Shown: piece after piece, positions 1 through 64,000 of the stretch
Layout: each line of letters opens with the position of its first letter
How positions within the stretch are numbered: the first letter of the stretch is position 1
Source: Fibrisoma limi BUZ 3
GTDB lineage: Bacteria > Bacteroidota > Bacteroidia > Cytophagales > Spirosomataceae
Reading direction: 5' to 3'
Length of the DNA: 64,000 nucleotides
NCBI RefSeq assembly: GCF_000296815.2
Contig: NZ_CAIT01000004.1
Location: 806,001 to 870,000 of the forward strand
Made by a program: the position numbers and the translations under genes
Notes under the pieces: generated by a model
Told to the model about the DNA's origin: nothing
The model's input: the letters and a program-made list of their open reading frames with translations, nothing else
The model's database searches: none

Positions 1-1392
1 CCGATATTGAGTTGTTTGGCCAGGCTTTGCCCAGGTTGCAGCACAAGTGGAGCAGGCTAAGCCATCGTTAGGTGACCAACTGTAGGTATAATTGGCTTCG
101 TCCGGAACAAGGGCTTTTAACTGTATACTATCGCCCTGCACCACCAATGTATCCTGGAAAGGAGCAAGATCAACTTGCTGAACCACGAGATGGGTGGTTA
201 CTAAGCTGTCACAGAGGGGAGCAGCCCGGCGAATGCGGGTCTGGTACGTACCAGCGGTTGTGTAGGTGCTGTCGCCTATCTTTAATTGATCGCCCTTACA
301 TATTGTCTTGCTTTGTGTCTCACTAACTAGGGGGAGAACCGTCAGTTTTGTTAAAATTACGCTATCACATAGTGGGTCAGGGCGTTTGATGACGGTACGG
401 TAGGTGCCCGAACGGGTATAAACAGAGTCGCCAACCGGGTATGATTCACCCGCACAGAGGGTAATGTTTTGGCTGATTGGTACAATGCCTTCTTCAACTT
501 CATACGATAGCATCAACTCCACTGAGCAGTCAGGTCTGAGTGTAGACTGAGACCGAACCTTCACCCAATAGCGATCGCCAATCCGAGGAGTGATGGCAAT
601 AGTTGCCGTAGTATCTCCCGTACTCCATTGATATCGGTCGAAACCTGTTGGAGCGGATAAGATCATGGTTGTGTCTCGTTGCGAACAGAATGAAGAGGTG
701 GTTACAGCGGCTTGGAGACATTGCGCGTCAAAATAAGCGTACCCAAAATGTCCTCCATCCGTACAACCATGAGCAATCACCTCAATCGTTAGTTGCTGGC
801 CAATGTAAGGACGCAGATCAACTACACAGTTTGTCCATTTCCGGTAAATTAAACCACCTTGCTTGGAGAATCCTGCAGTCTGATTGCTTGCCGATGCCTG
901 ATAATAGCCGCACGGAATTGTATCTCCCTGTAGTGTACGGATAAGTAGCCGAAAGGCTGGCTGTTGGTAAGGTTTATGGTTGGGATTTTGCAATACCACT
1001 GCAAATCGGTAAAGTAACAAAGGCGTATCTGCACTTACTCGCAGCGTTGATCGGAGTTGATCGGCGGTGCTACCAATTGCCGACGTACCGAGTCGAACAG
1101 AATGTTGGCTGCCCGGAGCCACTACCGGTATCTTCTCAGTGATGATTGGATCGTATCCATCAGTAACTTGGGTAATCATATGCCCCAAAAGCGCTGTACC
1201 TAAATGTTCGCTGCCTGGTCGGAGGCTAACGAAAAACAGTTTTTGGGCAGAGTCGGCGGGTAAGCCTATCCACCGCTCCCAACTTCTGAAGGTGCCTTCT
1301 TCAAAGCCAATGTTGTTACAGTCAACGGGCTGGCTGTAGCCGACTACGCCAGCAAACAGGCATGCCCAACCAAGTAACAGGAGCCGGATCAT
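1..1392 (-). CDS. Secreted surface protein with cysteine-bearing repeats, C-terminus beyond the window
   Basis: The reading frame is open from an ATG at 1392 to the window edge (464 codons, no stop), so the C-terminus is missing. The protein begins with a signal peptide (MIRLLLLGWACLFAG, then VVGYS). Two similar segments follow one another in the second half, recognisable by GDSVYTRSGTYRTVI and GDSTYTTAGTYQTRI, each introduced by a cysteine (LCAG, ICKG) and followed by a PLCDS motif. The last visible part (WSPNDGLACSTCA) resembles the PKD-like segments that precede gliding/type IX secretion C-terminal domains in Bacteroidota. I infer a large exported, probably type IX-secreted, surface protein; the sorting domain itself would lie outside the window. 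The N-terminal 250 residues match no family I recognise. Confidence 0.75.
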   Translation of the reverse strand, partial: MIRLLLLGWACLFAGVVGYSQPVDCNNIGFEEGTFRSWERWIGLPADSAQKLFFVSLRPGSEHLGTALLGHMITQVTDGYDPIITEKIPVVAPGSQHSVRLGTSAIGSTADQLRSTLRVSADTPLLLYRFAVVLQNPNHKPYQQPAFRLLIRTLQGDTIPCGYYQASASNQTAGFSKQGGLIYRKWTNCVVDLRPYIGQQLTIEVIAHGCTDGGHFGYAYFDAQCLQAAVTTSSFCSQRDTTMILSAPTGFDRYQWSTGDTTATIAITPRIGDRYWVKVRSQSTLRPDCSVELMLSYEVEEGIVPISQNITLCAGESYPVGDSVYTRSGTYRTVIKRPDPLCDSVILTKLTVLPLVSETQSKTICKGDQLKIGDSTYTTAGTYQTRIRRAAPLCDSLVTTHLVVQQVDLAPFQDTLVVQGDSIQLKALVPDEANYTYSWSPNDGLACSTCAATWAKPGQTTQYR

Positions 1393-1423
1393 ACTACCGA
1401 TTTTCTCGGAAAACGGAGGTAGT
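1393..1423 (-). repeat. Hairpin directly against the start codon of the surface protein gene
   Basis: The arms ACTACC (1393-1398) and GGTAGT (1418-1423) are perfectly complementary and enclose a second near-palindrome (GTTTTC / GAAAATC on the minus strand). The inner arm ends at the base next to the ATG at 1392. It could limit ribosome access, but that is inference. Confidence 0.45.
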
Positions 1424-1588
1424 AAAAAATTAGTATACTGGTTGTGTTAAGAAATGTACTTAAAAGGCATTGATTTGAGCGTATGGCTTCAATAGCCTAT
1501 TTTTTGACAAGGCTATATAGGGCGACTTTGAGTTATAATCGTGAAGGAGAATAGGGGTGATTAGGGTCCATTATCTGTCTTCGCTTGA
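1424..1588. other. Intergenic gap below permease 1
   Basis: The gap is AT-richer than its surroundings. It holds a short inverted repeat (ATAGCC near 1493, GGCTAT near 1511) that could be a weak terminator after permease 1. I see no convincing -33/-7 promoter and no small gene. Confidence 0.3.
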
Positions 1589-3970
1589 TCACTCCGTCCG
1601 CAAGCTGTCCGTCGGATTGGCCTGCGCGGCCCGGTACGTTCGCAGCCCAATTGTCAGGCCGCCCACGAACAGCAACAGCCCCAGACAAAACCCCAACGTT
1701 TCGAAGCCGATGGAAACGCGGTACGCAAAATTGGACAGCAGGGCCGTGCCCGCCAGATAACCCAGCGGGTAGGCAATCAGTCCGGCAATGAGCAGCAATT
1801 TCACAAAGCTCCACGAAAGCAACGTGACAATCTGCGCAACCGTAGCCCCCATCACCTTCCGAATCCCCACTTCCTTGATCCGCATCTGGGTGTTATACGT
1901 TACCATGCCTAATAAACCCAGGCAGGCAATGGACAGCGCCATGCCGATGAGGAGTGATAGTAAGTTAATTGTTTCACTGTTATCGTATTTTCGGGACAGA
2001 TTGTCATCATACCACTCGCCCGTGAATGGTTCGTAAGGCAGCAGACCTTTCCAGATGCGCTTTGTTTCGGTCTGTATGGTCAGTTCGGCTCCTTGTGCCG
2101 CGGCAACGCTGACGTAGCGAAACTGCTGAGGTTGATGTATCAATAGTAAAGGCTTGATTGGTTGAGTTAGCCAGCCAAATCGAAAACTTTTCAGCACACC
2201 CGCGACCTGCACCTCAGTGCTGTCATTTACCCACAACGAACGGCCGACGGCTTCGAGTGGATTGCCCAATTGAAACGTCCGGACGGCTTCTTCGTTAATT
2301 AGGGCAAAACGAGACTTCTGTCCGCGCGATGCCGCTCCATTGTTGGTAGGTAGATTCCGACCTGCCAGGAGCGTCAGGCCCATGGTTTGAAGAAAATTGG
2401 AATCAATGGAGACCAACGCGGCTTTTGCGGAATCACGCCCGTTACGTTCACGACGTACATACTGTGAGTCGTCTAACTCGCTCAACAGGTTCGATGTGGC
2501 CGTTACGTGCTCTATACCCGCAAGCTGTTTCAACTCGTTGATCATCCGCTGTGCTGGCTGGTCGCTGATGCGAATGGTTAAGAGTCGTTCGCGCCGAAAG
2601 CCATAGTCGGCCGTTGAGAAGTAGTGGAACTGTCGGACTATACTCACCAACACGATCATGGCGACCAGTGAGATAGTGAATTGAGCAACAATCAGTGTTT
2701 TGCGAAACGACAGTCCCCGGATAACGCGCAGGCCGGTGTAACTCCTGAACACCTGGGCAGGCTCAAATCCCGACAGTATCCGCGCCGGAGCTAAGCCCGC
2801 CAGTAAACCGGTTATCAATGTAAAGCCAATCAGGATCAGCCAGAGAGGAACGTCCCACTTTAGCTTAATCATAAACTGGTATTGCGGAATAGGCATGATT
2901 CGGATAACTTCTGCCAGTCCATACGCTAATCCCAGCGCCAGCAGCGCCAACACGACTGATTCGGCCATGAACTGGCCCATGACCTGCCACCGTAAGGCAC
3001 CAACTACCTTGCGGACACCGACTTCACGGGCCCGGCTAATGGACCGGGCCAGGGTTAAGTTAACGTAATTAAAACCGGCCAGAAGCAACGTAATCAAACC
3101 TATGCAGAACTCACCCGCTAAATCGTCGTAGGTGCATTCATTCATCATCGATTGCCGCAGCCGCTCACGGGAAGGAGAAATTTGGGTAAGCGGCTGTGCC
3201 CGTAAGCTATAGCTGTTTTGGCTCGGTGAACGTAGCTCTTGATGTACCCGCTTCACGACGGAAGGCAACACCTTTTCTAGGTTAAAAACCGTAGCCGAAG
3301 GTTTCAGCAAGACGTACGTATAGCCATTATCGTACTGTTGCCAGCCCCAGACCGGGTCCTGTTGATCAGGATTCTGATAAATCGTTAGAGAAGTGAGTGC
3401 ATCAAACTTGAAATGGGTGTTCAACGGCAAATCGCCCAAGACACCCGTGATTGTTAATGGACCAAGCGTAGCGTGATTGAGTGTTTTGCCAACAACGTCC
3501 GGCGAGCCGAAGAAGCGCACGGCTGTTTTGTGGGTAACCACAACCGTACGGGGTTCGGTGGCAGGGCGGCCTTTTTCCAGCGGAAAGTTGAAGACCCTGA
3601 AAAAGCCGGGGTCAACCGCAACGGTTTCAACGTTGAGCCGTTTGTCATTACCGGTCATCTCTTCCGGGAGTTCCATGATGCGGACAGCCTCTTCAATGAA
3701 GCCGTAATCGCGCTTCAGGGTCGAAGCCAGCGACAACGGTGAGGTCGCATAAACGGCTTTACCGGTGGTTCGGCTGGTTACGTCGGTGATGATGCGGTAC
3801 GTGCGGTCGCGGTTTGGGTGAAAATTATCGTAGTCGAAGACACCCTTGATGTGCGCAATAGCCAGAAAACACACCACCAGCCCCGATGCTAAGCCGAACA
3901 CATTGATGGCTGAAAACAGCTTGTGTTTCCACAGGTTGCGTAGAGCAACAATGAGATAGGACCGTAGCAT
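1589..3970 (-). CDS. FtsX/MacB-type ABC transporter permease 1 (duplicated orphan permease)
   Basis: This 793-residue inner-membrane protein has TM1 at about 20-42, a first periplasmic MacB_PCD-like domain to about 285, and three helices (about 288-306, 332-352, 370-400). After a linker the plan repeats: one TM, a second periplasmic domain, three TMs. The cytoplasmic motif that contacts the ATPase in MacB/LolC-type transporters occurs twice: SRAREVGVRKVVGA at about 312 and RIKEVGIRKVMGA at about 697. The tail is NPTDSLRTE. Its closest sibling is permease 2: both begin with nearly the same 60 residues, including FDYDNFHPNRDRTYRIITD. It is the last gene of the unit led by σ54-like promoter A, 46 bp after the DUF2807 gene. 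Substrate unknown; the family exports peptides, lipids or lipoproteins, or senses envelope stress. Confidence 0.92.
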   Translation of the reverse strand: MLRSYLIVALRNLWKHKLFSAINVFGLASGLVVCFLAIAHIKGVFDYDNFHPNRDRTYRIITDVTSRTTGKAVYATSPLSLASTLKRDYGFIEEAVRIMELPEEMTGNDKRLNVETVAVDPGFFRVFNFPLEKGRPATEPRTVVVTHKTAVRFFGSPDVVGKTLNHATLGPLTITGVLGDLPLNTHFKFDALTSLTIYQNPDQQDPVWGWQQYDNGYTYVLLKPSATVFNLEKVLPSVVKRVHQELRSPSQNSYSLRAQPLTQISPSRERLRQSMMNECTYDDLAGEFCIGLITLLLAGFNYVNLTLARSISRAREVGVRKVVGALRWQVMGQFMAESVVLALLALGLAYGLAEVIRIMPIPQYQFMIKLKWDVPLWLILIGFTLITGLLAGLAPARILSGFEPAQVFRSYTGLRVIRGLSFRKTLIVAQFTISLVAMIVLVSIVRQFHYFSTADYGFRRERLLTIRISDQPAQRMINELKQLAGIEHVTATSNLLSELDDSQYVRRERNGRDSAKAALVSIDSNFLQTMGLTLLAGRNLPTNNGAASRGQKSRFALINEEAVRTFQLGNPLEAVGRSLWVNDSTEVQVAGVLKSFRFGWLTQPIKPLLLIHQPQQFRYVSVAAAQGAELTIQTETKRIWKGLLPYEPFTGEWYDDNLSRKYDNSETINLLSLLIGMALSIACLGLLGMVTYNTQMRIKEVGIRKVMGATVAQIVTLLSWSFVKLLLIAGLIAYPLGYLAGTALLSNFAYRVSIGFETLGFCLGLLLFVGGLTIGLRTYRAAQANPTDSLRTE

Positions 3971-4016
3971 GGGGTAGTGGGTTTAGGTTGAACGGGGGCA
4001 ACCAGGGGAGCAGGGA

Positions 4017-4769
4017 TTACTCCGGCTTCGTCTTCCGAATCGTTACGTCGCCGATGACCAGGCCCTTGTCAAGGTGACCGCCACCTGCGTATTTCACGTC
4101 TGATTCGCCGAAAGCCGTGACGCCGATGCGATTAGATGCGTACAATCGCAATTTGCTGTCGCCATACAGACTGGTCGAAACGTCTTCGCCGATCAGGTTC
4201 TCAGCGTTGATCTCGCTTTCGCCATAAACGCGGTATTTCTGTTCGGTAGCCTGCCCTGACTGGATAGTAATCCGGTTTTCGCCGTAGATCGATGCCACCA
4301 GTCGGCCGGTTTTCAGCGACGATAGCGTAACGTTGGCCTGGCCATACACCCGCAGTTTGAATACATCGCTGGTGATGTCGCTCTGGCAGGTGGCTTCTTC
4401 TTCGCCACGGATTTCCAGTTCGCTCAGTTGGCGGTACGTTACGTAGGCGGTCACCTTCACACTCTTATCGTAAATAGGTTCTTTGCGCGTCCGGTAGCCG
4501 TTTTCATACGTTCGCTGCTTTACGGTAATCTTGGCATCATCAAGAAAGATGCGCAGGGTGTGGCCCTCAACGTAACAATTGACCTTATCGGGCGATACGT
4601 TTTCGTACTCCAGCCGGGCGTTTTCCTGTTCACCAGCTACCAGAACCAGACGAATCAGCGGACTGACGATAACTTTATCGAACGACGGCAGCGTTTTGGT
4701 GGACGTTTGGGCCTTGGTCCAGAAGCTTACCAGACAGAAAATAAACGTAAAAATCAGTAGACGTTTCAT
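4017..4769 (-). CDS. DUF2807 (GIN-domain) exported protein
   Basis: The 250-residue product starts with a signal peptide (MKRLLIFTFIFCLVSFWTKAQ) and continues with a beta-strand-rich repeat pattern typical of the DUF2807 'head GIN domain' family. That family forms a beta-solenoid in the periplasm or on the outer membrane. Visible signs are the FDKVIVSP opening strand, LEYENVSPDKVNCYVEG, and regularly spaced short strands with Gly-Glu turns (YGQANVTL, YGENRITI, YGESEINA, YGDSKLRLY). The gene lies between two permeases, 34 bp after permease 2 and 46 bp before permease 1, so it is probably co-transcribed with both. Its function in this family is not known; a link to the transporters is inferred from the operon only. 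Confidence 0.82.
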   Translation of the reverse strand: MKRLLIFTFIFCLVSFWTKAQTSTKTLPSFDKVIVSPLIRLVLVAGEQENARLEYENVSPDKVNCYVEGHTLRIFLDDAKITVKQRTYENGYRTRKEPIYDKSVKVTAYVTYRQLSELEIRGEEEATCQSDITSDVFKLRVYGQANVTLSSLKTGRLVASIYGENRITIQSGQATEQKYRVYGESEINAENLIGEDVSTSLYGDSKLRLYASNRIGVTAFGESDVKYAGGGHLDKGLVIGDVTIRKTKPE

Positions 4770-4803
4770 GGTTACTCCGTGTTTAGTGTGTTTGTGTGAT
4801 TTG

Positions 4804-7173
4804 TTACTCCGTCCGCAGGCTGTCGGCTGGATTCGCCAGCGCAGCCCGGTACGTCCGGATTCCTATCGTTAAGACACCCAACACCAGCAACACCCCTACG
4901 CACAGACCAAATGTTTCGAGTCCAATCGATACGTGGTAAGCAAACGAGGTCAGAAACGCATAGCCGGCCAGGTAACCCAGCGGCATAGCAATGGCGGCCG
5001 CCAGCAGCAGGAGCCGTACAAAATCGCGGGATAGCAGCCAGACGATCTGGCGGACTTCAGCGCCCAGTACTTTCCGTACGCCCACCTCTTTCACCCGCGT
5101 CTGGGTGTTGTAGGTGACCATACCTAACAGACCCAGACAGGCAATGGAAAAGGCCAGAGCGAGCAGCAGACCCATGAAATCGGTATCCTCGGTGTGCGAA
5201 TGCCGTTGACGCAGATAGTCGGTGTACCACTGCCCCGCAAAGGGTTCGTACGGCAGGAATTGCTTCCAGATCCGCCTGACATCGGCCAGGACGGCTTCTT
5301 CGGCTCCCTGCGCAACCGCTACGTTGATATACCGGAAATTGGCGGGCTCGTACCGAAGGATCAGGGGTTTAATATCCCAGTTGAATGTAGTATACCGGAA
5401 GTCCCTGACAACGCCCGCAATCTGTACTTCCTTATCACGGAGCCATATCGTCTGACCGATGGCTGCCCGACTGTCGTTCAGCCCAAATGTACGGAGTGCT
5501 TCTTCGTTGACCAGAACAAAATGCCCCGACGAATCAGCTACGGACCGCGACAGGTTACGGCCCGCCAGCAGAGACAACTGCATGGTTGGAAGGAACTCCG
5601 CGTCGACCGACATGACAAACGCCATGGCGGAATCCAAAGCGGACCGCTGCCGCCGAACCATCGCAATCTCCTCGCCCCCGTGGTCGGCCAGCATGACGGA
5701 GATGGGCGATACGCCTTCCACGCCCGAGAGTCGGTTTAGTTCATTGGTAAAACGCTGGACGGGTACGTCGTTGATTGGCAGGGTCAGCAGGCGCTCCTGC
5801 CGAAAACCGTAGTCGCCCGTAGCCATGTAATCCATCTGGCGGATCATGGTCCGTAGGGCGATCATGGCCACCAGCGAGATAGCGAACTGAATGACAATCA
5901 GTGTTTTTCGTAAAGAGAAGCCTCGTGCTATTTTCAGACCGGTCTGGCTGCGTAACACCTGCGCCGGTTCAAAACCGGATAGCACCCGGGCCGGAACGAT
6001 ACCGGCCAGCAGACCCGCAATGATGCTGAATCCAATAAACGTGCTCCAGAGGGTCCAGTCCCAGTGAACCCCGCCGATGAGCCATTGCTGGACAAAGGCC
6101 ATCGGTTTAACGGCTTCCAGCATCACAAAGGCCAGTCCCAGCGCCAGCAGCGACAACACGATTGATTCGGCCATAAACTGCCCCATCACCTGCCGACGTA
6201 AGGCACCGGCTACTTTCCGGATACCTACTTCGCGGGCGCGGCTGAGGGACCGGGCCAGGGTCAGGTTGATGTAGTTAAAAGCCGCCAGCAACAGGGTTAC
6301 CAGGCCGACGCCAAACTCAGCGAGCAGACCCGTAATTTGAGGCTCGTACGTTCCCCACATCAACTCTTCGCGGGCTGGCGAAAGCCGATCCAGGCGCTGG
6401 GTCCGAAAGCTGTAGCTTTTTGCGGTTTTGAATGACAAGCCACGCGTAACCCGGCTAACGACCGATGGCAGAATTTTATCGAGCGCATCGTCGGGCGTAT
6501 CCGGTTTGACCAGTACGTACGTATGCCCCGTTTCGAACTGATTCCACTGCTCGAAGGCGGCACGATGCTCGGGTTTGTGCAGTGTCTGAAGCGAATAGAG
6601 CATGTCAAAGCGTAGATGCGATTTGGCCGGTGGTTCGGCCAGCACCCCCGTGACGGTGAACGTACCCAGATCGCTGTTCTGAAGCGTCTGCCCAACCGGA
6701 TTTGCCGTGCCAAAAAACCTCTCGGCCGTTTCCTGCGTCAGGACGACCGTATTGGGTTCGGTAGCCGGACGGCCTTTGGCTAGTTTGAAATTGAAAATCC
6801 GGAAGAAAGCCGGGTCAACCGCAAACGACATCATGGTAAGTCGTTTATGATTGCCCGTAAACTCCCCATACTCCTTGACGGCCCGGGCGGCTTCCTCAAT
6901 GAAGCCGTATTGCTGCTTCAGCAGAGCGCCCAGGGGCATGGGCGAGGTCGCAAAGGAGGCCAGGTCGTTATCTTTCCCGATTACATCCGTGATGATGCGG
7001 TACGTCCGGTCGCGGTTCGGATGAAAATTATCGTAGTCAAACGTGCCTTTGATGTGCGCAATGGCCAGCAGACACACCGTCAGGCCCGACGCCAGCCCGA
7101 AGACGTTGATAAACGAAAACAGCTTGTGTTTCCACAGGTTCCGAAGGGCGATTTTGAGGTAGTTCTGGAGCAT
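4804..7173 (-). CDS. FtsX/MacB-type ABC transporter permease 2, first gene of a σ54-like unit
   Basis: This 789-residue permease has the duplicated plan of one TM, a periplasmic domain and three TMs in each half. The cytoplasmic motifs are SRAREVGIRKVAGA (about residue 310) and TRVKEVGVRKVLGA (about 692). The tail is NPADSLRTE, differing from the NPVKSLRTE of most members of the array and shared in style with permease 1. In the second half the usual AEQRTKE segment is YNTQTRVKE, another mark of the permease 1/2 subfamily. The ATG at 7173 follows a σ54-like promoter (7212-7227) and a dyad upstream site (7280-7320), so it leads the unit permease 2, DUF2807, permease 1. Confidence 0.92.
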   Translation of the reverse strand: MLQNYLKIALRNLWKHKLFSFINVFGLASGLTVCLLAIAHIKGTFDYDNFHPNRDRTYRIITDVIGKDNDLASFATSPMPLGALLKQQYGFIEEAARAVKEYGEFTGNHKRLTMMSFAVDPAFFRIFNFKLAKGRPATEPNTVVLTQETAERFFGTANPVGQTLQNSDLGTFTVTGVLAEPPAKSHLRFDMLYSLQTLHKPEHRAAFEQWNQFETGHTYVLVKPDTPDDALDKILPSVVSRVTRGLSFKTAKSYSFRTQRLDRLSPAREELMWGTYEPQITGLLAEFGVGLVTLLLAAFNYINLTLARSLSRAREVGIRKVAGALRRQVMGQFMAESIVLSLLALGLAFVMLEAVKPMAFVQQWLIGGVHWDWTLWSTFIGFSIIAGLLAGIVPARVLSGFEPAQVLRSQTGLKIARGFSLRKTLIVIQFAISLVAMIALRTMIRQMDYMATGDYGFRQERLLTLPINDVPVQRFTNELNRLSGVEGVSPISVMLADHGGEEIAMVRRQRSALDSAMAFVMSVDAEFLPTMQLSLLAGRNLSRSVADSSGHFVLVNEEALRTFGLNDSRAAIGQTIWLRDKEVQIAGVVRDFRYTTFNWDIKPLILRYEPANFRYINVAVAQGAEEAVLADVRRIWKQFLPYEPFAGQWYTDYLRQRHSHTEDTDFMGLLLALAFSIACLGLLGMVTYNTQTRVKEVGVRKVLGAEVRQIVWLLSRDFVRLLLLAAAIAMPLGYLAGYAFLTSFAYHVSIGLETFGLCVGVLLVLGVLTIGIRTYRAALANPADSLRTE

Positions 7174-7211
7174 GGGGTATCTGGAAGATGGCTGAGCGGA
7201 TAATCTTGTCG

Positions 7212-7227
7212 CTCAAATCACATACCA
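7212..7227 (-). promoter_or_regulatory. σ54-like -24/-12 promoter A
   Basis: The minus strand reads TGGTATGTGATTTGAG, which fits TGGYAYR-N4-TTGR, the σ54 promoter layout with the invariant GG and TG spaced as required. The -12 position is G-A rather than the common G-C. Predicted transcription would begin near 7200, about 28 bp before the ATG of permease 2. The TGG edge lies 54 bp from the upstream dyad, as at the four other copies. Confidence 0.72.
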
Positions 7228-7279
7228 TATTAGATAAATAGCTAAAAACCAACCGAATATCTATTGGGCCCAATAAAGA

Positions 7280-7320
7280 CTGTCCGCAACCGGACGCCAT
7301 ATACGTTCAGTTGCGGACAG
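7280..7320 (-). promoter_or_regulatory. Upstream activating dyad A (TGTCCGCAAnCGGACG type)
   Basis: On the plus strand 7281-7296 reads TGTCCGCAACCGGACG and 7310-7320 reads GTTGCGGACAG, exactly complementary to 7280-7290. The first 16-mer is itself a dyad (GTCCG-N4-CGGAC). The second, 7304-7319, is a degenerate copy about 23 bp away centre to centre, roughly two helical turns. Tandem dyads about 100 bp upstream of a σ54 start are typical of enhancer-binding protein sites. Confidence 0.78.
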
Positions 7321-7354
7321 CTTCATAGGGTATACTCTATCTGAGCAGGCTTGC

Positions 7355-8776
7355 CTACGGTTTATCCCACCAGAGGGGCGTCGACAGTGGGACATCGTCT
7401 GGGACGTTTACGCCGTTTTTCGACGTTTCGCCGTTTGGATAGGCCACCCGACGAATGAACGTAGGCAGGGCTGCGTTGAGGGGCAGCGTAAATCCTTTAT
7501 AGCGGTAATCGTACCGGCGGGCGTCATTCCACGCTTCTGGATTCAGGTACGTGGTGACGTATTTCTCCTTGAAAATCAATTCGAGTGTGAGCCCATTGGC
7601 GCCAACCCCAACCGCCGGATTGGATAGGTACGCATCACGGGCGGCTGCCGCTACGCCAAGTTTATCCATATTGGCCCGAATGCCCGCCAGATAAGCAGCA
7701 TAGGCCCGCGCCCGGTCACCGGCCCGCAGAGCGGCTTCTGCCTCCACAAACTTCATCTCCGAGTAAGTGACAATCAGCAGCGGGGAGGCATCACCGCTCA
7801 GGGGTGAATTCAGTGAAATATAGACTTCATCTTTGGTGGTGTTGTTGCCGCCCACGTTGCCCTGACCGTTTCGGGTGCCGACGTAGGTATTGTTGACCGT
7901 TCTGTCCGTAATCTTCTCGATGCGGGGGTCAACAATGCTGTAGGTGGTGCCGTTCAGGTGGTTAACCAACTGCGTCGACAGCCAGCCATCCAGCAACAGG
8001 TTTGCGTTGTTGCGGGCTACCTGCGCCCACGGGTTCCGCAGTTGAAAAGAAGCCATCTGGGCGTCGTCCGCATTCGACGAATACGATTTGGAAACCGCGT
8101 CGAGAACAGCCGCCGGATCGTAGCTGCTCTTCTTTGAAATCTTATTCAGCATCCTGGCTCTGAGTGCGTGGGCCGTTTTGATCCAGGCGGCCGTGCTCCC
8201 TTTGTGGATCAAATCATTAGCGGCCACCAGCTTGATCCGCGAATCAGTTTTCGCCAGTTCAGTAAGGCTCTCGTTGAGAAGGCTCAGCGCGGTTGTGTAC
8301 AGCGTCTCTTCCGAATCGTACGTCGGTGTGAGTGTTGTGCCATCGAAAGCATTCGAAAAAGGGGCGGCCCCGAACGTATCAGCGATCAGGTTAAGGTGAT
8401 ACGCCAGCATGACATCCGCTACACCCACGTATTCCGAAGCGCCCTGTTCCTGGGCCTGTAACTTCATGTCGCGCAGATCGGCCAGGGCAAAATAAACGTA
8501 ATCCCAGGTGGCGGTGTAATCCGTAACCTGGTACGTATCGGTTGACCCGCCGGCGGTCGGATTCGCCAGATACTGGACAAAATAAGACGTGAAGTTTGCC
8601 ACCCGCTGCGAGCTGAACGCCGTTTTCTGCGTTGTGGTCGACAGCAACGCGCTCAGGGGTGGGTTGGAAATCAGACTTGGGTTGGTGTCCAGTTTAAAAT
8701 AATCCTGACAGCCGCTTGTTCCGCCAAGCAGCAGGACCGCCAGCGCGAACGTTGTATATCGAGTATGAAATTTCAT
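7355..8776 (-). CDS. SusD/RagB-like outer-membrane lipoprotein
   Basis: The 473-residue product is the surface lipoprotein that caps a SusC-type TonB-dependent channel and binds its ligand. The signal sequence MKFHTRYTTFALAVLLLGG ends in TSGC, a lipobox-like site for lipidation. The following segment (DYFKLDTNPSLISNP, then LLSTTTQKTAF) is typical of the SusD-like branch with an early TPR-like helical core. The C-terminal part carries EAEAALRAGD and the FKEKYVTTYLNPEAWNDARR region near the ligand-facing side. I chose the ATG at 8776 because an in-frame start at 9040 lies within susC and would hide the signal peptide. The gene is 23 bp after the SusC gene and surely co-transcribed. The ligand cannot be read from sequence: no glycoside hydrolase or peptidase lies beside the pair. 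Confidence 0.93.
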   Translation of the reverse strand: MKFHTRYTTFALAVLLLGGTSGCQDYFKLDTNPSLISNPPLSALLSTTTQKTAFSSQRVANFTSYFVQYLANPTAGGSTDTYQVTDYTATWDYVYFALADLRDMKLQAQEQGASEYVGVADVMLAYHLNLIADTFGAAPFSNAFDGTTLTPTYDSEETLYTTALSLLNESLTELAKTDSRIKLVAANDLIHKGSTAAWIKTAHALRARMLNKISKKSSYDPAAVLDAVSKSYSSNADDAQMASFQLRNPWAQVARNNANLLLDGWLSTQLVNHLNGTTYSIVDPRIEKITDRTVNNTYVGTRNGQGNVGGNNTTKDEVYISLNSPLSGDASPLLIVTYSEMKFVEAEAALRAGDRARAYAAYLAGIRANMDKLGVAAAARDAYLSNPAVGVGANGLTLELIFKEKYVTTYLNPEAWNDARRYDYRYKGFTLPLNAALPTFIRRVAYPNGETSKNGVNVPDDVPLSTPLWWDKP

Positions 8777-8799
8777 GAGTTGCGTTGTGAAAGAAGTGA

Positions 8800-11700
8800 T
8801 TAAAAACCAGCATTCAGGGTGAACAGGACGCTCCGGACGGCCGGGTAGGTGAAACCGGTGAAGCCGTCGACGTTGCTGCCGCTGTTGAACGAGCTGGTTT
8901 CCGGGTCGTAGCCGCTGTATTTTGTCCACAAGGCGAGATTGTTGCCTGTTACGCTCAGCGTTACGTTTTTGACGAACGAGTTTTGGAATAGGGACTTGGG
9001 GAGCGCATACGTAATTCCCGCCGAGCGCAGCCGTACCCACGAAGCGTCTTCAATGAAGTTTTCGGATACCCCCCGGTGTATGTTCCGGTAGAAACCGTTC
9101 GTATAATCGACGCCGTCCGGGCCTTTACCCTGACCGAGCCAGACGGCCTTTGTGTTTGGTGTTCCGTCGGCCAGAACGCCCTCAAACACCTTGGTCGTGT
9201 TGCGGTCTTCGGTGTATTTGGCGATGCCGAAAGCCGAGAAAAAGTTGCCCAGCTGATTGTACCGATCCTGACCCACGCGGGCGTCGAAGAGGGCTGTCAG
9301 CGTGAAATTGCCGTATCGCAGGGTGTTGTTCAACCCACCGATCCAGTCGGGCTGCGAGTTGCCCAGAATCTTTTGGGTCGTATTGATCACCGGAAAACCA
9401 TTCGCGCCAATCACGATCGGGCGGCTGCGATCCAGTTCGGGTGAGGCATTGGCTTCGGCTGCGTTGGGGTAGTAGCGCTGGTAGCTGCGACCATACAGGT
9501 TGCCGTATGGATAGCCCGGTACGAGCCGCATGGTGACGCTTGAACTCAGATAGCCGAACTGATTGGCGTAGTTGATCTCGGTCAGTCCTTCGCGCAGGCT
9601 CAGGATTTTGTTCCGGTTGGCCGAAAAATTCAGGTTAACGTCCCAGCTCAACTTACCCGTCTGAACCGGTGTTGCCCGCAGAATCAGTTCAATACCCCGG
9701 TTTCGCATGGAGCCGGAGTTGATCGCGGCCTGCACGTAGCCCGTCCCCGACGATACATCCACCCGGATGATCTGGTCCCGGCTGAGGGAGTTGTAATAGG
9801 TCAGATCCAGCCCAAACCGGTTGTTGAAAAAGCCCATTTCCAGCCCGGCTTCGAACGTATCCGTGAACTCAGGGCGCAGATTAGGATCGCCCAGCAGCGA
9901 ACCCCGCGTGAAACCGGTCAGCCCGGAAGGCAGTGCGGTGTAAGCTGCATACCCCGTAACGGTCGAGTAGGGGGCTGCGTCCTTTCCGATCTGCGCGTAT
10001 GATGCCCGCAGCTTACCCAGACTGATAAATTCAGGCATTTTGAACTGCTGCGAGAAAAGGTAAGAAAGGCTGGCTGATGGGTAGAAGAACGAATTGTTGG
10101 GGGCCAGGAGCGACGAGGTGATGTCATTCCGGCCGGTCAGGGTCAGAAACAGGTAATCGCGGTAATCCAGGGTCAGTTCGCCGAAGACACCCATCAGGCG
10201 ATAGTCCTCGTCGTTCTGAACCGTCCGGACCGTCTTGGCGTTGCGCAGGTCGAAATAATCATACACGGTCAGCTCATTACCTTCCGCACCGAAGCTCCGG
10301 ATCCGGCGGTCGTACAGGTCGTGACCCAGACGAAAGGTGGTGTTGAAATACTGGCCCAGTTTAGTACTGGCGCTGGCCGTGAACGTCGACGTAATGGCCC
10401 GAAAATTTGTATTGTATTGATATACAAAGCCCAGACCATTGTCTTCAAAGACCCGCTCACCCGCCAGGCCAGTTGGCCCCGGCGCGGTACGAAGACGACC
10501 TTCCGAATACGTATCCAGACCGACCCGGTAGTTCAGCGAAAGCCACTTAAACGGATTGTAAAGGAAGTTCAGACCACCTACGAGCCGGTTTACGTTGTCG
10601 CGGAGTTTGTTGGTGTAAGCGCCGTAGATCGGATTACCATTGCCGTAGGTATTCTGCGTGCCGTCGGGCTTGATGTAATCCCGGACGTCGTAACGTGGTG
10701 ACCAGTAGCTCAGGCTCTCGTTGAACCGGTCGGCGTTGTAGCGGTCGCCACCCGAGTTGATGTAGTTCAGCGAGGTGTTGACCCCGAATTTTTCGCTCAG
10801 TTTGACGTTTGTATTCAGTCGGACCGACAGTTTATTGAAGTTCGTAAATGGAATTACCCCTTCATGGCGCAGGTGGCCGATGGACGACAGAAACGTTATC
10901 TTGTCTGTGCCACCGGTAAACGACAGGTTGTTCTGGTATTGTTTCCCCGTCTGATAGGCGTCCCGGAAGTGATTGTACAACTGCTGCGGGTGCGTCGGGT
11001 CAATCCGGATGGCTTCTGCCACGGTTGGCCCCCAGGAAGGAAAGAAGTCTTGTGGGTTATATACACCCGCGTAGCCAATCGTATATTGATCCTGTACTTC
11101 CGGGTATTTGTTAACGTTCTCGATGCCGAACGTGCTGTTAAGATTCGCCCGGAACGCACCGGCTTTCCCTGATTTGGTGGTGATCACCACCACCCCGTTC
11201 GCTCCCCGCAGACCGTAAAGCGCCGTAGCCGCCCCGCCTTTCAGAATATTGATCGTTTCAATATCGTCCGGGTTAATGTCGGCCGCCCGGTTGGTAGCGC
11301 CCCGCAGTTCAGCACCTGAGCCAAAAGTCGACGTAGTATTGTCTAACAAAATCCCGTCGACTACAAACAATGGCTGATTATCGCGGCTGGCATCGAGCGA
11401 GTTGATGCCCCGAATGAGGATACGGGCACCTTGCCCCGGTGCGCCACCCGTGTTGGTGATGGTCACGCCGGCAACTTTTCCCTGGAGCGCACTAACGACG
11501 TTTGTCTGCCGATTTTGACTGATTTCGGCTGCATCGACGCTTTGTGTAGCGTAGCCCAGATCTTTTTTCTGGCGGCTGATACCCAGGGCCGTAACTACCA
11601 CTTCGTTGAGTTGCTGATTGTCCTGCTTCAGCACAAGGTTGATGCTGGTCCGGTTCCCGACGGTAATCTCCTGAGTTTGAAAGCCGATGTAGCTGAAGAC

Positions 11701-11919
11701 CAGTATGGCATCGGTCGAGTTAACCCGCAGCCGGTACTGACCACTCGCGTTGGTTTGCGTACCTGTAGACGTGCCTTTTACTGATACGTTTACGCCCGGC
11801 AGCGGAGCGTTGTCTCCTTCGGCCGTCACAATACCGCTTACGTCGATCGGCTGCGCCATAACCTCCGAAAAACAGAGCGAAAAGGCAATAACCATACAGA
11901 CTCGTAATAAGTTTTTCAT
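8800..11919 (-). CDS. SusC/RagA-family TonB-linked outer-membrane transporter
   Basis: This 1039-residue protein has a signal peptide (to about residue 22, VMAQPI). A CarboxypepD_reg-like beta-sandwich follows (about 26-110, GIVTAEGDNAPLPGVNV), then a TonB plug domain (about 125-245, with LQGKVAGVTITNTGG, the ILIRGINSL signature and PLFVVDGILLDN), then a 22-strand barrel ending in phenylalanine (VLFTLNAGF), as the BAM machinery expects. It imports the ligand captured by the SusD partner using TonB energy. The 159-bp gap upstream, behind permease 3, suggests a promoter of its own; a TAGCTTTA near the start is only a weak -7 match. The pair interrupts the run of permease genes. Confidence 0.95.
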   Translation of the reverse strand: MKNLLRVCMVIAFSLCFSEVMAQPIDVSGIVTAEGDNAPLPGVNVSVKGTSTGTQTNASGQYRLRVNSTDAILVFSYIGFQTQEITVGNRTSINLVLKQDNQQLNEVVVTALGISRQKKDLGYATQSVDAAEISQNRQTNVVSALQGKVAGVTITNTGGAPGQGARILIRGINSLDASRDNQPLFVVDGILLDNTTSTFGSGAELRGATNRAADINPDDIETINILKGGAATALYGLRGANGVVVITTKSGKAGAFRANLNSTFGIENVNKYPEVQDQYTIGYAGVYNPQDFFPSWGPTVAEAIRIDPTHPQQLYNHFRDAYQTGKQYQNNLSFTGGTDKITFLSSIGHLRHEGVIPFTNFNKLSVRLNTNVKLSEKFGVNTSLNYINSGGDRYNADRFNESLSYWSPRYDVRDYIKPDGTQNTYGNGNPIYGAYTNKLRDNVNRLVGGLNFLYNPFKWLSLNYRVGLDTYSEGRLRTAPGPTGLAGERVFEDNGLGFVYQYNTNFRAITSTFTASASTKLGQYFNTTFRLGHDLYDRRIRSFGAEGNELTVYDYFDLRNAKTVRTVQNDEDYRLMGVFGELTLDYRDYLFLTLTGRNDITSSLLAPNNSFFYPSASLSYLFSQQFKMPEFISLGKLRASYAQIGKDAAPYSTVTGYAAYTALPSGLTGFTRGSLLGDPNLRPEFTDTFEAGLEMGFFNNRFGLDLTYYNSLSRDQIIRVDVSSGTGYVQAAINSGSMRNRGIELILRATPVQTGKLSWDVNLNFSANRNKILSLREGLTEINYANQFGYLSSSVTMRLVPGYPYGNLYGRSYQRYYPNAAEANASPELDRSRPIVIGANGFPVINTTQKILGNSQPDWIGGLNNTLRYGNFTLTALFDARVGQDRYNQLGNFFSAFGIAKYTEDRNTTKVFEGVLADGTPNTKAVWLGQGKGPDGVDYTNGFYRNIHRGVSENFIEDASWVRLRSAGITYALPKSLFQNSFVKNVTLSVTGNNLALWTKYSGYDPETSSFNSGSNVDGFTGFTYPAVRSVLFTLNAGF

Positions 11920-12078
11920 GTTGATAAGTAAAGATTAAGAATAGTTTTAAAGCTAACAGTACGTAAAAATAAGGCCTTCGTAAAGTTTCGCAAGCTTAAT
12001 GAAAGGGCAAAGGATAGTTGGATCCTCAGTTGCGGGGATATAGCGTATAATGAGAAGAGGGAGATGCCTTACTTGCTT

Positions 12079-14460
12079 TCACTCCGTTCGCAAGCTCTTC
12101 ACCGGATTCATCAATGCGGCCTTTACACTTTGCAGGCCGACGGTCGCCAGCCCTACGGCCGTCGCCAGAAACCCCGCCAGGGCAAATACGGGCCATTCTA
12201 TATCAATCTTGTACGTGTATTCTTCCAGAAACTGGCTCATGGCGTAATAGCCAATGGGAGCCGCAATCATGAAGGCAATGAGGATGAGCCGGAGAAAGTC
12301 CGTTGATAACAGTGTTACAATACTGACGACCGTAGCGCCCAGCACTTTCCGCACGCCAATCTCCTTAGTTCGCTGCGTGACTACGAACGATACCAGACCG
12401 AACAAACCCAGGCAGCCAATGAAGATGCCGACAATGGCGAGTAGTGACAGAAAGTTGGTCAGCTTGCGTTCGTCTTCGTAAAACGTTCGGAGGGTATCGT
12501 CCAGGAATGCCGGATCGTAGTAATGGTTCGGAAACAGGGCTTTCCAATGCTGGCCGATGTGCGCCAGGGCGGCCGTTTTCTGCTTTGGATCAATGCGGAT
12601 ACTGGCTTCCTGAAAATTCCAGTCGGCATAGAGAAACACGTGCGGCACAATACCCGACTTCAGGCTCTGCGAATGGTAATCTTTCACGACGCCCATGATC
12701 GTGAAGGGTTTGTCGTGGTACAGATTGATACGTTCGCCGATTGCTTTTTCCGGTGTTTGAAATCCCAGCTCACGGGCCGCTTTTTCATTGATAATCGCAA
12801 CGGTGTTCGTATCGGCGCGGGTCCAGGACCGTCCGGCCACTAGGGGTATCCTGAAAAACTGGAAGTAATTCGTGTCGACGTATTGGGTCCGGAACTCGTA
12901 TTCGCCGTTGGGCAGGTTCGGGTGGCGTACCGTACCCCACCACCAGTTGTTGTTGCTGGACGGTGTGGTTAAGGCAAAGGCAACGTCTTTGATTTCCGGA
13001 TGCTGCCTCAACTGTTGACGCAACCGTTCGCGCAGAACAGGATTGCCACGGTCGGGCATCCGGACGGTTACGACAGCTTCTTTATTGAATCCCAGATCAG
13101 TCTGGTAGAAATACCGAATTTGTTTGGTTCCGATCAGGGTGCAGATAACTAGCACCTGAGCAATAACAAACTGCGTAACGACCAGCGTCTGACGTAGTGA
13201 AATCCGGCCGCGATCCGGGGTACTTAACCGGCTTCGCAGCACCCGCACCGGCTGAAACCCTGACAACACCAGGGCCGGATAGCTACCCGCCAGCAGGGTT
13301 ACGATGCTGCCCAGCAGCACCAGAAAAGACACCGTATTCTGGTCCCAGACAGTTGATTGCGACACCTGTGTCGTCAGCAGGCGGTTGGCGTAGGGAAGCA
13401 ACTGCATGGCTAACAATCCGCCTAAACTGATGGACACTAAAACCAGAAAAGCCGTCTCACCAAAGAACTGCGCAATCAATTGAGTGCGGCTGCTCCCAAG
13501 CACTTTCCGTACGGCGATTTCGCGGCTGCGCCGTACGGCCTGCACCGTGGCCAGGTTTACGAAATTAATGCAGGCAATGACGATCAAGAACAAGCCGATG
13601 CTGGCCAGGGTGTACAGCATCCACTGCGGAATGACGTAGTTATACGGATCGGCATCACTCTGTGTGTCGCGGTGTACGTCGACCAGCGGCAGCAGGTCAA
13701 AATTCGTGTAATGGCTTTCGGACCTATGCTGGGCGGCCAGTTTACCCACGGTTGCTTCAATCGCCGACGGAGCCGTATTGGGTTTCAGCAGCACGTAGCC
13801 GTGGTGCATGGAGTCGCCCCCGCTCCAGTAGGTTTCGTTGGTGTACTGCGGCATAATTCGCTTCAGCGTCTCTCGCGACGCCAGCACCTGAAACTGAAAC
13901 TCGGTGTTGGCCGGCACCTGCCGGATAATGCCCGATACGATCAGGGTGACGCTGTCCCGAATGCGAAGCGTTTTTCCCAGCGCATCCCCGTTTTTGAAGA
14001 AACGCCGGGCGGTCGGTTCGTCGAGCACTACCTGATACGGTTGACTGAGCGATTGCTGGGGCGATCCGCTGAGCCAATCGACGTCGATCATCTCCAGAAA
14101 GGCCGGGGGCGCAAAATAGATGTGCTTCACGTTGAAAACCGTTTGGCCGACCTTAACCCCGTCCGATTCGATTGCGTAGGTGTTCACGGCCCGCTCAACG
14201 CCGGCTACCTGTTCATTCAGGGTTTTAATAACGCCCTGCGGTACGTGCGACCCCTTTTCGCCGTACTTATCCTTACCAATGAGCCGATACAGGCGGTCGG
14301 CGTTTTGGTGGTAGCGGTCGAAGCTATACTCAAACCGCACAATCCAGAACAGCACAATGGCTACACCGAGACCCAGCGTCAGGCCGGTCAGGTTGATCAG
14401 CGCGTAACTCCGGTTGCGGAGCAGCGTGCGCCAGGTGGTTTTAAGATAGTTGGTTAGCAT
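12079..14460 (-). CDS. FtsX/MacB-type ABC transporter permease 3
   Basis: This 793-residue protein has the duplicated permease plan. It begins MLTNYLKTTWRTLLRNRSYA, one of the more divergent N-termini of the set. The first cytoplasmic motif is SREIAVRKVLGSS (about 311), with Ala in place of the usual Gly before VRK; the second is TKEIGVRKVLGA (about 697). The tail is MNPVKSLRTE. A strand near 660 reads VVKDYHSQSLKSGI, the conserved periplasmic segment before the third FtsX helix group. It is the last permease of the long run led by promoter B, 48 bp after permease 4, with a small hairpin between. Confidence 0.92.
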   Translation of the reverse strand: MLTNYLKTTWRTLLRNRSYALINLTGLTLGLGVAIVLFWIVRFEYSFDRYHQNADRLYRLIGKDKYGEKGSHVPQGVIKTLNEQVAGVERAVNTYAIESDGVKVGQTVFNVKHIYFAPPAFLEMIDVDWLSGSPQQSLSQPYQVVLDEPTARRFFKNGDALGKTLRIRDSVTLIVSGIIRQVPANTEFQFQVLASRETLKRIMPQYTNETYWSGGDSMHHGYVLLKPNTAPSAIEATVGKLAAQHRSESHYTNFDLLPLVDVHRDTQSDADPYNYVIPQWMLYTLASIGLFLIVIACINFVNLATVQAVRRSREIAVRKVLGSSRTQLIAQFFGETAFLVLVSISLGGLLAMQLLPYANRLLTTQVSQSTVWDQNTVSFLVLLGSIVTLLAGSYPALVLSGFQPVRVLRSRLSTPDRGRISLRQTLVVTQFVIAQVLVICTLIGTKQIRYFYQTDLGFNKEAVVTVRMPDRGNPVLRERLRQQLRQHPEIKDVAFALTTPSSNNNWWWGTVRHPNLPNGEYEFRTQYVDTNYFQFFRIPLVAGRSWTRADTNTVAIINEKAARELGFQTPEKAIGERINLYHDKPFTIMGVVKDYHSQSLKSGIVPHVFLYADWNFQEASIRIDPKQKTAALAHIGQHWKALFPNHYYDPAFLDDTLRTFYEDERKLTNFLSLLAIVGIFIGCLGLFGLVSFVVTQRTKEIGVRKVLGATVVSIVTLLSTDFLRLILIAFMIAAPIGYYAMSQFLEEYTYKIDIEWPVFALAGFLATAVGLATVGLQSVKAALMNPVKSLRTE

Positions 14461-14477
14461 GGTTTTTAAGGGGATAA

Positions 14478-14504
14478 GGGCTTGGGGACAACTACCCCAA
14501 ACCC
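14478..14504 (-). repeat. Class B intergenic hairpin between permeases 4 and 3
   Basis: The arms GGGCTTGGGG (14478-14487) and CCCCAAACCC (14495-14504) pair with one mismatch around a 7-nt loop. The stop codon of permease 4 is TAG, as at the other class B hairpins. No run of T follows on the minus strand. Confidence 0.6.
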
Positions 14505-14508
14505 AGCA

Positions 14509-16953
14509 CTATTCATTACGTAAACTCTTCACCGGATTCATCAGAGCTGCTTTCACCGTATGGAAGCTAACCGCCAATACCGCCGTTAGCAGACCCATTG
14601 CTCCGGCTAAGGCAAATACATCCCAGCCAATGTCGACTTTGTAGGCAAAGTCCTGCAGCCATTTCGACATCAGCCACCAGGCGGCCGGTACGCCCAGCGC
14701 AAAAGCCAGCAACGCCAGCCGGAACGTTTCACGGTTAAGCAGCAGGAACAGTTGCGACACCGTAGCGCCCAGTACTTTGCGAATGCCGATTTCTTTGGTT
14801 CGGTTTGCGGCATTGAGCCCCGACAACCCAAATAGTCCCAGACAGGCTACCAGAATGGCAAACAACGTAGCCGACGCCATAATATTCATCCAGCGGCTGT
14901 AGGATTCGTACTGTTTGGCAATATCCTGATCTAGAAAGGTGTAGTTAAACGGCTGACCATCTGATAGCTGTTTCCAATCGCTGCCGATACGGGCAATGGT
15001 TTCGGGCGAGGCTCCCGCGCGGAGTTTGAGCAGGAATTGCCCCGCACTTTTCGGGTCGACGCGTAACATCATTGGCTCAATCTTCGACTCCAGCGTTGAG
15101 AAGTGATAGTCTTTCACAACGCCAATGACCCGCTGGTTACCAAGTGGTTTTAAGGGCTGGTTGAGGGCGAAATCCTTGCCCAGACGTCGGGCCAGGGCCT
15201 CATTGATGATAACCGCTTGTTCCTTACTGGCGGTGTCGCTGGGGAACCTGGGGGAGAAATTGCGCCCTTGAGTCAGCCTGAGGTTGAGCAAAGGCAGGTA
15301 ATCGTAATCCACACCGTACGAATATACCCAGGTGTCCTCGTCGTTGATTTTGTAGAAATACATATTTGTGCCCCGACCCAGTGAACTGGACGTACCGCTC
15401 ACGGCTACCAGATCCGGATTGGTGCGCTTAAGGTCAACCAGTCGTTCTCGTACTAATTTCACTTTGTCGGGGTTCTGGTCGTAGTTGTTGACAACCAGTA
15501 CGTGTTCCTTGTCAAAGCCCAGATCTTTCTGCGCAATGAATCGCATCTGCCGATTCATCACCAGGGCCGCGGTCATCAGAAACAGGCAAATGCCGTATTG
15601 CACGACCACCAGTGCCCGCGACAGAACAGGGTTTACCCGATACGTCTGGTGCCCCCTTAGCAAGCGAATGGGTTGATAGCCCGAAAGGACCAGCGCCGGA
15701 TAGCCGCCTGCCAGCAAACCAATGACGAGAACCAATACGGTACTGCCGCCGACAACCCATCGGTCAGACCAATCAAGCAGGAGTTCACGGCCGGTGTACT
15801 GATTGAAGGTGGGCAGAAAGGCGGCCGTAAGTACGTAGGCCAGAACAAACGCCCCGAGCGTCAATAGCTGCGTTTCAATCCACAACTGAAACCAGACCTG
15901 GCTTTTACCGGCACCAACCACCTTCCGAACGCCGACTTCCTGCGTGCGCGTAGCCGCATTAGCCAGGGTCAGTGATACGTAATTGACACAGGCCACAAAC
16001 AGCATCAGGGCGGCAATACTCATCAAAATATAGGCGTACAGCGGATTGGTGACCTCGGGGAAGTAAACGGCGCTGTCGAAATGCAGATCGGGTAATGCTT
16101 TGGCTTTTAACTCCAGACCCGGTTTGTCCTTCGGTAGCCGATTGTTTTTCTTCCAATCGCTGATCATGCCTTTGAAGTAGTTGTTGGCAAAGACGTTCAG
16201 CTTGCGGCTAAAAGCGACCGGGTCTACGCCGGCTTTCACCTCAATCATTGTGGACGTGCAGAAGCAGTTGTCCACCGTGTTGGCGTATTCTTCATACGCC
16301 GGATTGCGCTCTATGCGCACCAGCATGTCAGGTTTCAGGCTGGAGTTCGAAGGAATGTCGTCCATGACGCCCCGCACCGTAAACGGCTGCATACCCTCAA
16401 TGTCCAGATTGATCGCTTTGCCGACCGGGTTGCTGTTGCCAAAGTATTTCCTTGCCAATTCCTTCGACAGCACTACATCGTTTGGCTCGCGGAGCGCTGT
16501 TGGGCGGTCGCCATACACGAGCGGGAACGAGAACATGTCCAGAAAGGTCTGATCGACGTAGTATAGCTTCTCGCTGGCCATCTGCTCACCAACGCGCATG
16601 AGTGCCTGGCCCTCATTGAAGCGTACGGCGTTCTGTACGTCTGGCAATTGTTGCTTAATGGCTGGGGCAATGGGGTAGGGCAAACGCACCAGCCGCTTGT
16701 TGTCTTTGGGGGTAAGTGAGCTGAGGAACCCCGACGACCAGGTCATCGACGCATTAACGTTGTCGATGTAATCGATTCGGTAGATTCGGTCAGCTTTGGC
16801 ATGGAAACGGTCAAAACTGTACTCGTGCCGGACATACAGGTAAATCAGCAGGCAAAACGCCATCGCAACGGCCAGACCTGCCAGGTTGATAGCGGAGTAG
16901 ACGCGGCTTTTCCACAGATTTCGGAGCGCGATTTTAACGTAGTTCCGGAGCAT
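14509..16953 (-). CDS. FtsX/MacB-type ABC transporter permease 4
   Basis: This is an 814-residue duplicated permease. Its first periplasmic domain is longer than in most siblings and unusually holds a CFC pair (DNCFCTSTMIEVKAG, about 230); these could form a disulphide, which I did not see in other members. The cytoplasmic motifs are TRTQEVGVRKVVGAG (about 334) and RTKEIGIRKVLGA (about 717). The second is preceded by GLSGLNAANRTKE rather than the common AEQRTKE. The tail is MNPVKSLRNE, the only RNE ending in the array. It follows the NTF2-like gene after 128 bp that contain a 25-bp perfect inverted repeat. Confidence 0.92.
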   Translation of the reverse strand: MLRNYVKIALRNLWKSRVYSAINLAGLAVAMAFCLLIYLYVRHEYSFDRFHAKADRIYRIDYIDNVNASMTWSSGFLSSLTPKDNKRLVRLPYPIAPAIKQQLPDVQNAVRFNEGQALMRVGEQMASEKLYYVDQTFLDMFSFPLVYGDRPTALREPNDVVLSKELARKYFGNSNPVGKAINLDIEGMQPFTVRGVMDDIPSNSSLKPDMLVRIERNPAYEEYANTVDNCFCTSTMIEVKAGVDPVAFSRKLNVFANNYFKGMISDWKKNNRLPKDKPGLELKAKALPDLHFDSAVYFPEVTNPLYAYILMSIAALMLFVACVNYVSLTLANAATRTQEVGVRKVVGAGKSQVWFQLWIETQLLTLGAFVLAYVLTAAFLPTFNQYTGRELLLDWSDRWVVGGSTVLVLVIGLLAGGYPALVLSGYQPIRLLRGHQTYRVNPVLSRALVVVQYGICLFLMTAALVMNRQMRFIAQKDLGFDKEHVLVVNNYDQNPDKVKLVRERLVDLKRTNPDLVAVSGTSSSLGRGTNMYFYKINDEDTWVYSYGVDYDYLPLLNLRLTQGRNFSPRFPSDTASKEQAVIINEALARRLGKDFALNQPLKPLGNQRVIGVVKDYHFSTLESKIEPMMLRVDPKSAGQFLLKLRAGASPETIARIGSDWKQLSDGQPFNYTFLDQDIAKQYESYSRWMNIMASATLFAILVACLGLFGLSGLNAANRTKEIGIRKVLGATVSQLFLLLNRETFRLALLAFALGVPAAWWLMSKWLQDFAYKVDIGWDVFALAGAMGLLTAVLAVSFHTVKAALMNPVKSLRNE

Positions 16954-16980
16954 GGTTGGTTTGGAGTTCGGTTGAGGATT

Positions 16981-17071
16981 TAGGTCTGACGGTACGTCTG
17001 ACCGGCTAGTCCAGTGTTGTTAAACACGATTTCGATTTGGTTAACTCCGGTCAGACGTACCGTCAGACCTA
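16981..17071 (-). repeat. 25-bp perfect inverted repeat with GTCTGAC direct repeats
   Basis: Positions 16981-17005 are exactly complementary to 17047-17071, with a 41-nt loop. Each arm also holds a direct repeat: GGTCTGACGG, then TACGTCTGACCGG. The same word with one base changed recurs at 44487-44510. The element lies between the NTF2-like gene and permease 4. There is no T-run, so a simple intrinsic terminator is doubtful; an attenuator, a protein site or a dispersed repeat are alternatives. Confidence 0.8.
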
Positions 17072-17081
17072 CATGAGCCTG

Positions 17082-17546
17082 CTACTTCATGGCCTGCAAC
17101 GACTTCGGTGGAGACTGCCAGAGTACGTTGACAATCATCCAGCGACCGTTATCCTTCATCAGGTGGATATAGTCAATACCCCAGACGGCCGTCACTTTAG
17201 CCGAAGCCGTTTTGTCGGCTATTTCGAATACGTCTACAATTCTCGGGGAGTTGGCATTGGCGCGTTTCCCATCCTTGTTCCAGGTACTGGCCAGCCGGAT
17301 CAAGGCCGGAAAGGGCATTTCCAGTTGCCTGGAATACGCACTGGTTTTGTCGCTGTAGGAGAATCCGCGCTTTTGCAGACTGGGATGGATGCTCTGGTAC
17401 GCCAGCGTCGTATCGGCTTTGTAGAACGTATCAATATAGTCATAGCAGGCCTGTTTGACGCCCGCTACGTCGTCGGTTGGGCTACTCTGGGCATACAGGA
17501 CGGCCGTGGTAAGTGCCAGAAACGTTGTAATCGCTAGTTTTCTCAT
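17082..17546 (-). CDS. Exported NTF2-like (putative lumazine-binding family) protein
   Basis: The 154-residue product has a signal peptide (MRKLAITTFLALTTAVLYAQ) and one NTF2-like cone-fold domain. It is recognisable by VKQACYDYIDTFYKADTTLA at the start and the closing strand pattern ASAKVTAVWGIDYIHLMKDNGRWMIVNVLW. Many exported Bacteroidota members of this fold are annotated as putative lumazine-binding proteins without proven ligand. I chose the ATG at 17546 because it begins the signal peptide; an in-frame start at 17624 would overlap the upstream gene. It lies 28 bp after the DUF4932 gene, suggesting co-transcription. Confidence 0.8.
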   Translation of the reverse strand: MRKLAITTFLALTTAVLYAQSSPTDDVAGVKQACYDYIDTFYKADTTLAYQSIHPSLQKRGFSYSDKTSAYSRQLEMPFPALIRLASTWNKDGKRANANSPRIVDVFEIADKTASAKVTAVWGIDYIHLMKDNGRWMIVNVLWQSPPKSLQAMK

Positions 17547-17574
17547 AGGGTTAAAGGTTTTATCAAGATTAATG

Positions 17575-18987
17575 TCATTTGCCGGTTTTGAAAGCCACTT
17601 CGTGTTCGACCAGTGGGTAACCATCAGTCGTTTGAAAACTTCTGTCGGTTAATTTGAAGGAATACTCCCAATTCGGTTTCAAGGCAACCTTCAGTCTCAG
17701 TGACCGATTGTCGTTGCTAAATCCAAGCATGTCTCTTAGCGGGAAGTGCTCTTTCCCTTTCTCCCCCATGTTGATCGAGATTTTTTTGGGGTTCATTGGC
17801 TTGTCGAAGCGGATGACCAGTTCGGTTAGGGTTGGATCAACGTCGATGGTTTTGTCCGCCAGCGGTTCAACAGCTACTACGTGCGCCCGTTTTTGGTCGT
17901 AAGCTTGCCGCAGAGCTGGGAAGTCGGCGGCTGTTTTGTCGAAAAATTCAACAATTCGCGGCATGAAACTGGCCAGCGTCGGAAACTGGTCGCGGCTCTT
18001 TTCGTACTCCTCAAGTAAGTCGGTCAGGCTTTGGGTCCAGATGAACCCGTTCGCTTCTTCGGCCCTCACCTGACGCCAGACAGTTTGCCCTTCAGGATCA
18101 TGCCTGGCCAGATAGCGCACCACGGACGCCCGGACCAGTGATTCGTAATACATTGTTTTCCAGTTGCCGTACGCCTGCCTGCGCATCTGATCGGCTACCT
18201 GTGGGAAAATAGCGTTGCCAGATGATTCTAGCGCATCCTCATGAGCATCAATCAGCGAATTGACAAATGAGTGGTTAAACTCGTGGATGATGATGGGCAA
18301 AACGGAAGACGCTTCGTACGTAGGGTTGTTCAGGCTGTCGACTGCCCACGTGCCCATAATGGCGTAGATTTCTTCCTGGCCGTCTGCGTGAATGACCTTT
18401 GGACCAAAGTTTCCTCCGCCGTTGCCAACCCCGATCACTACGTTGAATTTCCCGGCTGGTACTGTCCCATAATACTGCTTGTACCAGCTTTGGTCTACTT
18501 TGTCCAGGACCTGACCGAACCGGGTAATGGCCGTCTGATACATGGCTTCGTGCTGATCGAAGAATGCCTGACACCGGGCATCCTGGTAGAATCGTTGTAG
18601 GAGTTTGGCAAAGCTTTCGGCGTTCGTAGCGCCCCACCGTTTGTCTAATTGCGCCTTGGAGAACGCCATGATGGGTTTCAGCGACGGCGGCTGTTCCAGG
18701 TGGATAGCCATGGACATAACCGCATCGTAGCCCACGCCGTTATCCTGCGCCAATTGCCTGGCCATCGCCACGGCCGGGTGGTTTTTATGCGCATCGAAGT
18801 GCCGATGAATATCGTTTACATAAGCACCGAACTGATGGCCATTGTATTCGTCATTGCCGGCCAGCCGAAACACGATGCTCAGCAGCTCAACGCGCCGGTC
18901 AACCTGGGGGTTGAGCTTGACGGGTTGGGCAAAAAGGCAGGATGACAGGCCGATCAGTACAGTGAGTATGGTCAGTTTTCGTAGCAT
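17575..18987 (-). CDS. DUF4932 family exported protein with an HEXXH site, probable metalloprotease
   Basis: The 470-residue product has a signal peptide (MLRKLTILTVLIGLSSCLFAQ). The motif IIIHEFNHSFVN places an HEXXH zinc-protease site at residues 235-239; the third zinc ligand, probably an acidic residue further on, I cannot assign with certainty. The C-terminal ~90 residues (VIRFDKPMNPKKISI) look like a Big_5-type Ig-like domain. I infer an active gluzincin-type peptidase, but no member I know of has a proven substrate. It lies 108 bp after permease 5, across a polypurine hairpin, and directly before the NTF2-like gene. Cleavage of a peptide handled by the neighbouring transporters is speculation. 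Confidence 0.8.
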   Translation of the reverse strand: MLRKLTILTVLIGLSSCLFAQPVKLNPQVDRRVELLSIVFRLAGNDEYNGHQFGAYVNDIHRHFDAHKNHPAVAMARQLAQDNGVGYDAVMSMAIHLEQPPSLKPIMAFSKAQLDKRWGATNAESFAKLLQRFYQDARCQAFFDQHEAMYQTAITRFGQVLDKVDQSWYKQYYGTVPAGKFNVVIGVGNGGGNFGPKVIHADGQEEIYAIMGTWAVDSLNNPTYEASSVLPIIIHEFNHSFVNSLIDAHEDALESSGNAIFPQVADQMRRQAYGNWKTMYYESLVRASVVRYLARHDPEGQTVWRQVRAEEANGFIWTQSLTDLLEEYEKSRDQFPTLASFMPRIVEFFDKTAADFPALRQAYDQKRAHVVAVEPLADKTIDVDPTLTELVIRFDKPMNPKKISINMGEKGKEHFPLRDMLGFSNDNRSLRLKVALKPNWEYSFKLTDRSFQTTDGYPLVEHEVAFKTGK

Positions 18988-18994
18988 AGGGGTT

Positions 18995-19092
18995 GGAGGA
19001 AAGGGAGAAAGGGGAGGAGAGGGACGAAAGGAAGGAAAGGGTATGGTGTACTCAATACCTTATCCTTACCTCCCCTTTCTCCCTTTCCTTCC
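18995..19092 (-). repeat. Class A polypurine/polypyrimidine hairpin after permease 5
   Basis: A purine arm at 18997-19017 (ending GAGAAAGGGGAGG) is perfectly complementary over 21 nt to a pyrimidine arm at 19069-19089, with about 51 nt between. On the minus strand the first arm begins just after the TAA stop of permease 5 (GAATAAAAAGGAAGG). The second ends about ten bases before the ATG of the DUF4932 gene. Confidence 0.75.
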
Positions 19093-19095
19093 TTT

Positions 19096-21549
19096 TTATT
19101 CCGTTCTTAATGATTTAACCGGATTCATCAGGGCGGCTTTGATGCTCTGAAAACTGACGGTGAGCAGCGCAATGCCTACGGCCAGTACACCCGCCAGGGC
19201 GAACATCCACCATTCGATCTCAATTTTGTAGGCAAATTTCTGGAGCCATTGATTCATGATGTACCAGGCAATGGGTGAGCTTAGCACCAGGGCAACCAGC
19301 ACGAGCCGAACGAAGTCAATAGAAAACAAACCGAAGATGTGGGCCGCTGATGCGCCCAGCGCTTTCCGAATTCCCACTTCTTTGGTACGGGTTTCGGCCA
19401 TGAAAGCAACAACACCGTAGAGTCCCAGGCAACCGATGAACAAGGCTATAGCGGCCAGCAGTTGGAACAACGAGTACATGCGCTCTTCGCCCTTGTAGAA
19501 GTTGGCTAGGGTTTCGTCCAGAAACGTGTACTTGAACACAAAATTCGGGAAGGTGGCATTCCAGACCGTTTCTATTTCGCCCAGCAACTGACTGATGCGT
19601 TCAGGACTGGTTTGGCCGGCCGCTAGTTTGATGCCCAGGCTTCGGTACTGATCCCGGTAAGAGGTTAAAACACTCGGCTCAATTTTCTGATGCAGTGAAA
19701 AGGCGTTGAAATCCTGTACTACGCCGACGATAGGCTTTTTTACATCTTCGCCATTTACCCGCAAAAATTTACCAATGACTTGCTCCGGCTTCTGAAAACC
19801 CAATCGTTTCATGAAAGCCTCATTGATCACAAACTCCCGCATACTGTCGGCCGCCTGAAACGTCCGCCCAGCTATTAGTCTCAACCCATAGGTGCGTACG
19901 TAAGCCGAATCGGCTGGCCGCATCAGTACCCCATAGTCGGGTTCTTTGTCGTCGTTTTCAAAGCGAAATCCGGTAGTCCAGTTGCTGGCCGATGAGGGTG
20001 TCGTCATGCCGAAACTCATGGACTGTATGCCGGGCAAACCCGTCAGCTTGGCTTTCAAACTTTCCAACTGGCCGGGTTTTTTCTCCGGAATCAACACGGT
20101 CAATACGGCATCACGGCTGTAGCCTAAATCAGCCGAGCGGAAATACGTCATCTGGCTATAGGCAACAATGGTACCGATCATGAGCAGTTGCGAAATGGCA
20201 AATTGCCCCACAATCAATCCCCGGCGAAGCGTAAGCTGATTAAGGCCTGCCGATGAGGCTCTAACCTTTCCTTTCAAGGCCAGAATTGGCTGGTAACCCG
20301 ACAGGACGAGGGCCGGATAGAAGCCGGCCAGCGCGGTTGTCAGAAAACCCAGTACCGCCAAGCAGATAAGCACTGTTGGGTCGAACAGCGTCGTAGCACC
20401 TGGTTTAATGTTGAGCAGCTCGCCAACATAGGCTAGCGATACGTGCGCCAGGAACAGAGCCAGCACCGTAGCGAAGCCTGTTAGTACGCCGGTTTCGCCC
20501 AGGAACTGCCGCACCAGTTGCCCGCGCGAACTGCCCAGTACTTTGCGGACGCCCACTTCCTTAGCCCGCCGAATGGCCTGCGCCGTAGCCAGATTGACGA
20601 AGTTGACGCAGGCTGTGATCAGAATAAACAAACCAATCAGCGCCATCGCCCAGATCATTTCCTTGCTGATGGTTCGTTTGGCGTAGTTGTCGGTGCGGGT
20701 ATCGAAATGAATACTGGTCAGCGGTTGTAACGCATAAATCAGGTCGCGGGCATCGTCAGGCTTATGGTATTTTTTTACAAAAGCGGTCAGTTGCTGATTC
20801 ATATGGGCAGCCGCAACGGGCTGATCTTGCGACGCACCAGGCAGCATCAGGTACATTTGCGCGCCACCGTAGGTCGACTGCCAGTCGTCCCAGTTCGTGC
20901 TGGCGCCGTATTGTTTTAACGAGGCAAATGACAGCAGAACTTCAAACGGCAAACTGCTCGTAGCGGGAGGAGACTGCACGACGCCTGTCACCAGGAAATC
21001 CATTTTGTTCTCGACGCGCAGTGTCTTTCCAATGGGGTTGCCGGTGCCAAAATATTTCTGGGCCATCCGATCGCTCAACACCGCTGTATTGGGGTTATTG
21101 AGCGACGTTTGGGGGCTTCCTTTCTGCCAGCTGAAATCAAACAGCCGGAAATATTCGGGTTCAACAAAAGCAACAACTCCGTCGCCTTCCTGAAATTTGT
21201 TCACGGATTGACGGGTTTTTTCACCCACTGTTATCACTGCACTGGCAATCCGGTTGACCATCGTAATCTGGTGTTTCAGACCAGGGAAATCAGTCCGCAG
21301 AGCCGCCAGCGCCGGTAAAGGCATACCGACCTGCCGACGATCATCGTTCGATTTTTTGTTGAATGACACTAGCCGATACGTCTGGTCTGCATGGGCGTTA
21401 TGCTGGTCAAAACTTAATTCATAGCGAATAGCCAGGAATAAGAGCAGACAGCAGGCCAGACTGAGCGTTAACCCAAGTACATTGATAAGCGAATAACTCC
21501 AGTTGCGTCGTAAAGCGCGGAGGGCGGTGGTGAAATAACTCTTTAGCAT
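19096..21549 (-). CDS. FtsX/MacB-type ABC transporter permease 5
   Basis: This 817-residue duplicated permease begins MLKSYFTTALRALRRNWSYS; an ATG two codons earlier (21555) is equally possible. Its nearest relative in the window is permease 17, which shares this N-terminus, the FLAIRYELSFDxHNAxAD segment and much of the first periplasmic domain although it lies 34 kb away. The cytoplasmic motifs are IRRAKEVGVRKVLGSS (about 326) and TRTKEVGIRKALGAS (about 720). The second reads RKALGA rather than RKVLGA, again as in permease 17. The tail is MNPVKSLRTE. It starts 38 bp after permease 6, with no hairpin in that gap. Confidence 0.92.
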   Translation of the reverse strand: MLKSYFTTALRALRRNWSYSLINVLGLTLSLACCLLLFLAIRYELSFDQHNAHADQTYRLVSFNKKSNDDRRQVGMPLPALAALRTDFPGLKHQITMVNRIASAVITVGEKTRQSVNKFQEGDGVVAFVEPEYFRLFDFSWQKGSPQTSLNNPNTAVLSDRMAQKYFGTGNPIGKTLRVENKMDFLVTGVVQSPPATSSLPFEVLLSFASLKQYGASTNWDDWQSTYGGAQMYLMLPGASQDQPVAAAHMNQQLTAFVKKYHKPDDARDLIYALQPLTSIHFDTRTDNYAKRTISKEMIWAMALIGLFILITACVNFVNLATAQAIRRAKEVGVRKVLGSSRGQLVRQFLGETGVLTGFATVLALFLAHVSLAYVGELLNIKPGATTLFDPTVLICLAVLGFLTTALAGFYPALVLSGYQPILALKGKVRASSAGLNQLTLRRGLIVGQFAISQLLMIGTIVAYSQMTYFRSADLGYSRDAVLTVLIPEKKPGQLESLKAKLTGLPGIQSMSFGMTTPSSASNWTTGFRFENDDKEPDYGVLMRPADSAYVRTYGLRLIAGRTFQAADSMREFVINEAFMKRLGFQKPEQVIGKFLRVNGEDVKKPIVGVVQDFNAFSLHQKIEPSVLTSYRDQYRSLGIKLAAGQTSPERISQLLGEIETVWNATFPNFVFKYTFLDETLANFYKGEERMYSLFQLLAAIALFIGCLGLYGVVAFMAETRTKEVGIRKALGASAAHIFGLFSIDFVRLVLVALVLSSPIAWYIMNQWLQKFAYKIEIEWWMFALAGVLAVGIALLTVSFQSIKAALMNPVKSLRTE

Positions 21550-21587
21550 ATACATGGCTTGCCGAGTGTTAACGATTGGGTTGGGTG

Positions 21588-23978
21588 CTATTCGCTTCTT
21601 AATGATTTAACTGGGTTCATCAGGGCGGCTTTGATGCTTTGGAAACTGACGGTGAGCAGCGCAATGCTTATGGCCAGAGCACCCGCCAGCACAAACACCC
21701 ACCATTCGATGGCAATTTTATAGGCAAAGTCAGACAGCCATTGATTCATGCCCCACCAAGCTACTGGTGACGCAATGGCAATCGCAATTAAGACCAGCTT
21801 CAGAAAGTCTTTGGATAACAGTGTTACAATACTGGCGACCGATGCCCCCAGCACTTTCCGCACACCGATCTCTTTAGTACGTTGCTCAGCGGTAAACGTA
21901 GCCAGGCCAAACAAACCCAGGCAGGCGATGAAGATAGCTATGCCGGAGAAGCCCAGAAACAGGCCACCCTTTCGCTCGTCGGAGCGGTACTGCTCAGCAA
22001 AGGTTTGGTCCAGGAAAGCGTATTCGAACGGTTGGCTGGGGTTTACCGCTTCGTACGTTTCTCGTACGTAAGCCAATGCCGCCGGTACGTTCTGGGGCGC
22101 TATGCGAATCAGTAAGTTATCACCCCGATCCGGGTGAAGAATCAGCACCAGTGGTTCGATCTGGTTGTGTAGCGAGCGCAGGTGAAAGTCACGGATAACC
22201 CCGGCGATCGGTATTTTGCGGGTATCAAACTCGATCAGGCCAGCGGTACGGTTTTTCCAGCTTAATCGCTTGAGCATCGCTTCGTTGATGAGTACAGCAC
22301 CCGCCGAATCACTGGCAAAGTCAGGTGAAACGTTACGGCCCTCTTTCAACTTGATTTGTAAGACATTCAGGAAGTCATGATCAACCGAGAAATACTCGGT
22401 ACTAACTGGCTGCTCCCGGCCGCCTGCATAAAAGCTGAACGTTGTTTTGTTGTTCATTTCACCGCCTACCGACCCGTCAGTCAGACTGACGCCTTTGATG
22501 ATCGGGTTTTGCAATAGCTTGTTTTTTAGAAACCTGGAAGCTTGCTGAACGGAAGGCGATTTGAGCGGAACGGTAAGCACCTGTTCCTGATTGAAGCCTA
22601 ACTGCGTATGCCGCATGTACTGCAACTGCTGATATACGACGATCGTACCAACAATCATGACCATCGAGATCGTAAACTGTAGGACAACCAGCGATTTCCG
22701 GAGCAAAGCGCCTTTCCCGCTGGCTGTAAAAGCTCCCTTGAGAACGATGATCGGTTTCAGTCGGGATAGGATAAGGGCGGGATATAAGCCGCTTATCAGG
22801 CCAACCAACAGCGTAAAAGCGATCAATACCATGGCTGTCTGCGTATCCGTTACGTCGATCGTCAGCGTCTTAGCCGACACCTCGTTGAAGAGTGGCAACA
22901 GGGCATACAGGAGCAGCAAACTCACCGAAAGGGCTACGAATGACAACAATGTCGATTCGGCCAGGAATTGGTTTACTAGCTGAAATCGTAACGAACCGAT
23001 GGCCTTGCGAATGCCAATTTCCCTGGCTCGTCCTGCCGAACGGGCCGTGGCGAGGTTGATGTAATTGACAATGGCGATCAGAAGAATAAACAAGCCGATG
23101 GCCGAGAACGTGTAGACATACGCCATATTGCCGCCGTTCTCTTCACCCATCAGGTGCGTTGAGCGCAGGTGTATGTCTGCCAGCGGCTGGAAGGTAATAG
23201 TAAACGTAACCTCCTTCCCACTATCATCCCCGATGGCTCGGGCAATGTATTTTTGGTAGAAAGCAGCCATCTTTCCTTCCAGCTTCTCGCGGTCGCTGGC
23301 CTTGTTTAACAAAAGGTAGACCATCGAGTTGAAGCTATCCCACTTACCCAGGTTGATCCCGCTGATTTGCTGGTTGGAATACGGTAAGATGGCCTCAAAT
23401 TTCAGATGGTGGTTGGCAGGGACATCGCTAATGACACCGGCTACTGTAAGCGGCTGATCGTCTTTCACCTTAACGATACTGCCTAGTATGCCATTGGTTT
23501 TTCCGAACAGGCTCAGGGCTAACTGTTGCGTCAATACGATGCTGTTTGGACTGGCAAACGCTGATTGTGGGCTACCGGTGACGAAGTCATAATCAAAGAA
23601 GGCAAATAGCGTCGAGTCGGCGTAAATAACGTCTTTTGCATACAACGCTTTATCGCCCACCCGCAACAGGGTTTCGCTGCCGGTCTTCACCCGCAGTACC
23701 TGCCGGACCTCAGGGTAGTCCTGTTGTAAGGCAGGACCCATGGGGGCTGACGCGATGCCGAGCTTGTATTCATTGTCCGACCAGTTGATATGCAGGTTGA
23801 TACGGACTATTCGCTCGGCGTTGGCATGATACTGGTCGAAACTTAATTCGTCCTTGACATAAAGCCCCAATAGAATAGCACAGGTCATGCCACTGGCTAA
23901 TCCCAGCAGGGTCAGTATGCTGTAGGTTTTGTTGCGAATCAGGTTCCGCCAGGCGATTTTGAGGTAGTTGAGCAGCAT
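21588..23978 (-). CDS. FtsX/MacB-type ABC transporter permease 6
   Basis: This 796-residue duplicated permease has cytoplasmic motifs AGRAREIGIRKAIGS (about 316) and QRTKEIGVRKVLGAS (about 700). The tail is MNPVKSLRSE, the only RSE ending here. TM1 contains LASGMTCAILLGLYVKDELSFDQYHANAERIVR, which is closer to permease 8 than to its neighbours. The last 140 bp of the gene are very similar to the end of permease 5 at DNA level although the proteins differ strongly elsewhere, suggesting exchange between paralogues. A polypurine hairpin separates it from permease 7 upstream. Confidence 0.92.
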   Translation of the reverse strand: MLLNYLKIAWRNLIRNKTYSILTLLGLASGMTCAILLGLYVKDELSFDQYHANAERIVRINLHINWSDNEYKLGIASAPMGPALQQDYPEVRQVLRVKTGSETLLRVGDKALYAKDVIYADSTLFAFFDYDFVTGSPQSAFASPNSIVLTQQLALSLFGKTNGILGSIVKVKDDQPLTVAGVISDVPANHHLKFEAILPYSNQQISGINLGKWDSFNSMVYLLLNKASDREKLEGKMAAFYQKYIARAIGDDSGKEVTFTITFQPLADIHLRSTHLMGEENGGNMAYVYTFSAIGLFILLIAIVNYINLATARSAGRAREIGIRKAIGSLRFQLVNQFLAESTLLSFVALSVSLLLLYALLPLFNEVSAKTLTIDVTDTQTAMVLIAFTLLVGLISGLYPALILSRLKPIIVLKGAFTASGKGALLRKSLVVLQFTISMVMIVGTIVVYQQLQYMRHTQLGFNQEQVLTVPLKSPSVQQASRFLKNKLLQNPIIKGVSLTDGSVGGEMNNKTTFSFYAGGREQPVSTEYFSVDHDFLNVLQIKLKEGRNVSPDFASDSAGAVLINEAMLKRLSWKNRTAGLIEFDTRKIPIAGVIRDFHLRSLHNQIEPLVLILHPDRGDNLLIRIAPQNVPAALAYVRETYEAVNPSQPFEYAFLDQTFAEQYRSDERKGGLFLGFSGIAIFIACLGLFGLATFTAEQRTKEIGVRKVLGASVASIVTLLSKDFLKLVLIAIAIASPVAWWGMNQWLSDFAYKIAIEWWVFVLAGALAISIALLTVSFQSIKAALMNPVKSLRSE

Positions 23979-23986
23979 AGGGTTTT

Positions 23987-24078
23987 GAGGGAGGAAAGGG
24001 GAAGGAAAGGAGGAGGGAGGAGAGGAGGAATGCTACAGCCCTTTTCTCCTTACCTCCCCTTTCTCCCTTACCTCCTTT
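23987..24078 (-). repeat. Class A polypurine/polypyrimidine hairpin between permeases 7 and 6
   Basis: A ~45-nt purine-rich tract (from 23987) is followed by a ~37-nt pyrimidine-rich tract (24039-24078). They are complementary over most of their length with several mismatches; GGAGGAAAGGGG pairs approximately with CCCCTTTCTCCC. It starts directly after a TAA stop (GAATAAAAAAGGAGG on the minus strand). Confidence 0.6.
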
Positions 24079-24079
24079 T

Positions 24080-26485
24080 TTATTCCGTTCTAAGTGATTT
24101 CACCGGATTCATTAAGGCCGCTTTCACGCTCTGGAAGCTGACCGTCAGCGCTGCGGCCAGGACTGTTGCCAGCAAAGACAGCAGAAAGACAGCAGGGCCA
24201 ATAGTTATTTTGTATTGAAAGTTGGCCAGCCAACCCGTCATAACCCACCACGATAATGGCGCGGCTATGGCAAAAGCGATAAGAATGAGCCGGGCAAACT
24301 CCCGGTTGAAGAGCCAGAGTAAACTCTGTACGCTGGCACCGAGCACTTTCCGGATACCAATTTCTTTCCGCTTCTGCCCAACCATGAACAGAACCAGGCC
24401 GTAGAGCCCCATACTGCCAATCAGCAACGACACGCCAGCAAAGAAATTAATGAGCATACTCATGGTCCGCTCCTGCTGGTAGTTCTGTCTTATTTGCTCG
24501 TCAACAAACTGCGGCTCGAAGAAGCTGTCTGAATAGACCTCATTGTACGCTTTTTCCAACTGCGCGAGAGTTTGTTGGTAATTGGCAGAACTCAGCGAAA
24601 TGTTGGCGAAGTAATAGCCCGTTGCAATCGTCGTCAGGAAAAGAGGCTCGATGCCCACCCGAAGGTTCGACTGGTTATAATCGTTCAGCACGCCAACTAT
24701 TTCCAATGGCGCGAGACTCTGTTTATGAATGAATTTACCAAGTGCGTCGGTCGGGCGAGTAAGGCCAAGTCGCTTCACAAAGGTTTCGTTGACAACAGCC
24801 TCGCGCGCCGTGTCGGAGGGCTGAAGATTACGTCCGGCAATCAATTTGAGCTTGTACACATCAACGTAGTCAGCGTCGATCCAGGCTTGCTGAGGGCTGA
24901 ACGACTCTTCGTTTTGGCGGGTGTCGAAACGAATCGTGGTCTGGCTGGTCCAGCCTGATTGCGGTGGGCCACCCATGGAATAGCTCACTTGATCAACACC
25001 CGGTAAGGTTGTAGCCAAATTCCGGAAGGTGGCCATTTTGCTCTTATCCTGACTAGGCACCGAGGGCAGAGCGACCGTAACTACGGCCTTTTTCCGAAAT
25101 CCCAGTTCCTTGTCTTGCATATACTCCAACTGATTCGCCACCACGGCCAATCCAATAATCAGGATTTGCGAAATGGCGAACTGTGCGATTACTAGGCCGC
25201 TACGCACGGAGAAACTTCCCGACGGTTGCGTAGTAAGCCGACTGGCTAATGCCGTGACCGGACGAAAACCGGCCATTATGAATGCTGGATACAAGCCGGA
25301 CAACAAAATGACCCCCATAACCAGGAGTGAAAGCCAGAGCAGGACTGCCGGCGAGAAGTAAAACCTGAAACGGAATATGCCGGTGAGGTACTTGTCGGCC
25401 AGCGCCTGCCCGACATCAAATATCCCCATGGCCAGGATCGTTGCCGCTACCACAATTAGCGCCGTTTCGCCCATGAATTGCCAGAAAAGCTGGGACCGTG
25501 TGCTGCCCATTACCTTCCGGACACCCACTTCCCGCGCCCGCTTGAGTGCCTGTGCCGTTGCCAGATTCACGAAGTTGATGCTCGCTGTACCAACCAGCAG
25601 GAAACCGATGGCCAGCAGCGACAGCAGTAGGTTCCGACTGACGCCACCGTATTCCTCCGACAGGTGCATGCTGCTGAAAGGCTCGGCCGGATAAAAGGTC
25701 TTGTTTACATTCTTCGGGTTGTGCTTTTTGACAAACGATACCTGCTGCCGGTTCCAGTCGGCGAGCGTAAATCGATCGTTAAACAGCGCATAGCAGTGGG
25801 TGCTGCTGTTGGTGTTATCGAAGGGTTCACTTTCCGGCCTGGCCCCGCGCGTGTCTTTCAGCGTGGTCCACGACGCCATAATCGAATAAGCCAGATCTGT
25901 GTTATCCTGGTAATCCGCAAAAACGCCCACAATCCGGGCCGGAACACGGGCATCGAGCAGCAAGTTCTGACCCACCACATTTGCAGTCCGGCCGAAGCAT
26001 TTGCGGGCCATTCTGGCGCTGATCACCACCGTATTCGGTTGGTTAAGGGCTTCGGGGCCACCAGCCAGCCACTGGTAGTCGAACAGTTGAAAATAAGCCG
26101 GCTCGACAAAAGCACCCGATTGCTCTTTATCCTTGATTTTCTTACCCGTACCGATTTTCGCTGGCACGATGACCAGTGGCTCTCCCCACTCTTCGAGCAT
26201 CGCTACGTGGTTAAGTTCAGGGTGGTCGGTACGTAGTGCCTGTCCAAACGGATAGGGTATTCCTCGTGTCCTGAACTCACCTTCTGCCGACGTGAATCTT
26301 GACGCGAACTGATAAATCTGGTCATACTTGTGGTGATGCTGGTCTGTCTGGTAGTGGTAGCGCACCAACGCGAAAATCAGCAACGCGCAGCCGATGCCTA
26401 GTCCCAGACCGGTTACGTTGATAAGGGCGTACGACCAGTTTTTTTGTACGTTCCGCCAGGCGATTTTGAGGTAATTGAGCAGCAT
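24080..26485 (-). CDS. FtsX/MacB-type ABC transporter permease 7
   Basis: This 801-residue duplicated permease is one of the more divergent members. TM1 contains VTGLGLGIGCALLIFALVRY. The first motif is LKRAREVGVRKVMGSTR (about 321); the second is GQKRKEIGIRKVLGAS (about 704), with QKRKE instead of QRTKE and LLWLFNREFARL instead of the usual LLSKDFLKL after it. The tail is MNPVKSLRTE. The first periplasmic domain carries a KIGTGKKIKDKEQ insertion not seen in the neighbours. It is the second gene after promoter B, with class A hairpins on both sides. Confidence 0.92.
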   Translation of the reverse strand: MLLNYLKIAWRNVQKNWSYALINVTGLGLGIGCALLIFALVRYHYQTDQHHHKYDQIYQFASRFTSAEGEFRTRGIPYPFGQALRTDHPELNHVAMLEEWGEPLVIVPAKIGTGKKIKDKEQSGAFVEPAYFQLFDYQWLAGGPEALNQPNTVVISARMARKCFGRTANVVGQNLLLDARVPARIVGVFADYQDNTDLAYSIMASWTTLKDTRGARPESEPFDNTNSSTHCYALFNDRFTLADWNRQQVSFVKKHNPKNVNKTFYPAEPFSSMHLSEEYGGVSRNLLLSLLAIGFLLVGTASINFVNLATAQALKRAREVGVRKVMGSTRSQLFWQFMGETALIVVAATILAMGIFDVGQALADKYLTGIFRFRFYFSPAVLLWLSLLVMGVILLSGLYPAFIMAGFRPVTALASRLTTQPSGSFSVRSGLVIAQFAISQILIIGLAVVANQLEYMQDKELGFRKKAVVTVALPSVPSQDKSKMATFRNLATTLPGVDQVSYSMGGPPQSGWTSQTTIRFDTRQNEESFSPQQAWIDADYVDVYKLKLIAGRNLQPSDTAREAVVNETFVKRLGLTRPTDALGKFIHKQSLAPLEIVGVLNDYNQSNLRVGIEPLFLTTIATGYYFANISLSSANYQQTLAQLEKAYNEVYSDSFFEPQFVDEQIRQNYQQERTMSMLINFFAGVSLLIGSMGLYGLVLFMVGQKRKEIGIRKVLGASVQSLLWLFNREFARLILIAFAIAAPLSWWVMTGWLANFQYKITIGPAVFLLSLLATVLAAALTVSFQSVKAALMNPVKSLRTE

Positions 26486-26495
26486 AGGGGTTGAG

Positions 26496-26592
26496 GGAGG
26501 AAAGGAGAAGGAAAGGAGAGGGACGAGAGGAAAGGGGATGGTGTACTTAACCCCTTTTCTCCTCTCCTCCCCTTTCTCCCTTTCCTCCTTTT
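26496..26592 (-). repeat. Class A polypurine/polypyrimidine hairpin between permeases 8 and 7
   Basis: A purine tract (26494-26537, GAGGGAGGAAAGGAGAAGG onward) faces a pyrimidine tract (26551-26590, CCCCTTTTCTCC onward). Pairing is extensive but imperfect. The inner AAGGGG / CCCCTT pair closes a loop that reads GGTGTACTTAA, close to GGTGTACTCAA in the loop at 19046, so the two elements share ancestry. A TAA stop adjoins the pyrimidine arm. Confidence 0.62.
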
Positions 26593-28980
26593 TTATTCCG
26601 TTCTAAGTGATTTAACCGGGTTCGTCAGCGCTGCTTTGATGCTCTGGAAGCCTACGGTCAGTAGCGCAATTGCAATGGCCTGAACGCCCGCCAGGGCAAA
26701 CATCCACCATTCGAGGTCAATCTTGTAGGCAAATTCATTTAACCATTGATTCATAGCATACCAGGTAAGGGGGGAGGCAATGAGGATGGCAATCAGCACC
26801 AGTTTTAAAAAGTCTTCGGAAAGCAGGGCAACGATGCTGGTAACCGATGCGCCCAGCACTTTACGTACGCCGATCTCCTTGGTACGTTGCTCGGCTGTGA
26901 AGGCCGCTAACCCAAATAAGCCCAGACTGGCAATGAAGATGGCGAGGACGGTAAAGGCAAGCAGCACCTGACTCTGTTTTTCTTCCGTTTTGTATTGCTG
27001 GGCAAAATTTTCGTCCAGGAAATGAAACGAGGGGGTACTGGCCTGATCGAACGTATGATACACCTGACTGATATAAGCGAGGGCTTCTTTGGTTTTCTCG
27101 GGACGTATGCGGACGTAAAGATTGTCCTTCTCCGACGGCGCGGGCATTTGCAGCACCAGCGGCTCAATCTTGTGCTGGAGCGAGTAAATATGGAAGTCGT
27201 TGACGACACCGACCACGCGGGCTTCTTCAACGTTATCTTTACCCAGAAAATACCGGACGCGCTTGCCGATGGGCTCCTGCCAGCCCATTTTCTTGACCAG
27301 AGCTTCATTCACCAATACCGCCCCTAACGCATCGCTGGGGAACGATTCGGAGAAGTTACGCCCCTTCAGGAGCTTAATTTCCAGGGTGCTCAAATAATCT
27401 GAATCGACGGAGAATTTCTGAACAATCTGCGTAGCGGTGGGTATCGTACCGTTTTGTTCGAAAAACATGCCGTTGGTGCCGATGTCATTGCGACCAATTG
27501 GGTTGCTGGCTGCGGCTACCTGTTCGATGAAAGGGCTTTTGCGGAGTTCTTCTTTCAACGCCCGTACCTGCTGGCGAGATGCCTCATTCTCCAGGTGAAA
27601 GGTTAACACCTGCGTTTTGTTGAAGCCCAGCTCTTTATTGAACATGAAGTTCATCTGCCGGAATATGACACCCGAACCGGCAATCAGACCAACAGCTATG
27701 ATAAACTGGAACACCACCAGCGACTGGCGTAACCGGGCTTTTCCGGTCAGGCTGCCAACCTGGCCCTTCAGGGCAATAACGGGCCGGAAGCCGGACAGGA
27801 GCAGGGCTGGGTACAAACCGCTGCCAAACCCGAGCAGCACCGTGAATACCAGCACGACGGCTAATGGGGTGAGCTGACCGTACTGCGCAACGGACAGCGA
27901 CCGGTCGGCTAGCTGGTTAAACCAGGGCAACGCGGCTTCCATCAGTATAATCCCGAGTACACTGGCTAGTAAAGCCATCAGGACCGACTCGGTTAAAAAC
28001 TGGACTACGAGCTGGCTCCGGCGCGAACCGATGGCTTTGCGAACACCAACCTCGCGGGTTCGGGTAATGGCCCGGGCGGTATACAGATTGACGTAGTTGA
28101 TACCGGCGATGAATAAGACCAGCGCGGCTATAATGACAAAAACAGAAATCGTTTTGGCGTTACCATTGGGGCCGATTTCGTAGTCGAGATGGGAGTGGAG
28201 ATGAATGGACGACAGCGGCTGAAGCTCCATCCGGTAGGTGAGTTCGCCCATTTCCTTCTTGAGGTGCTTGGTGTAAAACCCCGGGAGTTTTGCTTCCAGC
28301 GCCTTGTAATCAGTGTCCTTTTTCAGCAGCAGGTACGTATAAAGCTCGAAGTTCTGCCAGCCGTTGGTGTAATCCGCCGGGAATGAGCGTATGGCGCTGA
28401 AGCGCAGGTGCGAATTGTTCGGAACATCGTCGATAACGCCCGTTACCGTATTGATAAAGTTATTGCTGAACGCGATCGGCTTCCCAACGGCCCTGGCTGC
28501 ATCGCCGAACAGATTCTCGGCTAAACTCTTCGTCAGGACAATGGTTTGGGGCCGCTCCAGCGCAGTAGCGGGGTTGCCGTACAGGAACGGAAAGGAGAAA
28601 ACATCGAAGAAGGTTTGGTCGGCAAAATAGATGTCGTTCGCTTCGATCGTTTTATCCCGGTAGGTAATCATACCGCCCCCCTCGGGGTGAATCCGGACGG
28701 TTTTTTCAATCTCGGGATAATCGGTCTGAAGCGCTTTCGCGTACGGCGCTGACGTAGGTGCGATCTGGAGATTTCCCGTTGGCCAGCTTGCATAGTGCAC
28801 AACGCGAACGATCCGGTCGGTGTTGGTATGAAACCGGTCGTAGCTTAGCTCATGCGCGATGTAAAGCGCCATCAGGCCAACAGCCGCAATTCCGATGCCC
28901 ATGCCGACTATGTTTAACCCGCTAAAGAGCCGGTTTTGCCAAAGATTTCGAACGGCGATTTTGAGGTAGTTCAGCAGCAT
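26593..28980 (-). CDS. FtsX/MacB-type ABC transporter permease 8, first gene of a long σ54-like unit
   Basis: This 795-residue duplicated permease has motifs TRTREVGVRKAIGSRR (about 314) and QRTKEIGVRKVLGAS (about 698). The tail is TNPVKSLRTE, with Thr in place of Met/Ala. TM1 contains IVGMGIGIAAVGLMALYIAHELSYDRFHTNTDRI. The ATG at 28980 lies 47 bp from σ54-like promoter B and 115 bp from dyad B. It therefore leads a unit that may run through permeases 7, 6, 5, the DUF4932 and NTF2-like genes, and permeases 4 and 3. No other promoter of this type occurs before SusC. Confidence 0.92.
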   Translation of the reverse strand: MLLNYLKIAVRNLWQNRLFSGLNIVGMGIGIAAVGLMALYIAHELSYDRFHTNTDRIVRVVHYASWPTGNLQIAPTSAPYAKALQTDYPEIEKTVRIHPEGGGMITYRDKTIEANDIYFADQTFFDVFSFPFLYGNPATALERPQTIVLTKSLAENLFGDAARAVGKPIAFSNNFINTVTGVIDDVPNNSHLRFSAIRSFPADYTNGWQNFELYTYLLLKKDTDYKALEAKLPGFYTKHLKKEMGELTYRMELQPLSSIHLHSHLDYEIGPNGNAKTISVFVIIAALVLFIAGINYVNLYTARAITRTREVGVRKAIGSRRSQLVVQFLTESVLMALLASVLGIILMEAALPWFNQLADRSLSVAQYGQLTPLAVVLVFTVLLGFGSGLYPALLLSGFRPVIALKGQVGSLTGKARLRQSLVVFQFIIAVGLIAGSGVIFRQMNFMFNKELGFNKTQVLTFHLENEASRQQVRALKEELRKSPFIEQVAAASNPIGRNDIGTNGMFFEQNGTIPTATQIVQKFSVDSDYLSTLEIKLLKGRNFSESFPSDALGAVLVNEALVKKMGWQEPIGKRVRYFLGKDNVEEARVVGVVNDFHIYSLQHKIEPLVLQMPAPSEKDNLYVRIRPEKTKEALAYISQVYHTFDQASTPSFHFLDENFAQQYKTEEKQSQVLLAFTVLAIFIASLGLFGLAAFTAEQRTKEIGVRKVLGASVTSIVALLSEDFLKLVLIAILIASPLTWYAMNQWLNEFAYKIDLEWWMFALAGVQAIAIALLTVGFQSIKAALTNPVKSLRTE

Positions 28981-29026
28981 GGTCGTTTAGCGTTAAGAAA
29001 GGTTGAACAAGGTGTGCCAGTAACTG

Positions 29027-29042
29027 CCCAAATGGCGTACCA
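29027..29042 (-). promoter_or_regulatory. σ54-like -24/-12 promoter B
   Basis: The minus strand reads TGGTACGCCATTTGGG, fitting TGGYAYR-N4-TTGR; the -24 half (TGGTACG) is one base from the σ54 consensus TGGCACG. Predicted start of transcription is near 29015, about 35 bp before the ATG of permease 8. The distance from the TGG edge to dyad B is 54 bp. Confidence 0.75.
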
Positions 29043-29095
29043 CAAAAGTCAGTGGTTTGATAATTAGTGGGTTAGGGGTGGGTCACAAATGGGAA

Positions 29096-29133
29096 TGTCC
29101 GCAAACGGACGTCTTTACGTTCACTTGCGGACA
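29096..29133 (-). promoter_or_regulatory. Upstream activating dyad B
   Basis: The plus strand reads TGTCCGCAAACGGACG at 29096-29111 and ends TTGCGGACA at 29125-29133. The distal degenerate site (29118-29133) is 22 bp from the proximal dyad centre to centre. The element lies between the stop of the winged-helix regulator gene and promoter B. Confidence 0.78.
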
Positions 29134-29153
29134 AGGATGAGCCAGCTAATTGG

Positions 29154-30062
29154 CTATTCTACAGGGGCTTGCTCAACAACGAACCGATACCCTACCCCAT
29201 GTACTGAATTAATGCGCACGGCCGGGTCGTTCTGAAGTAGTTTGCGCAGCCGGGATACGAATACATCGGCGCTGCGGCCTACAATGATCCCTTCGTCTTC
29301 CCAGACGGATTTGAGGATAAAATCCCGTTCAAGCACCTGATTCGGATGATCCGCAAAGAGACGGAGCAGCTTCGCTTCCCGATACGTCAGTGTGTGGTGG
29401 GTGTCGGCTACGTCGAGCGACAGATTGGCGGGGTTGAATACGGTATTGCCCAGTCGAATGACGTCGCTGGACACCGGGGGTAAAAAGGGCTGAGGGGCTA
29501 CTGGCTCTCCTTTCGTTTTAGCAACCCGATACCAGACAAAACCACCCAGTCCGGCCAGGATGAAACCCAGCGCACCCGCCCACCAGGCGTTGATGGGCTG
29601 GGGTGCTGGTTCGGCGGCTGCGAACGTAACCTGGAGCGTGTAGCAGCCGCGCTGCTGCTCCCGACCGACACAGGGAACCTCGTTATGCCGGGTATAATCC
29701 AGAAAGTTGTAACCCAATTGCAGCTCGCCGTTCGAACAGTCGAGCACGGCGACATCGTAGTTGGTACCGATCCGATGAAGGGCCAACGATTGCTGTAAGA
29801 GGGTGGGCAGCCGACCGTAATCAAACGGGCGCTCCAGCCGGATAACGAACGTAGTGGCATTCGTTTGCTGCACCGGCGGAATCCGCGATGTTGAGTCACC
29901 TTTTTCGGCCAGGAGGTGGTGGGCCGTCCTACGCAGGGCGAGGTTGACTTTCCGGGCAAACGGACTGTTGTCTGCTCTGTCGACTGCGGGCGTCAACCCC
30001 ACAAACTGCGTGAACAGCATCCCGGCCAGTAAAAGTCCGATAAGGGCGGCTGCTTTTCCCAT
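29154..30062 (-). CDS. Membrane-anchored regulator with C-terminal OmpR/PhoB-type winged helix
   Basis: The 302-residue product has an N-terminal TM (about 3-20), a periplasmic region of about 140 residues with four cysteines (VLDCSNG, VPCVGREQQRGCYTLQV), a second TM (about 163-183, WWAGALGFILAGLGGFVWYRV), and a cytoplasmic winged-helix domain (about 205-297). The DNA-binding part shows LTYREAKLLRLFADHPNQVL, a recognition region ADVFVSRLRKLLQ and the closing hairpin VHGVGYRF. The order is the reverse of ToxR/CadC, where the winged helix is N-terminal. I use the ATG at 30062; a TTG three codons earlier is possible. It is the third gene of a small operon with the two secreted paralogues and may sense an envelope signal in concert with them. 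Confidence 0.85.
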   Translation of the reverse strand: MGKAAALIGLLLAGMLFTQFVGLTPAVDRADNSPFARKVNLALRRTAHHLLAEKGDSTSRIPPVQQTNATTFVIRLERPFDYGRLPTLLQQSLALHRIGTNYDVAVLDCSNGELQLGYNFLDYTRHNEVPCVGREQQRGCYTLQVTFAAAEPAPQPINAWWAGALGFILAGLGGFVWYRVAKTKGEPVAPQPFLPPVSSDVIRLGNTVFNPANLSLDVADTHHTLTYREAKLLRLFADHPNQVLERDFILKSVWEDEGIIVGRSADVFVSRLRKLLQNDPAVRINSVHGVGYRFVVEQAPVE

Positions 30063-30082
30063 ACTACACAAAGGCTTCTATG

Positions 30083-30090
30083 CAAAGATA
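30083..30090 (-). promoter_or_regulatory. Candidate Bacteroidota -7 box before the winged-helix gene
   Basis: The minus strand reads TATCTTTG, an exact TAnnTTTG match, in the 42-bp gap before the regulator. A TTG about 15 bp upstream is too close for a standard -33 box. This may be a weak internal promoter or chance. Confidence 0.35.
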
Positions 30091-30104
30091 CAAAAGCCTC
30101 GATT

Positions 30105-30569
30105 TCAACACCCATCGGTTGCTTTCTTCGGTAGAAAGAGCCACTTGGAGATGGGCATATTTATGTAATTTACTACCTGAAAGGTGCGTCTGGCACTACC
30201 CTCATTTTGCCGGACCGGTTCAATAATCAGCTCATCGCCGTGCTTGGCCACCGCTAAAACGTTACCTATTTCTACTTCCGTAACCACCCGGTTCGGGTTA
30301 GACCCCGTGCTGGTAATGAGGGCGTTCCCTCGCTTCAGGTAAATTCTGAACGGAATCGGGGCTGTTTCCGGCTCATCGGGATGAACAGCATGCAGGGCTA
30401 ACGTACCCCGGCTGCCGATGGTGAACGTCGTATACGTCATTGGTTTGCCGTTCAACAAAATCAGACTGCGGTCAGCATCGGCAGTGTTATTTCGTGCAAA
30501 CGCACCCAGACAAGCGAGGACCAGTACTCCCAGCATGATCCCCGGATAGTTTATAGATCGACGGTTCAT
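30105..30569 (-). CDS. Small secreted protein B, paralogue of the gene before it
   Basis: The 154-residue product has a hydrophobic N-terminus (GIMLGVLVLACLGAFA) that is probably a signal peptide. It is followed by a single domain with PFRIYLKRGNALIT and VEIGNVLAVAKHGDELIIEPV. The matching segments of the upstream gene (PFKVAIRDKATKKLV and VNIRNVLAKCQKGDHIVLMAI) show that the two proteins are paralogues. The NVLA-x-x-KxGD pattern recalls the C-terminal strands of GldM-like proteins, but I would not assign that family. The start overlaps the upstream stop by four bases (ATGA), so translation is probably coupled. Function unknown. Confidence 0.72.
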   Translation of the reverse strand: MNRRSINYPGIMLGVLVLACLGAFARNNTADADRSLILLNGKPMTYTTFTIGSRGTLALHAVHPDEPETAPIPFRIYLKRGNALITSTGSNPNRVVTEVEIGNVLAVAKHGDELIIEPVRQNEGSARRTFQVVNYINMPISKWLFLPKKATDGC

Positions 30570-30976
30570 TGGACCAGAATTTCGTTGTGTGGAAGGGCGT
30601 ATTGGTTTCCGATAGCCATCAGGACGATGTGATCACCTTTCTGGCACTTAGCCAGTACGTTCCGGATGTTCACCTGTCTGTACTGGTTAGCTGAGAAGGG
30701 TACCAGCTTCTTCGTGGCTTTGTCCCGGATGGCTACTTTAAAGGGAACTTTGCCGAGAGCTTTTACCGATTTTGGGGATAGGGCGACGGTCTGGACGCTC
30801 AACTCACCGGTCGACGTAGCGGGCACTACGCACTTCCCTGTCGTGCTGTATTCGTTCACCACCATCCGGTTGCCCAGAAAAGCGGCCGTGCAGGATTGGG
30901 TTGTACTTTGCCCGAAGCTTAGGATCGATACTGCGCTGAGCGCAATTGTAAACGTGAGCCAATGGGTGCGTTTCAT
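30566..30976 (-). CDS. Small secreted protein A, first gene of the winged-helix operon
   Basis: The 136-residue product has a signal peptide (MKRTHWLTFTIALSAVSILSFGQ). A beta-rich domain follows with two cysteines near its start (QSCTAAF, GKCVVPA), which could form a disulphide, and a third in AKCQKGDHIV. It is a paralogue of the next gene and not of a family I can name. The gene heads a three-gene operon ending with the membrane-anchored winged-helix regulator. I infer that the two small proteins act in the periplasm with the regulator's sensor region, but nothing in the sequence proves contact. Confidence 0.72.
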   Translation of the reverse strand: MKRTHWLTFTIALSAVSILSFGQSTTQSCTAAFLGNRMVVNEYSTTGKCVVPATSTGELSVQTVALSPKSVKALGKVPFKVAIRDKATKKLVPFSANQYRQVNIRNVLAKCQKGDHIVLMAIGNQYALPHNEILVQ

Positions 30977-31006
30977 AGTTCTGTCTGTTTATGGATGAAA
31001 GACGAA

Positions 31007-31039
31007 CAAATGTACTGGCTCACGTTCGGGCAGGCGAAA
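31007..31039 (-). promoter_or_regulatory. Candidate Bacteroidota promoter of the winged-helix operon
   Basis: The minus strand has TACATTTG (31007-31014), an exact TAnnTTTG -7 box, and TTTC at 31036-31039 about 21 bp upstream as a near-match to the -33 TTTG. Transcription would start about 25 bp before the ATG at 30976. Confidence 0.5.
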
Positions 31040-31044
31040 AAGGG

Positions 31045-31072
31045 GTGTAAAAGAGTGTAAAGGAAACGTAAA
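31045..31072 (-). promoter_or_regulatory. Phased GTAAA direct repeats upstream of the winged-helix operon promoter
   Basis: Plus-strand GTGTAAA (31045), GTGTAAA (31055) and ACGTAAA (31066) put three GTAAA cores at 31047, 31057 and 31068, spaced 10 and 11 bp. Same-face direct repeats just upstream of a -33 box are the usual binding layout of OmpR/PhoB-type winged-helix proteins. The regulator encoded in this operon is the obvious candidate (inference). Confidence 0.5.
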
Positions 31073-31276
31073 AGTTTGATGGCGAAGGTTTGACAGCATA
31101 TTTGTAAAATGTGCTGTTTGCTAATCAGCATATTACGTCAATAGATAAAGGACTGATAACCAAAAAGTGTGCTCCTCTGCAATGGATTTGGCTATGAATC
31201 ACCTTGGCTTTTATCAGCTTTGATTGTCTTTCATACGGGAACCCAATGCCCGTCCATTGTGTAATAAAGGCATCTT
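31073..31276. other. Rest of the divergent intergenic region before the HPP gene
   Basis: This AT-rich stretch must hold the promoter of the plus-strand HPP gene. I find only partial -7 matches and a short ACGGG / CCCGT inverted repeat near 31236-31254. There is no small gene that I can support. Confidence 0.3.
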
Positions 31277-31891
31277 ATGAAAAAACGATTAAAAAGACAC
31301 TATCGGGTTGCCCGGTACGTCGTCTACCGACAAACCATTCTGGAGCCGGTTGATCATTTGTGGACATTCCTCGGAACGTTTGCCGCCATCTCTTCGATTG
31401 GGTTGATTCAACAAGCGGGCTTTACCCGGCAAGACACTATCTTTTTGATTGGCTCATTTGGTGCCTCCTGCGTTTTAATTTTTGGGGCTACGCACAGCCC
31501 ACTGGCTCAACCCAGAAACTTGATAGGCGGCCATCTATTGGCTTCCCTCATTGGCGTTGCTATTCATAAGTGTCTACCCGACCAACTCTGGTTATCCTCT
31601 GCCCTGGCAGTGTCTTTATCTATTGTTGTCATGCAAATAACGAAGACCATGCACCCTCCCGCCGGTGCCACCGCGTTAATTGCTAATATAGGTTCAGAAA
31701 AGATTATTCAGTTAGGGTTTGGGTACACACTAACTCCGGTTCTCACGGGAGTTAGTGTGTTGTTTGTAATTGCGCTTATTGTCAATAATCTGGCACCCCA
31801 TCGAACGTATCCTACGCAACCGCTTTCGTGGCCAGGGCGTTTCAGGGGTTTGCGCCGTCGGTTGCAGTCTTCAAAAACGGAAAGTACATAA
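31277..31891 (+). CDS. HPP family integral membrane protein
   Basis: The 204-residue product has four hydrophobic helices (about 28-47, 52-70, 80-115, 150-170) and the motif KTMHPPAGATALIA at about 125, after which the family is named. It has only the HPP domain, without the CBS pair some homologues carry. Related proteins in cyanobacteria and plastids have been implicated in nitrite transport; I would not transfer that function here. It is the only plus-strand gene in the window and converges on permease 9, whose stop lies 30 bp from its own. No obvious terminator separates them. Confidence 0.88.
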   Translation: MKKRLKRHYRVARYVVYRQTILEPVDHLWTFLGTFAAISSIGLIQQAGFTRQDTIFLIGSFGASCVLIFGATHSPLAQPRNLIGGHLLASLIGVAIHKCLPDQLWLSSALAVSLSIVVMQITKTMHPPAGATALIANIGSEKIIQLGFGYTLTPVLTGVSVLFVIALIVNNLAPHRTYPTQPLSWPGRFRGLRRRLQSSKTEST

Positions 31892-31921
31892 CCGGCTACA
31901 TTATTACGACCCGCTTCTTTT

Positions 31922-34387
31922 TTACTCCGCCCGCAGGCTCTTCACCGGATTCATCAACGCAGCCTTGATGCTCTGGAATGAGATGGTGACGAAGGCAATG
32001 GTGATGGCCAGCGCCCCCGATACGACGAACACCCACCACGGAATAGCGATCTTGTAGGCGAAGTTGTCCAGCCATTTGCTCATGGCCCACCAGGCCACCG
32101 GCGACGCAATCACGATGGCGATCAGCACCAGCTTCATGAAGTCCGTTGCCAGCAGCATAACAATGTTTGTCACGGAAGCCCCCAGGACTTTGCGAACGCC
32201 GATCTCCTTAGTACGTTGCTGGGCTGCAAAAGCCGCCAGACCGAACAAACCCAGACACGAAATCAGGATGGAGATGATGGTAAACGTACTGACGATGCGC
32301 GAGGTGCGGGCTTCGGCCTGGTAGTTATGCTGGAAATCTTCGTTCAGGAACGTGAACGCAAACGGCTCGTCGGGGCGGATGGCTTTCCACTTCTGTTCGA
32401 GGAAGCTTAGTACACTGGCCATATCGGCCGTATTGACGTGGACGATGATGTAGTTGAAGTCCGGATCGTTATTCAGCAGGAAAGCGTACGGCTCAATCGT
32501 CTGGTGCAAATCCTGGAAGTGAAAATCGCCGACGACCCCGACAATCTCAAACTGCTGCGTTTCTCCCTGCCATTCGAAGTCCAGTTTCTGACCGATGGCC
32601 TTCTGTTCCGGAATCTGAAATTTGCGCAGGGTGGCCTCGTTCACAACGATACGTCGGTTGGTGTCGCCCGGAAATTCGCGCGAGAACAGACGCCCCTGCT
32701 TCAGGCGAAAACCCATCGTTTGCAGGTAATCGTAATCTACCCAGTTGGTTTTAACATCGTGTCCCTGCGAGGCTGTCTGCTCGGGTAAATGCAGAATAAA
32801 ATCGGTAGCGTTGGCAATGCCGGGGTAATACTGCGTACCGGCCGCCGAAACGACCTGATTGTTGCGTAAAATTTCGTTGCGGAAAGCCGTATAAGCCGCC
32901 CGCGATTCCGTACTGCGGAAGGGGATGGCGATCTGCTGATCCTGCGTAAAGCCCAGCGGTTTGTCGCGCAGGTAGCGCATCTGCTCCTGGATGATGAACG
33001 TAGCCAGTACCAGTCCCACCGATACCACGAACTGGAAAATAACCAGCGCCCGGCGCAACGTAATCGCCGACATGGAGTTGATGAACTTACCTTTCAGAAC
33101 CTGCGCCGGATTGAACAGCGATAGGTAAAAGGCCGGGTAACTGCCGGCAATCAGGCCCGTGGCCAGTGCTAACGCCAGAAACGCCAGCGCGATCTGGGGC
33201 TGAAACAATTCAAAAACGGACAGCGACTTGCCGGTGAGCTGGTTAAACAAGGGTAAGAAAACCGCTACCATCACGATCGCAATCAGCAAGGCCATCAGGG
33301 TCAGGATCATCGATTCGCCGAGGAACTGGCGAACCAGCGCCCCCTGTTCGGCCCCCATTACTTTCCGAACGCCCACTTCGGCCGCCCGTTTCGCCGACCG
33401 GGCCGTCGATAGATTCATGAAGTTGATGCAGGCAATCAGTAACGTAAAAAGCGCGATGGACCCCAGAATGTACAGGTACGTAACGCTATTGGTTGGCGTA
33501 ATGACGGATTCGAAGCCGCTGTACAGATGCAGGTCGGGCACCGCCACCAGAAACAGTTTCTTGTCGAAGCCGACCATTTTCAGGTCATTGCGGGCGTGCT
33601 TTTCAATAAACGCCGGGAACTTCTGCTCCAGCCGGTGCGGGTCCGAATCAGGGCGTAGCCGCAGGTACGTCACGAACATATTGTTGCTGGCAAAATCCAG
33701 CCGGGCTTCGCGCAGGAACCGACCCGTCCAGCCGGCCGACATCGGTATGAAAAACCGGGCGTCGATGTGGGATCGATTACTCTCGTCTTTGTAGACCCCC
33801 GTAACCTTATAATCCTGCCCACGGCCCATCGTTCCATTGATACGGATAATCTTGTTCAGGGCGGGGTTTTTGCCGAATAGCTTCTGCGCTACCGTTTCCG
33901 AGAGTACGACGGAGTTGGGATCAAGCAGGGCCGTTCTGTGATTCCCCTCCGTAAACTGATAGGTAAACAGGTCGAAGAACGTAGAATCAATCTGGTAGCC
34001 TTTGGTTTCGTAAAAGGATTGCAGGACTTTACCGGATTCGCGTACCTGCAACAGCGCTTTATCGTCAATAATGTTGACCCACAGGCGGCCGACCTGCTCA
34101 ATCTCCGGATAGTCTGACTTAAGGGCAAAGGCAAATGGGGCCGATGCACTGCTGGTTTTTTCTCCGATGCCATTGAGCGCTTTACCGCCGATGGTCATTT
34201 GTTGACCCATCAGATACAGATTGTCTGCGTGCTCGTGGTGCTTGTCGAACGAGAGTTCGCTGCGGATGTAGAGCAGCAACAGCATACAGCAGGTCATGCC
34301 TACCGATAAACCCAGGATGTTAATAGCCGAAAACGACTTGCTCCTCAGCAAGTTCCGGACGGCGATTTTGACATAGTTGCGTAGCAT
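31922..34387 (-). CDS. FtsX/MacB-type ABC transporter permease 9
   Basis: At 821 residues this is the longest permease here. The extra length is in the first periplasmic domain (MTIGGKALNGIGEKTSSA and GRFLREARLDFASNN regions). The motifs are AKRAAEVGVRKVMGAE (about 340), with Ala where most have Lys/Arg before EVG, and QRTKEIGVRKVLGAS (about 724). The tail is MNPVKSLRAE. It is the last gene of the unit led by promoter C and ends tail-to-tail with the HPP gene. A class A hairpin separates it from permease 10 upstream. Confidence 0.92.
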   Translation of the reverse strand: MLRNYVKIAVRNLLRSKSFSAINILGLSVGMTCCMLLLLYIRSELSFDKHHEHADNLYLMGQQMTIGGKALNGIGEKTSSASAPFAFALKSDYPEIEQVGRLWVNIIDDKALLQVRESGKVLQSFYETKGYQIDSTFFDLFTYQFTEGNHRTALLDPNSVVLSETVAQKLFGKNPALNKIIRINGTMGRGQDYKVTGVYKDESNRSHIDARFFIPMSAGWTGRFLREARLDFASNNMFVTYLRLRPDSDPHRLEQKFPAFIEKHARNDLKMVGFDKKLFLVAVPDLHLYSGFESVITPTNSVTYLYILGSIALFTLLIACINFMNLSTARSAKRAAEVGVRKVMGAEQGALVRQFLGESMILTLMALLIAIVMVAVFLPLFNQLTGKSLSVFELFQPQIALAFLALALATGLIAGSYPAFYLSLFNPAQVLKGKFINSMSAITLRRALVIFQFVVSVGLVLATFIIQEQMRYLRDKPLGFTQDQQIAIPFRSTESRAAYTAFRNEILRNNQVVSAAGTQYYPGIANATDFILHLPEQTASQGHDVKTNWVDYDYLQTMGFRLKQGRLFSREFPGDTNRRIVVNEATLRKFQIPEQKAIGQKLDFEWQGETQQFEIVGVVGDFHFQDLHQTIEPYAFLLNNDPDFNYIIVHVNTADMASVLSFLEQKWKAIRPDEPFAFTFLNEDFQHNYQAEARTSRIVSTFTIISILISCLGLFGLAAFAAQQRTKEIGVRKVLGASVTNIVMLLATDFMKLVLIAIVIASPVAWWAMSKWLDNFAYKIAIPWWVFVVSGALAITIAFVTISFQSIKAALMNPVKSLRAE

Positions 34388-34411
34388 AGGGGTAAGGAGA
34401 AAAGGGGAGGA

Positions 34412-34472
34412 AAGGAGGAAGGGGAGGAAAGGGTAAGCCGGATTCTTTTCTTCTTTCCTCCCCTTCCTCCTT
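34412..34472 (-). repeat. Class A polypurine/polypyrimidine hairpin between permeases 10 and 9
   Basis: Positions 34412-34431 (AAGGAGGAAGGGGAGGAAAG) pair perfectly over 20 nt with 34453-34472, with a 21-nt loop. A second purine tract (34396-34410) precedes it. The TAA stop of permease 10 is 13 bp from the pyrimidine arm. No T-run follows. Confidence 0.75.
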
Positions 34473-34484
34473 CTCTCTCCTTTT

Positions 34485-36860
34485 TTATTCCGTTCTAAGC
34501 GATTTTACGGGGTCCATCGTCGCGGCTCGGATGGCTTGATAGCTCACGGTCAGTAAGGTAATGATGGTTGCGCCGATGCCGGCGAAAGCAAATACCCACC
34601 AGGTAATGCCGGTTCGGTACTCGTATTGCTGGAGCCAGTCGTCCAGGAAAAACCAGGCGATGGGAGCCGAGATGAGAAAGGATATAATGACTAGGCGCAC
34701 AAAGTCTTTGGACAGCAGCGTCCACAAGCTGACTACGGATGCCCCGAGAACTTTGCGGACGCCAATTTCTTTCGTACGCTGTTCGGCCATGAACGAAGCC
34801 AGGCCAAACAAGCCCAGGCAACTGATGAAAATAGCGAGCACGGCAAAAATTCGGGCCAGTTTTCCGATCCGTTCTTCAGCCCGGAATTTGGCATCGTACT
34901 CATCGTCGGTAAACTTGAAATCAAAGGGACTGTCAGGGTCGTACTGCTTCAGAACTGCTTCCACTTGCTTCAGCGCGTCTTTTACGGGCGTGCCGGGTTT
35001 CAGTTTCACGTTGAGGATACTGGCCCAGTTGTAGTTGACCAGGAAAATGGTGGGTTTGATCGGTTCGTACGGCGACTCCATCACCATGTCCTTGACGACG
35101 CCCACGACCTGCATAGGCTTCTCATTGAAGCGAATCGTTTTGCCGACGATGTTCTGTAGGCCCGTCAGTTTAACGGCGGCTTCGTTCAGGATGAAGGCTG
35201 ACGTATCGGTCGAGTAGTCGCGCGAGAAATCCCGGCCGTTTATGATTTTCCAGCTAATGGTTTTGCCGAATTCGTGGGTGCAGGCAATGGTTCCGAACAG
35301 GGGGAGCGACTTGGGGTCTTTGCCCTCCCAGTCGAAACCGATCTGATTCGACCAGACGCCGGTGGTCGGGCTGGACGACTCACTGACCTCGTAGACTGCC
35401 CCCGATTTCAGCAGGTCCTGCCGTAGTGGATCGAATTTACCCCGCAAGGCCGTACTGATGTTGACCTGGAGAAGCCCGGAACGATCATAGCCGATCGGCC
35501 GGTTTTTGGCGTGTTGAATCTGACGGAACACGATGACTGTCCCGATGATGAGGGTGATGGATACGGTGAATTGTATCACTACCAGCATTTTGCGGGGCAA
35601 CGAAGCCCAGCGCCCTACCCGGAACGTACCTTTCAGCACGCTGAGCGGATTGAAAGACGACAGATACAGGGCCGGATAGCTGCCCGACACCAGGCCCGTC
35701 AGGAGTGTAAAACTGAGAATAAGCAGCCAGAAAACCGGCGATTGATACGGTATGGCCGCCTGTTTGCCGGCCAGCTCATTGAAAGCAGACAGGGAAACCA
35801 GGACCATCAGCAGCGACAAAATCAGGGCGAAGAAAACAACCAGAATGGATTCGCTCAGAAACTGCATGATCAGTTGCTGACGAAGCGAACCAACGGCTTT
35901 ACGAATGCCCACTTCCTTCGCTCGCTTTTCGGAACGGGCCGTACTGAGGTTCATGAAGTTGATGCATGCCAGGAGCAGGACAAACACGCCAATGATGCCG
36001 AACAGCCAGACGAACTGAATGTTGCCTCCTACGTTCCGGCCGTTTTTAAAGTCGGAATACAGGTGCCACTTGCTCATTGGGTGCAGAAAATATTCGGGAT
36101 TTTCGCCCGGTGAACTATGCGGTTTCTCTACGTTCTTGATCTTGGCGGATACTTGTTCAATATCCGCTTTGTCTGCAAGCTGCGCAAAGCTCTGAAACGA
36201 GTGGTTGCCCCATTGCTCCTGCGAATTTTTCACCCAGGGTTCATCGGCCAGGTAAGCGCTCCAGGGCATGTATAGTTTGACCTCGTAGAACTCCGAGTTG
36301 AACGGCAGGTCCGCAAACACGCCCGTGACCCGAACGTCCCGCTTGGCATCCAGCCGGATGATCTTGTTCATGGGGTCCTGATCGCCAAACAAGGCCTTAG
36401 CTACCGATTCCGCTAACAGGATGGACGAAGGTTCCTTAAGAGCAGTGGCGTAACTGCCTTTCAGCATGTCCAGCGTCAGCATTTCCGGTAAGCCCGGATC
36501 GACGAACATGCCTTCCTGATTCAGCTTTTTATCTCCGTTTACCAGCAGGTGGCTGAAGTTCCAGGAAGCCAGCGATACGTATTTGAAGTCAGCTGCGTAC
36601 TTGGTCCGGATTTCGGTGGCCGACGGGATCGAAACGGCCCGGCTGGCGCCTGTAGTGCCGTTGAACGTCTGGTTGACGTAGAGTCGGGCCAGCCGGTCGT
36701 AGTTTCGGTGGAATTTGTTATACGATAACTCGTCGTACATCCAAAGACCGATCAGCATGGCGATAGCCATACCGACGGCCAACCCCAGGATGTTAATGGC
36801 CGAATACGCCTTGTGTTTGGCCAGGTTGCGGAGGGCAATTTTGAGGTAGTTGCGTAGCAT
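34485..36860 (-). CDS. FtsX/MacB-type ABC transporter permease 10
   Basis: This 791-residue duplicated permease starts at the ATG at 36860 (MLRNYLKIALRNLAKHKAYS). An in-frame ATG at 36881 lies inside the hairpin that fills the gap and would add seven unconserved residues. The motifs are EKRAKEVGIRKAVGSL (about 315) and QRTKEIGVRKVLGAS (about 694). The tail is MDPVKSLRTE, with Asp in place of Asn as in permease 13. The second periplasmic domain (SSSPTTGVWSNQIGFDWEGKDP) resembles those of permeases 12, 13 and 14, marking a subfamily. Confidence 0.92.
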   Translation of the reverse strand: MLRNYLKIALRNLAKHKAYSAINILGLAVGMAIAMLIGLWMYDELSYNKFHRNYDRLARLYVNQTFNGTTGASRAVSIPSATEIRTKYAADFKYVSLASWNFSHLLVNGDKKLNQEGMFVDPGLPEMLTLDMLKGSYATALKEPSSILLAESVAKALFGDQDPMNKIIRLDAKRDVRVTGVFADLPFNSEFYEVKLYMPWSAYLADEPWVKNSQEQWGNHSFQSFAQLADKADIEQVSAKIKNVEKPHSSPGENPEYFLHPMSKWHLYSDFKNGRNVGGNIQFVWLFGIIGVFVLLLACINFMNLSTARSEKRAKEVGIRKAVGSLRQQLIMQFLSESILVVFFALILSLLMVLVSLSAFNELAGKQAAIPYQSPVFWLLILSFTLLTGLVSGSYPALYLSSFNPLSVLKGTFRVGRWASLPRKMLVVIQFTVSITLIIGTVIVFRQIQHAKNRPIGYDRSGLLQVNISTALRGKFDPLRQDLLKSGAVYEVSESSSPTTGVWSNQIGFDWEGKDPKSLPLFGTIACTHEFGKTISWKIINGRDFSRDYSTDTSAFILNEAAVKLTGLQNIVGKTIRFNEKPMQVVGVVKDMVMESPYEPIKPTIFLVNYNWASILNVKLKPGTPVKDALKQVEAVLKQYDPDSPFDFKFTDDEYDAKFRAEERIGKLARIFAVLAIFISCLGLFGLASFMAEQRTKEIGVRKVLGASVVSLWTLLSKDFVRLVIISFLISAPIAWFFLDDWLQQYEYRTGITWWVFAFAGIGATIITLLTVSYQAIRAATMDPVKSLRTE

Positions 36861-36877
36861 AAAGCAAAGGGGTTGGA

Positions 36878-36933
36878 GCATGGGGCGAAGGGGGTGGGAT
36901 GGAAGGTGTTACCCCAAGCCCTTCGCCCCATGC
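36878..36933 (-). repeat. Class B intergenic hairpin between permeases 11 and 10
   Basis: GCATGGGGCGAAGGG (36878-36892) pairs perfectly with CCCTTCGCCCCATGC (36919-36933) around a 26-nt loop. The TAG stop of permease 11 follows seven bases on. The minus-strand text TAGCGTAGGGC at the stop recurs at 39432 and 55746. Confidence 0.75.
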
Positions 36934-36939
36934 CCTACG

Positions 36940-39354
36940 CTATTCTGTTCTAAGCGATTTCACCGGATTCATCAGGGCGGCTTTGATGCTCTGGAAGCTG
37001 ACGGTCAGGAGGGCGATGAAGACCGTTAAGCCACCCGCCAGCAGGAACACCCACCAGTGAATGGTCGTCCGGTAGGCGAAACCATTGAGCCAGTTGTACA
37101 TGGCGTACCAGGCCACCGGAGAGGCAATGACCAGCGCGATGAGGACTAGTTTCAGGAAATCTTTTGAGAACATGGTTACCAGGCTGAACTCCGATGCACC
37201 CAAAACTTTACGGATGCCAATTTCTTTGGTCCGCTGCTCGGCCATGAACATCGACAGACCAAACAAGCCTAAGCACGAAATCAGGATAGCCACCCCGGCG
37301 AAGATGCTAAACAGCGTTTGCTGCGTTCGTTCGCGGGCGTAGAGCCGGTCGAAGCGCTCATCCAGAAACTGATAGTCGAAGGGCCGCTCCGGGAAGTATG
37401 TTTTCCAGACGGATTCAATGTGCCTGAGCCCCGCTTCGACGCTTCGTCCACCTCCGCCGATGTGCATCGACACCCAGTTGAGCTGCTCGGGAGACATCAC
37501 CATCGCGATAGCCGACATATTCTGGTGGAGCGACTCAAAGTGAAAATCTTTCGTCACACCAATGATCTGACCGTCGCGGGAACCGTATTTGAATCGCTTG
37601 CCAATGGCTTGCTGAGGGGTCCAGCCCAGAAGCTTAACCGCCGTTTCGTTCAGGACGATCATCGACGTATCGGTCGAGAACGAACGGGAGAAATTGCGTC
37701 CGGCGGCCATAACGATCTGATACGTTGGAATAAAATCCTCGTCGATCTGCAAGCCCCGCAGGTTGATACTGACCGGGGCCATGGTGTCGCCTTTCATGGC
37801 CGAAGCGTCCCACGAATCCAGCAGCCGTCCCGACGGAATCCGCGACGACCGCCCTACTTCGCGAATAATACCCGTCGATTTCAACGCCTGCTTAAGCGTT
37901 TCGTAGTTGGTCGTGGAGTCGCCAACGTCGGGCAGCAGCGCAATCTGGTCTTTCTGGTAGCCCAGCCGGTAATTCTGAATGTAGCTCATCTGGTTGTATA
38001 CGACCGCCGTCGCGATCATGAGCGCAATCGCAATGGCAAACTGGGTAACAACCAGTACCTGCCGGAGCTTGCCGTTACGCATGGCCGATGCCACCTGCCC
38101 TTTCAGGACGCCAATCGGTCGGAACGACGTCAGAAAGAAAGCGGGATAGCTACCCGCCACCAGGCCCGTAAGCAACGTAATGCTGATGAGAATAGCCAGG
38201 AACGCAGGATCAACCAATTGACGGAACGAAAGCTGTTTCTGCGTAAAGTCATTCAGGGCGGGCAAACAGAGTACCACCAGCCCAATGGCAAGCACCAGGG
38301 CAAACAAGACTAGTAAAATAGACTCGCTCAGAAACTGGCCGACCAATTGGTTGCGCAAAGCCCCTACTACCTTACGCATCCCGACTTCCTTGGCGCGGCC
38401 AGCCGAGCGAGCTGTGGCCAGATTCATGTAATTGATGCAGGCAATCAGCAAAATGAACAAACCAATGGCCGAAAAAAGATAGACATACTTAATATCGCCG
38501 GACGGCTCAATTTCTGAGTCGGTATGGGAGTGAAGGTGGATATCGGTTACCTTTTGCAAAGTCAATACCGACCACTTCGACGCTTTGGTGCCACCTCCGG
38601 ATGGAACGTGTTTATCCTGAAATGGCGCAAAAGCTTTCTCCATGCGCGCTGGATCAGCACCTTTGGCCAGCAGCAGATACGTATTGAAGGAGTTGTTGCT
38701 CCAGTTGGTTCGCAGTTGTTCGGCTCCGTAGATACGTGGGTCGTTCAGGGTCGAGAAGGAAACCAGAAAATTCGGGTGAAAATGCGCCTGGGCGGGTAGC
38801 GGTTCGTACACGCCCGTCACCGTCAGATCATACTGATTCTCATACCGGACCGTTTTGCCGATTGGGTTCTCTTTTCCGAAATACTTCTCGGCCATTGGGC
38901 GCGAGAACAGGATTGAAAATGGGTTCTCCAGTGCCTTGTCGGGATTACCACTGACCAGATCAAAGCTTAAGATCTTGAACAGATTGTCTTCCGCAAAAAA
39001 CACATCTTGCTCATCGAACCGATTGTCGCCGTAGCGAATCAGACCGCCGGTTTCGATCGTTCGAACAACCAGCTCCGCTTCCGGAAAATCCTGCTTAATC
39101 AGGGGGCCAAACGGCGGAGCTGCCTGCGCCAGCCGTAGTGAAGGCACACCATCCGACGAGAGGAACGTACGTGTAACACGGTACACCCGATCTGCGTTGG
39201 CATTGTAGCGGTCGTAGCTGAGTTCGTCTTTAACGTAGAGAGCGAGCAGCAGAAAGCAGGCCAGACCAACGGCCACACCAACGATATTAATCGCGCTGAA
39301 GGCTTTGTGCTTACGCAGGTTGCGTAGGGCGATGAGGATGTAATTGCGTAGCAT
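36940..39354 (-). CDS. FtsX/MacB-type ABC transporter permease 11
   Basis: This 804-residue duplicated permease has motifs AGRAKEVGMRKVVGAL (about 325), with Met before RKVVG, and QRTKEIGIRKVLGAS (about 707), followed by EFSLVTMFSKDF instead of the usual LLSKDF. The tail is MNPVKSLRTE. The second periplasmic domain carries SSRIPSGRLLDSWDAS and VTKDFHFESLHQNM. It is the second gene after promoter C, with class B hairpins on both sides, each beginning at a TAG stop. Confidence 0.92.
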   Translation of the reverse strand: MLRNYILIALRNLRKHKAFSAINIVGVAVGLACFLLLALYVKDELSYDRYNANADRVYRVTRTFLSSDGVPSLRLAQAAPPFGPLIKQDFPEAELVVRTIETGGLIRYGDNRFDEQDVFFAEDNLFKILSFDLVSGNPDKALENPFSILFSRPMAEKYFGKENPIGKTVRYENQYDLTVTGVYEPLPAQAHFHPNFLVSFSTLNDPRIYGAEQLRTNWSNNSFNTYLLLAKGADPARMEKAFAPFQDKHVPSGGGTKASKWSVLTLQKVTDIHLHSHTDSEIEPSGDIKYVYLFSAIGLFILLIACINYMNLATARSAGRAKEVGMRKVVGALRNQLVGQFLSESILLVLFALVLAIGLVVLCLPALNDFTQKQLSFRQLVDPAFLAILISITLLTGLVAGSYPAFFLTSFRPIGVLKGQVASAMRNGKLRQVLVVTQFAIAIALMIATAVVYNQMSYIQNYRLGYQKDQIALLPDVGDSTTNYETLKQALKSTGIIREVGRSSRIPSGRLLDSWDASAMKGDTMAPVSINLRGLQIDEDFIPTYQIVMAAGRNFSRSFSTDTSMIVLNETAVKLLGWTPQQAIGKRFKYGSRDGQIIGVTKDFHFESLHQNMSAIAMVMSPEQLNWVSMHIGGGGRSVEAGLRHIESVWKTYFPERPFDYQFLDERFDRLYARERTQQTLFSIFAGVAILISCLGLFGLSMFMAEQRTKEIGIRKVLGASEFSLVTMFSKDFLKLVLIALVIASPVAWYAMYNWLNGFAYRTTIHWWVFLLAGGLTVFIALLTVSFQSIKAALMNPVKSLRTE

Positions 39355-39368
39355 AAGAGCTTGAGGTT

Positions 39369-39422
39369 AAGGGCTTGGGGCTAAGGGCGCGGGGTAACAG
39401 CTACCCTCCGCCCCAAGCCCTT
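39369..39422 (-). repeat. Class B intergenic hairpin between permeases 12 and 11
   Basis: AAGGGCTTGGGGC (39369-39381) pairs perfectly with GCCCCAAGCCCTT (39410-39422). Inside, GGGGTA (39391) can pair with TACCCT (39403) as a second stem. The TAG stop of permease 12 lies nine bases away. Confidence 0.75.
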
Positions 39423-39431
39423 CGCCCTACG

Positions 39432-41804
39432 CTATTCGGTACGTAATGATTTCACCGGATTCATCAGGGCGGCTTTGATACTCTGGAAGCTGACGGTCAC
39501 TAAGGCAATACCGATGGCCAGCACACCCGCCAGTACAAACACCCACCACTGAATATCAATCTTGTAGGCAAAATTTTGCAGCCATTGATTCATCGTCCAC
39601 CAGGCAATGGGTGACGCGATGAGGATGCCAACCAATACCAGTTTCAGGAAATCCTTCGACAGCAAGGCGATAATGCCGGTGACCGATGCACCCAGGGCTT
39701 TCCGAATTCCGATTTCTTTGGTACGTTGCTGGGCGGTGAAGGTGGCCAACCCGAACAGACCCAGGCAGGAAACCAGCACCGCAATGCCGGCGAAGAAGTT
39801 GAACAACTGGCCCGTGCGCTGCTCCGATTTGTACATGCTGTTGTAGTCATCGTCCAGAAACTTGTACTCGAAGGGATAATCCGGGCTGTAGCGTTTCCAG
39901 ATCCGTTCGGCCGCGGCAATGACGGCGGGAGCATGCTGTCCGGTCGTCTTGATGTAAAGACGACCGTAATTGCGGGTCGGTCGGTAGTAGAAAATGGCGG
40001 GCTCCATCTTGGAGCGCATCGACGCAAAATGGAAATCTTTCACGACGCCGATAATGGTTCCTTCCGTCTGCCAGAGCTTGAACCGCTTACCGATCGGGTC
40101 CTTAATCCCCGCGTTCTTGACGGCTGTTTCGTTCAGGATGTAGTGGGTAGAATCAGCCCGGGAGCCGGTAAAGACACTGCCCGCCACCATATTGAGCTTG
40201 AACGTCTGGATAAAATCTTTCTCTACAGCCAACGGGTGAATAATGAACATGCTGTTCTTCTCCTTGCCGTCCCAATCGGTGTCGCCGGTGGAGTTGCCAT
40301 TACTGATGATGTTATTGCTCGCCGACGTAACGGCCCGCACGCCCGGTTGCTGTGCCAATTCGTTCTTGATGGCTTCGTAGTGTTTGCCTACGTCTTCGGT
40401 CATCCAGAAACCAAAGACGTTCTCCCGGTCGTACCCCAGATTCCGCTCGCGGATGTAGCGGAGTTGATTACCGATGATGAGGGTGCCGACAATCAGGGCT
40501 GTAGAGAAGGCAAACTGCGTCACAACCAGTGCCTTTCGGAACGCACCGCCCCGACCGGCTGCCGTGGCTTTGCTGCGCAGCACTTTCAGCGGTTCGAAGG
40601 ACGACAGCACCAACGCCGGATAAATGCCCGCGACGGCCAACGTAAAGGTCAGAGCGCCAACCAGCACCAGCCACACCTGCGGATCAAACAGGTTGAAGGA
40701 TTGGGTTTTGCCGGTTAACTCCAGGTAAACCGGTTCAATCAGCTTAATGAGGACAACGGCAAGTAAAAGCGCCATGAGGAAAATCAAGGTGGATTCGGCC
40801 AGGAACTGCCCAATCAGGTGTTGGCGGCCTGCACCGACTACTTTCCGAACGCTCACTTCCTTAGCTCGTTGGGTTGCTCGTGCCGTAGCGAGGTTAACGT
40901 AGTTAATACAGCCGATTGCCAGCAGAATCAGCGCCACTATGCCCATCATGCGTACCTCCTGCATGGCCGACGGCGTACCATCAGCGTTGTAGAGGTGAAT
41001 GCCTTTCAGCGCCTGTAGGCGGTAATAGGTTACCTGATCGTACTGGTTATTCTGGTGGTGCAGATCGGTCAGCGTTTTGGCAATTTTGTCCAGATTCGCC
41101 TGCGGATGAACCTGCAGGTACGTATTGGCCATCCAGTTGCCCCAGTCACTTTCAATCGATTTCCAGTAGTCATTGGCCTGATACCCTTTGATGAGAATCT
41201 CGAATGGAAACAGCATGCTGTACTTCATCGTCGAGTTATCGGGGAAGTCGCGGATGATACCGCTGACGACGTAGCTTTTCTTCTTGGGTACTGAGTACAG
41301 CATTTTGCCCATAGCCTCCGCGTTACCGAAGTACCTGCGAGCGGCTGATTCGGTCAGGATCACCGATTCGAGGCTTGAGAACGGGCGTTCTTTGCTGCCT
41401 TTTACCCACTCAAAGTCGAACAGGGTAAAAAACGCAGGGTCGACATACACGCTCTGTTCTTCCACCAGCGTTTTATCGGCCACTTTGAAAGGAGACATGT
41501 CGTAGTTCTGCACCACCCGGGCTGCTTCGATAACACCGGGTACCTGACGTTTAGCGTAAGCGGCTACCGGCGCAACAATGGAGCCCGAAACCTGCAAACT
41601 ACTGCCTGTACCAAACCCACCATTTACGCGGTAAATCTGATCCCCTTTTGTATGAAACCGGTCGAAGCTTAATTCCCCCTTAACCCACCAGAGCAGCAGG
41701 ATACCAATGCCAAGTGCGACAGCCAGCCCTCCGATGTTTATCGCCGAATAGCCTTTACTGTTACGCAGTCCACGCCAGGCGGTTTTGAAGTAATTACGTA
41801 GCAT
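39432..41804 (-). CDS. FtsX/MacB-type ABC transporter permease 12, first gene of a σ54-like unit
   Basis: This 790-residue duplicated permease has motifs TQRAKEVSVRKVVGAG (about 311), with Ser in place of the conserved Gly, and QRTKEIGIRKALGAS (about 693). The tail is MNPVKSLRTE. TM1 is IGGLAVALGIGILLLWWVKGELSFDRFH, tryptophan-rich like permeases 13 and 14. The first periplasmic domain ends at LQALKGIHLYNADGTPSAMQ. Promoter C (41846-41861) and dyad C (41916-41943) lie directly upstream, so it leads a four-permease unit (12, 11, 10, 9). Confidence 0.92.
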   Translation of the reverse strand: MLRNYFKTAWRGLRNSKGYSAINIGGLAVALGIGILLLWWVKGELSFDRFHTKGDQIYRVNGGFGTGSSLQVSGSIVAPVAAYAKRQVPGVIEAARVVQNYDMSPFKVADKTLVEEQSVYVDPAFFTLFDFEWVKGSKERPFSSLESVILTESAARRYFGNAEAMGKMLYSVPKKKSYVVSGIIRDFPDNSTMKYSMLFPFEILIKGYQANDYWKSIESDWGNWMANTYLQVHPQANLDKIAKTLTDLHHQNNQYDQVTYYRLQALKGIHLYNADGTPSAMQEVRMMGIVALILLAIGCINYVNLATARATQRAKEVSVRKVVGAGRQHLIGQFLAESTLIFLMALLLAVVLIKLIEPVYLELTGKTQSFNLFDPQVWLVLVGALTFTLAVAGIYPALVLSSFEPLKVLRSKATAAGRGGAFRKALVVTQFAFSTALIVGTLIIGNQLRYIRERNLGYDRENVFGFWMTEDVGKHYEAIKNELAQQPGVRAVTSASNNIISNGNSTGDTDWDGKEKNSMFIIHPLAVEKDFIQTFKLNMVAGSVFTGSRADSTHYILNETAVKNAGIKDPIGKRFKLWQTEGTIIGVVKDFHFASMRSKMEPAIFYYRPTRNYGRLYIKTTGQHAPAVIAAAERIWKRYSPDYPFEYKFLDDDYNSMYKSEQRTGQLFNFFAGIAVLVSCLGLFGLATFTAQQRTKEIGIRKALGASVTGIIALLSKDFLKLVLVGILIASPIAWWTMNQWLQNFAYKIDIQWWVFVLAGVLAIGIALVTVSFQSIKAALMNPVKSLRTE

Positions 41805-41845
41805 GATGTTTCTGTATAAGTTGAAAAGTATCGTGCTTAGTCCGC

Positions 41846-41861
41846 TTCAAATGCTATACCA
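41846..41861 (-). promoter_or_regulatory. σ54-like -24/-12 promoter C
   Basis: The minus strand reads TGGTATAGCATTTGAA, fitting TGGYAYR-N4-TTGR. The predicted start near 41834 leaves a leader of about 30 bp before the ATG of permease 12. Distance from the TGG edge to dyad C is 55 bp. Confidence 0.72.
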
Positions 41862-41915
41862 TTAAATGTAAGATTTTGATAATCAATACATAGGCGATTG
41901 GGTTGGCGGGTTGAT

Positions 41916-41943
41916 TGTCCGCAATCGGACGTGAGAGCGGACA
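41916..41943 (-). promoter_or_regulatory. Upstream activating dyad C (short form)
   Basis: The plus strand reads TGTCCGCAATCGGACG (41916-41931), then GCGGACA (41937-41943); ATTGTCCGC at 41914 and GCGGACAAT at 41937 are exact complements. The distal half-site is about ten bases nearer than in the other four copies, so only one full dyad plus a half-site is present. Confidence 0.72.
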
Positions 41944-41963
41944 ATCTGAACCGAACCGTGAAT

Positions 41964-44321
41964 CTACTCTGCCCGCAAGCTCTTTACGGGGTCCATAAGG
42001 GCGGCCTTAATACTCTGGAAGCTGACGGTAAACAGCGCAATCGCAATGGCCATCAGACCGGCTACGACGAACATCCACCACTCAATGTCGATGCGGTACT
42101 TGAAATCCTGAAGCCACTGGCTCATGCTGTACCAGGCAACGGGCGTCGCAATAACAATGGCGATCAGCACCAGGCGTAGAAAATCTCTGCTGAGCAACGT
42201 AACGATGCTGGGTATGGAGGCTCCCAGCACTTTCCGGACACCAATCTCTTTGGTACGTTGCTCAGCCGTGAACATGGCCAGGCCGAACAGCCCCAGACAG
42301 GCAATAAAGATGGCCAGAATCGCGAAGTAGTTGGCCAGCTTACCAATGAGCGTCTCGCTTTTGTACTGCTTCTCGAAACTGTCGTCGGCGAATTCATACG
42401 CAAAAGGATAAGCCGGGTTGTGTTTTTTGGACAGTGTTTGCATACTGGCAATGGCCTTTTCCGTTTCGCCGGGTCGCGTACGAATGATAACGGTACTGTT
42501 ATACGTCGTGTCCAGCCGGAGAATCAGCGGCTCGATCGCCACCCGTAGTGAGTTCAGGTGGAAGTTCTTCATCAAGCCGATGATTTTGCCGGGTTTGTTC
42601 CAGAATTTGAGGTCCTGCCCGACCGGCGCTTTCATGCCCATGCGTCGGGCGGCTTCTTCGTTGACGAGGTAGTTAGTGCTGTCGGTAATGAAGTCTTTGG
42701 AAAAATCGCGGCCATCCAGCAGCTTAATCTTCATGGTGTTGATGAAGTCGTAGCTGATGGGCATTTGCGTGAAGAGCGTCTTATCGTTCGGATCTTTGCC
42801 TTTCCATTCCACACCAATGGTCGAATTGCCGATTGCCAGCGGATCGGAACCCGACGAGGTTACAGACTGAATGCCCGGCGCTTGCAGCAGTTCCTGCTTA
42901 AAAACATCGAAGCGTTTGGGCAAATCGCCTTCCAGAGCCATGTACACGACGTTCTCCCGGTCGAGACCGAGGTTTTTGGTGCGGATGTAATCGACTTGCC
43001 GACCCGCGATCAACGTACCGATGATGAGCAGCAGCGACAGGGCGAACTGAAACACGACGAGACCCTGCCGAAACAGTACGGCCCCGGCTTTGAACCGCAG
43101 CGTACCTTTTAAGATCCTGACCGGTTGCAACGACGACAGGAACAAGGCCGGATAGCTGCCGGACACAATACCGGTTACCAACGCCAGACCCAGCAAGGTT
43201 AGCCAGTAAAACGGGTTACTATAATCAATACTGATTTGCTTCTCGGTCAGCTTATTGAAGACAGGCAGCAAAACCTGCACGAGGAGGATGGCAAAGATGA
43301 GCGCCATCCCGGCGGTCAGTATAGCTTCGCCAATAAACTGCCCGATCAGGAACGACCGTTCTGCACCAACTACTTTACGAATACCGACTTCTTTAGCCCG
43401 TTTCGCCGATCGGGCCGTGGCCAGGTTCATGAAGTTGATGCAGGCGATAATCAGGATGAAAATGGCAACGATGGTGAATAGACGTACGTATTCAATGCGT
43501 CCGCCGTCGGGTTTGCCATTTGTAAATTTGGAGTAGAGGTAACCATCTTCGAACGGAAAGAGGAACATTTTGATAGTCGTCACGTTTTTTTCGTGCTTAT
43601 GGACAAAGTCCAGAATCTTGGCGTTGACGCGGTTCACATCGGCGTTGGCATGAAGCAGCGCAAACGTTCGGATACCGTTATTGTCCCATTTGGTGAGCCA
43701 CTGGTTTTCTTTTTCGAACGGCTCCAGCGGCAGCACGAAGTCAAACTTCAGCGATGATGTTTCGGGAATGTCCTGCATCACACCCGTAATCTGCCGATCC
43801 TCTTTGTTGTCCAGTCGAATGATACGTCCTACTACGTCCGTTTTACCGAAGAATTTCAGGGCCACCTTTTCGGAGATCACAATGGACGTAGGTCCGGTTA
43901 TAGCCGTTTTTCCATTACCATGCAGGAGGGGAAATGTAAAAATCTGAAACAGATCGGTACTCGCAAACCGACCTTTCTCCTTATAGGCTTTTTCGCCCAG
44001 GGACAGCAGCCGTTCTTCCTCCCACGTAATCTTGACGGCTTTCTCTACCTCCGGTACTTCGGCAACTAAGGCCGGAGCCAGCGGGCCGGGCGTAGCCGGT
44101 GTGGTGCTGATGTCGTTGCCGGTCCACTGCTGATTTTCCAGCACCTGATACAGGCGTGGGCCGTTGGCGTGAAAGCGGTTAATGCTTCGTTCGTCCTGTA
44201 CCCAAAGCAGAATCAGCAAACTGCACGTCATACCCAGGGCCAGCCCCAGTACATTGATGAACGAGAAGGTTTTACTCTTGGCGATGTTCCGCCAGGCAAT
44301 TTTCAGGTAGTTGCGTAGCAT
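41964..44321 (-). CDS. FtsX/MacB-type ABC transporter permease 13, end of the ECF sigma unit
   Basis: At 785 residues this is the shortest complete permease here. The motifs are AKRAKEVGIRKVVGAE (about 307) and QRTKEIGVRKVLGAS (about 688). The tail is MDPVKSLRAE. It is closest to permease 14: they share KIAWRN at the start, LGLALGMT in TM1, the SGSDPLAIGNST / TSPLGNSNTSDG segment, and FWNKPGKIIGLMKNFHLNSL against FWSKPGKIIGVMKDFHFNSL. It follows two DUF4097-like genes after a 313-bp repeat-filled gap and may be the last gene of the sigma / anti-sigma unit. Confidence 0.92.
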   Translation of the reverse strand: MLRNYLKIAWRNIAKSKTFSFINVLGLALGMTCSLLILLWVQDERSINRFHANGPRLYQVLENQQWTGNDISTTPATPGPLAPALVAEVPEVEKAVKITWEEERLLSLGEKAYKEKGRFASTDLFQIFTFPLLHGNGKTAITGPTSIVISEKVALKFFGKTDVVGRIIRLDNKEDRQITGVMQDIPETSSLKFDFVLPLEPFEKENQWLTKWDNNGIRTFALLHANADVNRVNAKILDFVHKHEKNVTTIKMFLFPFEDGYLYSKFTNGKPDGGRIEYVRLFTIVAIFILIIACINFMNLATARSAKRAKEVGIRKVVGAERSFLIGQFIGEAILTAGMALIFAILLVQVLLPVFNKLTEKQISIDYSNPFYWLTLLGLALVTGIVSGSYPALFLSSLQPVRILKGTLRFKAGAVLFRQGLVVFQFALSLLLIIGTLIAGRQVDYIRTKNLGLDRENVVYMALEGDLPKRFDVFKQELLQAPGIQSVTSSGSDPLAIGNSTIGVEWKGKDPNDKTLFTQMPISYDFINTMKIKLLDGRDFSKDFITDSTNYLVNEEAARRMGMKAPVGQDLKFWNKPGKIIGLMKNFHLNSLRVAIEPLILRLDTTYNSTVIIRTRPGETEKAIASMQTLSKKHNPAYPFAYEFADDSFEKQYKSETLIGKLANYFAILAIFIACLGLFGLAMFTAEQRTKEIGVRKVLGASIPSIVTLLSRDFLRLVLIAIVIATPVAWYSMSQWLQDFKYRIDIEWWMFVVAGLMAIAIALFTVSFQSIKAALMDPVKSLRAE

Positions 44322-44634
44322 AGCGCGTGGGGCAGGGGCTAAGGGTAAGGGTGTTGGAGTTTGATAGCAAAGACGACTGAGTTACGCGATCATTACAACA
44401 GATGCAGAAAAAGTATGGAACGTTGCATGAGGGACTGCTAGACTCGGTCTCCGCGACTCGGTCTCCGTGACTCGGTCTCCGTGACTCGGTCTGACGGAAC
44501 GTCTGACCGCTACTGTACCTGACCGGGTTCAAAAAGTCAGACGTTCCGCCTGTGTCCGCGCCGGAGGAAACGTTTACTGTGGCGTAGGATTGTCAGCGTG
44601 TACACCTCCAACCCTTTGCCCCTAGCCCCCGTCA
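44322..44634 (-). repeat. Repeat-filled gap: split class B arms, 14-bp tandem repeat, GTCTGAC inverted repeat
   Basis: The 313 bp hold no gene I can support. GGGGCTAAGGG-type text (44331-44359) is imperfectly complementary to CCTCCAACCCTTTGCCCC (44606-44630), so the outer parts look like one class B hairpin with about 245 bp inside it. Inside are 3.7 tandem copies of GACTCGGTCTCCGT (44441-44492) running straight into GGTCTGACGGAACGTCTGAC. CGGAACGTCTGAC (44495-44507) is exactly complementary to 44536-44548. The GTCTGAC word is the one seen at 16981-17005. Confidence 0.65.
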
Positions 44635-45462
44635 TTACTTTCCCTTCCGGACGTAGATACTGCCCTGCATGCTCTTCATCATGACTTCGGGGCCACCCCC
44701 GTTGATCTTGCCGTATACCCAATCTTCCACACTGACCCGGTACATGCCCGACTGGCTGGATCGCGTGGCTTTCGGCTGTGCTTTTTCGATGTCTATGTCA
44801 AAATCGCTGAAGATATCGCCCCGGTCAGATTTCATCTTGACGTTGGCTTTGGCATTGGAGGGAAACGTAACATCCACACGGCCGTTGAGCGTTGAAAAGG
44901 CCATGGGTGTTTTGGGGTCCACATCCCGGAAAGTCGCTCGCAAATCGCCATTGACCGTATTGGCTACCGCTGAACCACTAATGTTAGTCAACTCAATAGG
45001 ACCGTTGACGTTGTTGATTTCCAGTTCGCCGTTGACGTTTTCGACAGTAATATCGCCGGAGTTGACAGTGCTTAACTTGAGCGAGAACCGTTGTGGGACC
45101 TTGATCGTCAGATTAACCGGCTTCGCATGGCTGGTTGCGTGAACCTTCACCCGGTTATTGCGCTCTTCGGCCGACACTTCAAGGCTATTCCCCGTTGGGA
45201 TTCGTCTCATACCTGACTCAGTGTTTCGGCTTTCGCTTCGGGTAGTACGTCGTTGACCATCGGAGGCCGCGTCGATGACGACATCTTTGCCGTTGTAGCC
45301 CACTACGTGAATGAAGCCGTTTATTAAGCCGATTTCCATGGAACCGGGCTTGCCGGGGTCCGTTAGGGGGACAACCAATTGTTCTTTTACGTCATCCTGA
45401 GCAAAAACTGGTGCCGAACCGGTCAGGAGCAATAAGGCAATAGCCGTTACGATGTTATTCAT
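44635..45462 (-). CDS. DUF4097-like exported beta-solenoid protein (second of a pair)
   Basis: The 275-residue product has a signal peptide (MNNIVTAIALLLLTGSAPVFAQ) and a DUF4097-type repeat core from about 115. Successive short strands contain LSTVNSGDITVENVNGELEI, NNVNGPIELTNISG, ANTVNGDLRA and STLNGRVDVT, the (S/N)xxG-(D/P)I rhythm of this family. A charged, variable segment (QRRTTRSESRNTESG, about 75) precedes the solenoid. It starts five bases after its paralogue and is surely co-transcribed. The family is widespread beside anti-sigma factors and permeases, but its role (adhesin-like, or envelope-stress sensing) is unproven. Confidence 0.82.
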   Translation of the reverse strand: MNNIVTAIALLLLTGSAPVFAQDDVKEQLVVPLTDPGKPGSMEIGLINGFIHVVGYNGKDVVIDAASDGQRRTTRSESRNTESGMRRIPTGNSLEVSAEERNNRVKVHATSHAKPVNLTIKVPQRFSLKLSTVNSGDITVENVNGELEINNVNGPIELTNISGSAVANTVNGDLRATFRDVDPKTPMAFSTLNGRVDVTFPSNAKANVKMKSDRGDIFSDFDIDIEKAQPKATRSSQSGMYRVSVEDWVYGKINGGGPEVMMKSMQGSIYVRKGK

Positions 45463-45467
45463 GTCAA

Positions 45468-46319
45468 TTAGGATTGCTTTTTAATGTAAACGTTACCGTT
45501 GAATGTCTCGAAACGAAGGGTTTTACCACCGGCTCCGATACGTATGGATGTGTTTTTGTTGAGTTTATACACCGTCTTATCGCCCCGGCGCTCTTCGTTT
45601 TTAACGACCTGTACGGGTAGGATTTCGGTTTCAGGAAAGTCGGTGTAAAACTCGCCCTGAAAGCTTTTGAATTGCAGATCAGCCGAAAGGTTGGACGGGT
45701 AGCTGACTTTAATATCACCATTGAGGGTGTAATACGACGATTTCTCGGGTGGACTGGCGAGGTAGTTTGCTTCTACGTTGCCGTTGATGGTGTGGGCATT
45801 GGTGGCTCCTTTGGCATTGGTCAGCCGAATCGCTCCATTAACGTTACTGACCCGCATTGAACCCGTTACGTCCTTGACCGTTACGTCACCCCGGTTAACT
45901 GTCGCTACACGGACGTTCATCTGACGCGGTACTTTCACCGTAAAATCCAGCGTGAAGTCGTAGTCAATACGTCGATTGTTGCGGTCCTGCCAGTTGTTGC
46001 GATTCGGACGAGAATCAAACGGTTCAGCAATGTAAGCGATAATCGTATCGCCTTTCTGCTCGAAGGCCAGTTTGAACTCCCGCTTGCCTTCTTCGAGAGT
46101 TTCCTTGTCGTCGGCGGTGATGCGCTTATCCACCTCAAACGACACCTTATCGCCGGAAGTGCCCTCCACGTTGATAAACCCGTTAATGTTGTAGATGACC
46201 AATGTGCTGGCTCCGGTGAACTCCTTGCTCACCTTCTCGTTAAATTCGGGCGACTGGGCGTTCGATTGGGCACAAGAGAAGACCAGCCCCGCCAAAATGG
46301 GGATTAGAACGTTTTTCAT
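45468..46319 (-). CDS. DUF4097-like exported beta-solenoid protein (first of a pair)
   Basis: The 283-residue product has a signal sequence (MKNVLIPILAGLVFSCAQSNAQ). The VFSC could be a weak lipobox, so a lipoprotein is possible. NINGFINVEGTSGDKVSFEV opens the mature part. The solenoid rungs are ATVNRGDVTVKDVTG, SNVNGAIRLTNAKG, HTINGNVEANY and YTLNGDIKVSY, aligning with the rungs of the next gene. An Asn/Arg-rich loop (SRPNRNNWQDRNNRR, about 105) replaces that gene's charged segment. It follows the anti-sigma gene after 178 bp holding a 32-bp perfect inverted repeat. Confidence 0.82.
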   Translation of the reverse strand: MKNVLIPILAGLVFSCAQSNAQSPEFNEKVSKEFTGASTLVIYNINGFINVEGTSGDKVSFEVDKRITADDKETLEEGKREFKLAFEQKGDTIIAYIAEPFDSRPNRNNWQDRNNRRIDYDFTLDFTVKVPRQMNVRVATVNRGDVTVKDVTGSMRVSNVNGAIRLTNAKGATNAHTINGNVEANYLASPPEKSSYYTLNGDIKVSYPSNLSADLQFKSFQGEFYTDFPETEILPVQVVKNEERRGDKTVYKLNKNTSIRIGAGGKTLRFETFNGNVYIKKQS

Positions 46320-46349
46320 GATGGAAAGATTAAACAGTGAAAGGTTACT

Positions 46350-46490
46350 AAAGAGCGAAAGAGTGAATGAGTGAAAGAGCGGTTTAAACCACTGCTACAT
46401 TCTGATCTTTGGAAGAGCAACTTCGCTTCAGAGAGGGTTCACCACTAGGGCCCGACTTCGCTCTTTCACTCATTCACTCTTTCGCTCTTT
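46350..46490 (-). repeat. 32-bp perfect inverted repeat between the anti-sigma and DUF4097 genes
   Basis: Positions 46350-46381 are exactly complementary to 46459-46490, with a 77-nt loop. The arm is low-complexity, built from GAGYGAAW-like words (AAAGAGCGAAAGAGTGAATG, then AGTGAAAGAGCG). On the minus strand the first arm begins eight bases after the TAA stop of the anti-sigma gene. This is the longest exact inverted repeat I found. Confidence 0.88.
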
Positions 46491-46497
46491 GACTAGG

Positions 46498-47319
46498 TTA
46501 TGACAATTCCCGGATTGTTTGCTCGATTTTGCTCTTCACCAGGTCGTTAATGCCTTCCTGTTTGAGCATCTGCCGAAGGGGTTTCAACGAGCGTTTCTCC
46601 TGCAACTTCACCATCACGTCGGCCAGGGCAACCTGCACCAGCGGAGAGTCCTGCCTGGACAAGGAATGAACCAGTCCTTCGCGCACTCTCGAATCGTGGC
46701 CCAGATCGGCCAGGGCTTCGAGCGTCACCAGGCGCACGTTGACGTTGGGGTCGTTGTTGAGCGTTGTCAGCAGGGCATCAATCACGCGGCCGTCTACGTC
46801 ATTGATTTCCTTCGTGATGCTTACGGCCCGCAGTCGCTCCGTTGCCGATGGGTTCTCCAGCATCGAGAGCATCATCATCTGGCGCATTTCCTGCACCTGC
46901 GACGACAACGTATCGATCTGCTGCCTGTACGCTACGTCGGGCGACTGCTTCTGTTGTAGCCAGTAGCCCGACGCAACGCCAATGCTCACGAGCAGGAGAC
47001 TGTAGGCCAAGCGAGTTACTAATGTTGGTGTCCAGAAGGCCTTAATATGTTCCAGAATGCTCGTCCACGAACGTGTTGGCCTGGCTGCCTCGGCTTCAGC
47101 GAACGTATCGAGCATCGCGTAAAAATTCGCACGCATGTCCGGGCGGGGTTCCGGTGTCGGAACGGTCGCCATCAGTTGCCAGATCTGCCGGTTGTCTGCC
47201 AATTCCCGCTGGCAGTCGGGGCAATTAGCCAGGTGCGCGTCGAGGGCAGCTCGTTCGGTAGCCGGTAGCTCGTCGTTCAGGTAGTCAAGCAGCCTGTCTT
47301 TCGCGCCCTCGCAGTTCAT
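46498..47319 (-). CDS. Anti-sigma factor with zinc-finger-like head, one TM and HEAT repeats
   Basis: The 273-residue product begins MNCEGAKDRLLDYLNDELPA. The head has the zf-HC2 arrangement (early Cys, then DAHLANCPDCQ at about 28-38) that grips ECF sigma factors. A TM lies at about 103-122 (LAYSLLLVSIGVASGYWLQQ). The outer part has HEAT-like repeats (ALLTTLNNDPNVNVRLVTLE, ALADLGHDSRVREGLVHSL, SPLVQVALADVMVKLQEKRS), an unusual periplasmic domain for an anti-sigma. I chose the ATG at 47319, ten bases after the sigma stop; an in-frame TTG at 47340 would overlap it. It should hold the sigma factor inactive until an envelope signal arrives. Confidence 0.85.
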   Translation of the reverse strand: MNCEGAKDRLLDYLNDELPATERAALDAHLANCPDCQRELADNRQIWQLMATVPTPEPRPDMRANFYAMLDTFAEAEAARPTRSWTSILEHIKAFWTPTLVTRLAYSLLLVSIGVASGYWLQQKQSPDVAYRQQIDTLSSQVQEMRQMMMLSMLENPSATERLRAVSITKEINDVDGRVIDALLTTLNNDPNVNVRLVTLEALADLGHDSRVREGLVHSLSRQDSPLVQVALADVMVKLQEKRSLKPLRQMLKQEGINDLVKSKIEQTIRELS

Positions 47320-47329
47320 TATTTGTTTG

Positions 47330-47881
47330 TTAGTGTTCAAGCTTCAGGTAAATCTTTTTCAACTCGTTCATGGCCCGATGAACCCGCACTTTTACGGCAC
47401 CTTCTGATACGTTCAGAATTCGGGCAATCTCCTCATACTTCAACTCCTGATACCGGCTCAGCACCAGTACCTCGCGGTATTCGGGGCTGAGTCTGGTCAG
47501 TGCATCGTGGAGCGTTGCGAGCTCCTGTTCTTTCTGCAATGACTCATCGGCCGTTGTTCCGCCCCCGATTCGTTCGGCATATTCGGCTACATCCTGATGG
47601 TAGGCCGATCGCTTGTTCTTCTGGGCCGAGTCAACCAGTACGTTACGGGCCAGATGGTACATCCAGGAACGGAAGCTACCCTCGCCGGTGAACGTATGCC
47701 GGTATTTCAGCATCCGGTAGAACACCGTCTGGGCCATGTCTTCACTGGCGTCGGCGCTGCCGCTCATGTGATACAGGAAGCCGAACAGCTCACGATGATA
47801 GCGCTCAAAGAGTAAGCCCATCTTGTGCATATCGCCCGCCTTGACCTGAAGCATCAGCGCGTTGTCCGTTAGTGAATTCAA
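47330..47881 (-). CDS. ECF-type RNA polymerase sigma factor
   Basis: The product is about 183 residues. Region 2 spans about 10-80 (LLFERYHRELFGFLYHMSG, then DMAQTVFYRMLK and the FRSWMYHLARNVLVD promoter-melting part). Region 4 spans about 120-178 (LSPEYREVLVLSRYQELKYE, then NVSEGAVKVRVHRAMNELKK). No N-terminal start is certain: the frame opens at a TTG at 47971, but residues before LNSLTDNALMLQVKAGD are unlike any sigma factor. I therefore use the TTG at 47881; the first ATG (47854) would shorten region 2 slightly. It directs transcription of an envelope-stress-type regulon and is paired with the anti-sigma that follows. Confidence 0.88.
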   Translation of the reverse strand: MNSLTDNALMLQVKAGDMHKMGLLFERYHRELFGFLYHMSGSADASEDMAQTVFYRMLKYRHTFTGEGSFRSWMYHLARNVLVDSAQKNKRSAYHQDVAEYAERIGGGTTADESLQKEQELATLHDALTRLSPEYREVLVLSRYQELKYEEIARILNVSEGAVKVRVHRAMNELKKIYLKLEH

Positions 47882-47996
47882 CCTGGTAACGAATGGGTTT
47901 TTCGGAATCTGACGTGGAAACCGGGGGAATTGGAGAAGGTTACAGAGAAAGTTGAAAAAAAATCGAGGCAACCTGAAACCGCCTTGTAAAGAAGGA

Positions 47997-48050
47997 TACC
48001 CTACAACAGTAAGGTATCACTAGTCTTGACGTAATACCTGTTGTAGGGTA
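47997..48050 (-). repeat. Inverted repeat between permease 14 and the ECF sigma gene
   Basis: TACCCTACAACAG (47997-48009) pairs exactly with CTGTTGTAGGGTA (48038-48050); AAGGTAT and ATACC may extend the stem inward. It begins 14 bp after the stop of permease 14. A T-run (eight T on the minus strand) occurs about 40 bases further on, too far for a standard terminator. Confidence 0.65.
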
Positions 48051-48064
48051 GGTAATTGGCTAGC

Positions 48065-50437
48065 TTACTCTGCCCGTAGGCTCTTCGTCGGATTCATCAA
48101 CGCGGCCCGGATGCTTTGATAGCTCACCGTCAGCAGGGCAATAACCACCGCCACCAAACCAGCCAGCCCGAACATCCACCACTCAATGGTAATTCGATAT
48201 TCAAAGTTTTGCAGCCACTGTTGAGCCACGTACCAGGCCAGCGGAGTAGCCAACACAATGGCAGTCAGCACTAACTTGAGGAAGTCCTTCGACAGCAGCG
48301 TAACGATGCTGGCTATTGATGCACCCAGCACTTTCCGTACACCAATTTCTTTCGTCCGTTGCTCGGCTGTGAAAGCCGCTAAGCCGAATAAGCCTAAACA
48401 GGCAATGAAGATAGCCAACCCAGCAAATACGTTAGCCAGCGTTCCGACAACGGTTTCGCTTTTGTAGAGCTTCTCGTACCCGGAGTCAACAAACATATAG
48501 GTAAACGGAGAGGCAGGGTTCATCTTTTTGTACAAGGTTTCCAGACTGGCTAAAGCCTGTTTGGTTTGGCCGGGTTTCGTACGGACCAGCACAATGCCGT
48601 AATAATTTTCGTTCTGTAAGCGAACAATCAGGGGGCGGATTGCTTTGTGCAACGAATTGAAATGAAAGTCCTTCATTACCCCAATAATCTTTCCCGGTTT
48701 GCTCCAGAACGTGAGAGGTTGCCCAACCGGGTCTTTGTAGCCGATTCGTTTAGCGGCTGCCTCATTGATGAGGTAATTGGTTGAATCAGTACCAAAAGCT
48801 GTTGAGAAGTCACGCCCTTGTACGAGCTTGATATTCATGGTTTTGATATAGTCATACCCCACAGCCGTGTTATTAAACTGAATAGCCACCCTGGGATCTT
48901 TACCTGCCCAGCTTGCTCCGTCCGATGTGTTACTGTTTCCCAGTGGGCTCGTCTGAGAGTACGTCACAGCCTGAATACCAGGCATGCGGAGCAACTCATC
49001 CTTGAACGTCAAGTATCTCGTGCTCAAAGAGCTGCTGTTGGTCGAGATTTGAATCAGGTTATCGCGGTCGTAACCCAGGTTCTTGGTTTGGATGTAGTCA
49101 AGCTGCCGGTACACTACTACTGTGCCCACGATCATTAGCATCGACAGCGCAAATTGGAAAACCACCAGACCCCGACGGAATGACTGCGCTCCTGCGCCGA
49201 ATCTTAACGTACCCTTCAGCACCCGAACCGGTTGTAGTGACGATAAAAACAACGCCGGATAACTCCCCGCCAAACCACCCGTCACGACCAGTAAACCAGT
49301 CAACAGCACCCAGACGTAAGGCTGGTTGAGCGGTAGAATAAGCTGCTTGTCGGTTAATTGGTTGAAGAGTGGTACTGATAGTTCAGCCAGCAGCACGGCC
49401 ACGCCAAGCGCCAGCGTAGAGATGAGCAGGGCTTCACCCATAAACTGCCGGATCAACGACGCCCGCCCGGCCCCAACCACTTTCCGAACCCCTACCTCCT
49501 TCGCCCGCCTGAATGATCGGGCCGTAGCTAAATTCATGAAGTTGATGCTGGCAATTAACAGCAGAAACGCGGCTACGACGCTGAACAGCCGCACGTACTC
49601 GATACGGCCACCGTCGCGCTGTCCGTTTTTGAAGTTAGAGTACAGATAAGCTTCCGTCTCGGGTTGCAGAAACAGTTGAATATTGTATTTGGCCTCAATG
49701 TCCTTGTTGCGGCCTTTCAGAAAAGTCCTGAGTTTAGTATCAACTTTGGCCGGATCAGCATCAGAACGGAGTTGCAACCGGGTGCCAGGGCCAGAATTTT
49801 CCCACACATTAAGCCAGGGCTCTCGCTTCAGAAAGACATTCCAATTCAGCAGGAAATCATACTGGTCAGGTGCATTGTTGGGTAAGTTCTCGAACACGGC
49901 CGTTACTTGGTAATTGGTTTGATTATCGAGCCGCACAGACTTACCAAGCGCCGTTTGTGCATCACCAAAGTAACTCTCGGCCAATTTTTGAGAAATAGCG
50001 AGATTGTTGGGTGCCTTGAGGGCTGTTTCGGGTGAGCCAGCCAGCAACGTCATACCGTACATCCTGAACCAGTCGGCTCCAACAAAGTGTCCTGTTTGTC
50101 GGGCTACCTTGTCACCTACGCTCAGTACATGTTCTTCCGGCCCGGAAAACCCGGCTGCGTAAACAACCTCGGGAAGTGCTCGTTTCAGCTCATCTGCCAG
50201 AATGCCCGGCGTATCCTCGTCGGTCACAATCCGCCCGTCGGCAATTTCGTGTTCCATCACCCGGTACAGATACGGCGCGTTCGGGTACTGCCGGCCAACG
50301 CTCAGCTCATCCTGAATCCAAAGCCCAATCAGCAGACTGGACGTCATGCCCAGCGCCAGGCCCAGGATGTTGATGGCTGAGAAGGTTTTATTGCGGACCA
50401 GGTTCCGCCAGGCGATTTTGAAATAATTGCGTAACAC
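48065..50437 (-). CDS. FtsX/MacB-type ABC transporter permease 14, σ54-like unit, GTG start
   Basis: This 790-residue duplicated permease has motifs FRRAKEVGVRKVVGAG (about 313) and QRTKEIGVRKVLGAS (about 693). The tail is MNPTKSLRAE. The start codon is GTG at 50437 (the revcomp of CAC), while the other complete permeases start with ATG. The conserved M/V-LRNYFKIAWRNL opening makes the choice secure. It is closest to permease 13, but its last 80 bp are almost identical to the end of permease 16. Promoter D and dyad D lie upstream. Whether transcription continues into the sigma gene past the 47997-48050 hairpin is open. Confidence 0.92.
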   Translation of the reverse strand: MLRNYFKIAWRNLVRNKTFSAINILGLALGMTSSLLIGLWIQDELSVGRQYPNAPYLYRVMEHEIADGRIVTDEDTPGILADELKRALPEVVYAAGFSGPEEHVLSVGDKVARQTGHFVGADWFRMYGMTLLAGSPETALKAPNNLAISQKLAESYFGDAQTALGKSVRLDNQTNYQVTAVFENLPNNAPDQYDFLLNWNVFLKREPWLNVWENSGPGTRLQLRSDADPAKVDTKLRTFLKGRNKDIEAKYNIQLFLQPETEAYLYSNFKNGQRDGGRIEYVRLFSVVAAFLLLIASINFMNLATARSFRRAKEVGVRKVVGAGRASLIRQFMGEALLISTLALGVAVLLAELSVPLFNQLTDKQLILPLNQPYVWVLLTGLLVVTGGLAGSYPALFLSSLQPVRVLKGTLRFGAGAQSFRRGLVVFQFALSMLMIVGTVVVYRQLDYIQTKNLGYDRDNLIQISTNSSSLSTRYLTFKDELLRMPGIQAVTYSQTSPLGNSNTSDGASWAGKDPRVAIQFNNTAVGYDYIKTMNIKLVQGRDFSTAFGTDSTNYLINEAAAKRIGYKDPVGQPLTFWSKPGKIIGVMKDFHFNSLHKAIRPLIVRLQNENYYGIVLVRTKPGQTKQALASLETLYKKMNPASPFTYMFVDSGYEKLYKSETVVGTLANVFAGLAIFIACLGLFGLAAFTAEQRTKEIGVRKVLGASIASIVTLLSKDFLKLVLTAIVLATPLAWYVAQQWLQNFEYRITIEWWMFGLAGLVAVVIALLTVSYQSIRAALMNPTKSLRAE

Positions 50438-50483
50438 AGCGTCGAGAGTTTGTTAGGTCATGTATTTTACTGAGGTTTATAAT

Positions 50484-50499
50484 CCCAAATGGTATACCA
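50484..50499 (-). promoter_or_regulatory. σ54-like -24/-12 promoter D
   Basis: The minus strand reads TGGTATACCATTTGGG, fitting TGGYAYR-N4-TTGR and nearly identical to promoter B. The predicted start near 50472 leaves a leader of about 35 bp. Distance from the TGG edge to dyad D is 53 bp. Confidence 0.72.
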
Positions 50500-50551
50500 C
50501 AATTATAAGCATTTGTATAACAAGGTATTACATAGTTGCTGCAAATAAAAA

Positions 50552-50588
50552 TGTCCGCAAATGGACGGGTTAGGTACAGTTGTGGACA
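50552..50588 (-). promoter_or_regulatory. Upstream activating dyad D
   Basis: The plus strand reads TGTCCGCAAATGGACG (50552-50567) and ends TTGTGGACA (50580-50588). One base in each copy departs from the GTCCG-N4-CGGAC core, so this is the weakest dyad. The two copies are 21 bp apart centre to centre. Confidence 0.7.
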
Positions 50589-50615
50589 CTGTCTGAACCG
50601 CATGGGCGGCCCCGC

Positions 50616-50699
50616 AGGATTTATGTGATTTTGATAATCTCTATGATTCTGAACCGTACAGGTACTAATCAAGGTAATCATCAAAATCACATGAATCCT
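50616..50699 (-). repeat. 20-bp inverted repeat after permease 15
   Basis: AGGATTTATGTGATTTTGAT (50616-50635) pairs with 50680-50699 with one mismatch, around a 44-nt loop. It begins five bases after the stop of permease 15 and ends before dyad D, so it is well placed to end the permease 15 transcript. A T-run does not follow directly. Confidence 0.7.
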
Positions 50700-50703
50700 G
50701 GTC

Positions 50704-53145
50704 TTACTCCGCTCTCAAACTCTTCACCGGATTCAGCATCGCGGCCCGGATGCTCTGGAAACTGATCGTAATCAGCGCAACCACTACGGCCAGCAGACCC
50801 GCCAGGGCGAACATCCACCACGATAAATCAATCTTGTAGGCGAAGTTCTGCAACCACTGGTGGGTGGCGTAGGCGGCAATGGGAGTGGCAATGATGATGG
50901 CGATGAAGACCAGCTTGAGGAAGTCTTTCGACAACAGCGTAACGATGCTGGCTATTGATGCCCCCAACACCTTACGCACACCGATTTCTTTGGTACGTTG
51001 CTCGGCCGTGAACATAGCCAAACCAAACAGGCCCAGACACGCGATGAAGATGGCTAAGCACGAAGCCGTTGTGAAAATGGAGCTGTACCGCTTTTCGGCT
51101 TCGTACTGCCTGTCGTAGCGTTCGTCGACGAAGTAATAGTCAAAGGGATTGCCCGGATAGCTTGTTTTGAAGAGCCGTTCCAGTTCCGCCATCTTGGTTT
51201 GCATGTTATTTGCCGTTAAACGGACGGTTAGGTCGCCATTTTCCGTGCGGGGCAGGAAGATGATCGGGTCAATGGCCTGACGCAGCGATAGATGATGATA
51301 ATCGTTCACTACGCCAACCACCTCGTAGGGTTGTCCCCAGTTAATTTTTTTTCCTACCGCTTCCTGCGCATTACTGAAACCTAACTGCTTAGCCGCGGTC
51401 TCATTGATCAGCACTTTAGCGCTCTTTTCCCAGGCCAACTCACACATGGCCGGGGTAAAATTGGTGCCAGCGGCCAGTTTGATCCCGTACGTAGCCAGGT
51501 AGCGATCATCCACAATCATCATGGCGTACCCTTTTTTCTCGTCGCCCGCCCGAGGGGTCGGTCGAGTGATGCCATTGGCCGTAAAGGCGTAATAACTACC
51601 TGGGCCCGCCGAACTGCTGTAATCTTTGACGTAGGCAAGCTGGCTAACCTGCTGCCGGAAGGCCGTCTTCTGTTGGTCAAACGTCTTTTCGTCGGGACCA
51701 ATCGCCGGACCCTGAATCACCAGCAACTGCTCCAGATTCATCCCTAAGTCCTTGTTCTGTATGTACTGTAATTGCCGGTATAGTACGACCGTAGCAATAA
51801 TCAGGACAAGCGAAATACTGAACTGAAACACGACCAGCGACTGCCGTAGCCACGCCCCTTTGCCGACCTTGCCGTTCATGCCTTTTAAAACGTGCGTTGG
51901 CTGGTACGACGTCAGGGCGAAGGCCGTATAAGCCCCCGAGGCCAGGGAGCCAATCAGGAGTAATCCGACACCAATGATCCATAAGTTCGTTTCACCAAAA
52001 ACCGCCAGGGACAGCGGTTTGCCGACAAACACGTTGAAAGACTTCTGACACGTATTCACCAGGAATAACGCCAACCCGAAGCCGAGCAAGTTGAGCAGGA
52101 CTGATTCGCCTAAAAACTGCCCGATGAGTTGTTCTTTATTGGCCCCAACGACCTTGCGCACGCCCACTTCTTTGGCCCGTTTCAACGACCCGGCCGTTGA
52201 CAGGTTAACGTAGTTGAACCAGGCGATGACCAAGATCAGGATGGCGATTCCGGTGAGCAGATAGACAAATTTCAGATTTCCGTAGGTGGTGTACGGGTCG
52301 TTCAGAGATGCGCCCAGGTGCATGTTCGCCAACGGCTGCAACCGAATCTGCTCATCGCTCCTGGGGTCTACTTGCTTCTTGAAGTCGTTGATCTTCTCTT
52401 CTAAAGCCGCAGCATCAACCGAGTTTTCAACCCTGAAAAACGTCTGGACATAGGTACCTGCATCCAGCCTGTCCAGAGCCGCCCAGCCGTTGCCGTTGAG
52501 ATTCGCCGGATTCGCAAACGTCTTCAGCGAGAAGAGCATGTCGAGCTGTAAGTCCGAGTTGGCGGGCATATCCTGGTACACGGCCGTTACGGTATACGGT
52601 GTTTTGCCAAAGTTGTTGTTGAGCGTCAGGAGCTTACCAATGGCTTTGTCCTGGCCGAAATACTTGCGGGCGGCTGATTCCGAAATAGCAACGGTATTGG
52701 GTTGCCGCAACGAAGCGCCCGAGCCGGCCACCAGAGGAAACGAGAAGAAGTCGAAGAAACTGCTATCGGCCATGGCGATATTCGATTCGCGAAACGAGCG
52801 TAACGGCGCGTTGCTTTGGGGATCCTGGTATGACACAATTCCCTGAACTGGACTGTTTGCTGAAACCCGGCAGAAGTCGGAAACCTCACCGAACTGCTGC
52901 TTAACAGCCGTAGCAATAGCCGGTGAAACGATTTCGTAGGTGTTGCCTTCTTTCGTTTGAAACAGCAAGCGGTACAACGTCGGCAGGTTACGGTGGAACT
53001 CGTTGGTGCTGCGTTCGAATCCAACGTATTCGAGAATCAGCACAAAAGCCGCAATGCCAAGCGCCAGCCCGGCCACGTTAATTCCGGTGAAGACTTTGTT
53101 CTTCCACAGGTTGCGGAAGGCGATGGTGAGGTAGTTGTAAAGCAT
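50704..53145 (-). CDS. FtsX/MacB-type ABC transporter permease 15
   Basis: This 813-residue duplicated permease has motifs LKRAKEVGVRKVVGAN (about 326) and QRTKEIGVRKVLGAS (about 716). The tail is LNPVKSLRAE. TM1 contains VAGLALGIAAFVLILEYVGF and is followed by ERSTNEFHRNLPTLYRLLF, a segment with no close equal among the siblings. The second periplasmic domain has an unusual insertion (NGITRPTPRAGDEKKGYAMM). Its last 105 bp match the end of permease 17 at 103 positions. It is the last gene of the promoter E unit and follows permease 16 after 91 bp without a long hairpin. Confidence 0.92.
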   Translation of the reverse strand: MLYNYLTIAFRNLWKNKVFTGINVAGLALGIAAFVLILEYVGFERSTNEFHRNLPTLYRLLFQTKEGNTYEIVSPAIATAVKQQFGEVSDFCRVSANSPVQGIVSYQDPQSNAPLRSFRESNIAMADSSFFDFFSFPLVAGSGASLRQPNTVAISESAARKYFGQDKAIGKLLTLNNNFGKTPYTVTAVYQDMPANSDLQLDMLFSLKTFANPANLNGNGWAALDRLDAGTYVQTFFRVENSVDAAALEEKINDFKKQVDPRSDEQIRLQPLANMHLGASLNDPYTTYGNLKFVYLLTGIAILILVIAWFNYVNLSTAGSLKRAKEVGVRKVVGANKEQLIGQFLGESVLLNLLGFGLALFLVNTCQKSFNVFVGKPLSLAVFGETNLWIIGVGLLLIGSLASGAYTAFALTSYQPTHVLKGMNGKVGKGAWLRQSLVVFQFSISLVLIIATVVLYRQLQYIQNKDLGMNLEQLLVIQGPAIGPDEKTFDQQKTAFRQQVSQLAYVKDYSSSAGPGSYYAFTANGITRPTPRAGDEKKGYAMMIVDDRYLATYGIKLAAGTNFTPAMCELAWEKSAKVLINETAAKQLGFSNAQEAVGKKINWGQPYEVVGVVNDYHHLSLRQAIDPIIFLPRTENGDLTVRLTANNMQTKMAELERLFKTSYPGNPFDYYFVDERYDRQYEAEKRYSSIFTTASCLAIFIACLGLFGLAMFTAEQRTKEIGVRKVLGASIASIVTLLSKDFLKLVFIAIIIATPIAAYATHQWLQNFAYKIDLSWWMFALAGLLAVVVALITISFQSIRAAMLNPVKSLRAE

Positions 53146-53236
53146 AGAGGTGGTTTAGTGCTGATTATAATAAATGTGCTACCCTATACGAGGGCAATTT
53201 TGGTCATCGGTTCAGTCACATTAATCCCGGCTCGGA

Positions 53237-55669
53237 TCATTCCGTCCGCAAACTCTTCACCGGATTCATTAGAGCGGCCCGGATGCTTTGATAGCTCACC
53301 GTAAGCAGGGCAATAACCACCGCCACCAAACCAGCCAGCCCGAACATCCACCAATCGAGAGAAATGCGATACGCAAAGCTTTGCAGCCACTGATTCAGTG
53401 CATACCAGGCGATGGGCGTAGCAATAAGAATAGCCAGTAGCACAGGCTTTATGAAATCTTGGCTGAGTAGTAACACCAGGCTTGCTATACTGGCACCCAG
53501 CACTTTGCGAACACCTACTTCTTTGGTACGTTGCTCAGCCGTGAACGTCGCCAGGCCAAACAGCCCCAGGCAGGCTACCAGAATAGCCAGCCCCGTAAAA
53601 ACAGTAAAAATCCGCTGAAATTGCCGCTCCGACCGGTATTGTTCGTCAAACTTCTGATCGAGGAAAAAGTAGTCGAATGGGCTTTGCGGAAAAAGCTGCT
53701 TCCAGATCTGGTTCACCTGGTCAATCGTGCCCGGCAGTTGCTGCGTGCCCAGCTTCACCGAAAAGTAGGCCATTCGGGTGGGCGGTGGACAGGTGTATAA
53801 AATTGGGCGGGTAGGTAACTTTAGCGATTCAATATGAAAATTATCCACAACGCCGATAATCCGCATGTCGCTGCCCCGGCGGGTTGCTTCTCCGCCGAAC
53901 ACCAGCGATTCGTCGACGGCTGCTTCGGGCGACGGAAAGCCAAGGGCTTTTAAGGCGGCCCGGTTAATAATGTAGCGGTTGCGCCAGTGCGGTTCGTTTG
54001 CCTGGAAGCCCCGGCCTGCCAGTTGCCGAACCCCATACGTGCGCATGAACTGCTCATCTACATTGACAAAGTAGATGGTCGGTTTGTTAGCGGTGATCCG
54101 TTTCTTCCAGTAGACGCCATCGCTGGTGCCGCCAATGGTATTAATGCCTTCGCCGGGCACTACTGATGAAGCCGTTATGTTGCGAACGGAAGGCAGTCTG
54201 GCCACTTCTGCCTTAAATACCGCATACTTCTTCTGATAAACGGAGTCCTGATTGAAATCAAAGCGGGGTGCTTTCAGCACAAGCATCTGATCAATGGATA
54301 CGCCCAGGTCATGCTTTTGCAGAAAGGTAAGCTGACGATAAATTGTAACCGTTGCCGCCAGCATCCCGACAGTACAAACCAGTTGAAAAACGACTAACGC
54401 TTTCCGTAAGGCCAGCCCTTTGCCAACCCGACTAAATGAGCCGCGCAGCATACTCATCGGCTCGTAGCCCGACAGCACCAGGGCTGGGTAGAAACCGGCA
54501 CCTACCACGCTGATCAAAAACAACGCAGCCAGCGTAAGCCCAAATAGTACGTGATTCGTGTAAAACCAGTTGGTCAGCGGTTTACCCGTAAGTTCGGCAA
54601 AAGCCGGACCCGCCAGTTGCATGAAAAACACGGCCAGGCTGATGGCGAGCAGATTAACAACAATGGCCTCGCCCAGAAATTGCCCAATAAGCTGACTTCG
54701 GCTGGCACCGATCGTCTTCCGAAGCCCTACTTCTTTCGCTCGTTCCATCGCCCGTGCCGTTGTCAGATTGCTGTAATTAATCCAGGCGATACCCAGAATG
54801 AAAGCCGCAATCAGCAGGAGAAAATACACGATACGAACGCTGCCATTCGGTTCATGTTCGTACGTAAGATCCGAGCGAAGATGAATGTCCGTAAGCCGCT
54901 GCATATTCAGCGCCAGGTTGCTGGTGCTCAGATACCGCTTGCTGAGTTCGGCCAGCTTAGCCCGCACCAACTCCGGATTGGCCTGTGGATGCAACTGAAT
55001 GTAGTTGTAATCCCAGTAATTCTCCCAGTTGTCGGTATGCCCCTGGCTGTACAGCGTCTGGTACGGCAAGAGCATCTCAAACTTAAGGTGCGAGTTGAGC
55101 GGGACATCCTCGATCACGGCTGCGACGGTATGCGGCCCGGTAAACCACCCGCCCACCAGTTGAAGCGTTTGCCCAATGGGATTTGCAGGGCCGAAATACG
55201 TTGCTGCTGCTGATTTGGTCAGGATAACACGGCCTGGCTGGCTTAACCCCTGCGTGGCGTTGCCCTGTAGCACCCTGTACGGAAACATACGCAGAAAGGC
55301 AGGCTCTACCGCGTAGGCTTTGCTTTGTGTGTAAGGGGTTTGCTTGTGAATAACCGTCAGATCGCGGGCGCTATATACGCGGGTGTAATCGACTACTTCG
55401 GGCAATTCAGCTTTCAGGGTTGGACCAACCGCGCTGTGCGTGTTCGCATCCCGGGTATCGAGGGAGCCGTTGCTGTAATTCTCCGTATAAATCCGCCAGA
55501 TCTGCTCAGCGTGTGGACTTTGCCGGTCGTAACTACGCTCAAACAGAACGTACTGTACAATCAGCAGACAAGCTGCCATCCCCACCGCCAGACCAACAAT
55601 CGTTACGACGGAGAAAACCTTGTGCTTCAGTAAGCTACGTACGGTAATGATAAGGTAGTTTTGGAGCAT
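53237..55669 (-). CDS. FtsX/MacB-type ABC transporter permease 16
   Basis: This 810-residue duplicated permease has motifs MERAKEVGLRKTIGAS (about 327), with an unusual RKTIGA, and QRTKEVGVRKVLGAS (about 713). The tail is MNPVKSLRTE. TM1 (VGLAVGMAACLLIVQYVLFERSYD) is close to that of permease 15, with which it shares the start of the first periplasmic domain. The second periplasmic domain reads VVPGEGINTIGGTSDGVYWK and ends YTCPPPTRMAYFSVKLG; the cysteine there is unusual. DNA at 53274-53353 is almost identical to the end of permease 14. Confidence 0.92.
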   Translation of the reverse strand: MLQNYLIITVRSLLKHKVFSVVTIVGLAVGMAACLLIVQYVLFERSYDRQSPHAEQIWRIYTENYSNGSLDTRDANTHSAVGPTLKAELPEVVDYTRVYSARDLTVIHKQTPYTQSKAYAVEPAFLRMFPYRVLQGNATQGLSQPGRVILTKSAAATYFGPANPIGQTLQLVGGWFTGPHTVAAVIEDVPLNSHLKFEMLLPYQTLYSQGHTDNWENYWDYNYIQLHPQANPELVRAKLAELSKRYLSTSNLALNMQRLTDIHLRSDLTYEHEPNGSVRIVYFLLLIAAFILGIAWINYSNLTTARAMERAKEVGLRKTIGASRSQLIGQFLGEAIVVNLLAISLAVFFMQLAGPAFAELTGKPLTNWFYTNHVLFGLTLAALFLISVVGAGFYPALVLSGYEPMSMLRGSFSRVGKGLALRKALVVFQLVCTVGMLAATVTIYRQLTFLQKHDLGVSIDQMLVLKAPRFDFNQDSVYQKKYAVFKAEVARLPSVRNITASSVVPGEGINTIGGTSDGVYWKKRITANKPTIYFVNVDEQFMRTYGVRQLAGRGFQANEPHWRNRYIINRAALKALGFPSPEAAVDESLVFGGEATRRGSDMRIIGVVDNFHIESLKLPTRPILYTCPPPTRMAYFSVKLGTQQLPGTIDQVNQIWKQLFPQSPFDYFFLDQKFDEQYRSERQFQRIFTVFTGLAILVACLGLFGLATFTAEQRTKEVGVRKVLGASIASLVLLLSQDFIKPVLLAILIATPIAWYALNQWLQSFAYRISLDWWMFGLAGLVAVVIALLTVSYQSIRAALMNPVKSLRTE

Positions 55670-55743
55670 GGGGCAAGGGGTTTAGGGTGTGGGGCAAGGG
55701 GCGTGGGTTGGCCGTTACTCCAAACCCCTTGCCCCACACCCTA
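55670..55743 (-). repeat. Class B hairpin with two competing arms between permeases 17 and 16
   Basis: AGGGTGTGGGGCAAGGGG with flanking T (55683-55701) pairs perfectly over 19 nt with 55725-55743. A second arm, GGGGCAAGGGGTTT (55670-55683), pairs perfectly with AAACCCCTTGCCCC (55722-55735), which overlaps the same partner. Two mutually exclusive stems are therefore possible. The TAG stop of permease 17 is three bases away. Confidence 0.75.
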
Positions 55744-55745
55744 CG

Positions 55746-58199
55746 CTATTCAGCTCGTAAACTCTTCACCGGATTCAGCATCGCGGCCCGGATACTCTGG
55801 AAACTGACCGTAATCAGCGCAACCACTACGGCCAGCAGACCCGCCAGGGCGAACATCCACCACTCAATGCTGATCTTGTACTCAAAGTCTTTCAGCCAGC
55901 CGCTCATGACGTACCAGGCCACGGGTGAGGCTACCACCAAAGCGATCAGAACGAGTTTGAGGAAGTCGAGGGAGAAAATACTGAAAATATGCACCGTCGA
56001 TGCACCCAGCGCCTTGCGTATGCCCACTTCCTTTGTGCGCGACTCGACCATGAAGGCGACGACACCGTAGAGACCTAAACAGCCGATGAAGATAGCGATA
56101 CCGGCTAACAGCCGAAACACCGAAAACAGTCGCTCTTCGTTCCGGTAGAAGTTGTCAATGGCTTCGTCCAGGAACTCATATTTGAATACAAATTCAGGAA
56201 AAGTTGCCTCCCATGACTGTTCAACTGTATGGACAAGACGGTTGATCGCTTCGACACCGCCTTGTCGAGTATCAAACTTGATACCCAGCGTATTGTAGGC
56301 GTCCCGCGATGACGTTAAAATAGACGGGGCCGTTTTTCGGTGCAGGGAGTAGGTGTTGAAATCTTTAACTACGCCAACCACCGGTTTCTTTTCCTGACTG
56401 CCGCCCAACGCAATCCGTTTGCCGATAATCTGTTTCGGATCGCGGAAGCCCAATTTTTGGGCCAGTGACTCGTTCACCACCAACTCCCGCATAGTGTCGG
56501 CGGGCAGGTACATACGTCCAGCAATCAATTGCAACCCATAGGTACGGATGTACGATGTATCGGCCGGGCGCATGACCACGCTAAAATCGGAGTCTTTATC
56601 GGCGTTTTCGAAGCGGATGCTGGTCGACCAGTTGCCATTGGCCGAAGGAGCTGATATGCCATAGCTCAACGATTCTACAGTAGGCAGACCGGCCAGTTTA
56701 GCCCGTAAGTTTTCCAGTTGTCCGGGTTTGCGTTCAGGAATTGGTATAGTCAGGACGGCATCTTTGCGATAGCCCAGGTCGGCCGACCGAAAATGCTGCA
56801 TCTGGCTGTAGGCAATGATGGTACCAATGATAAGCATCTGCGAGATGGCAAACTGCACCACAATCAGGCTCCGGCGCAGGTTTAGCTGCTTACTGCCTGA
56901 CCCACCAAGTTTGCCGGATGCAGCTCGCCCTTTCAGCGCCAGCACGGGCTGGTAGCCTGATAGTACCAGCGACGGATAAAAGCCCGCCAGAAAAGTGGTA
57001 AAAATGGCCAGTATGATCAGAAAACCGAATACGACCGGATCCGCTAATGTCAGATTGTCCGCTTTAATATCCAGAAGTTTAGCCACACTGGGAAGAACGG
57101 CATAGGCCAGCACCAGAGCCAGCCCGACGGCTATCGTAGTAAGCAACCCCGTTTCGCCCAGAAACTGACGTATTAACTGTGCCCGCGAACTACCCATTAC
57201 CTTACGAACCCCCACTTCCTTCGATCGGCGGATGGCCTGGGCTGTGGCTAAGTTGACAAAATTGACGCAGGCCGTGATGAGAATAAATAAGCCAATCAAT
57301 GCCATAGCCCAGATCGTCTGCTTACTGACAGTGCGGTTGGCATAATTGCCAGTTTCTTTACTGTAATGAATATCGGTCAACGGTTGCAGTTCAAACCTGA
57401 AATTCTTTGCATCCTCTGGGCGTAGGTATTTCTTGCCGAACGCAACTAATTTATCGTCCATCTGCCGGGTCGCTACCTCCTGATCCGCTGACGATGAGGG
57501 TAAGCTCAGATAAACCTGTGCACCACTGTAGGTCGACTGCCAATCATCCCAGCCGGTAAATGCTCCGTATTGCTTTAAGGAAGCAAATGCGAGTAGTATT
57601 TCAAACGGTACGCTGGTCGTAGCGGGCGGGTTCTCCACAACGCCAGTTACGGTAAAATCCATCTTATTCTCTAAGCGGATAGTCTTACCAATCGGGTCGG
57701 TGTTTCCAAAATACTTCTGCGCCATGCGCTCCGACAGCACGACCGTATTGGGGTTCTTGAGGGCTGTCTGCGCATTGCCTCGTTTCCAGCCGTAATCGAA
57801 GATGTTGAAGTATTCGGGTTCTACAAACGATACCAAACCACGGCCTTCCTTGAACTTGTTCGTGGTCGAACTGCCTGTTCGGATAACCACATCCGCGATC
57901 TCGTGGGTTAGCGTCACGTGTTGCTTCAACTCCGGGAAGTCGTTGCGCAGAGCGGCTAATACGGGCAACTGGATGCCGGTGTTTAACCCTTCCTGCTCAC
58001 CATTTTTATAGTGACCAATCATCCGGTACGTACGGTCGGCGTTGGCGTTGTGCCGATCGTAGCTCAGTTCGTAGCGAATGGCCAGAAACAACAACAGGCA
58101 GCACGCCAGGCCGAACGTCAGCCCGACAACGTTAATGACCGTGTAGTTCCAGTTGCGCTTCAGGGCGCGAATTGCCGTTGTGAAATAACTCTTTAGCAT
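55746..58199 (-). CDS. FtsX/MacB-type ABC transporter permease 17
   Basis: This 817-residue duplicated permease begins MLKSYFTTAIRALKRNWNYT at the ATG at 58199. An in-frame ATG at 58235 lies in the hairpin of the gap and would add twelve unconserved residues. It is the partner of permease 5, matching along most of its length (ATAQAIRRSKEVGVRKVMGS at about 326; ESRTKEVGIRKALGAS at about 720; the KPGQLENLRAKLAGLP segment). The tail is LNPVKSLRAE, as in permease 15 and not as in permease 5 (MNPVKSLRTE), consistent with replacement of its 3' end. Confidence 0.92.
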   Translation of the reverse strand: MLKSYFTTAIRALKRNWNYTVINVVGLTFGLACCLLLFLAIRYELSYDRHNANADRTYRMIGHYKNGEQEGLNTGIQLPVLAALRNDFPELKQHVTLTHEIADVVIRTGSSTTNKFKEGRGLVSFVEPEYFNIFDYGWKRGNAQTALKNPNTVVLSERMAQKYFGNTDPIGKTIRLENKMDFTVTGVVENPPATTSVPFEILLAFASLKQYGAFTGWDDWQSTYSGAQVYLSLPSSSADQEVATRQMDDKLVAFGKKYLRPEDAKNFRFELQPLTDIHYSKETGNYANRTVSKQTIWAMALIGLFILITACVNFVNLATAQAIRRSKEVGVRKVMGSSRAQLIRQFLGETGLLTTIAVGLALVLAYAVLPSVAKLLDIKADNLTLADPVVFGFLIILAIFTTFLAGFYPSLVLSGYQPVLALKGRAASGKLGGSGSKQLNLRRSLIVVQFAISQMLIIGTIIAYSQMQHFRSADLGYRKDAVLTIPIPERKPGQLENLRAKLAGLPTVESLSYGISAPSANGNWSTSIRFENADKDSDFSVVMRPADTSYIRTYGLQLIAGRMYLPADTMRELVVNESLAQKLGFRDPKQIIGKRIALGGSQEKKPVVGVVKDFNTYSLHRKTAPSILTSSRDAYNTLGIKFDTRQGGVEAINRLVHTVEQSWEATFPEFVFKYEFLDEAIDNFYRNEERLFSVFRLLAGIAIFIGCLGLYGVVAFMVESRTKEVGIRKALGASTVHIFSIFSLDFLKLVLIALVVASPVAWYVMSGWLKDFEYKISIEWWMFALAGLLAVVVALITVSFQSIRAAMLNPVKSLRAE

Positions 58200-58229
58200 T
58201 GTTGTAAGAGGCTTGGGACTAGGGGTGCA

Positions 58230-58264
58230 GGGCAAGGGGAATCGGTACCCTATGCCCCTCGCCC
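58230..58264 (-). repeat. Class B intergenic hairpin between permeases 18 and 17
   Basis: GGGCAAGGGG (58230-58239) pairs with CCCCTCGCCC (58255-58264) with one mismatch; GGTACC sits in the loop. The stop of permease 18 is TAG in the TAGCGT context seen at the other class B sites. Confidence 0.6.
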
Positions 58265-58268
58265 GACG

Positions 58269-60686
58269 CTATTCGGTTCGTAAACTCTTTACTGGATTCA
58301 GCAGCGCGGCCTTAACGCTCTGGAGGCTGACCGTCAGGAAGGCAATCAGCAGCGCCATCGCTCCGGCCAGTGCAAACACCCACCACTGAATGTCAATTTT
58401 ATAGGCGAAGTCCTGAAGCCACTGATGCATACCGTACCAGGCCAGTGGCGATGCGATCACGACCGATACCAGCACGAGTTTCAGGAAGTCTTTGGCCAGC
58501 AGTGTGACAATACCCGGTACCGATGCGCCCAGCACCTTCCGGACGCCAATCTCCTTCGTACGGCGGACAACGGCTAACGTAGCCAGACCGAACAGACCCA
58601 GGCAGGCAATCAGGATCGACAGGCACGACGCCATGGTGACGATCCGGCCCAGGCGCTGTTCCGCTTCGTACTGTCGCTGCAAATCGGCGTCGAGGAACGT
58701 AAAGCTGAACGGCTCGTTAATCGTCATACTTTTCCAGGTCCGTTCCAGCATCGCTACCTTATCGGACAGATTTCCGGCCGACAGCCGAACCGACAGATCC
58801 GGCGACGGCGACGATTGGTACATGAGGTTCTCAATGCCTTTGAAAACTGAATCCGACCGCATCATCAACATGAGCGGCTCCACTTTTTCGTGCAGCGATA
58901 CGTAGTGAAAGTCCTCTACTACGCCGATAATCCGGTGGGCCGGGAACCGGCTCGACAGCCGGGCGTTCATCGGGTCTTTCCAGCCGAACTTCTTCACAAA
59001 GGCCTCGTTGACGATGATGGCACCGAAGTTGTCGGCGCTGTTTTTGGCGTCGAAGTTGCGACCGGCCACCAGCTTGATACTGTAAGTTGGTATGAAATAG
59101 GGGTCTACTACGTTGAAATTTGTTTCGCGGTACACCTTCTGATCGTCGGTGAAGCCCATTTCACCCCAGCCACCACTGGCAAACGGAAAAGCCGATGACG
59201 TTACGCTCAGTACGTCTTTCTGGCTGGACACCGCATTGCGAAACCGCTCGACAAGGGCCCGGCCTTCGGGGCCGCCTACGCCAACCGGAATGACTACGGT
59301 TTGGTCTTTCTGATAGCCCAGCGACTTGTTTTGCAGGAAGTTCAGTTGCTGGTTCAGCACGAACGTACCGGCAATCAGCATCACCGACAGGCTAAACTGC
59401 ACAACGACCAGGGCCCGGCGGAAGAAACTAACGTCACCTTTCAACGACAGCTTGCCTTTGAGCACCTCAACCGGCCGGAAGCCCGAAAGGACCAGCGCCG
59501 GATAACTACCCGCGACCAGACCGACCACAACTACCAGCCCCAGCAGAAGCAGGGCCGTTGTGCCGTCGAAGCGGAAGTGAAGTTCCTGATTGGCCAGTTG
59601 CCCAAACAGCGGAGTGAGTACGATTGCAAGCGCTAAGCCCAGCACCACGGCCAGCACAGTCATCAGCAGTGCTTCGCTCCAGAACTGGTTCATCAACTGG
59701 CTTCGGAGCGCCCCCATCGCCTTACGAACGCCCACTTCCTGCGCCCGGCTAACCGATCGGCCCAGCGACAGGGTCATGAAGTTGATGCAGGCAATAACGA
59801 GCAGAAACAACGCGATACCCGACAGGATATACGAATAGGCCGGGTCGCTCACGGGCTCATACCCACCGTTCAGGGCCTTGTTCAGGTGAATGTCGGTGAT
59901 TGGCTGAAGATTAATGACGTAATTATTCCCTTTATAATCATCGCCGAGTGCCGAGCGAAGCAGGGAAGGGTATTTAGTAGCCAGTTTGTCGGCGCTGGCC
60001 GATTCGCGGAGCAGGACGTACGTTTCGGGGGTAACGTTGAACCAGCTTTTCAGGGTGCGGTCCGACACCAGATTCTTGACATGGGCCATCGGGATCAGGA
60101 TACCAAACCGGATGCTCGAACTGGTCGGTACGTTCCTGGCAACGGCTTTAACGGTAAACGCCTGCATGGTACTATCCAACTGCATGTTCAGCGTTTTACC
60201 GATGGGATTCTCCGTTCCGAAATATTTCTGAGCCATCTCTTCCGACAGCACCACCGAGAACAAATCCTGAATGGGATTACCTCCCGGCGAACTGACTAAT
60301 GGGAAGTCGAACATCCGGAAGAAGTCCGGATCGGCCATGTGAACCCGTTCACTGAATACCTCCGCTCCTTTCCGGACATTGACGGTGTTGACCTGCACCC
60401 GGCTCATGGCTTCCACCTCCGAGAAAGTCTCTTTGAGGGTAGGACCGAGGATATAGGGGGTTGATACGTTGACAAATTGTTCGCCTTTGTACACTTCCTG
60501 CGTCCAGGCCCGGTGCAGCCGGTCGGCTTTGGTGTGGAACCGGTCGAAGCTCCACTCGTGCCGAACATACAGGCCCAGCAACAAACAGCAGGTTACGGCG
60601 ATCGTTAGTCCTCCCAGGTTGATAAAGGCATACACCTTGTGCCTGGCGAAGTTGCGCAACGCCACTTTTAGGTAATTCCGGAACAT
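58269..60686 (-). CDS. FtsX/MacB-type ABC transporter permease 18
   Basis: This 805-residue duplicated permease begins MFRNYLKVALRNFARHKVYA at the ATG at 60686; an upstream in-frame ATG at 60707 is less likely. TM1 is LGGLTIAVTCCLLLGLYVRH, and EWSFDRFHTKADRLHRAW follows. The motifs are VSRAQEVGVRKAMGAL (about 325), with Gln in place of Lys/Arg before EVG as in permease 4, and RRTKEIGVRKVLGAS (about 708), reached through ATLAVVRRTKE rather than AEQRTKE. The tail is LNPVKSLRTE. It is the first permease of the promoter E unit, 94 bp after the small exported protein. Confidence 0.92.
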   Translation of the reverse strand: MFRNYLKVALRNFARHKVYAFINLGGLTIAVTCCLLLGLYVRHEWSFDRFHTKADRLHRAWTQEVYKGEQFVNVSTPYILGPTLKETFSEVEAMSRVQVNTVNVRKGAEVFSERVHMADPDFFRMFDFPLVSSPGGNPIQDLFSVVLSEEMAQKYFGTENPIGKTLNMQLDSTMQAFTVKAVARNVPTSSSIRFGILIPMAHVKNLVSDRTLKSWFNVTPETYVLLRESASADKLATKYPSLLRSALGDDYKGNNYVINLQPITDIHLNKALNGGYEPVSDPAYSYILSGIALFLLVIACINFMTLSLGRSVSRAQEVGVRKAMGALRSQLMNQFWSEALLMTVLAVVLGLALAIVLTPLFGQLANQELHFRFDGTTALLLLGLVVVVGLVAGSYPALVLSGFRPVEVLKGKLSLKGDVSFFRRALVVVQFSLSVMLIAGTFVLNQQLNFLQNKSLGYQKDQTVVIPVGVGGPEGRALVERFRNAVSSQKDVLSVTSSAFPFASGGWGEMGFTDDQKVYRETNFNVVDPYFIPTYSIKLVAGRNFDAKNSADNFGAIIVNEAFVKKFGWKDPMNARLSSRFPAHRIIGVVEDFHYVSLHEKVEPLMLMMRSDSVFKGIENLMYQSSPSPDLSVRLSAGNLSDKVAMLERTWKSMTINEPFSFTFLDADLQRQYEAEQRLGRIVTMASCLSILIACLGLFGLATLAVVRRTKEIGVRKVLGASVPGIVTLLAKDFLKLVLVSVVIASPLAWYGMHQWLQDFAYKIDIQWWVFALAGAMALLIAFLTVSLQSVKAALLNPVKSLRTE

Positions 60687-60718
60687 GAGAAAGGAGGTTA
60701 AGGGCAAAGGAATAGCCG

Positions 60719-60751
60719 GGAAAGAAAACGGCTTTCGCCAACTTTCTTTCC
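60719..60751 (-). repeat. Short hairpin between the exported hypothetical gene and permease 18
   Basis: GGAAAGAAA (60719-60727) pairs exactly with TTTCTTTCC (60743-60751) around a 15-nt loop (ACGGCTTTCGCCAAC). It occupies the middle of a 94-bp gap and resembles a small class A element. Confidence 0.55.
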
Positions 60752-60780
60752 GAATAGTATAGTGCGCTTGGCGTAGGATA

Positions 60781-61398
60781 TTACTGGTTCACCGACTTGA
60801 TGCCGAGGCTGCGCTCGGTTTCTTTAATAATCGCCTGCTTTTCGCGCTCGGACTTGCCGATTACGTTGACGGTCCGTTCGAAAACCAGTTCATCGCCGTC
60901 TTTCTTAAAGGTATACTGCATCCACAGCCGACCGTTTTCCTTGTCCTCACGGAACAGAACGGATGCAGGCGGTACGTCGCTCGGCGAGAGGGTTCTGGCG
61001 GATTTGGCTTCGAGCAGTGCTACCTCCGGGTCAGCAGAGGCCACCTGGTCTTCGGCATCAATCCTGGCTGCGAAAGCCACCTGTTCGGTGCAGTCTTTCT
61101 TTTTGGACTTGCTACTCTTCGATTCCCGCTTCCGCTCGTTGAATACGCCGGCATACCGCCCGTCGCTGGCCTGATCGAGGGAGTCCAGTACGCTGCGTTC
61201 GAGGTCGCGTACGGCGCTGACGCTCATGGCCGATACGTCGAACGAACGGCTAAAGCGTATTACGCGATTGGGTTGTTCAATGTCAACGCGAATCCGAAGC
61301 TCCCGACCGTCGGTCGTCACTTCTTTGCTGTAGGATGACCGCTGGGCCAGGGCACCAAAGCCAACCGTAAGTAACAGGAGCGTAAGTAGCGTTTTCAT
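60781..61398 (-). CDS. Exported protein of unknown function, first gene of a σ54-like permease unit
   Basis: The 205-residue product has a signal peptide (MKTLLTLLLLTVGFGALAQ). I recognise no family. Visible parts are a beta-strand opening (REVTTDGRELRIRVDI-like, IRFSRSFDVSAMSVSAV), a basic Ser/Lys stretch (RKRESKSSKSKKKDCTEQ, about 95-110), and a final strand pair (RLWMQYTFKKDGDELVFERT) before a helical tail (KSEREKQAIIKETERSLG). The ATG at 61398 was chosen because it starts the signal peptide; a start at 61467 lies across promoter E. It is the only non-permease gene directly under a promoter of this type, so it may be an accessory periplasmic component. Confidence 0.7.
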   Translation of the reverse strand: MKTLLTLLLLTVGFGALAQRSSYSKEVTTDGRELRIRVDIEQPNRVIRFSRSFDVSAMSVSAVRDLERSVLDSLDQASDGRYAGVFNERKRESKSSKSKKKDCTEQVAFAARIDAEDQVASADPEVALLEAKSARTLSPSDVPPASVLFREDKENGRLWMQYTFKKDGDELVFERTVNVIGKSEREKQAIIKETERSLGIKSVNQ

Positions 61399-61455
61399 CA
61401 GTTGCAGAGAATTTTCGTATTGAGCAGTATAAGTAGAAATCCGTATACATGGCAT

Positions 61456-61471
61456 ATCTATGATCATGCCA
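61456..61471 (-). promoter_or_regulatory. σ54-like -24/-12 promoter E (weak -12 half)
   Basis: The minus strand reads TGGCATGATCATAGAT: a good -24 half (TGGCATG) and a poor -12 half (TAGA for TTGC/TTGR). I accept it because the TGG edge is 54 bp from dyad E, exactly as in the stronger copies. The predicted leader is about 45 bp. Confidence 0.55.
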
Positions 61472-61524
61472 AGTAATTATCCGTTTGAAAAACAATTAGT
61501 TATGTCGGCGTATAAGGCAGGAAA

Positions 61525-61561
61525 TGTCCGTTTGCGGACAAGTGCCGTACGACAGCGGACA
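61525..61561 (-). promoter_or_regulatory. Upstream activating dyad E
   Basis: The plus strand reads TGTCCGTTTGCGGACA (61525-61540), the most perfect dyad of the five (TGTCCG-N4-CGGACA), then GCGGACA at 61555-61561 as part of a degenerate copy 21 bp away. Confidence 0.8.
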
Positions 61562-61634
61562 GCGGCTAAGCTAGATAGGTTCTGCCGGTTGCTCCAAGGA
61601 GAATTACACGCACGGTCTGATTATGCTCATGAGT
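61562..61634. other. Remaining gap between dyad E and the hairpin after permease 19
   Basis: The 328-bp gap 61399-61726 holds promoter E, dyad E, this short unassigned stretch and the hairpin starting at 61635. I see no gene here. Confidence 0.4.
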
Positions 61635-61737
61635 GGGCAGAATAGCATGGAGCAAAGGGCGTGGGGCTGTGGGCAAGGGGTAAACAGAGCCACCTCAACC
61701 CTATACCCCCTGCCCTTCGCCCCATGCTATTCTGCCC
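61635..61737 (-). repeat. Class B hairpin whose arm includes the end of permease 19
   Basis: GGGCAGAATAGCATGG (61635-61650) pairs exactly over 16 nt with 61722-61737, and pairing continues inward (28 of 32 positions over 61635-61666 / 61706-61737). The right arm covers the last codons and TAG stop of permease 19. The left arm is therefore an inverted copy of the gene's own end. Confidence 0.78.
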
Positions 61738-64000
61738 GCAAGCTCTTGGCGGGATTCATCAGGGCGGCCCGGATGCTCTGGAAGCAGACGGTCAGAATGG
61801 CGACGGCAATCGCCAGTACACTCGCCAGTATAAATACCCACCACGCGATGGTCGTTTTATACGCAAAGTTCTGTAACCAGCGATCCGTCATGTACCAGGC
61901 AATCGGCGAAGCGATCACAATGGCAATCACGACCAGTCTAAGGAAATCTTTGCTGAGCAGAACGACCACCCCGGCGACGCTGGCTCCGAGCACTTTCCGG
62001 ATGCCGATCTCTTTAGTACGCTGCTCGGCCATAAACGTAGCCAGCCCAAAAAGCCCCAGACAGGAAATCAGAATCGCCAGACCAGAGAAATACAACACAA
62101 CCTGACCGGTTCGCTGCTCACGCCGGTATTGCTGGTCCAGTTCCTGATCAACGAAGCCATATTTCAGTGGAGCTTCCTTTTCATATTGCCTGTACACCTG
62201 CGCTATCGTTTGAATGGCCTGTTGTGCCTGACCCGGCCGCGTTTTGACCAGCATCTGGAAATACGGATTGCCGGGCGCATACTGGAAGATGAAGGGTTCG
62301 ATCGGTACGTTCAGCGGACGGAAGTGAAAGTCCCGGACTATACCACGGATACGGCCTTTCATACCCCAGAATTCGACCTGTTTGCCCATGGCGCTCTGGC
62401 TGGTGTAGCCCATACGCCGGGCGGCTGTTTCGTTCACCAGGAACGTCCAGGTGGTGTCCTTCGCCGACTTCTCCCGGAAGTTACTGCCTCGCTCCAGCTT
62501 CATGCCGACCGTCGACAGAAAATCGGGGTCAACGTTCATCTGGGTGATCAGAAACTCATCTTTCGGTTGCTGACCTTCCCACGTAATATTGGATTCATTG
62601 CCAACGTCGACCAGCGTAGCGGTTGTAGCAGCCGCCGATTCAATGCTGCTCTGGCGCAGGAGTTCCTGTTTAAAGTCGAAGACCTTCCCTCGTAATGCCC
62701 CCTTCAGGCGCACGTACAACAACTGCGATTTATCAAAACCGAGGTTCTTTTGCTGCATATACTGCAACTGTCGGTAGACAAAGAACGTGCAGATGATTAA
62801 TGCTATCGAAAGCACGAACTGCCCAACGACAAGCGCCTGGCGGAACGTCTGACCCGACCCCACCCTGAATACGCTCTTCAGTACCCTGGCCGGCTGAAAC
62901 GACGATAATAGAAACGCCGGATACAAACCCGCCATAAAGCCAACAAACAACGTCAGCACGACCAGTGCCAGCCAGAAAGGGGGAGCCGAGTAATCCAGCG
63001 TCAGTGTTTTGCCGGAGAGCTCATTGAAGACTGGCATCAGGATACTGGACAGGACAAGCGCTGTCACTACGGCCAGACCCGTCAGCAGGAACGATTCGCC
63101 GAGAAACTGACAAATCAGGTGCCACCGCTGGGCACCCACCGTCTTCCGGACGCCCACTTCCCGCGCCCGCCGGGTAGAGCGGGCCGTCGATAGGTTGATG
63201 AAGTTGACGCAGGCAATCAGCAGCACAATCAAGCCGACTACCCCGAACAACTGAACGTAGAAGATGTCGTTATGCTGCCCCCAATCGGTATTGAAGGCGA
63301 AGTTCGAGTATAGATGGATGTCTGTCAGGGGTTGCAGACGTAGCGTTGTGCCCGTCTTGGCATACCGCATGTACTGACCTTTAATTTTCTGGTCGAAAGC
63401 AGCCGCGTCGGTGGCAGGTCGTAACTGGACGTAGGTGTGAAAATTATTACTTTCCCAGTTGTAGTTCCACTTATCGAACAACTCCAGATTCTTGAATGAC
63501 AGCAGGATGTCAAACTGTATATGGGAGTTGGCCGGTACGTCTTTCAGAACGCCGACCACCCGGTAGTCCCGCTCGTTGTTCAGCCGTAACGTAGCGCCGA
63601 TTACGGCCGGGTTCTGCTGCCAGTTATTACCGAAATACTTGCGGGCGCTCGTTTCGGTCATGACCAGTTCGTCGGGGCGGGTCAGGGCCGTCGCGACGTT
63701 GCCTTTGACCAACGGGAAATCGAACATCCGGAGCAGGCCATTGTCGGCAAAAAACAAGTTGCCTTCTTCAAAGACCTGCTTGCCGGATTTCATCAGGCCA
63801 CTCCACCGGCCGATTCGGCCCACTTCGGCAACTTCCGGGAAGTCGGCTTTCAAGGTTGGGGCCAGAGGACCGGGGGTTATGGCAACGTCGTAAATTTCAC
63901 CTGATTGGGGTTGTTTCTCAACGACGCGGTAGATGTTGGGGGCGTTGCGGTGGAAGCGGTCGTAGCTCCATTCGTCGTAGACGTAAAGCGCTATGAGCAG
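61727..64000 (-). CDS. FtsX/MacB-type ABC transporter permease 19, N-terminus beyond the window
   Basis: The frame is open to the right edge (757 residues visible), entering inside TM1 (LLIALYVYDEWSYDRFHRNAP), so about 30 residues and the start are missing. An ATG at 63853 is internal. The motifs are TRRAREVGVRKTVGAQ and QRTKEIGIRKVLGAS. The tail is MNPAKSLRAE, the only NPAK ending here. The second periplasmic domain has TATLVDVGNESNITWEGQQP, close to the permease 10/12/13 group. The upstream control region is not in the window, so it cannot be assigned to the dyad regulon. Confidence 0.92.
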   Translation of the reverse strand: MLIALYVYDEWSYDRFHRNAPNIYRVVEKQPQSGEIYDVAITPGPLAPTLKADFPEVAEVGRIGRWSGLMKSGKQVFEEGNLFFADNGLLRMFDFPLVKGNVATALTRPDELVMTETSARKYFGNNWQQNPAVIGATLRLNNERDYRVVGVLKDVPANSHIQFDILLSFKNLELFDKWNYNWESNNFHTYVQLRPATDAAAFDQKIKGQYMRYAKTGTTLRLQPLTDIHLYSNFAFNTDWGQHNDIFYVQLFGVVGLIVLLIACVNFINLSTARSTRRAREVGVRKTVGAQRWHLICQFLGESFLLTGLAVVTALVLSSILMPVFNELSGKTLTLDYSAPPFWLALVVLTLFVGFMAGLYPAFLLSSFQPARVLKSVFRVGSGQTFRQALVVGQFVLSIALIICTFFVYRQLQYMQQKNLGFDKSQLLYVRLKGALRGKVFDFKQELLRQSSIESAAATTATLVDVGNESNITWEGQQPKDEFLITQMNVDPDFLSTVGMKLERGSNFREKSAKDTTWTFLVNETAARRMGYTSQSAMGKQVEFWGMKGRIRGIVRDFHFRPLNVPIEPFIFQYAPGNPYFQMLVKTRPGQAQQAIQTIAQVYRQYEKEAPLKYGFVDQELDQQYRREQRTGQVVLYFSGLAILISCLGLFGLATFMAEQRTKEIGIRKVLGASVAGVVVLLSKDFLRLVVIAIVIASPIAWYMTDRWLQNFAYKTTIAWWVFILASVLAIAVAILTVCFQSIRAALMNPAKSLRAE

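Follow-up and report, generated by a model that had tools for sequence, protein, structure and literature searches.

The element that recurs five times ahead of permease genes in the window, the stretch of 64,000 nucleotides of Fibrisoma limi BUZ 3 analysed here, is very probably a sigma-54 promoter together with a pair of activator sites whose helical distance is fixed (Table 1). As a whole, the observations are, with high probability, best explained by RpoN promoters with a built-in enhancer that would be switched together by the NtrC-type activator encoded at C11:897532-898947. The layout, a TGGYAYR-N4-TTGR core followed by a TGTCCG-N4-CGGACA-type dyad, had been described at five places in an earlier note and was confirmed at each of them: four cores are exact, each dyad lies 53-55 bp away, the core-to-dyad distances (54, 54, 55, 53 and 54 bp) were the same on recomputation, and the fifth core is indeed weak, without the TTG of the -12 box. 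All five copies are present, but the cluster holds two more outside the window, approximately 6 kb and 26 kb beyond its end (C11:875957-876037 and C11:895573-895655).

In the window, TGGYAYR-N4-TTGR has four matches, all on the minus strand and all among the described copies, while 100 dinucleotide shuffles of the window gave a mean of 0.49 and never reached four. The strict composite (dyad, gap and core) matches three times, at copies 1-3, and in none of the 100 shuffles; the dyad alone, with one mismatch tolerated, is less striking, with seven matches versus 2.41 expected. The GG at -24 and the TTG of the -12 box are exact, at fixed spacing, in four of the five copies, and the fourth letter of the -12 box in copies 1-4 makes it TTGA or TTGG, never TTGC. 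Start codons lie 54-62 bp from the core (copies 1-4) and 109-128 bp from the dyad. The degenerate second dyad, said to follow usually 21-23 bp beyond the first, was found again in copies 1, 2, 4 and 5, copy 3 having a half-site only. Chance origin of the copies was ruled out by the shuffles of the window, for core and composite, and by a reversed control in 149 genomes.

Table 1. Features of the promoter copies and of the putative transcription units in the window.
Feature	Position	Strand	Remark
Copy 1 sigma-54-type core TGGTATGTGATTTGA	7213..7227	-	exact TGGYAYR-N4-TTGR match
Copy 1 proximal activator dyad (putative)	7281..7296	-	exact GTCCGN4CGGAC at 7282-7295
Copy 1 distal degenerate dyad TGTCCGCAACTGAACG	7304..7319	-	23 bp from proximal dyad
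Copy 2 sigma-54-type core TGGTACGCCATTTGG	29028..29042	-	exact TGGYAYR-N4-TTGR match
Copy 2 IHF-like element TATCAAACCACTG	29050..29062	-	8/9 consensus letters
Copy 2 proximal activator dyad (putative)	29096..29111	-	exact GTCCGN4CGGAC at 29097-29110
Copy 2 distal degenerate dyad TGTCCGCAAGTGAACG	29118..29133	-	
Copy 3 sigma-54-type core TGGTATAGCATTTGA	41847..41861	-	exact TGGYAYR-N4-TTGR match
Copy 3 IHF-like element TATCAAAATCTTA	41869..41881	-	9/9 consensus letters
Copy 3 proximal activator dyad (putative)	41916..41931	-	exact GTCCGN4CGGAC at 41917-41930
Copy 3 distal half-site TGTCCG	41938..41943	-	
Copy 4 sigma-54-type core TGGTATACCATTTGG	50485..50499	-	exact TGGYAYR-N4-TTGR match
Copy 4 proximal activator dyad (putative)	50552..50567	-	50553-50566, one mismatch in GTCCGN4CGGAC
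Copy 4 distal degenerate dyad TGTCCACAACTGTACC	50573..50588	-	
Copy 5 weak core TGGCATGATCATAGA	61457..61471	-	-12 box mismatched, without TTG
Copy 5 proximal activator dyad (putative)	61525..61540	-	exact GTCCGN4CGGAC at 61526-61539
Copy 5 distal dyad	61546..61561	-	one mismatch in GTCCGN4CGGAC
Unit A: permease, DUF2807 protein, permease	1589..7173	-	downstream of copy 1
Unit B: six permeases, DUF4932 gene, lumazine-binding-like gene	12079..28980	-	downstream of copy 2; presumed transcript extent
Unit C: four permeases	31922..41804	-	downstream of copy 3; presumably co-transcribed
Unit D: permease, ECF sigma, zf-HC2 anti-sigma-like, two DUF4097 proteins, permease	41964..50437	-	downstream of copy 4
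Unit E: 205-aa protein, then four permeases	50704..61398	-	downstream of copy 5; presumably co-transcribed
Unit F, window part: permease	61727..64000	-	headed by C11:875957-876037, outside the window; presumed extent

The own genome contains 11 exact dyads, six of them inside 82 kb of an array of 27 permeases, and eight of the 11 belong to composites (seven strict and one at gap 64). In 149 genomes, the own included, the strict composite has 144 matches in 50 genomes and its reversed control six, the matches from close relatives not being independent. The earlier note had set random scatter of the composite against a position before permease genes, and the outcome favours the latter: after excluding the own matches from the composites, which left 137 in relatives and 136 with a following gene (site L241, at a contig end, had no frame), the gene that follows encodes a MacB-type permease, an ABC ATPase or an HlyD protein in 120 of 136 cases and in 0 of 30 control sites. 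This gene was taken as the longest open frame of at least 60 codons starting no more than 600 bp downstream; the 120 exporter genes are 119 distinct ones (135 distinct among the 136), and in 98 of the 120 the frame begins within 200 bp of the site. Control sites came from half-dyad composite patterns (gap 36-52 with A at +4; gap 48-58), which gave 36 sites with loci; five of the 30 low-dyad control sites had no qualifying frame, and no exporter gene follows at three own sites where the dyad matches in 10 of 12 letters. Genome-wide, neither the half-dyad pattern alone (62 matches versus 109 for the reversed control) nor the bare dyad (22 versus 52 strand matches) is enriched, so that the composite alone is informative.

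The core itself is conserved in the relatives at positions left free in the search, for example A at +4 in 131 of the 137 copies, and the TGGYAYR letters are present although the search pattern did not demand them. The sigma-54 consensus at -12 is TTGC, in which the C is a strong preference and not invariant; the corresponding position of the 137 copies is G in 56, A in 48, T in 20 and C in 13. A second dyad with at least 9 of 12 letters accompanies 87 of the 137 composites, always at 20-22 bp (0.5 in shuffles). In addition, the dyad-to-core gaps over the range 20-88 bp, pooled across genomes, cluster at 44, 53-56, 63-66, 74-78 and 84-88 bp, in counts where a few sites have their dyad or core in common with another class (e.g., G085:C6:136426, G078:C19:167952 and G106:C501), the G003, G038, G027 and G084 entries enter as distal dyads, and class 51-58 was counted with the core pattern without A at +4. 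These classes, approximately 10 bp apart, reflect helical phasing, and by their spacing the paired dyads lie on one helix face relative to the core.

The spacer between enhancer and core contains a putative IHF-like element, or phased A/T tracts, a feature that the earlier note missed. Scored against the IHF consensus WATCARNNNNTTR, copies 2 and 3 stand out, copies 1, 4 and 5 reaching 7/9, a chance level often attained by shuffled spacers. Among the 137 relatives' composites, 64 have such an element (at least 8/9) versus 11.5 in shuffles, placed at -21 to -18 in 53 of these, and the A/T periodicity of the spacers is 10.0 bp. No gene for a second IHF subunit was found in the own genome, where a single gene is matched by both HU/IHF-family models; this does not correspond to an IHF heterodimer, and a homodimer or intrinsic DNA bending may act in its place. 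Strong hairpins were observed in 27 of the 137 spacers, two of which also have the IHF-like element. A Bacteroidota primary-sigma promoter was also considered for the spacer element, a reading that seems not to fit the spacing usual for such promoters.

Copies 1-4 each lead a permease unit, as the earlier note had stated for all copies, but copy 5 leads first a 205-aa protein (start at 61398, with an N-terminus that resembles a signal peptide by eye) and then permeases. Unit A is probably co-transcribed, since its intergenic gaps are of 34-46 bp, and the last permease of unit D may be separate because a 313-bp gap lies ahead of it. A winged-helix regulator gene lies near copy 2. The last composite (C11:895573-895655) heads an HlyD/ABC-ATPase/permease operon, and alongside the 27 permeases of the array around the window the analysis found a single ATPase and a single adaptor; a second array, on contig C10, has 24 permeases (both totals are profile matches beginning at profile position 1 or 2, counted by eye). 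Matches to the NCBIfam models NF007826, NF038008, NF038010, NF038007 and TIGR03434 were obtained for four permeases, for the HlyD-like adaptor and for the ATPase; where the model is an ADOP, Dar or MacB one, the score stays under its curated cut-off. For the ADOP model TIGR03434, the four permeases scored 263.5-346.2 bits, the cut-off being 622.3.

As the earlier note had suggested looking for, rpoN is present in the genome (one PF04552 match, E 5.4e-55), and an NtrC-family gene was located near other permeases: the candidate activator gene, 28 kb beyond the window, is approximately 1.9 kb from the composite that heads the HlyD/ABC-ATPase/permease operon. It encodes a PF00072 receiver, a PF00158 sigma-54 AAA+ domain and a PF02954 Fis-type HTH, and adjoins a histidine kinase gene (HATPase_c and PAS). 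Its sigma-54 contact loop is GAFTDA and not GAFTGA, a variant listed among those expected to retain activity (PMC4641369); over the own activators, the loop was read in nine of 11 loci. Orthologs and composites co-occur in the 149 genomes (42/8/8/91, Fisher p 7e-21) and inside the family (40/5/8/38, p 2e-12), at an ortholog score cut-off chosen after the scores were seen. Eight genomes have an ortholog without a strict composite, and eight have a composite without an ortholog above the cut-off, two of these being only 66 and 71% complete and one containing a partial ortholog. Furthermore, 34 of the 51 orthologs have a dyad with up to two mismatches ahead of their gene (0.8 in shuffles), and in five a composite is aimed at the activator gene itself; for 17 of the 51, the own genome's activator among them, the 700 bp upstream contain no dyad.

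On these grounds, each copy would be a sigma-54 (RpoN) promoter with a -24/-12 core and a built-in enhancer, in which two TGTCCG-N4-CGGACA-type sites follow each other in tandem at 20-23 bp and would be bound by two dimers of the receiver-AAA+-HTH protein. Phosphorylation, presumably by the adjoining histidine kinase, would cause the activator to oligomerise and, across a spacer that an IHF/HU-family protein, phased A/T tracts or both would bend, to touch the RNA polymerase-sigma-54 complex from a single helix face. With dimers on the tandem sites and this contact made, one signal would turn on the units together, co-inducing several long units with much of the 27-gene MacB/ADOP-like permease array, and the HlyD/ABC-ATPase/permease operon beside the regulator would join the same induction. 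The proposal that one NtrC-type activator coordinates the permeases is thus supported, but its extension to the whole permease family was too wide, since the C10 array has a single copy with the exact patterns used.

It is improbable that the promoters are right and the activator wrong, with another of the 11 strong own EBPs, or several of them, binding the dyads. The GAFTDA paralog C9:1442688, 46% identical and adjoining permeases, would be one candidate, and the composite genomes without ortholog at the cut-off used also fit such an assignment, as do the variant dyads upstream of five of nine more distant homologs and the many gap 63-66 sites in genomes outside the ortholog set (e.g., six in G142 and three in G094), which have only more distant homologs and where the same dyad may serve activators that are more distant. 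However, the ten remaining strong own EBP loci, and wider stretches around six of them, contain no dyad with up to two mismatches, whereas dyads and composites do precede orthologs of the proposed activator.

That the dyad is the operator of another regulator, and the TGG/TTG boxes a promoter of a non-sigma-54 type, seems very improbable to us: a -12 box that differs from TTGC in most copies, the ECF sigma/anti-sigma pair of unit D and the winged-helix gene near copy 2 could be read in this way, but the core has TGGYAYR letters that were not searched for, phasing over several gap classes suits an activator that contacts the polymerase and not an overlapping operator, and many genomes have the dyad next to a gene for a sigma-54 activator. 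An ECF-sigma promoter was itself rejected after examination of the gene content of unit D and of core letter conservation. We give almost no credence to the copies being recent functionless duplications carried with the permease genes; the array does consist of duplicated permease genes, but the spacer sequences diverge while elements and spacing are kept, and, over 50 genomes, the genes that follow the element are not permeases alone but include HlyD, ATPase and others. Hitch-hiking by duplication was rejected, as both spacers and downstream genes vary.

The sigma-54 promoter with paired activator sites resembles the sigma-54/NtrC-type promoters with tandem upstream sites and an IHF site, of the glnHp2, pspA and nifH type. 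As predicted from sequence, it shares with these the -24/-12 core, the tandem dyads, the dependence on helical phase, the receiver-AAA+-HTH activator and, in part of the copies, an IHF-like element between enhancer and core; unlike in these, the enhancer is near the core, with the dyad end 53-55 bp off at a near-fixed distance, the -12 box is mostly TTGG or TTGA, and the activator loop is GAFTDA. Compared with MacAB/DarBCD exporters and ADOP permeases, whose models are matched below curated cut-offs, one ATPase and one adaptor stand here beside 27 permeases. We tentatively propose, as a rather doubtful extension, a modular exporter on one two-component switch, in which a single ATPase and adaptor would be induced along with up to 27 interchangeable permeases. 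As part of the same extension, the gap series of approximately 44, 54, 64, 75 and 86 bp would be a natural helical ruler for a GAFTDA-loop activator reaching the polymerase at TTGG/TTGA -12 boxes.

A general link between sigma-54 and FtsX-like permeases is already known, since a computational regulon survey described COG0577/FtsX-like ABC permeases of Bacteroidia as enriched for sigma-54 and presented this as first evidence (PLoS One 2025; PMC12316311); in the accessible portion of that survey these permeases are given neither an activator with its site nor a spacing rule, and no array is named. In the same phylum, the Flavobacterium psychrophilum sigma-54 motif SM4, with -24/-12 promoters, was tied to envelope stress and exported proteins (PMC9723704), in the available text without enhancer sites or permease arrays, unlike the present element. 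An activator-site pair for exporters in Bacteroidota appeared neither in the excerpts of PMC12316311 and PMC9723704 nor in a term search of PMC3162934, and the present pair is not among the literature matches listed (the best 12 of 921 in one case).

The analysis thus offers a predicted activator with its site, spacing rule and gene set, in a phylum with no such named pair in the parts of the literature examined. It also gives a lead on what the large MacB-like permease arrays of this group respond to, the inducing signal presumably being envelope or toxin stress. The constraint that looping imposes on activator position is known mainly from engineered promoters, and evolution seems to have left a record of it in the spacing classes.

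Scanning the window for the σ54-type core (TGGYAYR-N4-TTGR) returned the four boxes described in an earlier note and no others, all of them ahead of permease units, and the TGTCCG-N4-CGGACA-type dyads lie upstream as claimed, at gaps of 53–55 bp between core and dyad, with a second dyad confirmed in four of the five copies of this composite. Each copy had been said to lead a permease unit, which holds for copies 1–4; in copy 5, whose −12 box is broken, a gene for a 205-aa protein comes first and the permeases follow.

Minus-strand genes for MacB-PCD/FtsX permeases make up most of the window; their array extends over C11:808–893 kb (C11 being the contig of the window, which occupies its positions 806001–870000) and comprises, by our own count, 27 permease genes, 19 of them in or reaching into the window. 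None of the longer non-permease frames covered, 14 in the window and two beyond it, encodes an ABC ATPase; the sole ATPase and the sole HlyD adaptor found belong to an operon at C11:890.5–895.5 kb. A SusC/SusD-like pair (window 7355–11919) splits the array between units A and B, and inside unit D, between its permeases, the stretch at window 44635–47971 encodes two DUF4097 (toastrack) proteins besides an ECF sigma factor and an anti-sigma-like zf-HC2 protein that has HEAT repeats.

Composites beyond the window and exact dyads in the F. limi genome
Feature	Location	Remark
Further composite	C11:875957-876037	6 kb past the window
Further composite	C11:895573-895655	26 kb past the window; in front of the operon for HlyD, ABC ATPase and permease
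Exact dyad	C10:434959	composite with a gap of 64 bp
Exact dyad	C11:867526	window copy 5; core fails the strict pattern
Exact dyad	C5:348595	matches no composite
Exact dyad	C6:1981787	matches no composite

Exact GTCCGN4CGGAC dyads number 11 in the whole 7.63 Mb genome, and six of these fall inside C11:813–896 kb, about 1% of its length (binomial probability ~7e-10, our own arithmetic); the strict composite, with its fixed gap range, holds seven of the 11 (Table). Outside the array, ATPase or permease genes lie downstream of C8:487617, C9:779087 and C9:290360 (dyad 11/12), and the closest long frame downstream of C10:434881 is a permease, ~380 bp on. Among 36 looser sites of the same genome, handled identically as a control, an exporter gene lay downstream in none of the 30 with fewer than 10/12 dyad letters, none of the three with 10/12 and all three with 11/12.

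Across 149 genomes, F. limi among them, 144 strict composites were counted, seven of these in F. limi itself and the total spread over 50 genomes; the same pattern read backwards has six matches. The genome-wide scan for following genes proposed in the earlier note bore it out: taking the longest frame starting within 600 bp, which could be called for 136 of the 137 sites in other genomes, we found 86 permeases, 19 ATPases and 15 HlyD adaptors, besides three genes resembling that of the 205-aa protein of copy 5 and 13 without a seed match (six were scanned, giving one DUF4097, one beta-lactamase-like, one DUF5916 and three of no family). Within a set of 80 named loci that each contain an activator relative, a looser composite is located close to this relative in species such as Fibrisoma montanum, Spirosoma fluviale, Larkinella soli, Larkinella terrae, Ferruginibacter paludis and Chitinophaga arvensicola.

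We regard helical phasing as the strongest argument for function. Over the surveyed range of 20–88 bp, the gaps cluster at 44 (3 sites), 51–58 (144, of which 133 at 53–55 bp), 63–66 (31), 74–78 (22) and 84–88 bp (6), with three strays at 31, 32 and 71; tandem pairs contribute their distal dyads to part of the 74–88 bp classes, and a few sites use a dyad that also belongs to a different class. Such phasing is the trace that would be expected of an activator forced to face the polymerase over a short loop. Composites one helical turn longer (63–66 bp) occur in genomes with only remoter activator homologs (G142, G094, G106 and others).

In the 137 copies from other genomes, core letters outside the search pattern are also conserved (C/T at +3, C/T at +5, A/G at +6, mostly G/A at +14), and A occupies +4 in 131, though absent from that pattern. 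A second dyad (at least 9/12), 20–22 bp farther out, is present in 87 (0.5 in shuffles). The IHF consensus is WATCARNNNNTTR, and elements with at least 8/9 of its letters are found in 64 spacers (11.5 in shuffles), 53 of them beginning 18–21 bp ahead of the TGG; of the five window copies, 2 and 3 alone attain this score. Since, in addition, spacer A/T content has a period of 10.0 bp and one HU/IHF-family gene was found, the spacer looks made to bend, by protein, by itself or both. A strong hairpin is present in 27 of the 137 spacers (L165, L166, L167, L199 and L201, among other loci), several resembling an intrinsic terminator placed between enhancer and core; hairpin and IHF-like element coincide in two.

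The genome encodes rpoN and 11 strong plus four weak matches to σ54 activators (EBPs). The NtrC-family gene anticipated near permeases does exist, at C11:897532-898947, ~1.9 kb from the last composite and on the opposite strand, with a PMT_2 gene in between and a PAS/HATPase kinase gene next after it. It encodes a 472-aa response regulator (receiver, σ54 AAA+, Fis-type HTH), 96% identical to its Fibrisoma montanum counterpart. At a cut-off of at least 62% identity, chosen after the scores were seen, orthologs occur in 50 of the 149 genomes, plus one partial, and 42 of the 50 composite-bearing genomes have one (Fisher 7e-21; inside the family 40/5/8/38, p 2e-12; kinship ignored in both). Dyads with up to two mismatches lie within 700 bp upstream of 34 of 51 ortholog genes (0.8 in shuffles), in 28 cases with a σ54 core at 40–100 bp. 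Because the composite points to the activator gene itself in five orthologs (L321, L322, L323, L326, L329), autoregulation is suggested there; L323, L326 and L329 have a divergent promoter as well, which shares these dyads. In F. limi the 700 bp upstream of the activator gene contain no dyad, its link being the composite 1.9 kb away. Among nine remoter homologs, five carry variants of the dyad, chiefly TGTACG or TGTTCG, and lack a σ54 core at 40–100 bp, as though site and protein had diverged together.

In 71 of 80 related loci the σ54 contact loop is GAFTDA, which one source (PMC4641369) gives among the loop variants expected to keep activity. Among the nine F. limi EBPs with a readable loop, only the activator and the EBP at C9:1442688-1444034 (L008, L277) have it, and both adjoin permeases; the latter is 46% identical to the activator, and no TGTCCG dyad was found near it.

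A 2025 survey reports σ54 enrichment of COG0577/FtsX permeases in Bacteroidia, termed first evidence (PMC12316311); the matches listed included no literature on this activator, site or spacing, subscription journals lying mostly outside the scope. That one NtrC-type activator coordinates the permeases gains comparative support, and the "whole permease family" of the earlier note is too wide, because another 24 MacB-type permeases, arrayed at C10:345–443 kb, have by exact patterns one composite copy among them, with a gap of 64 bp. Our confidence was lowered very slightly because many 63–66 bp sites come from genomes without an ortholog. Comparison strongly supports a putative σ54/NtrC-type regulon of MacB-like exporters, which we consider very probable.
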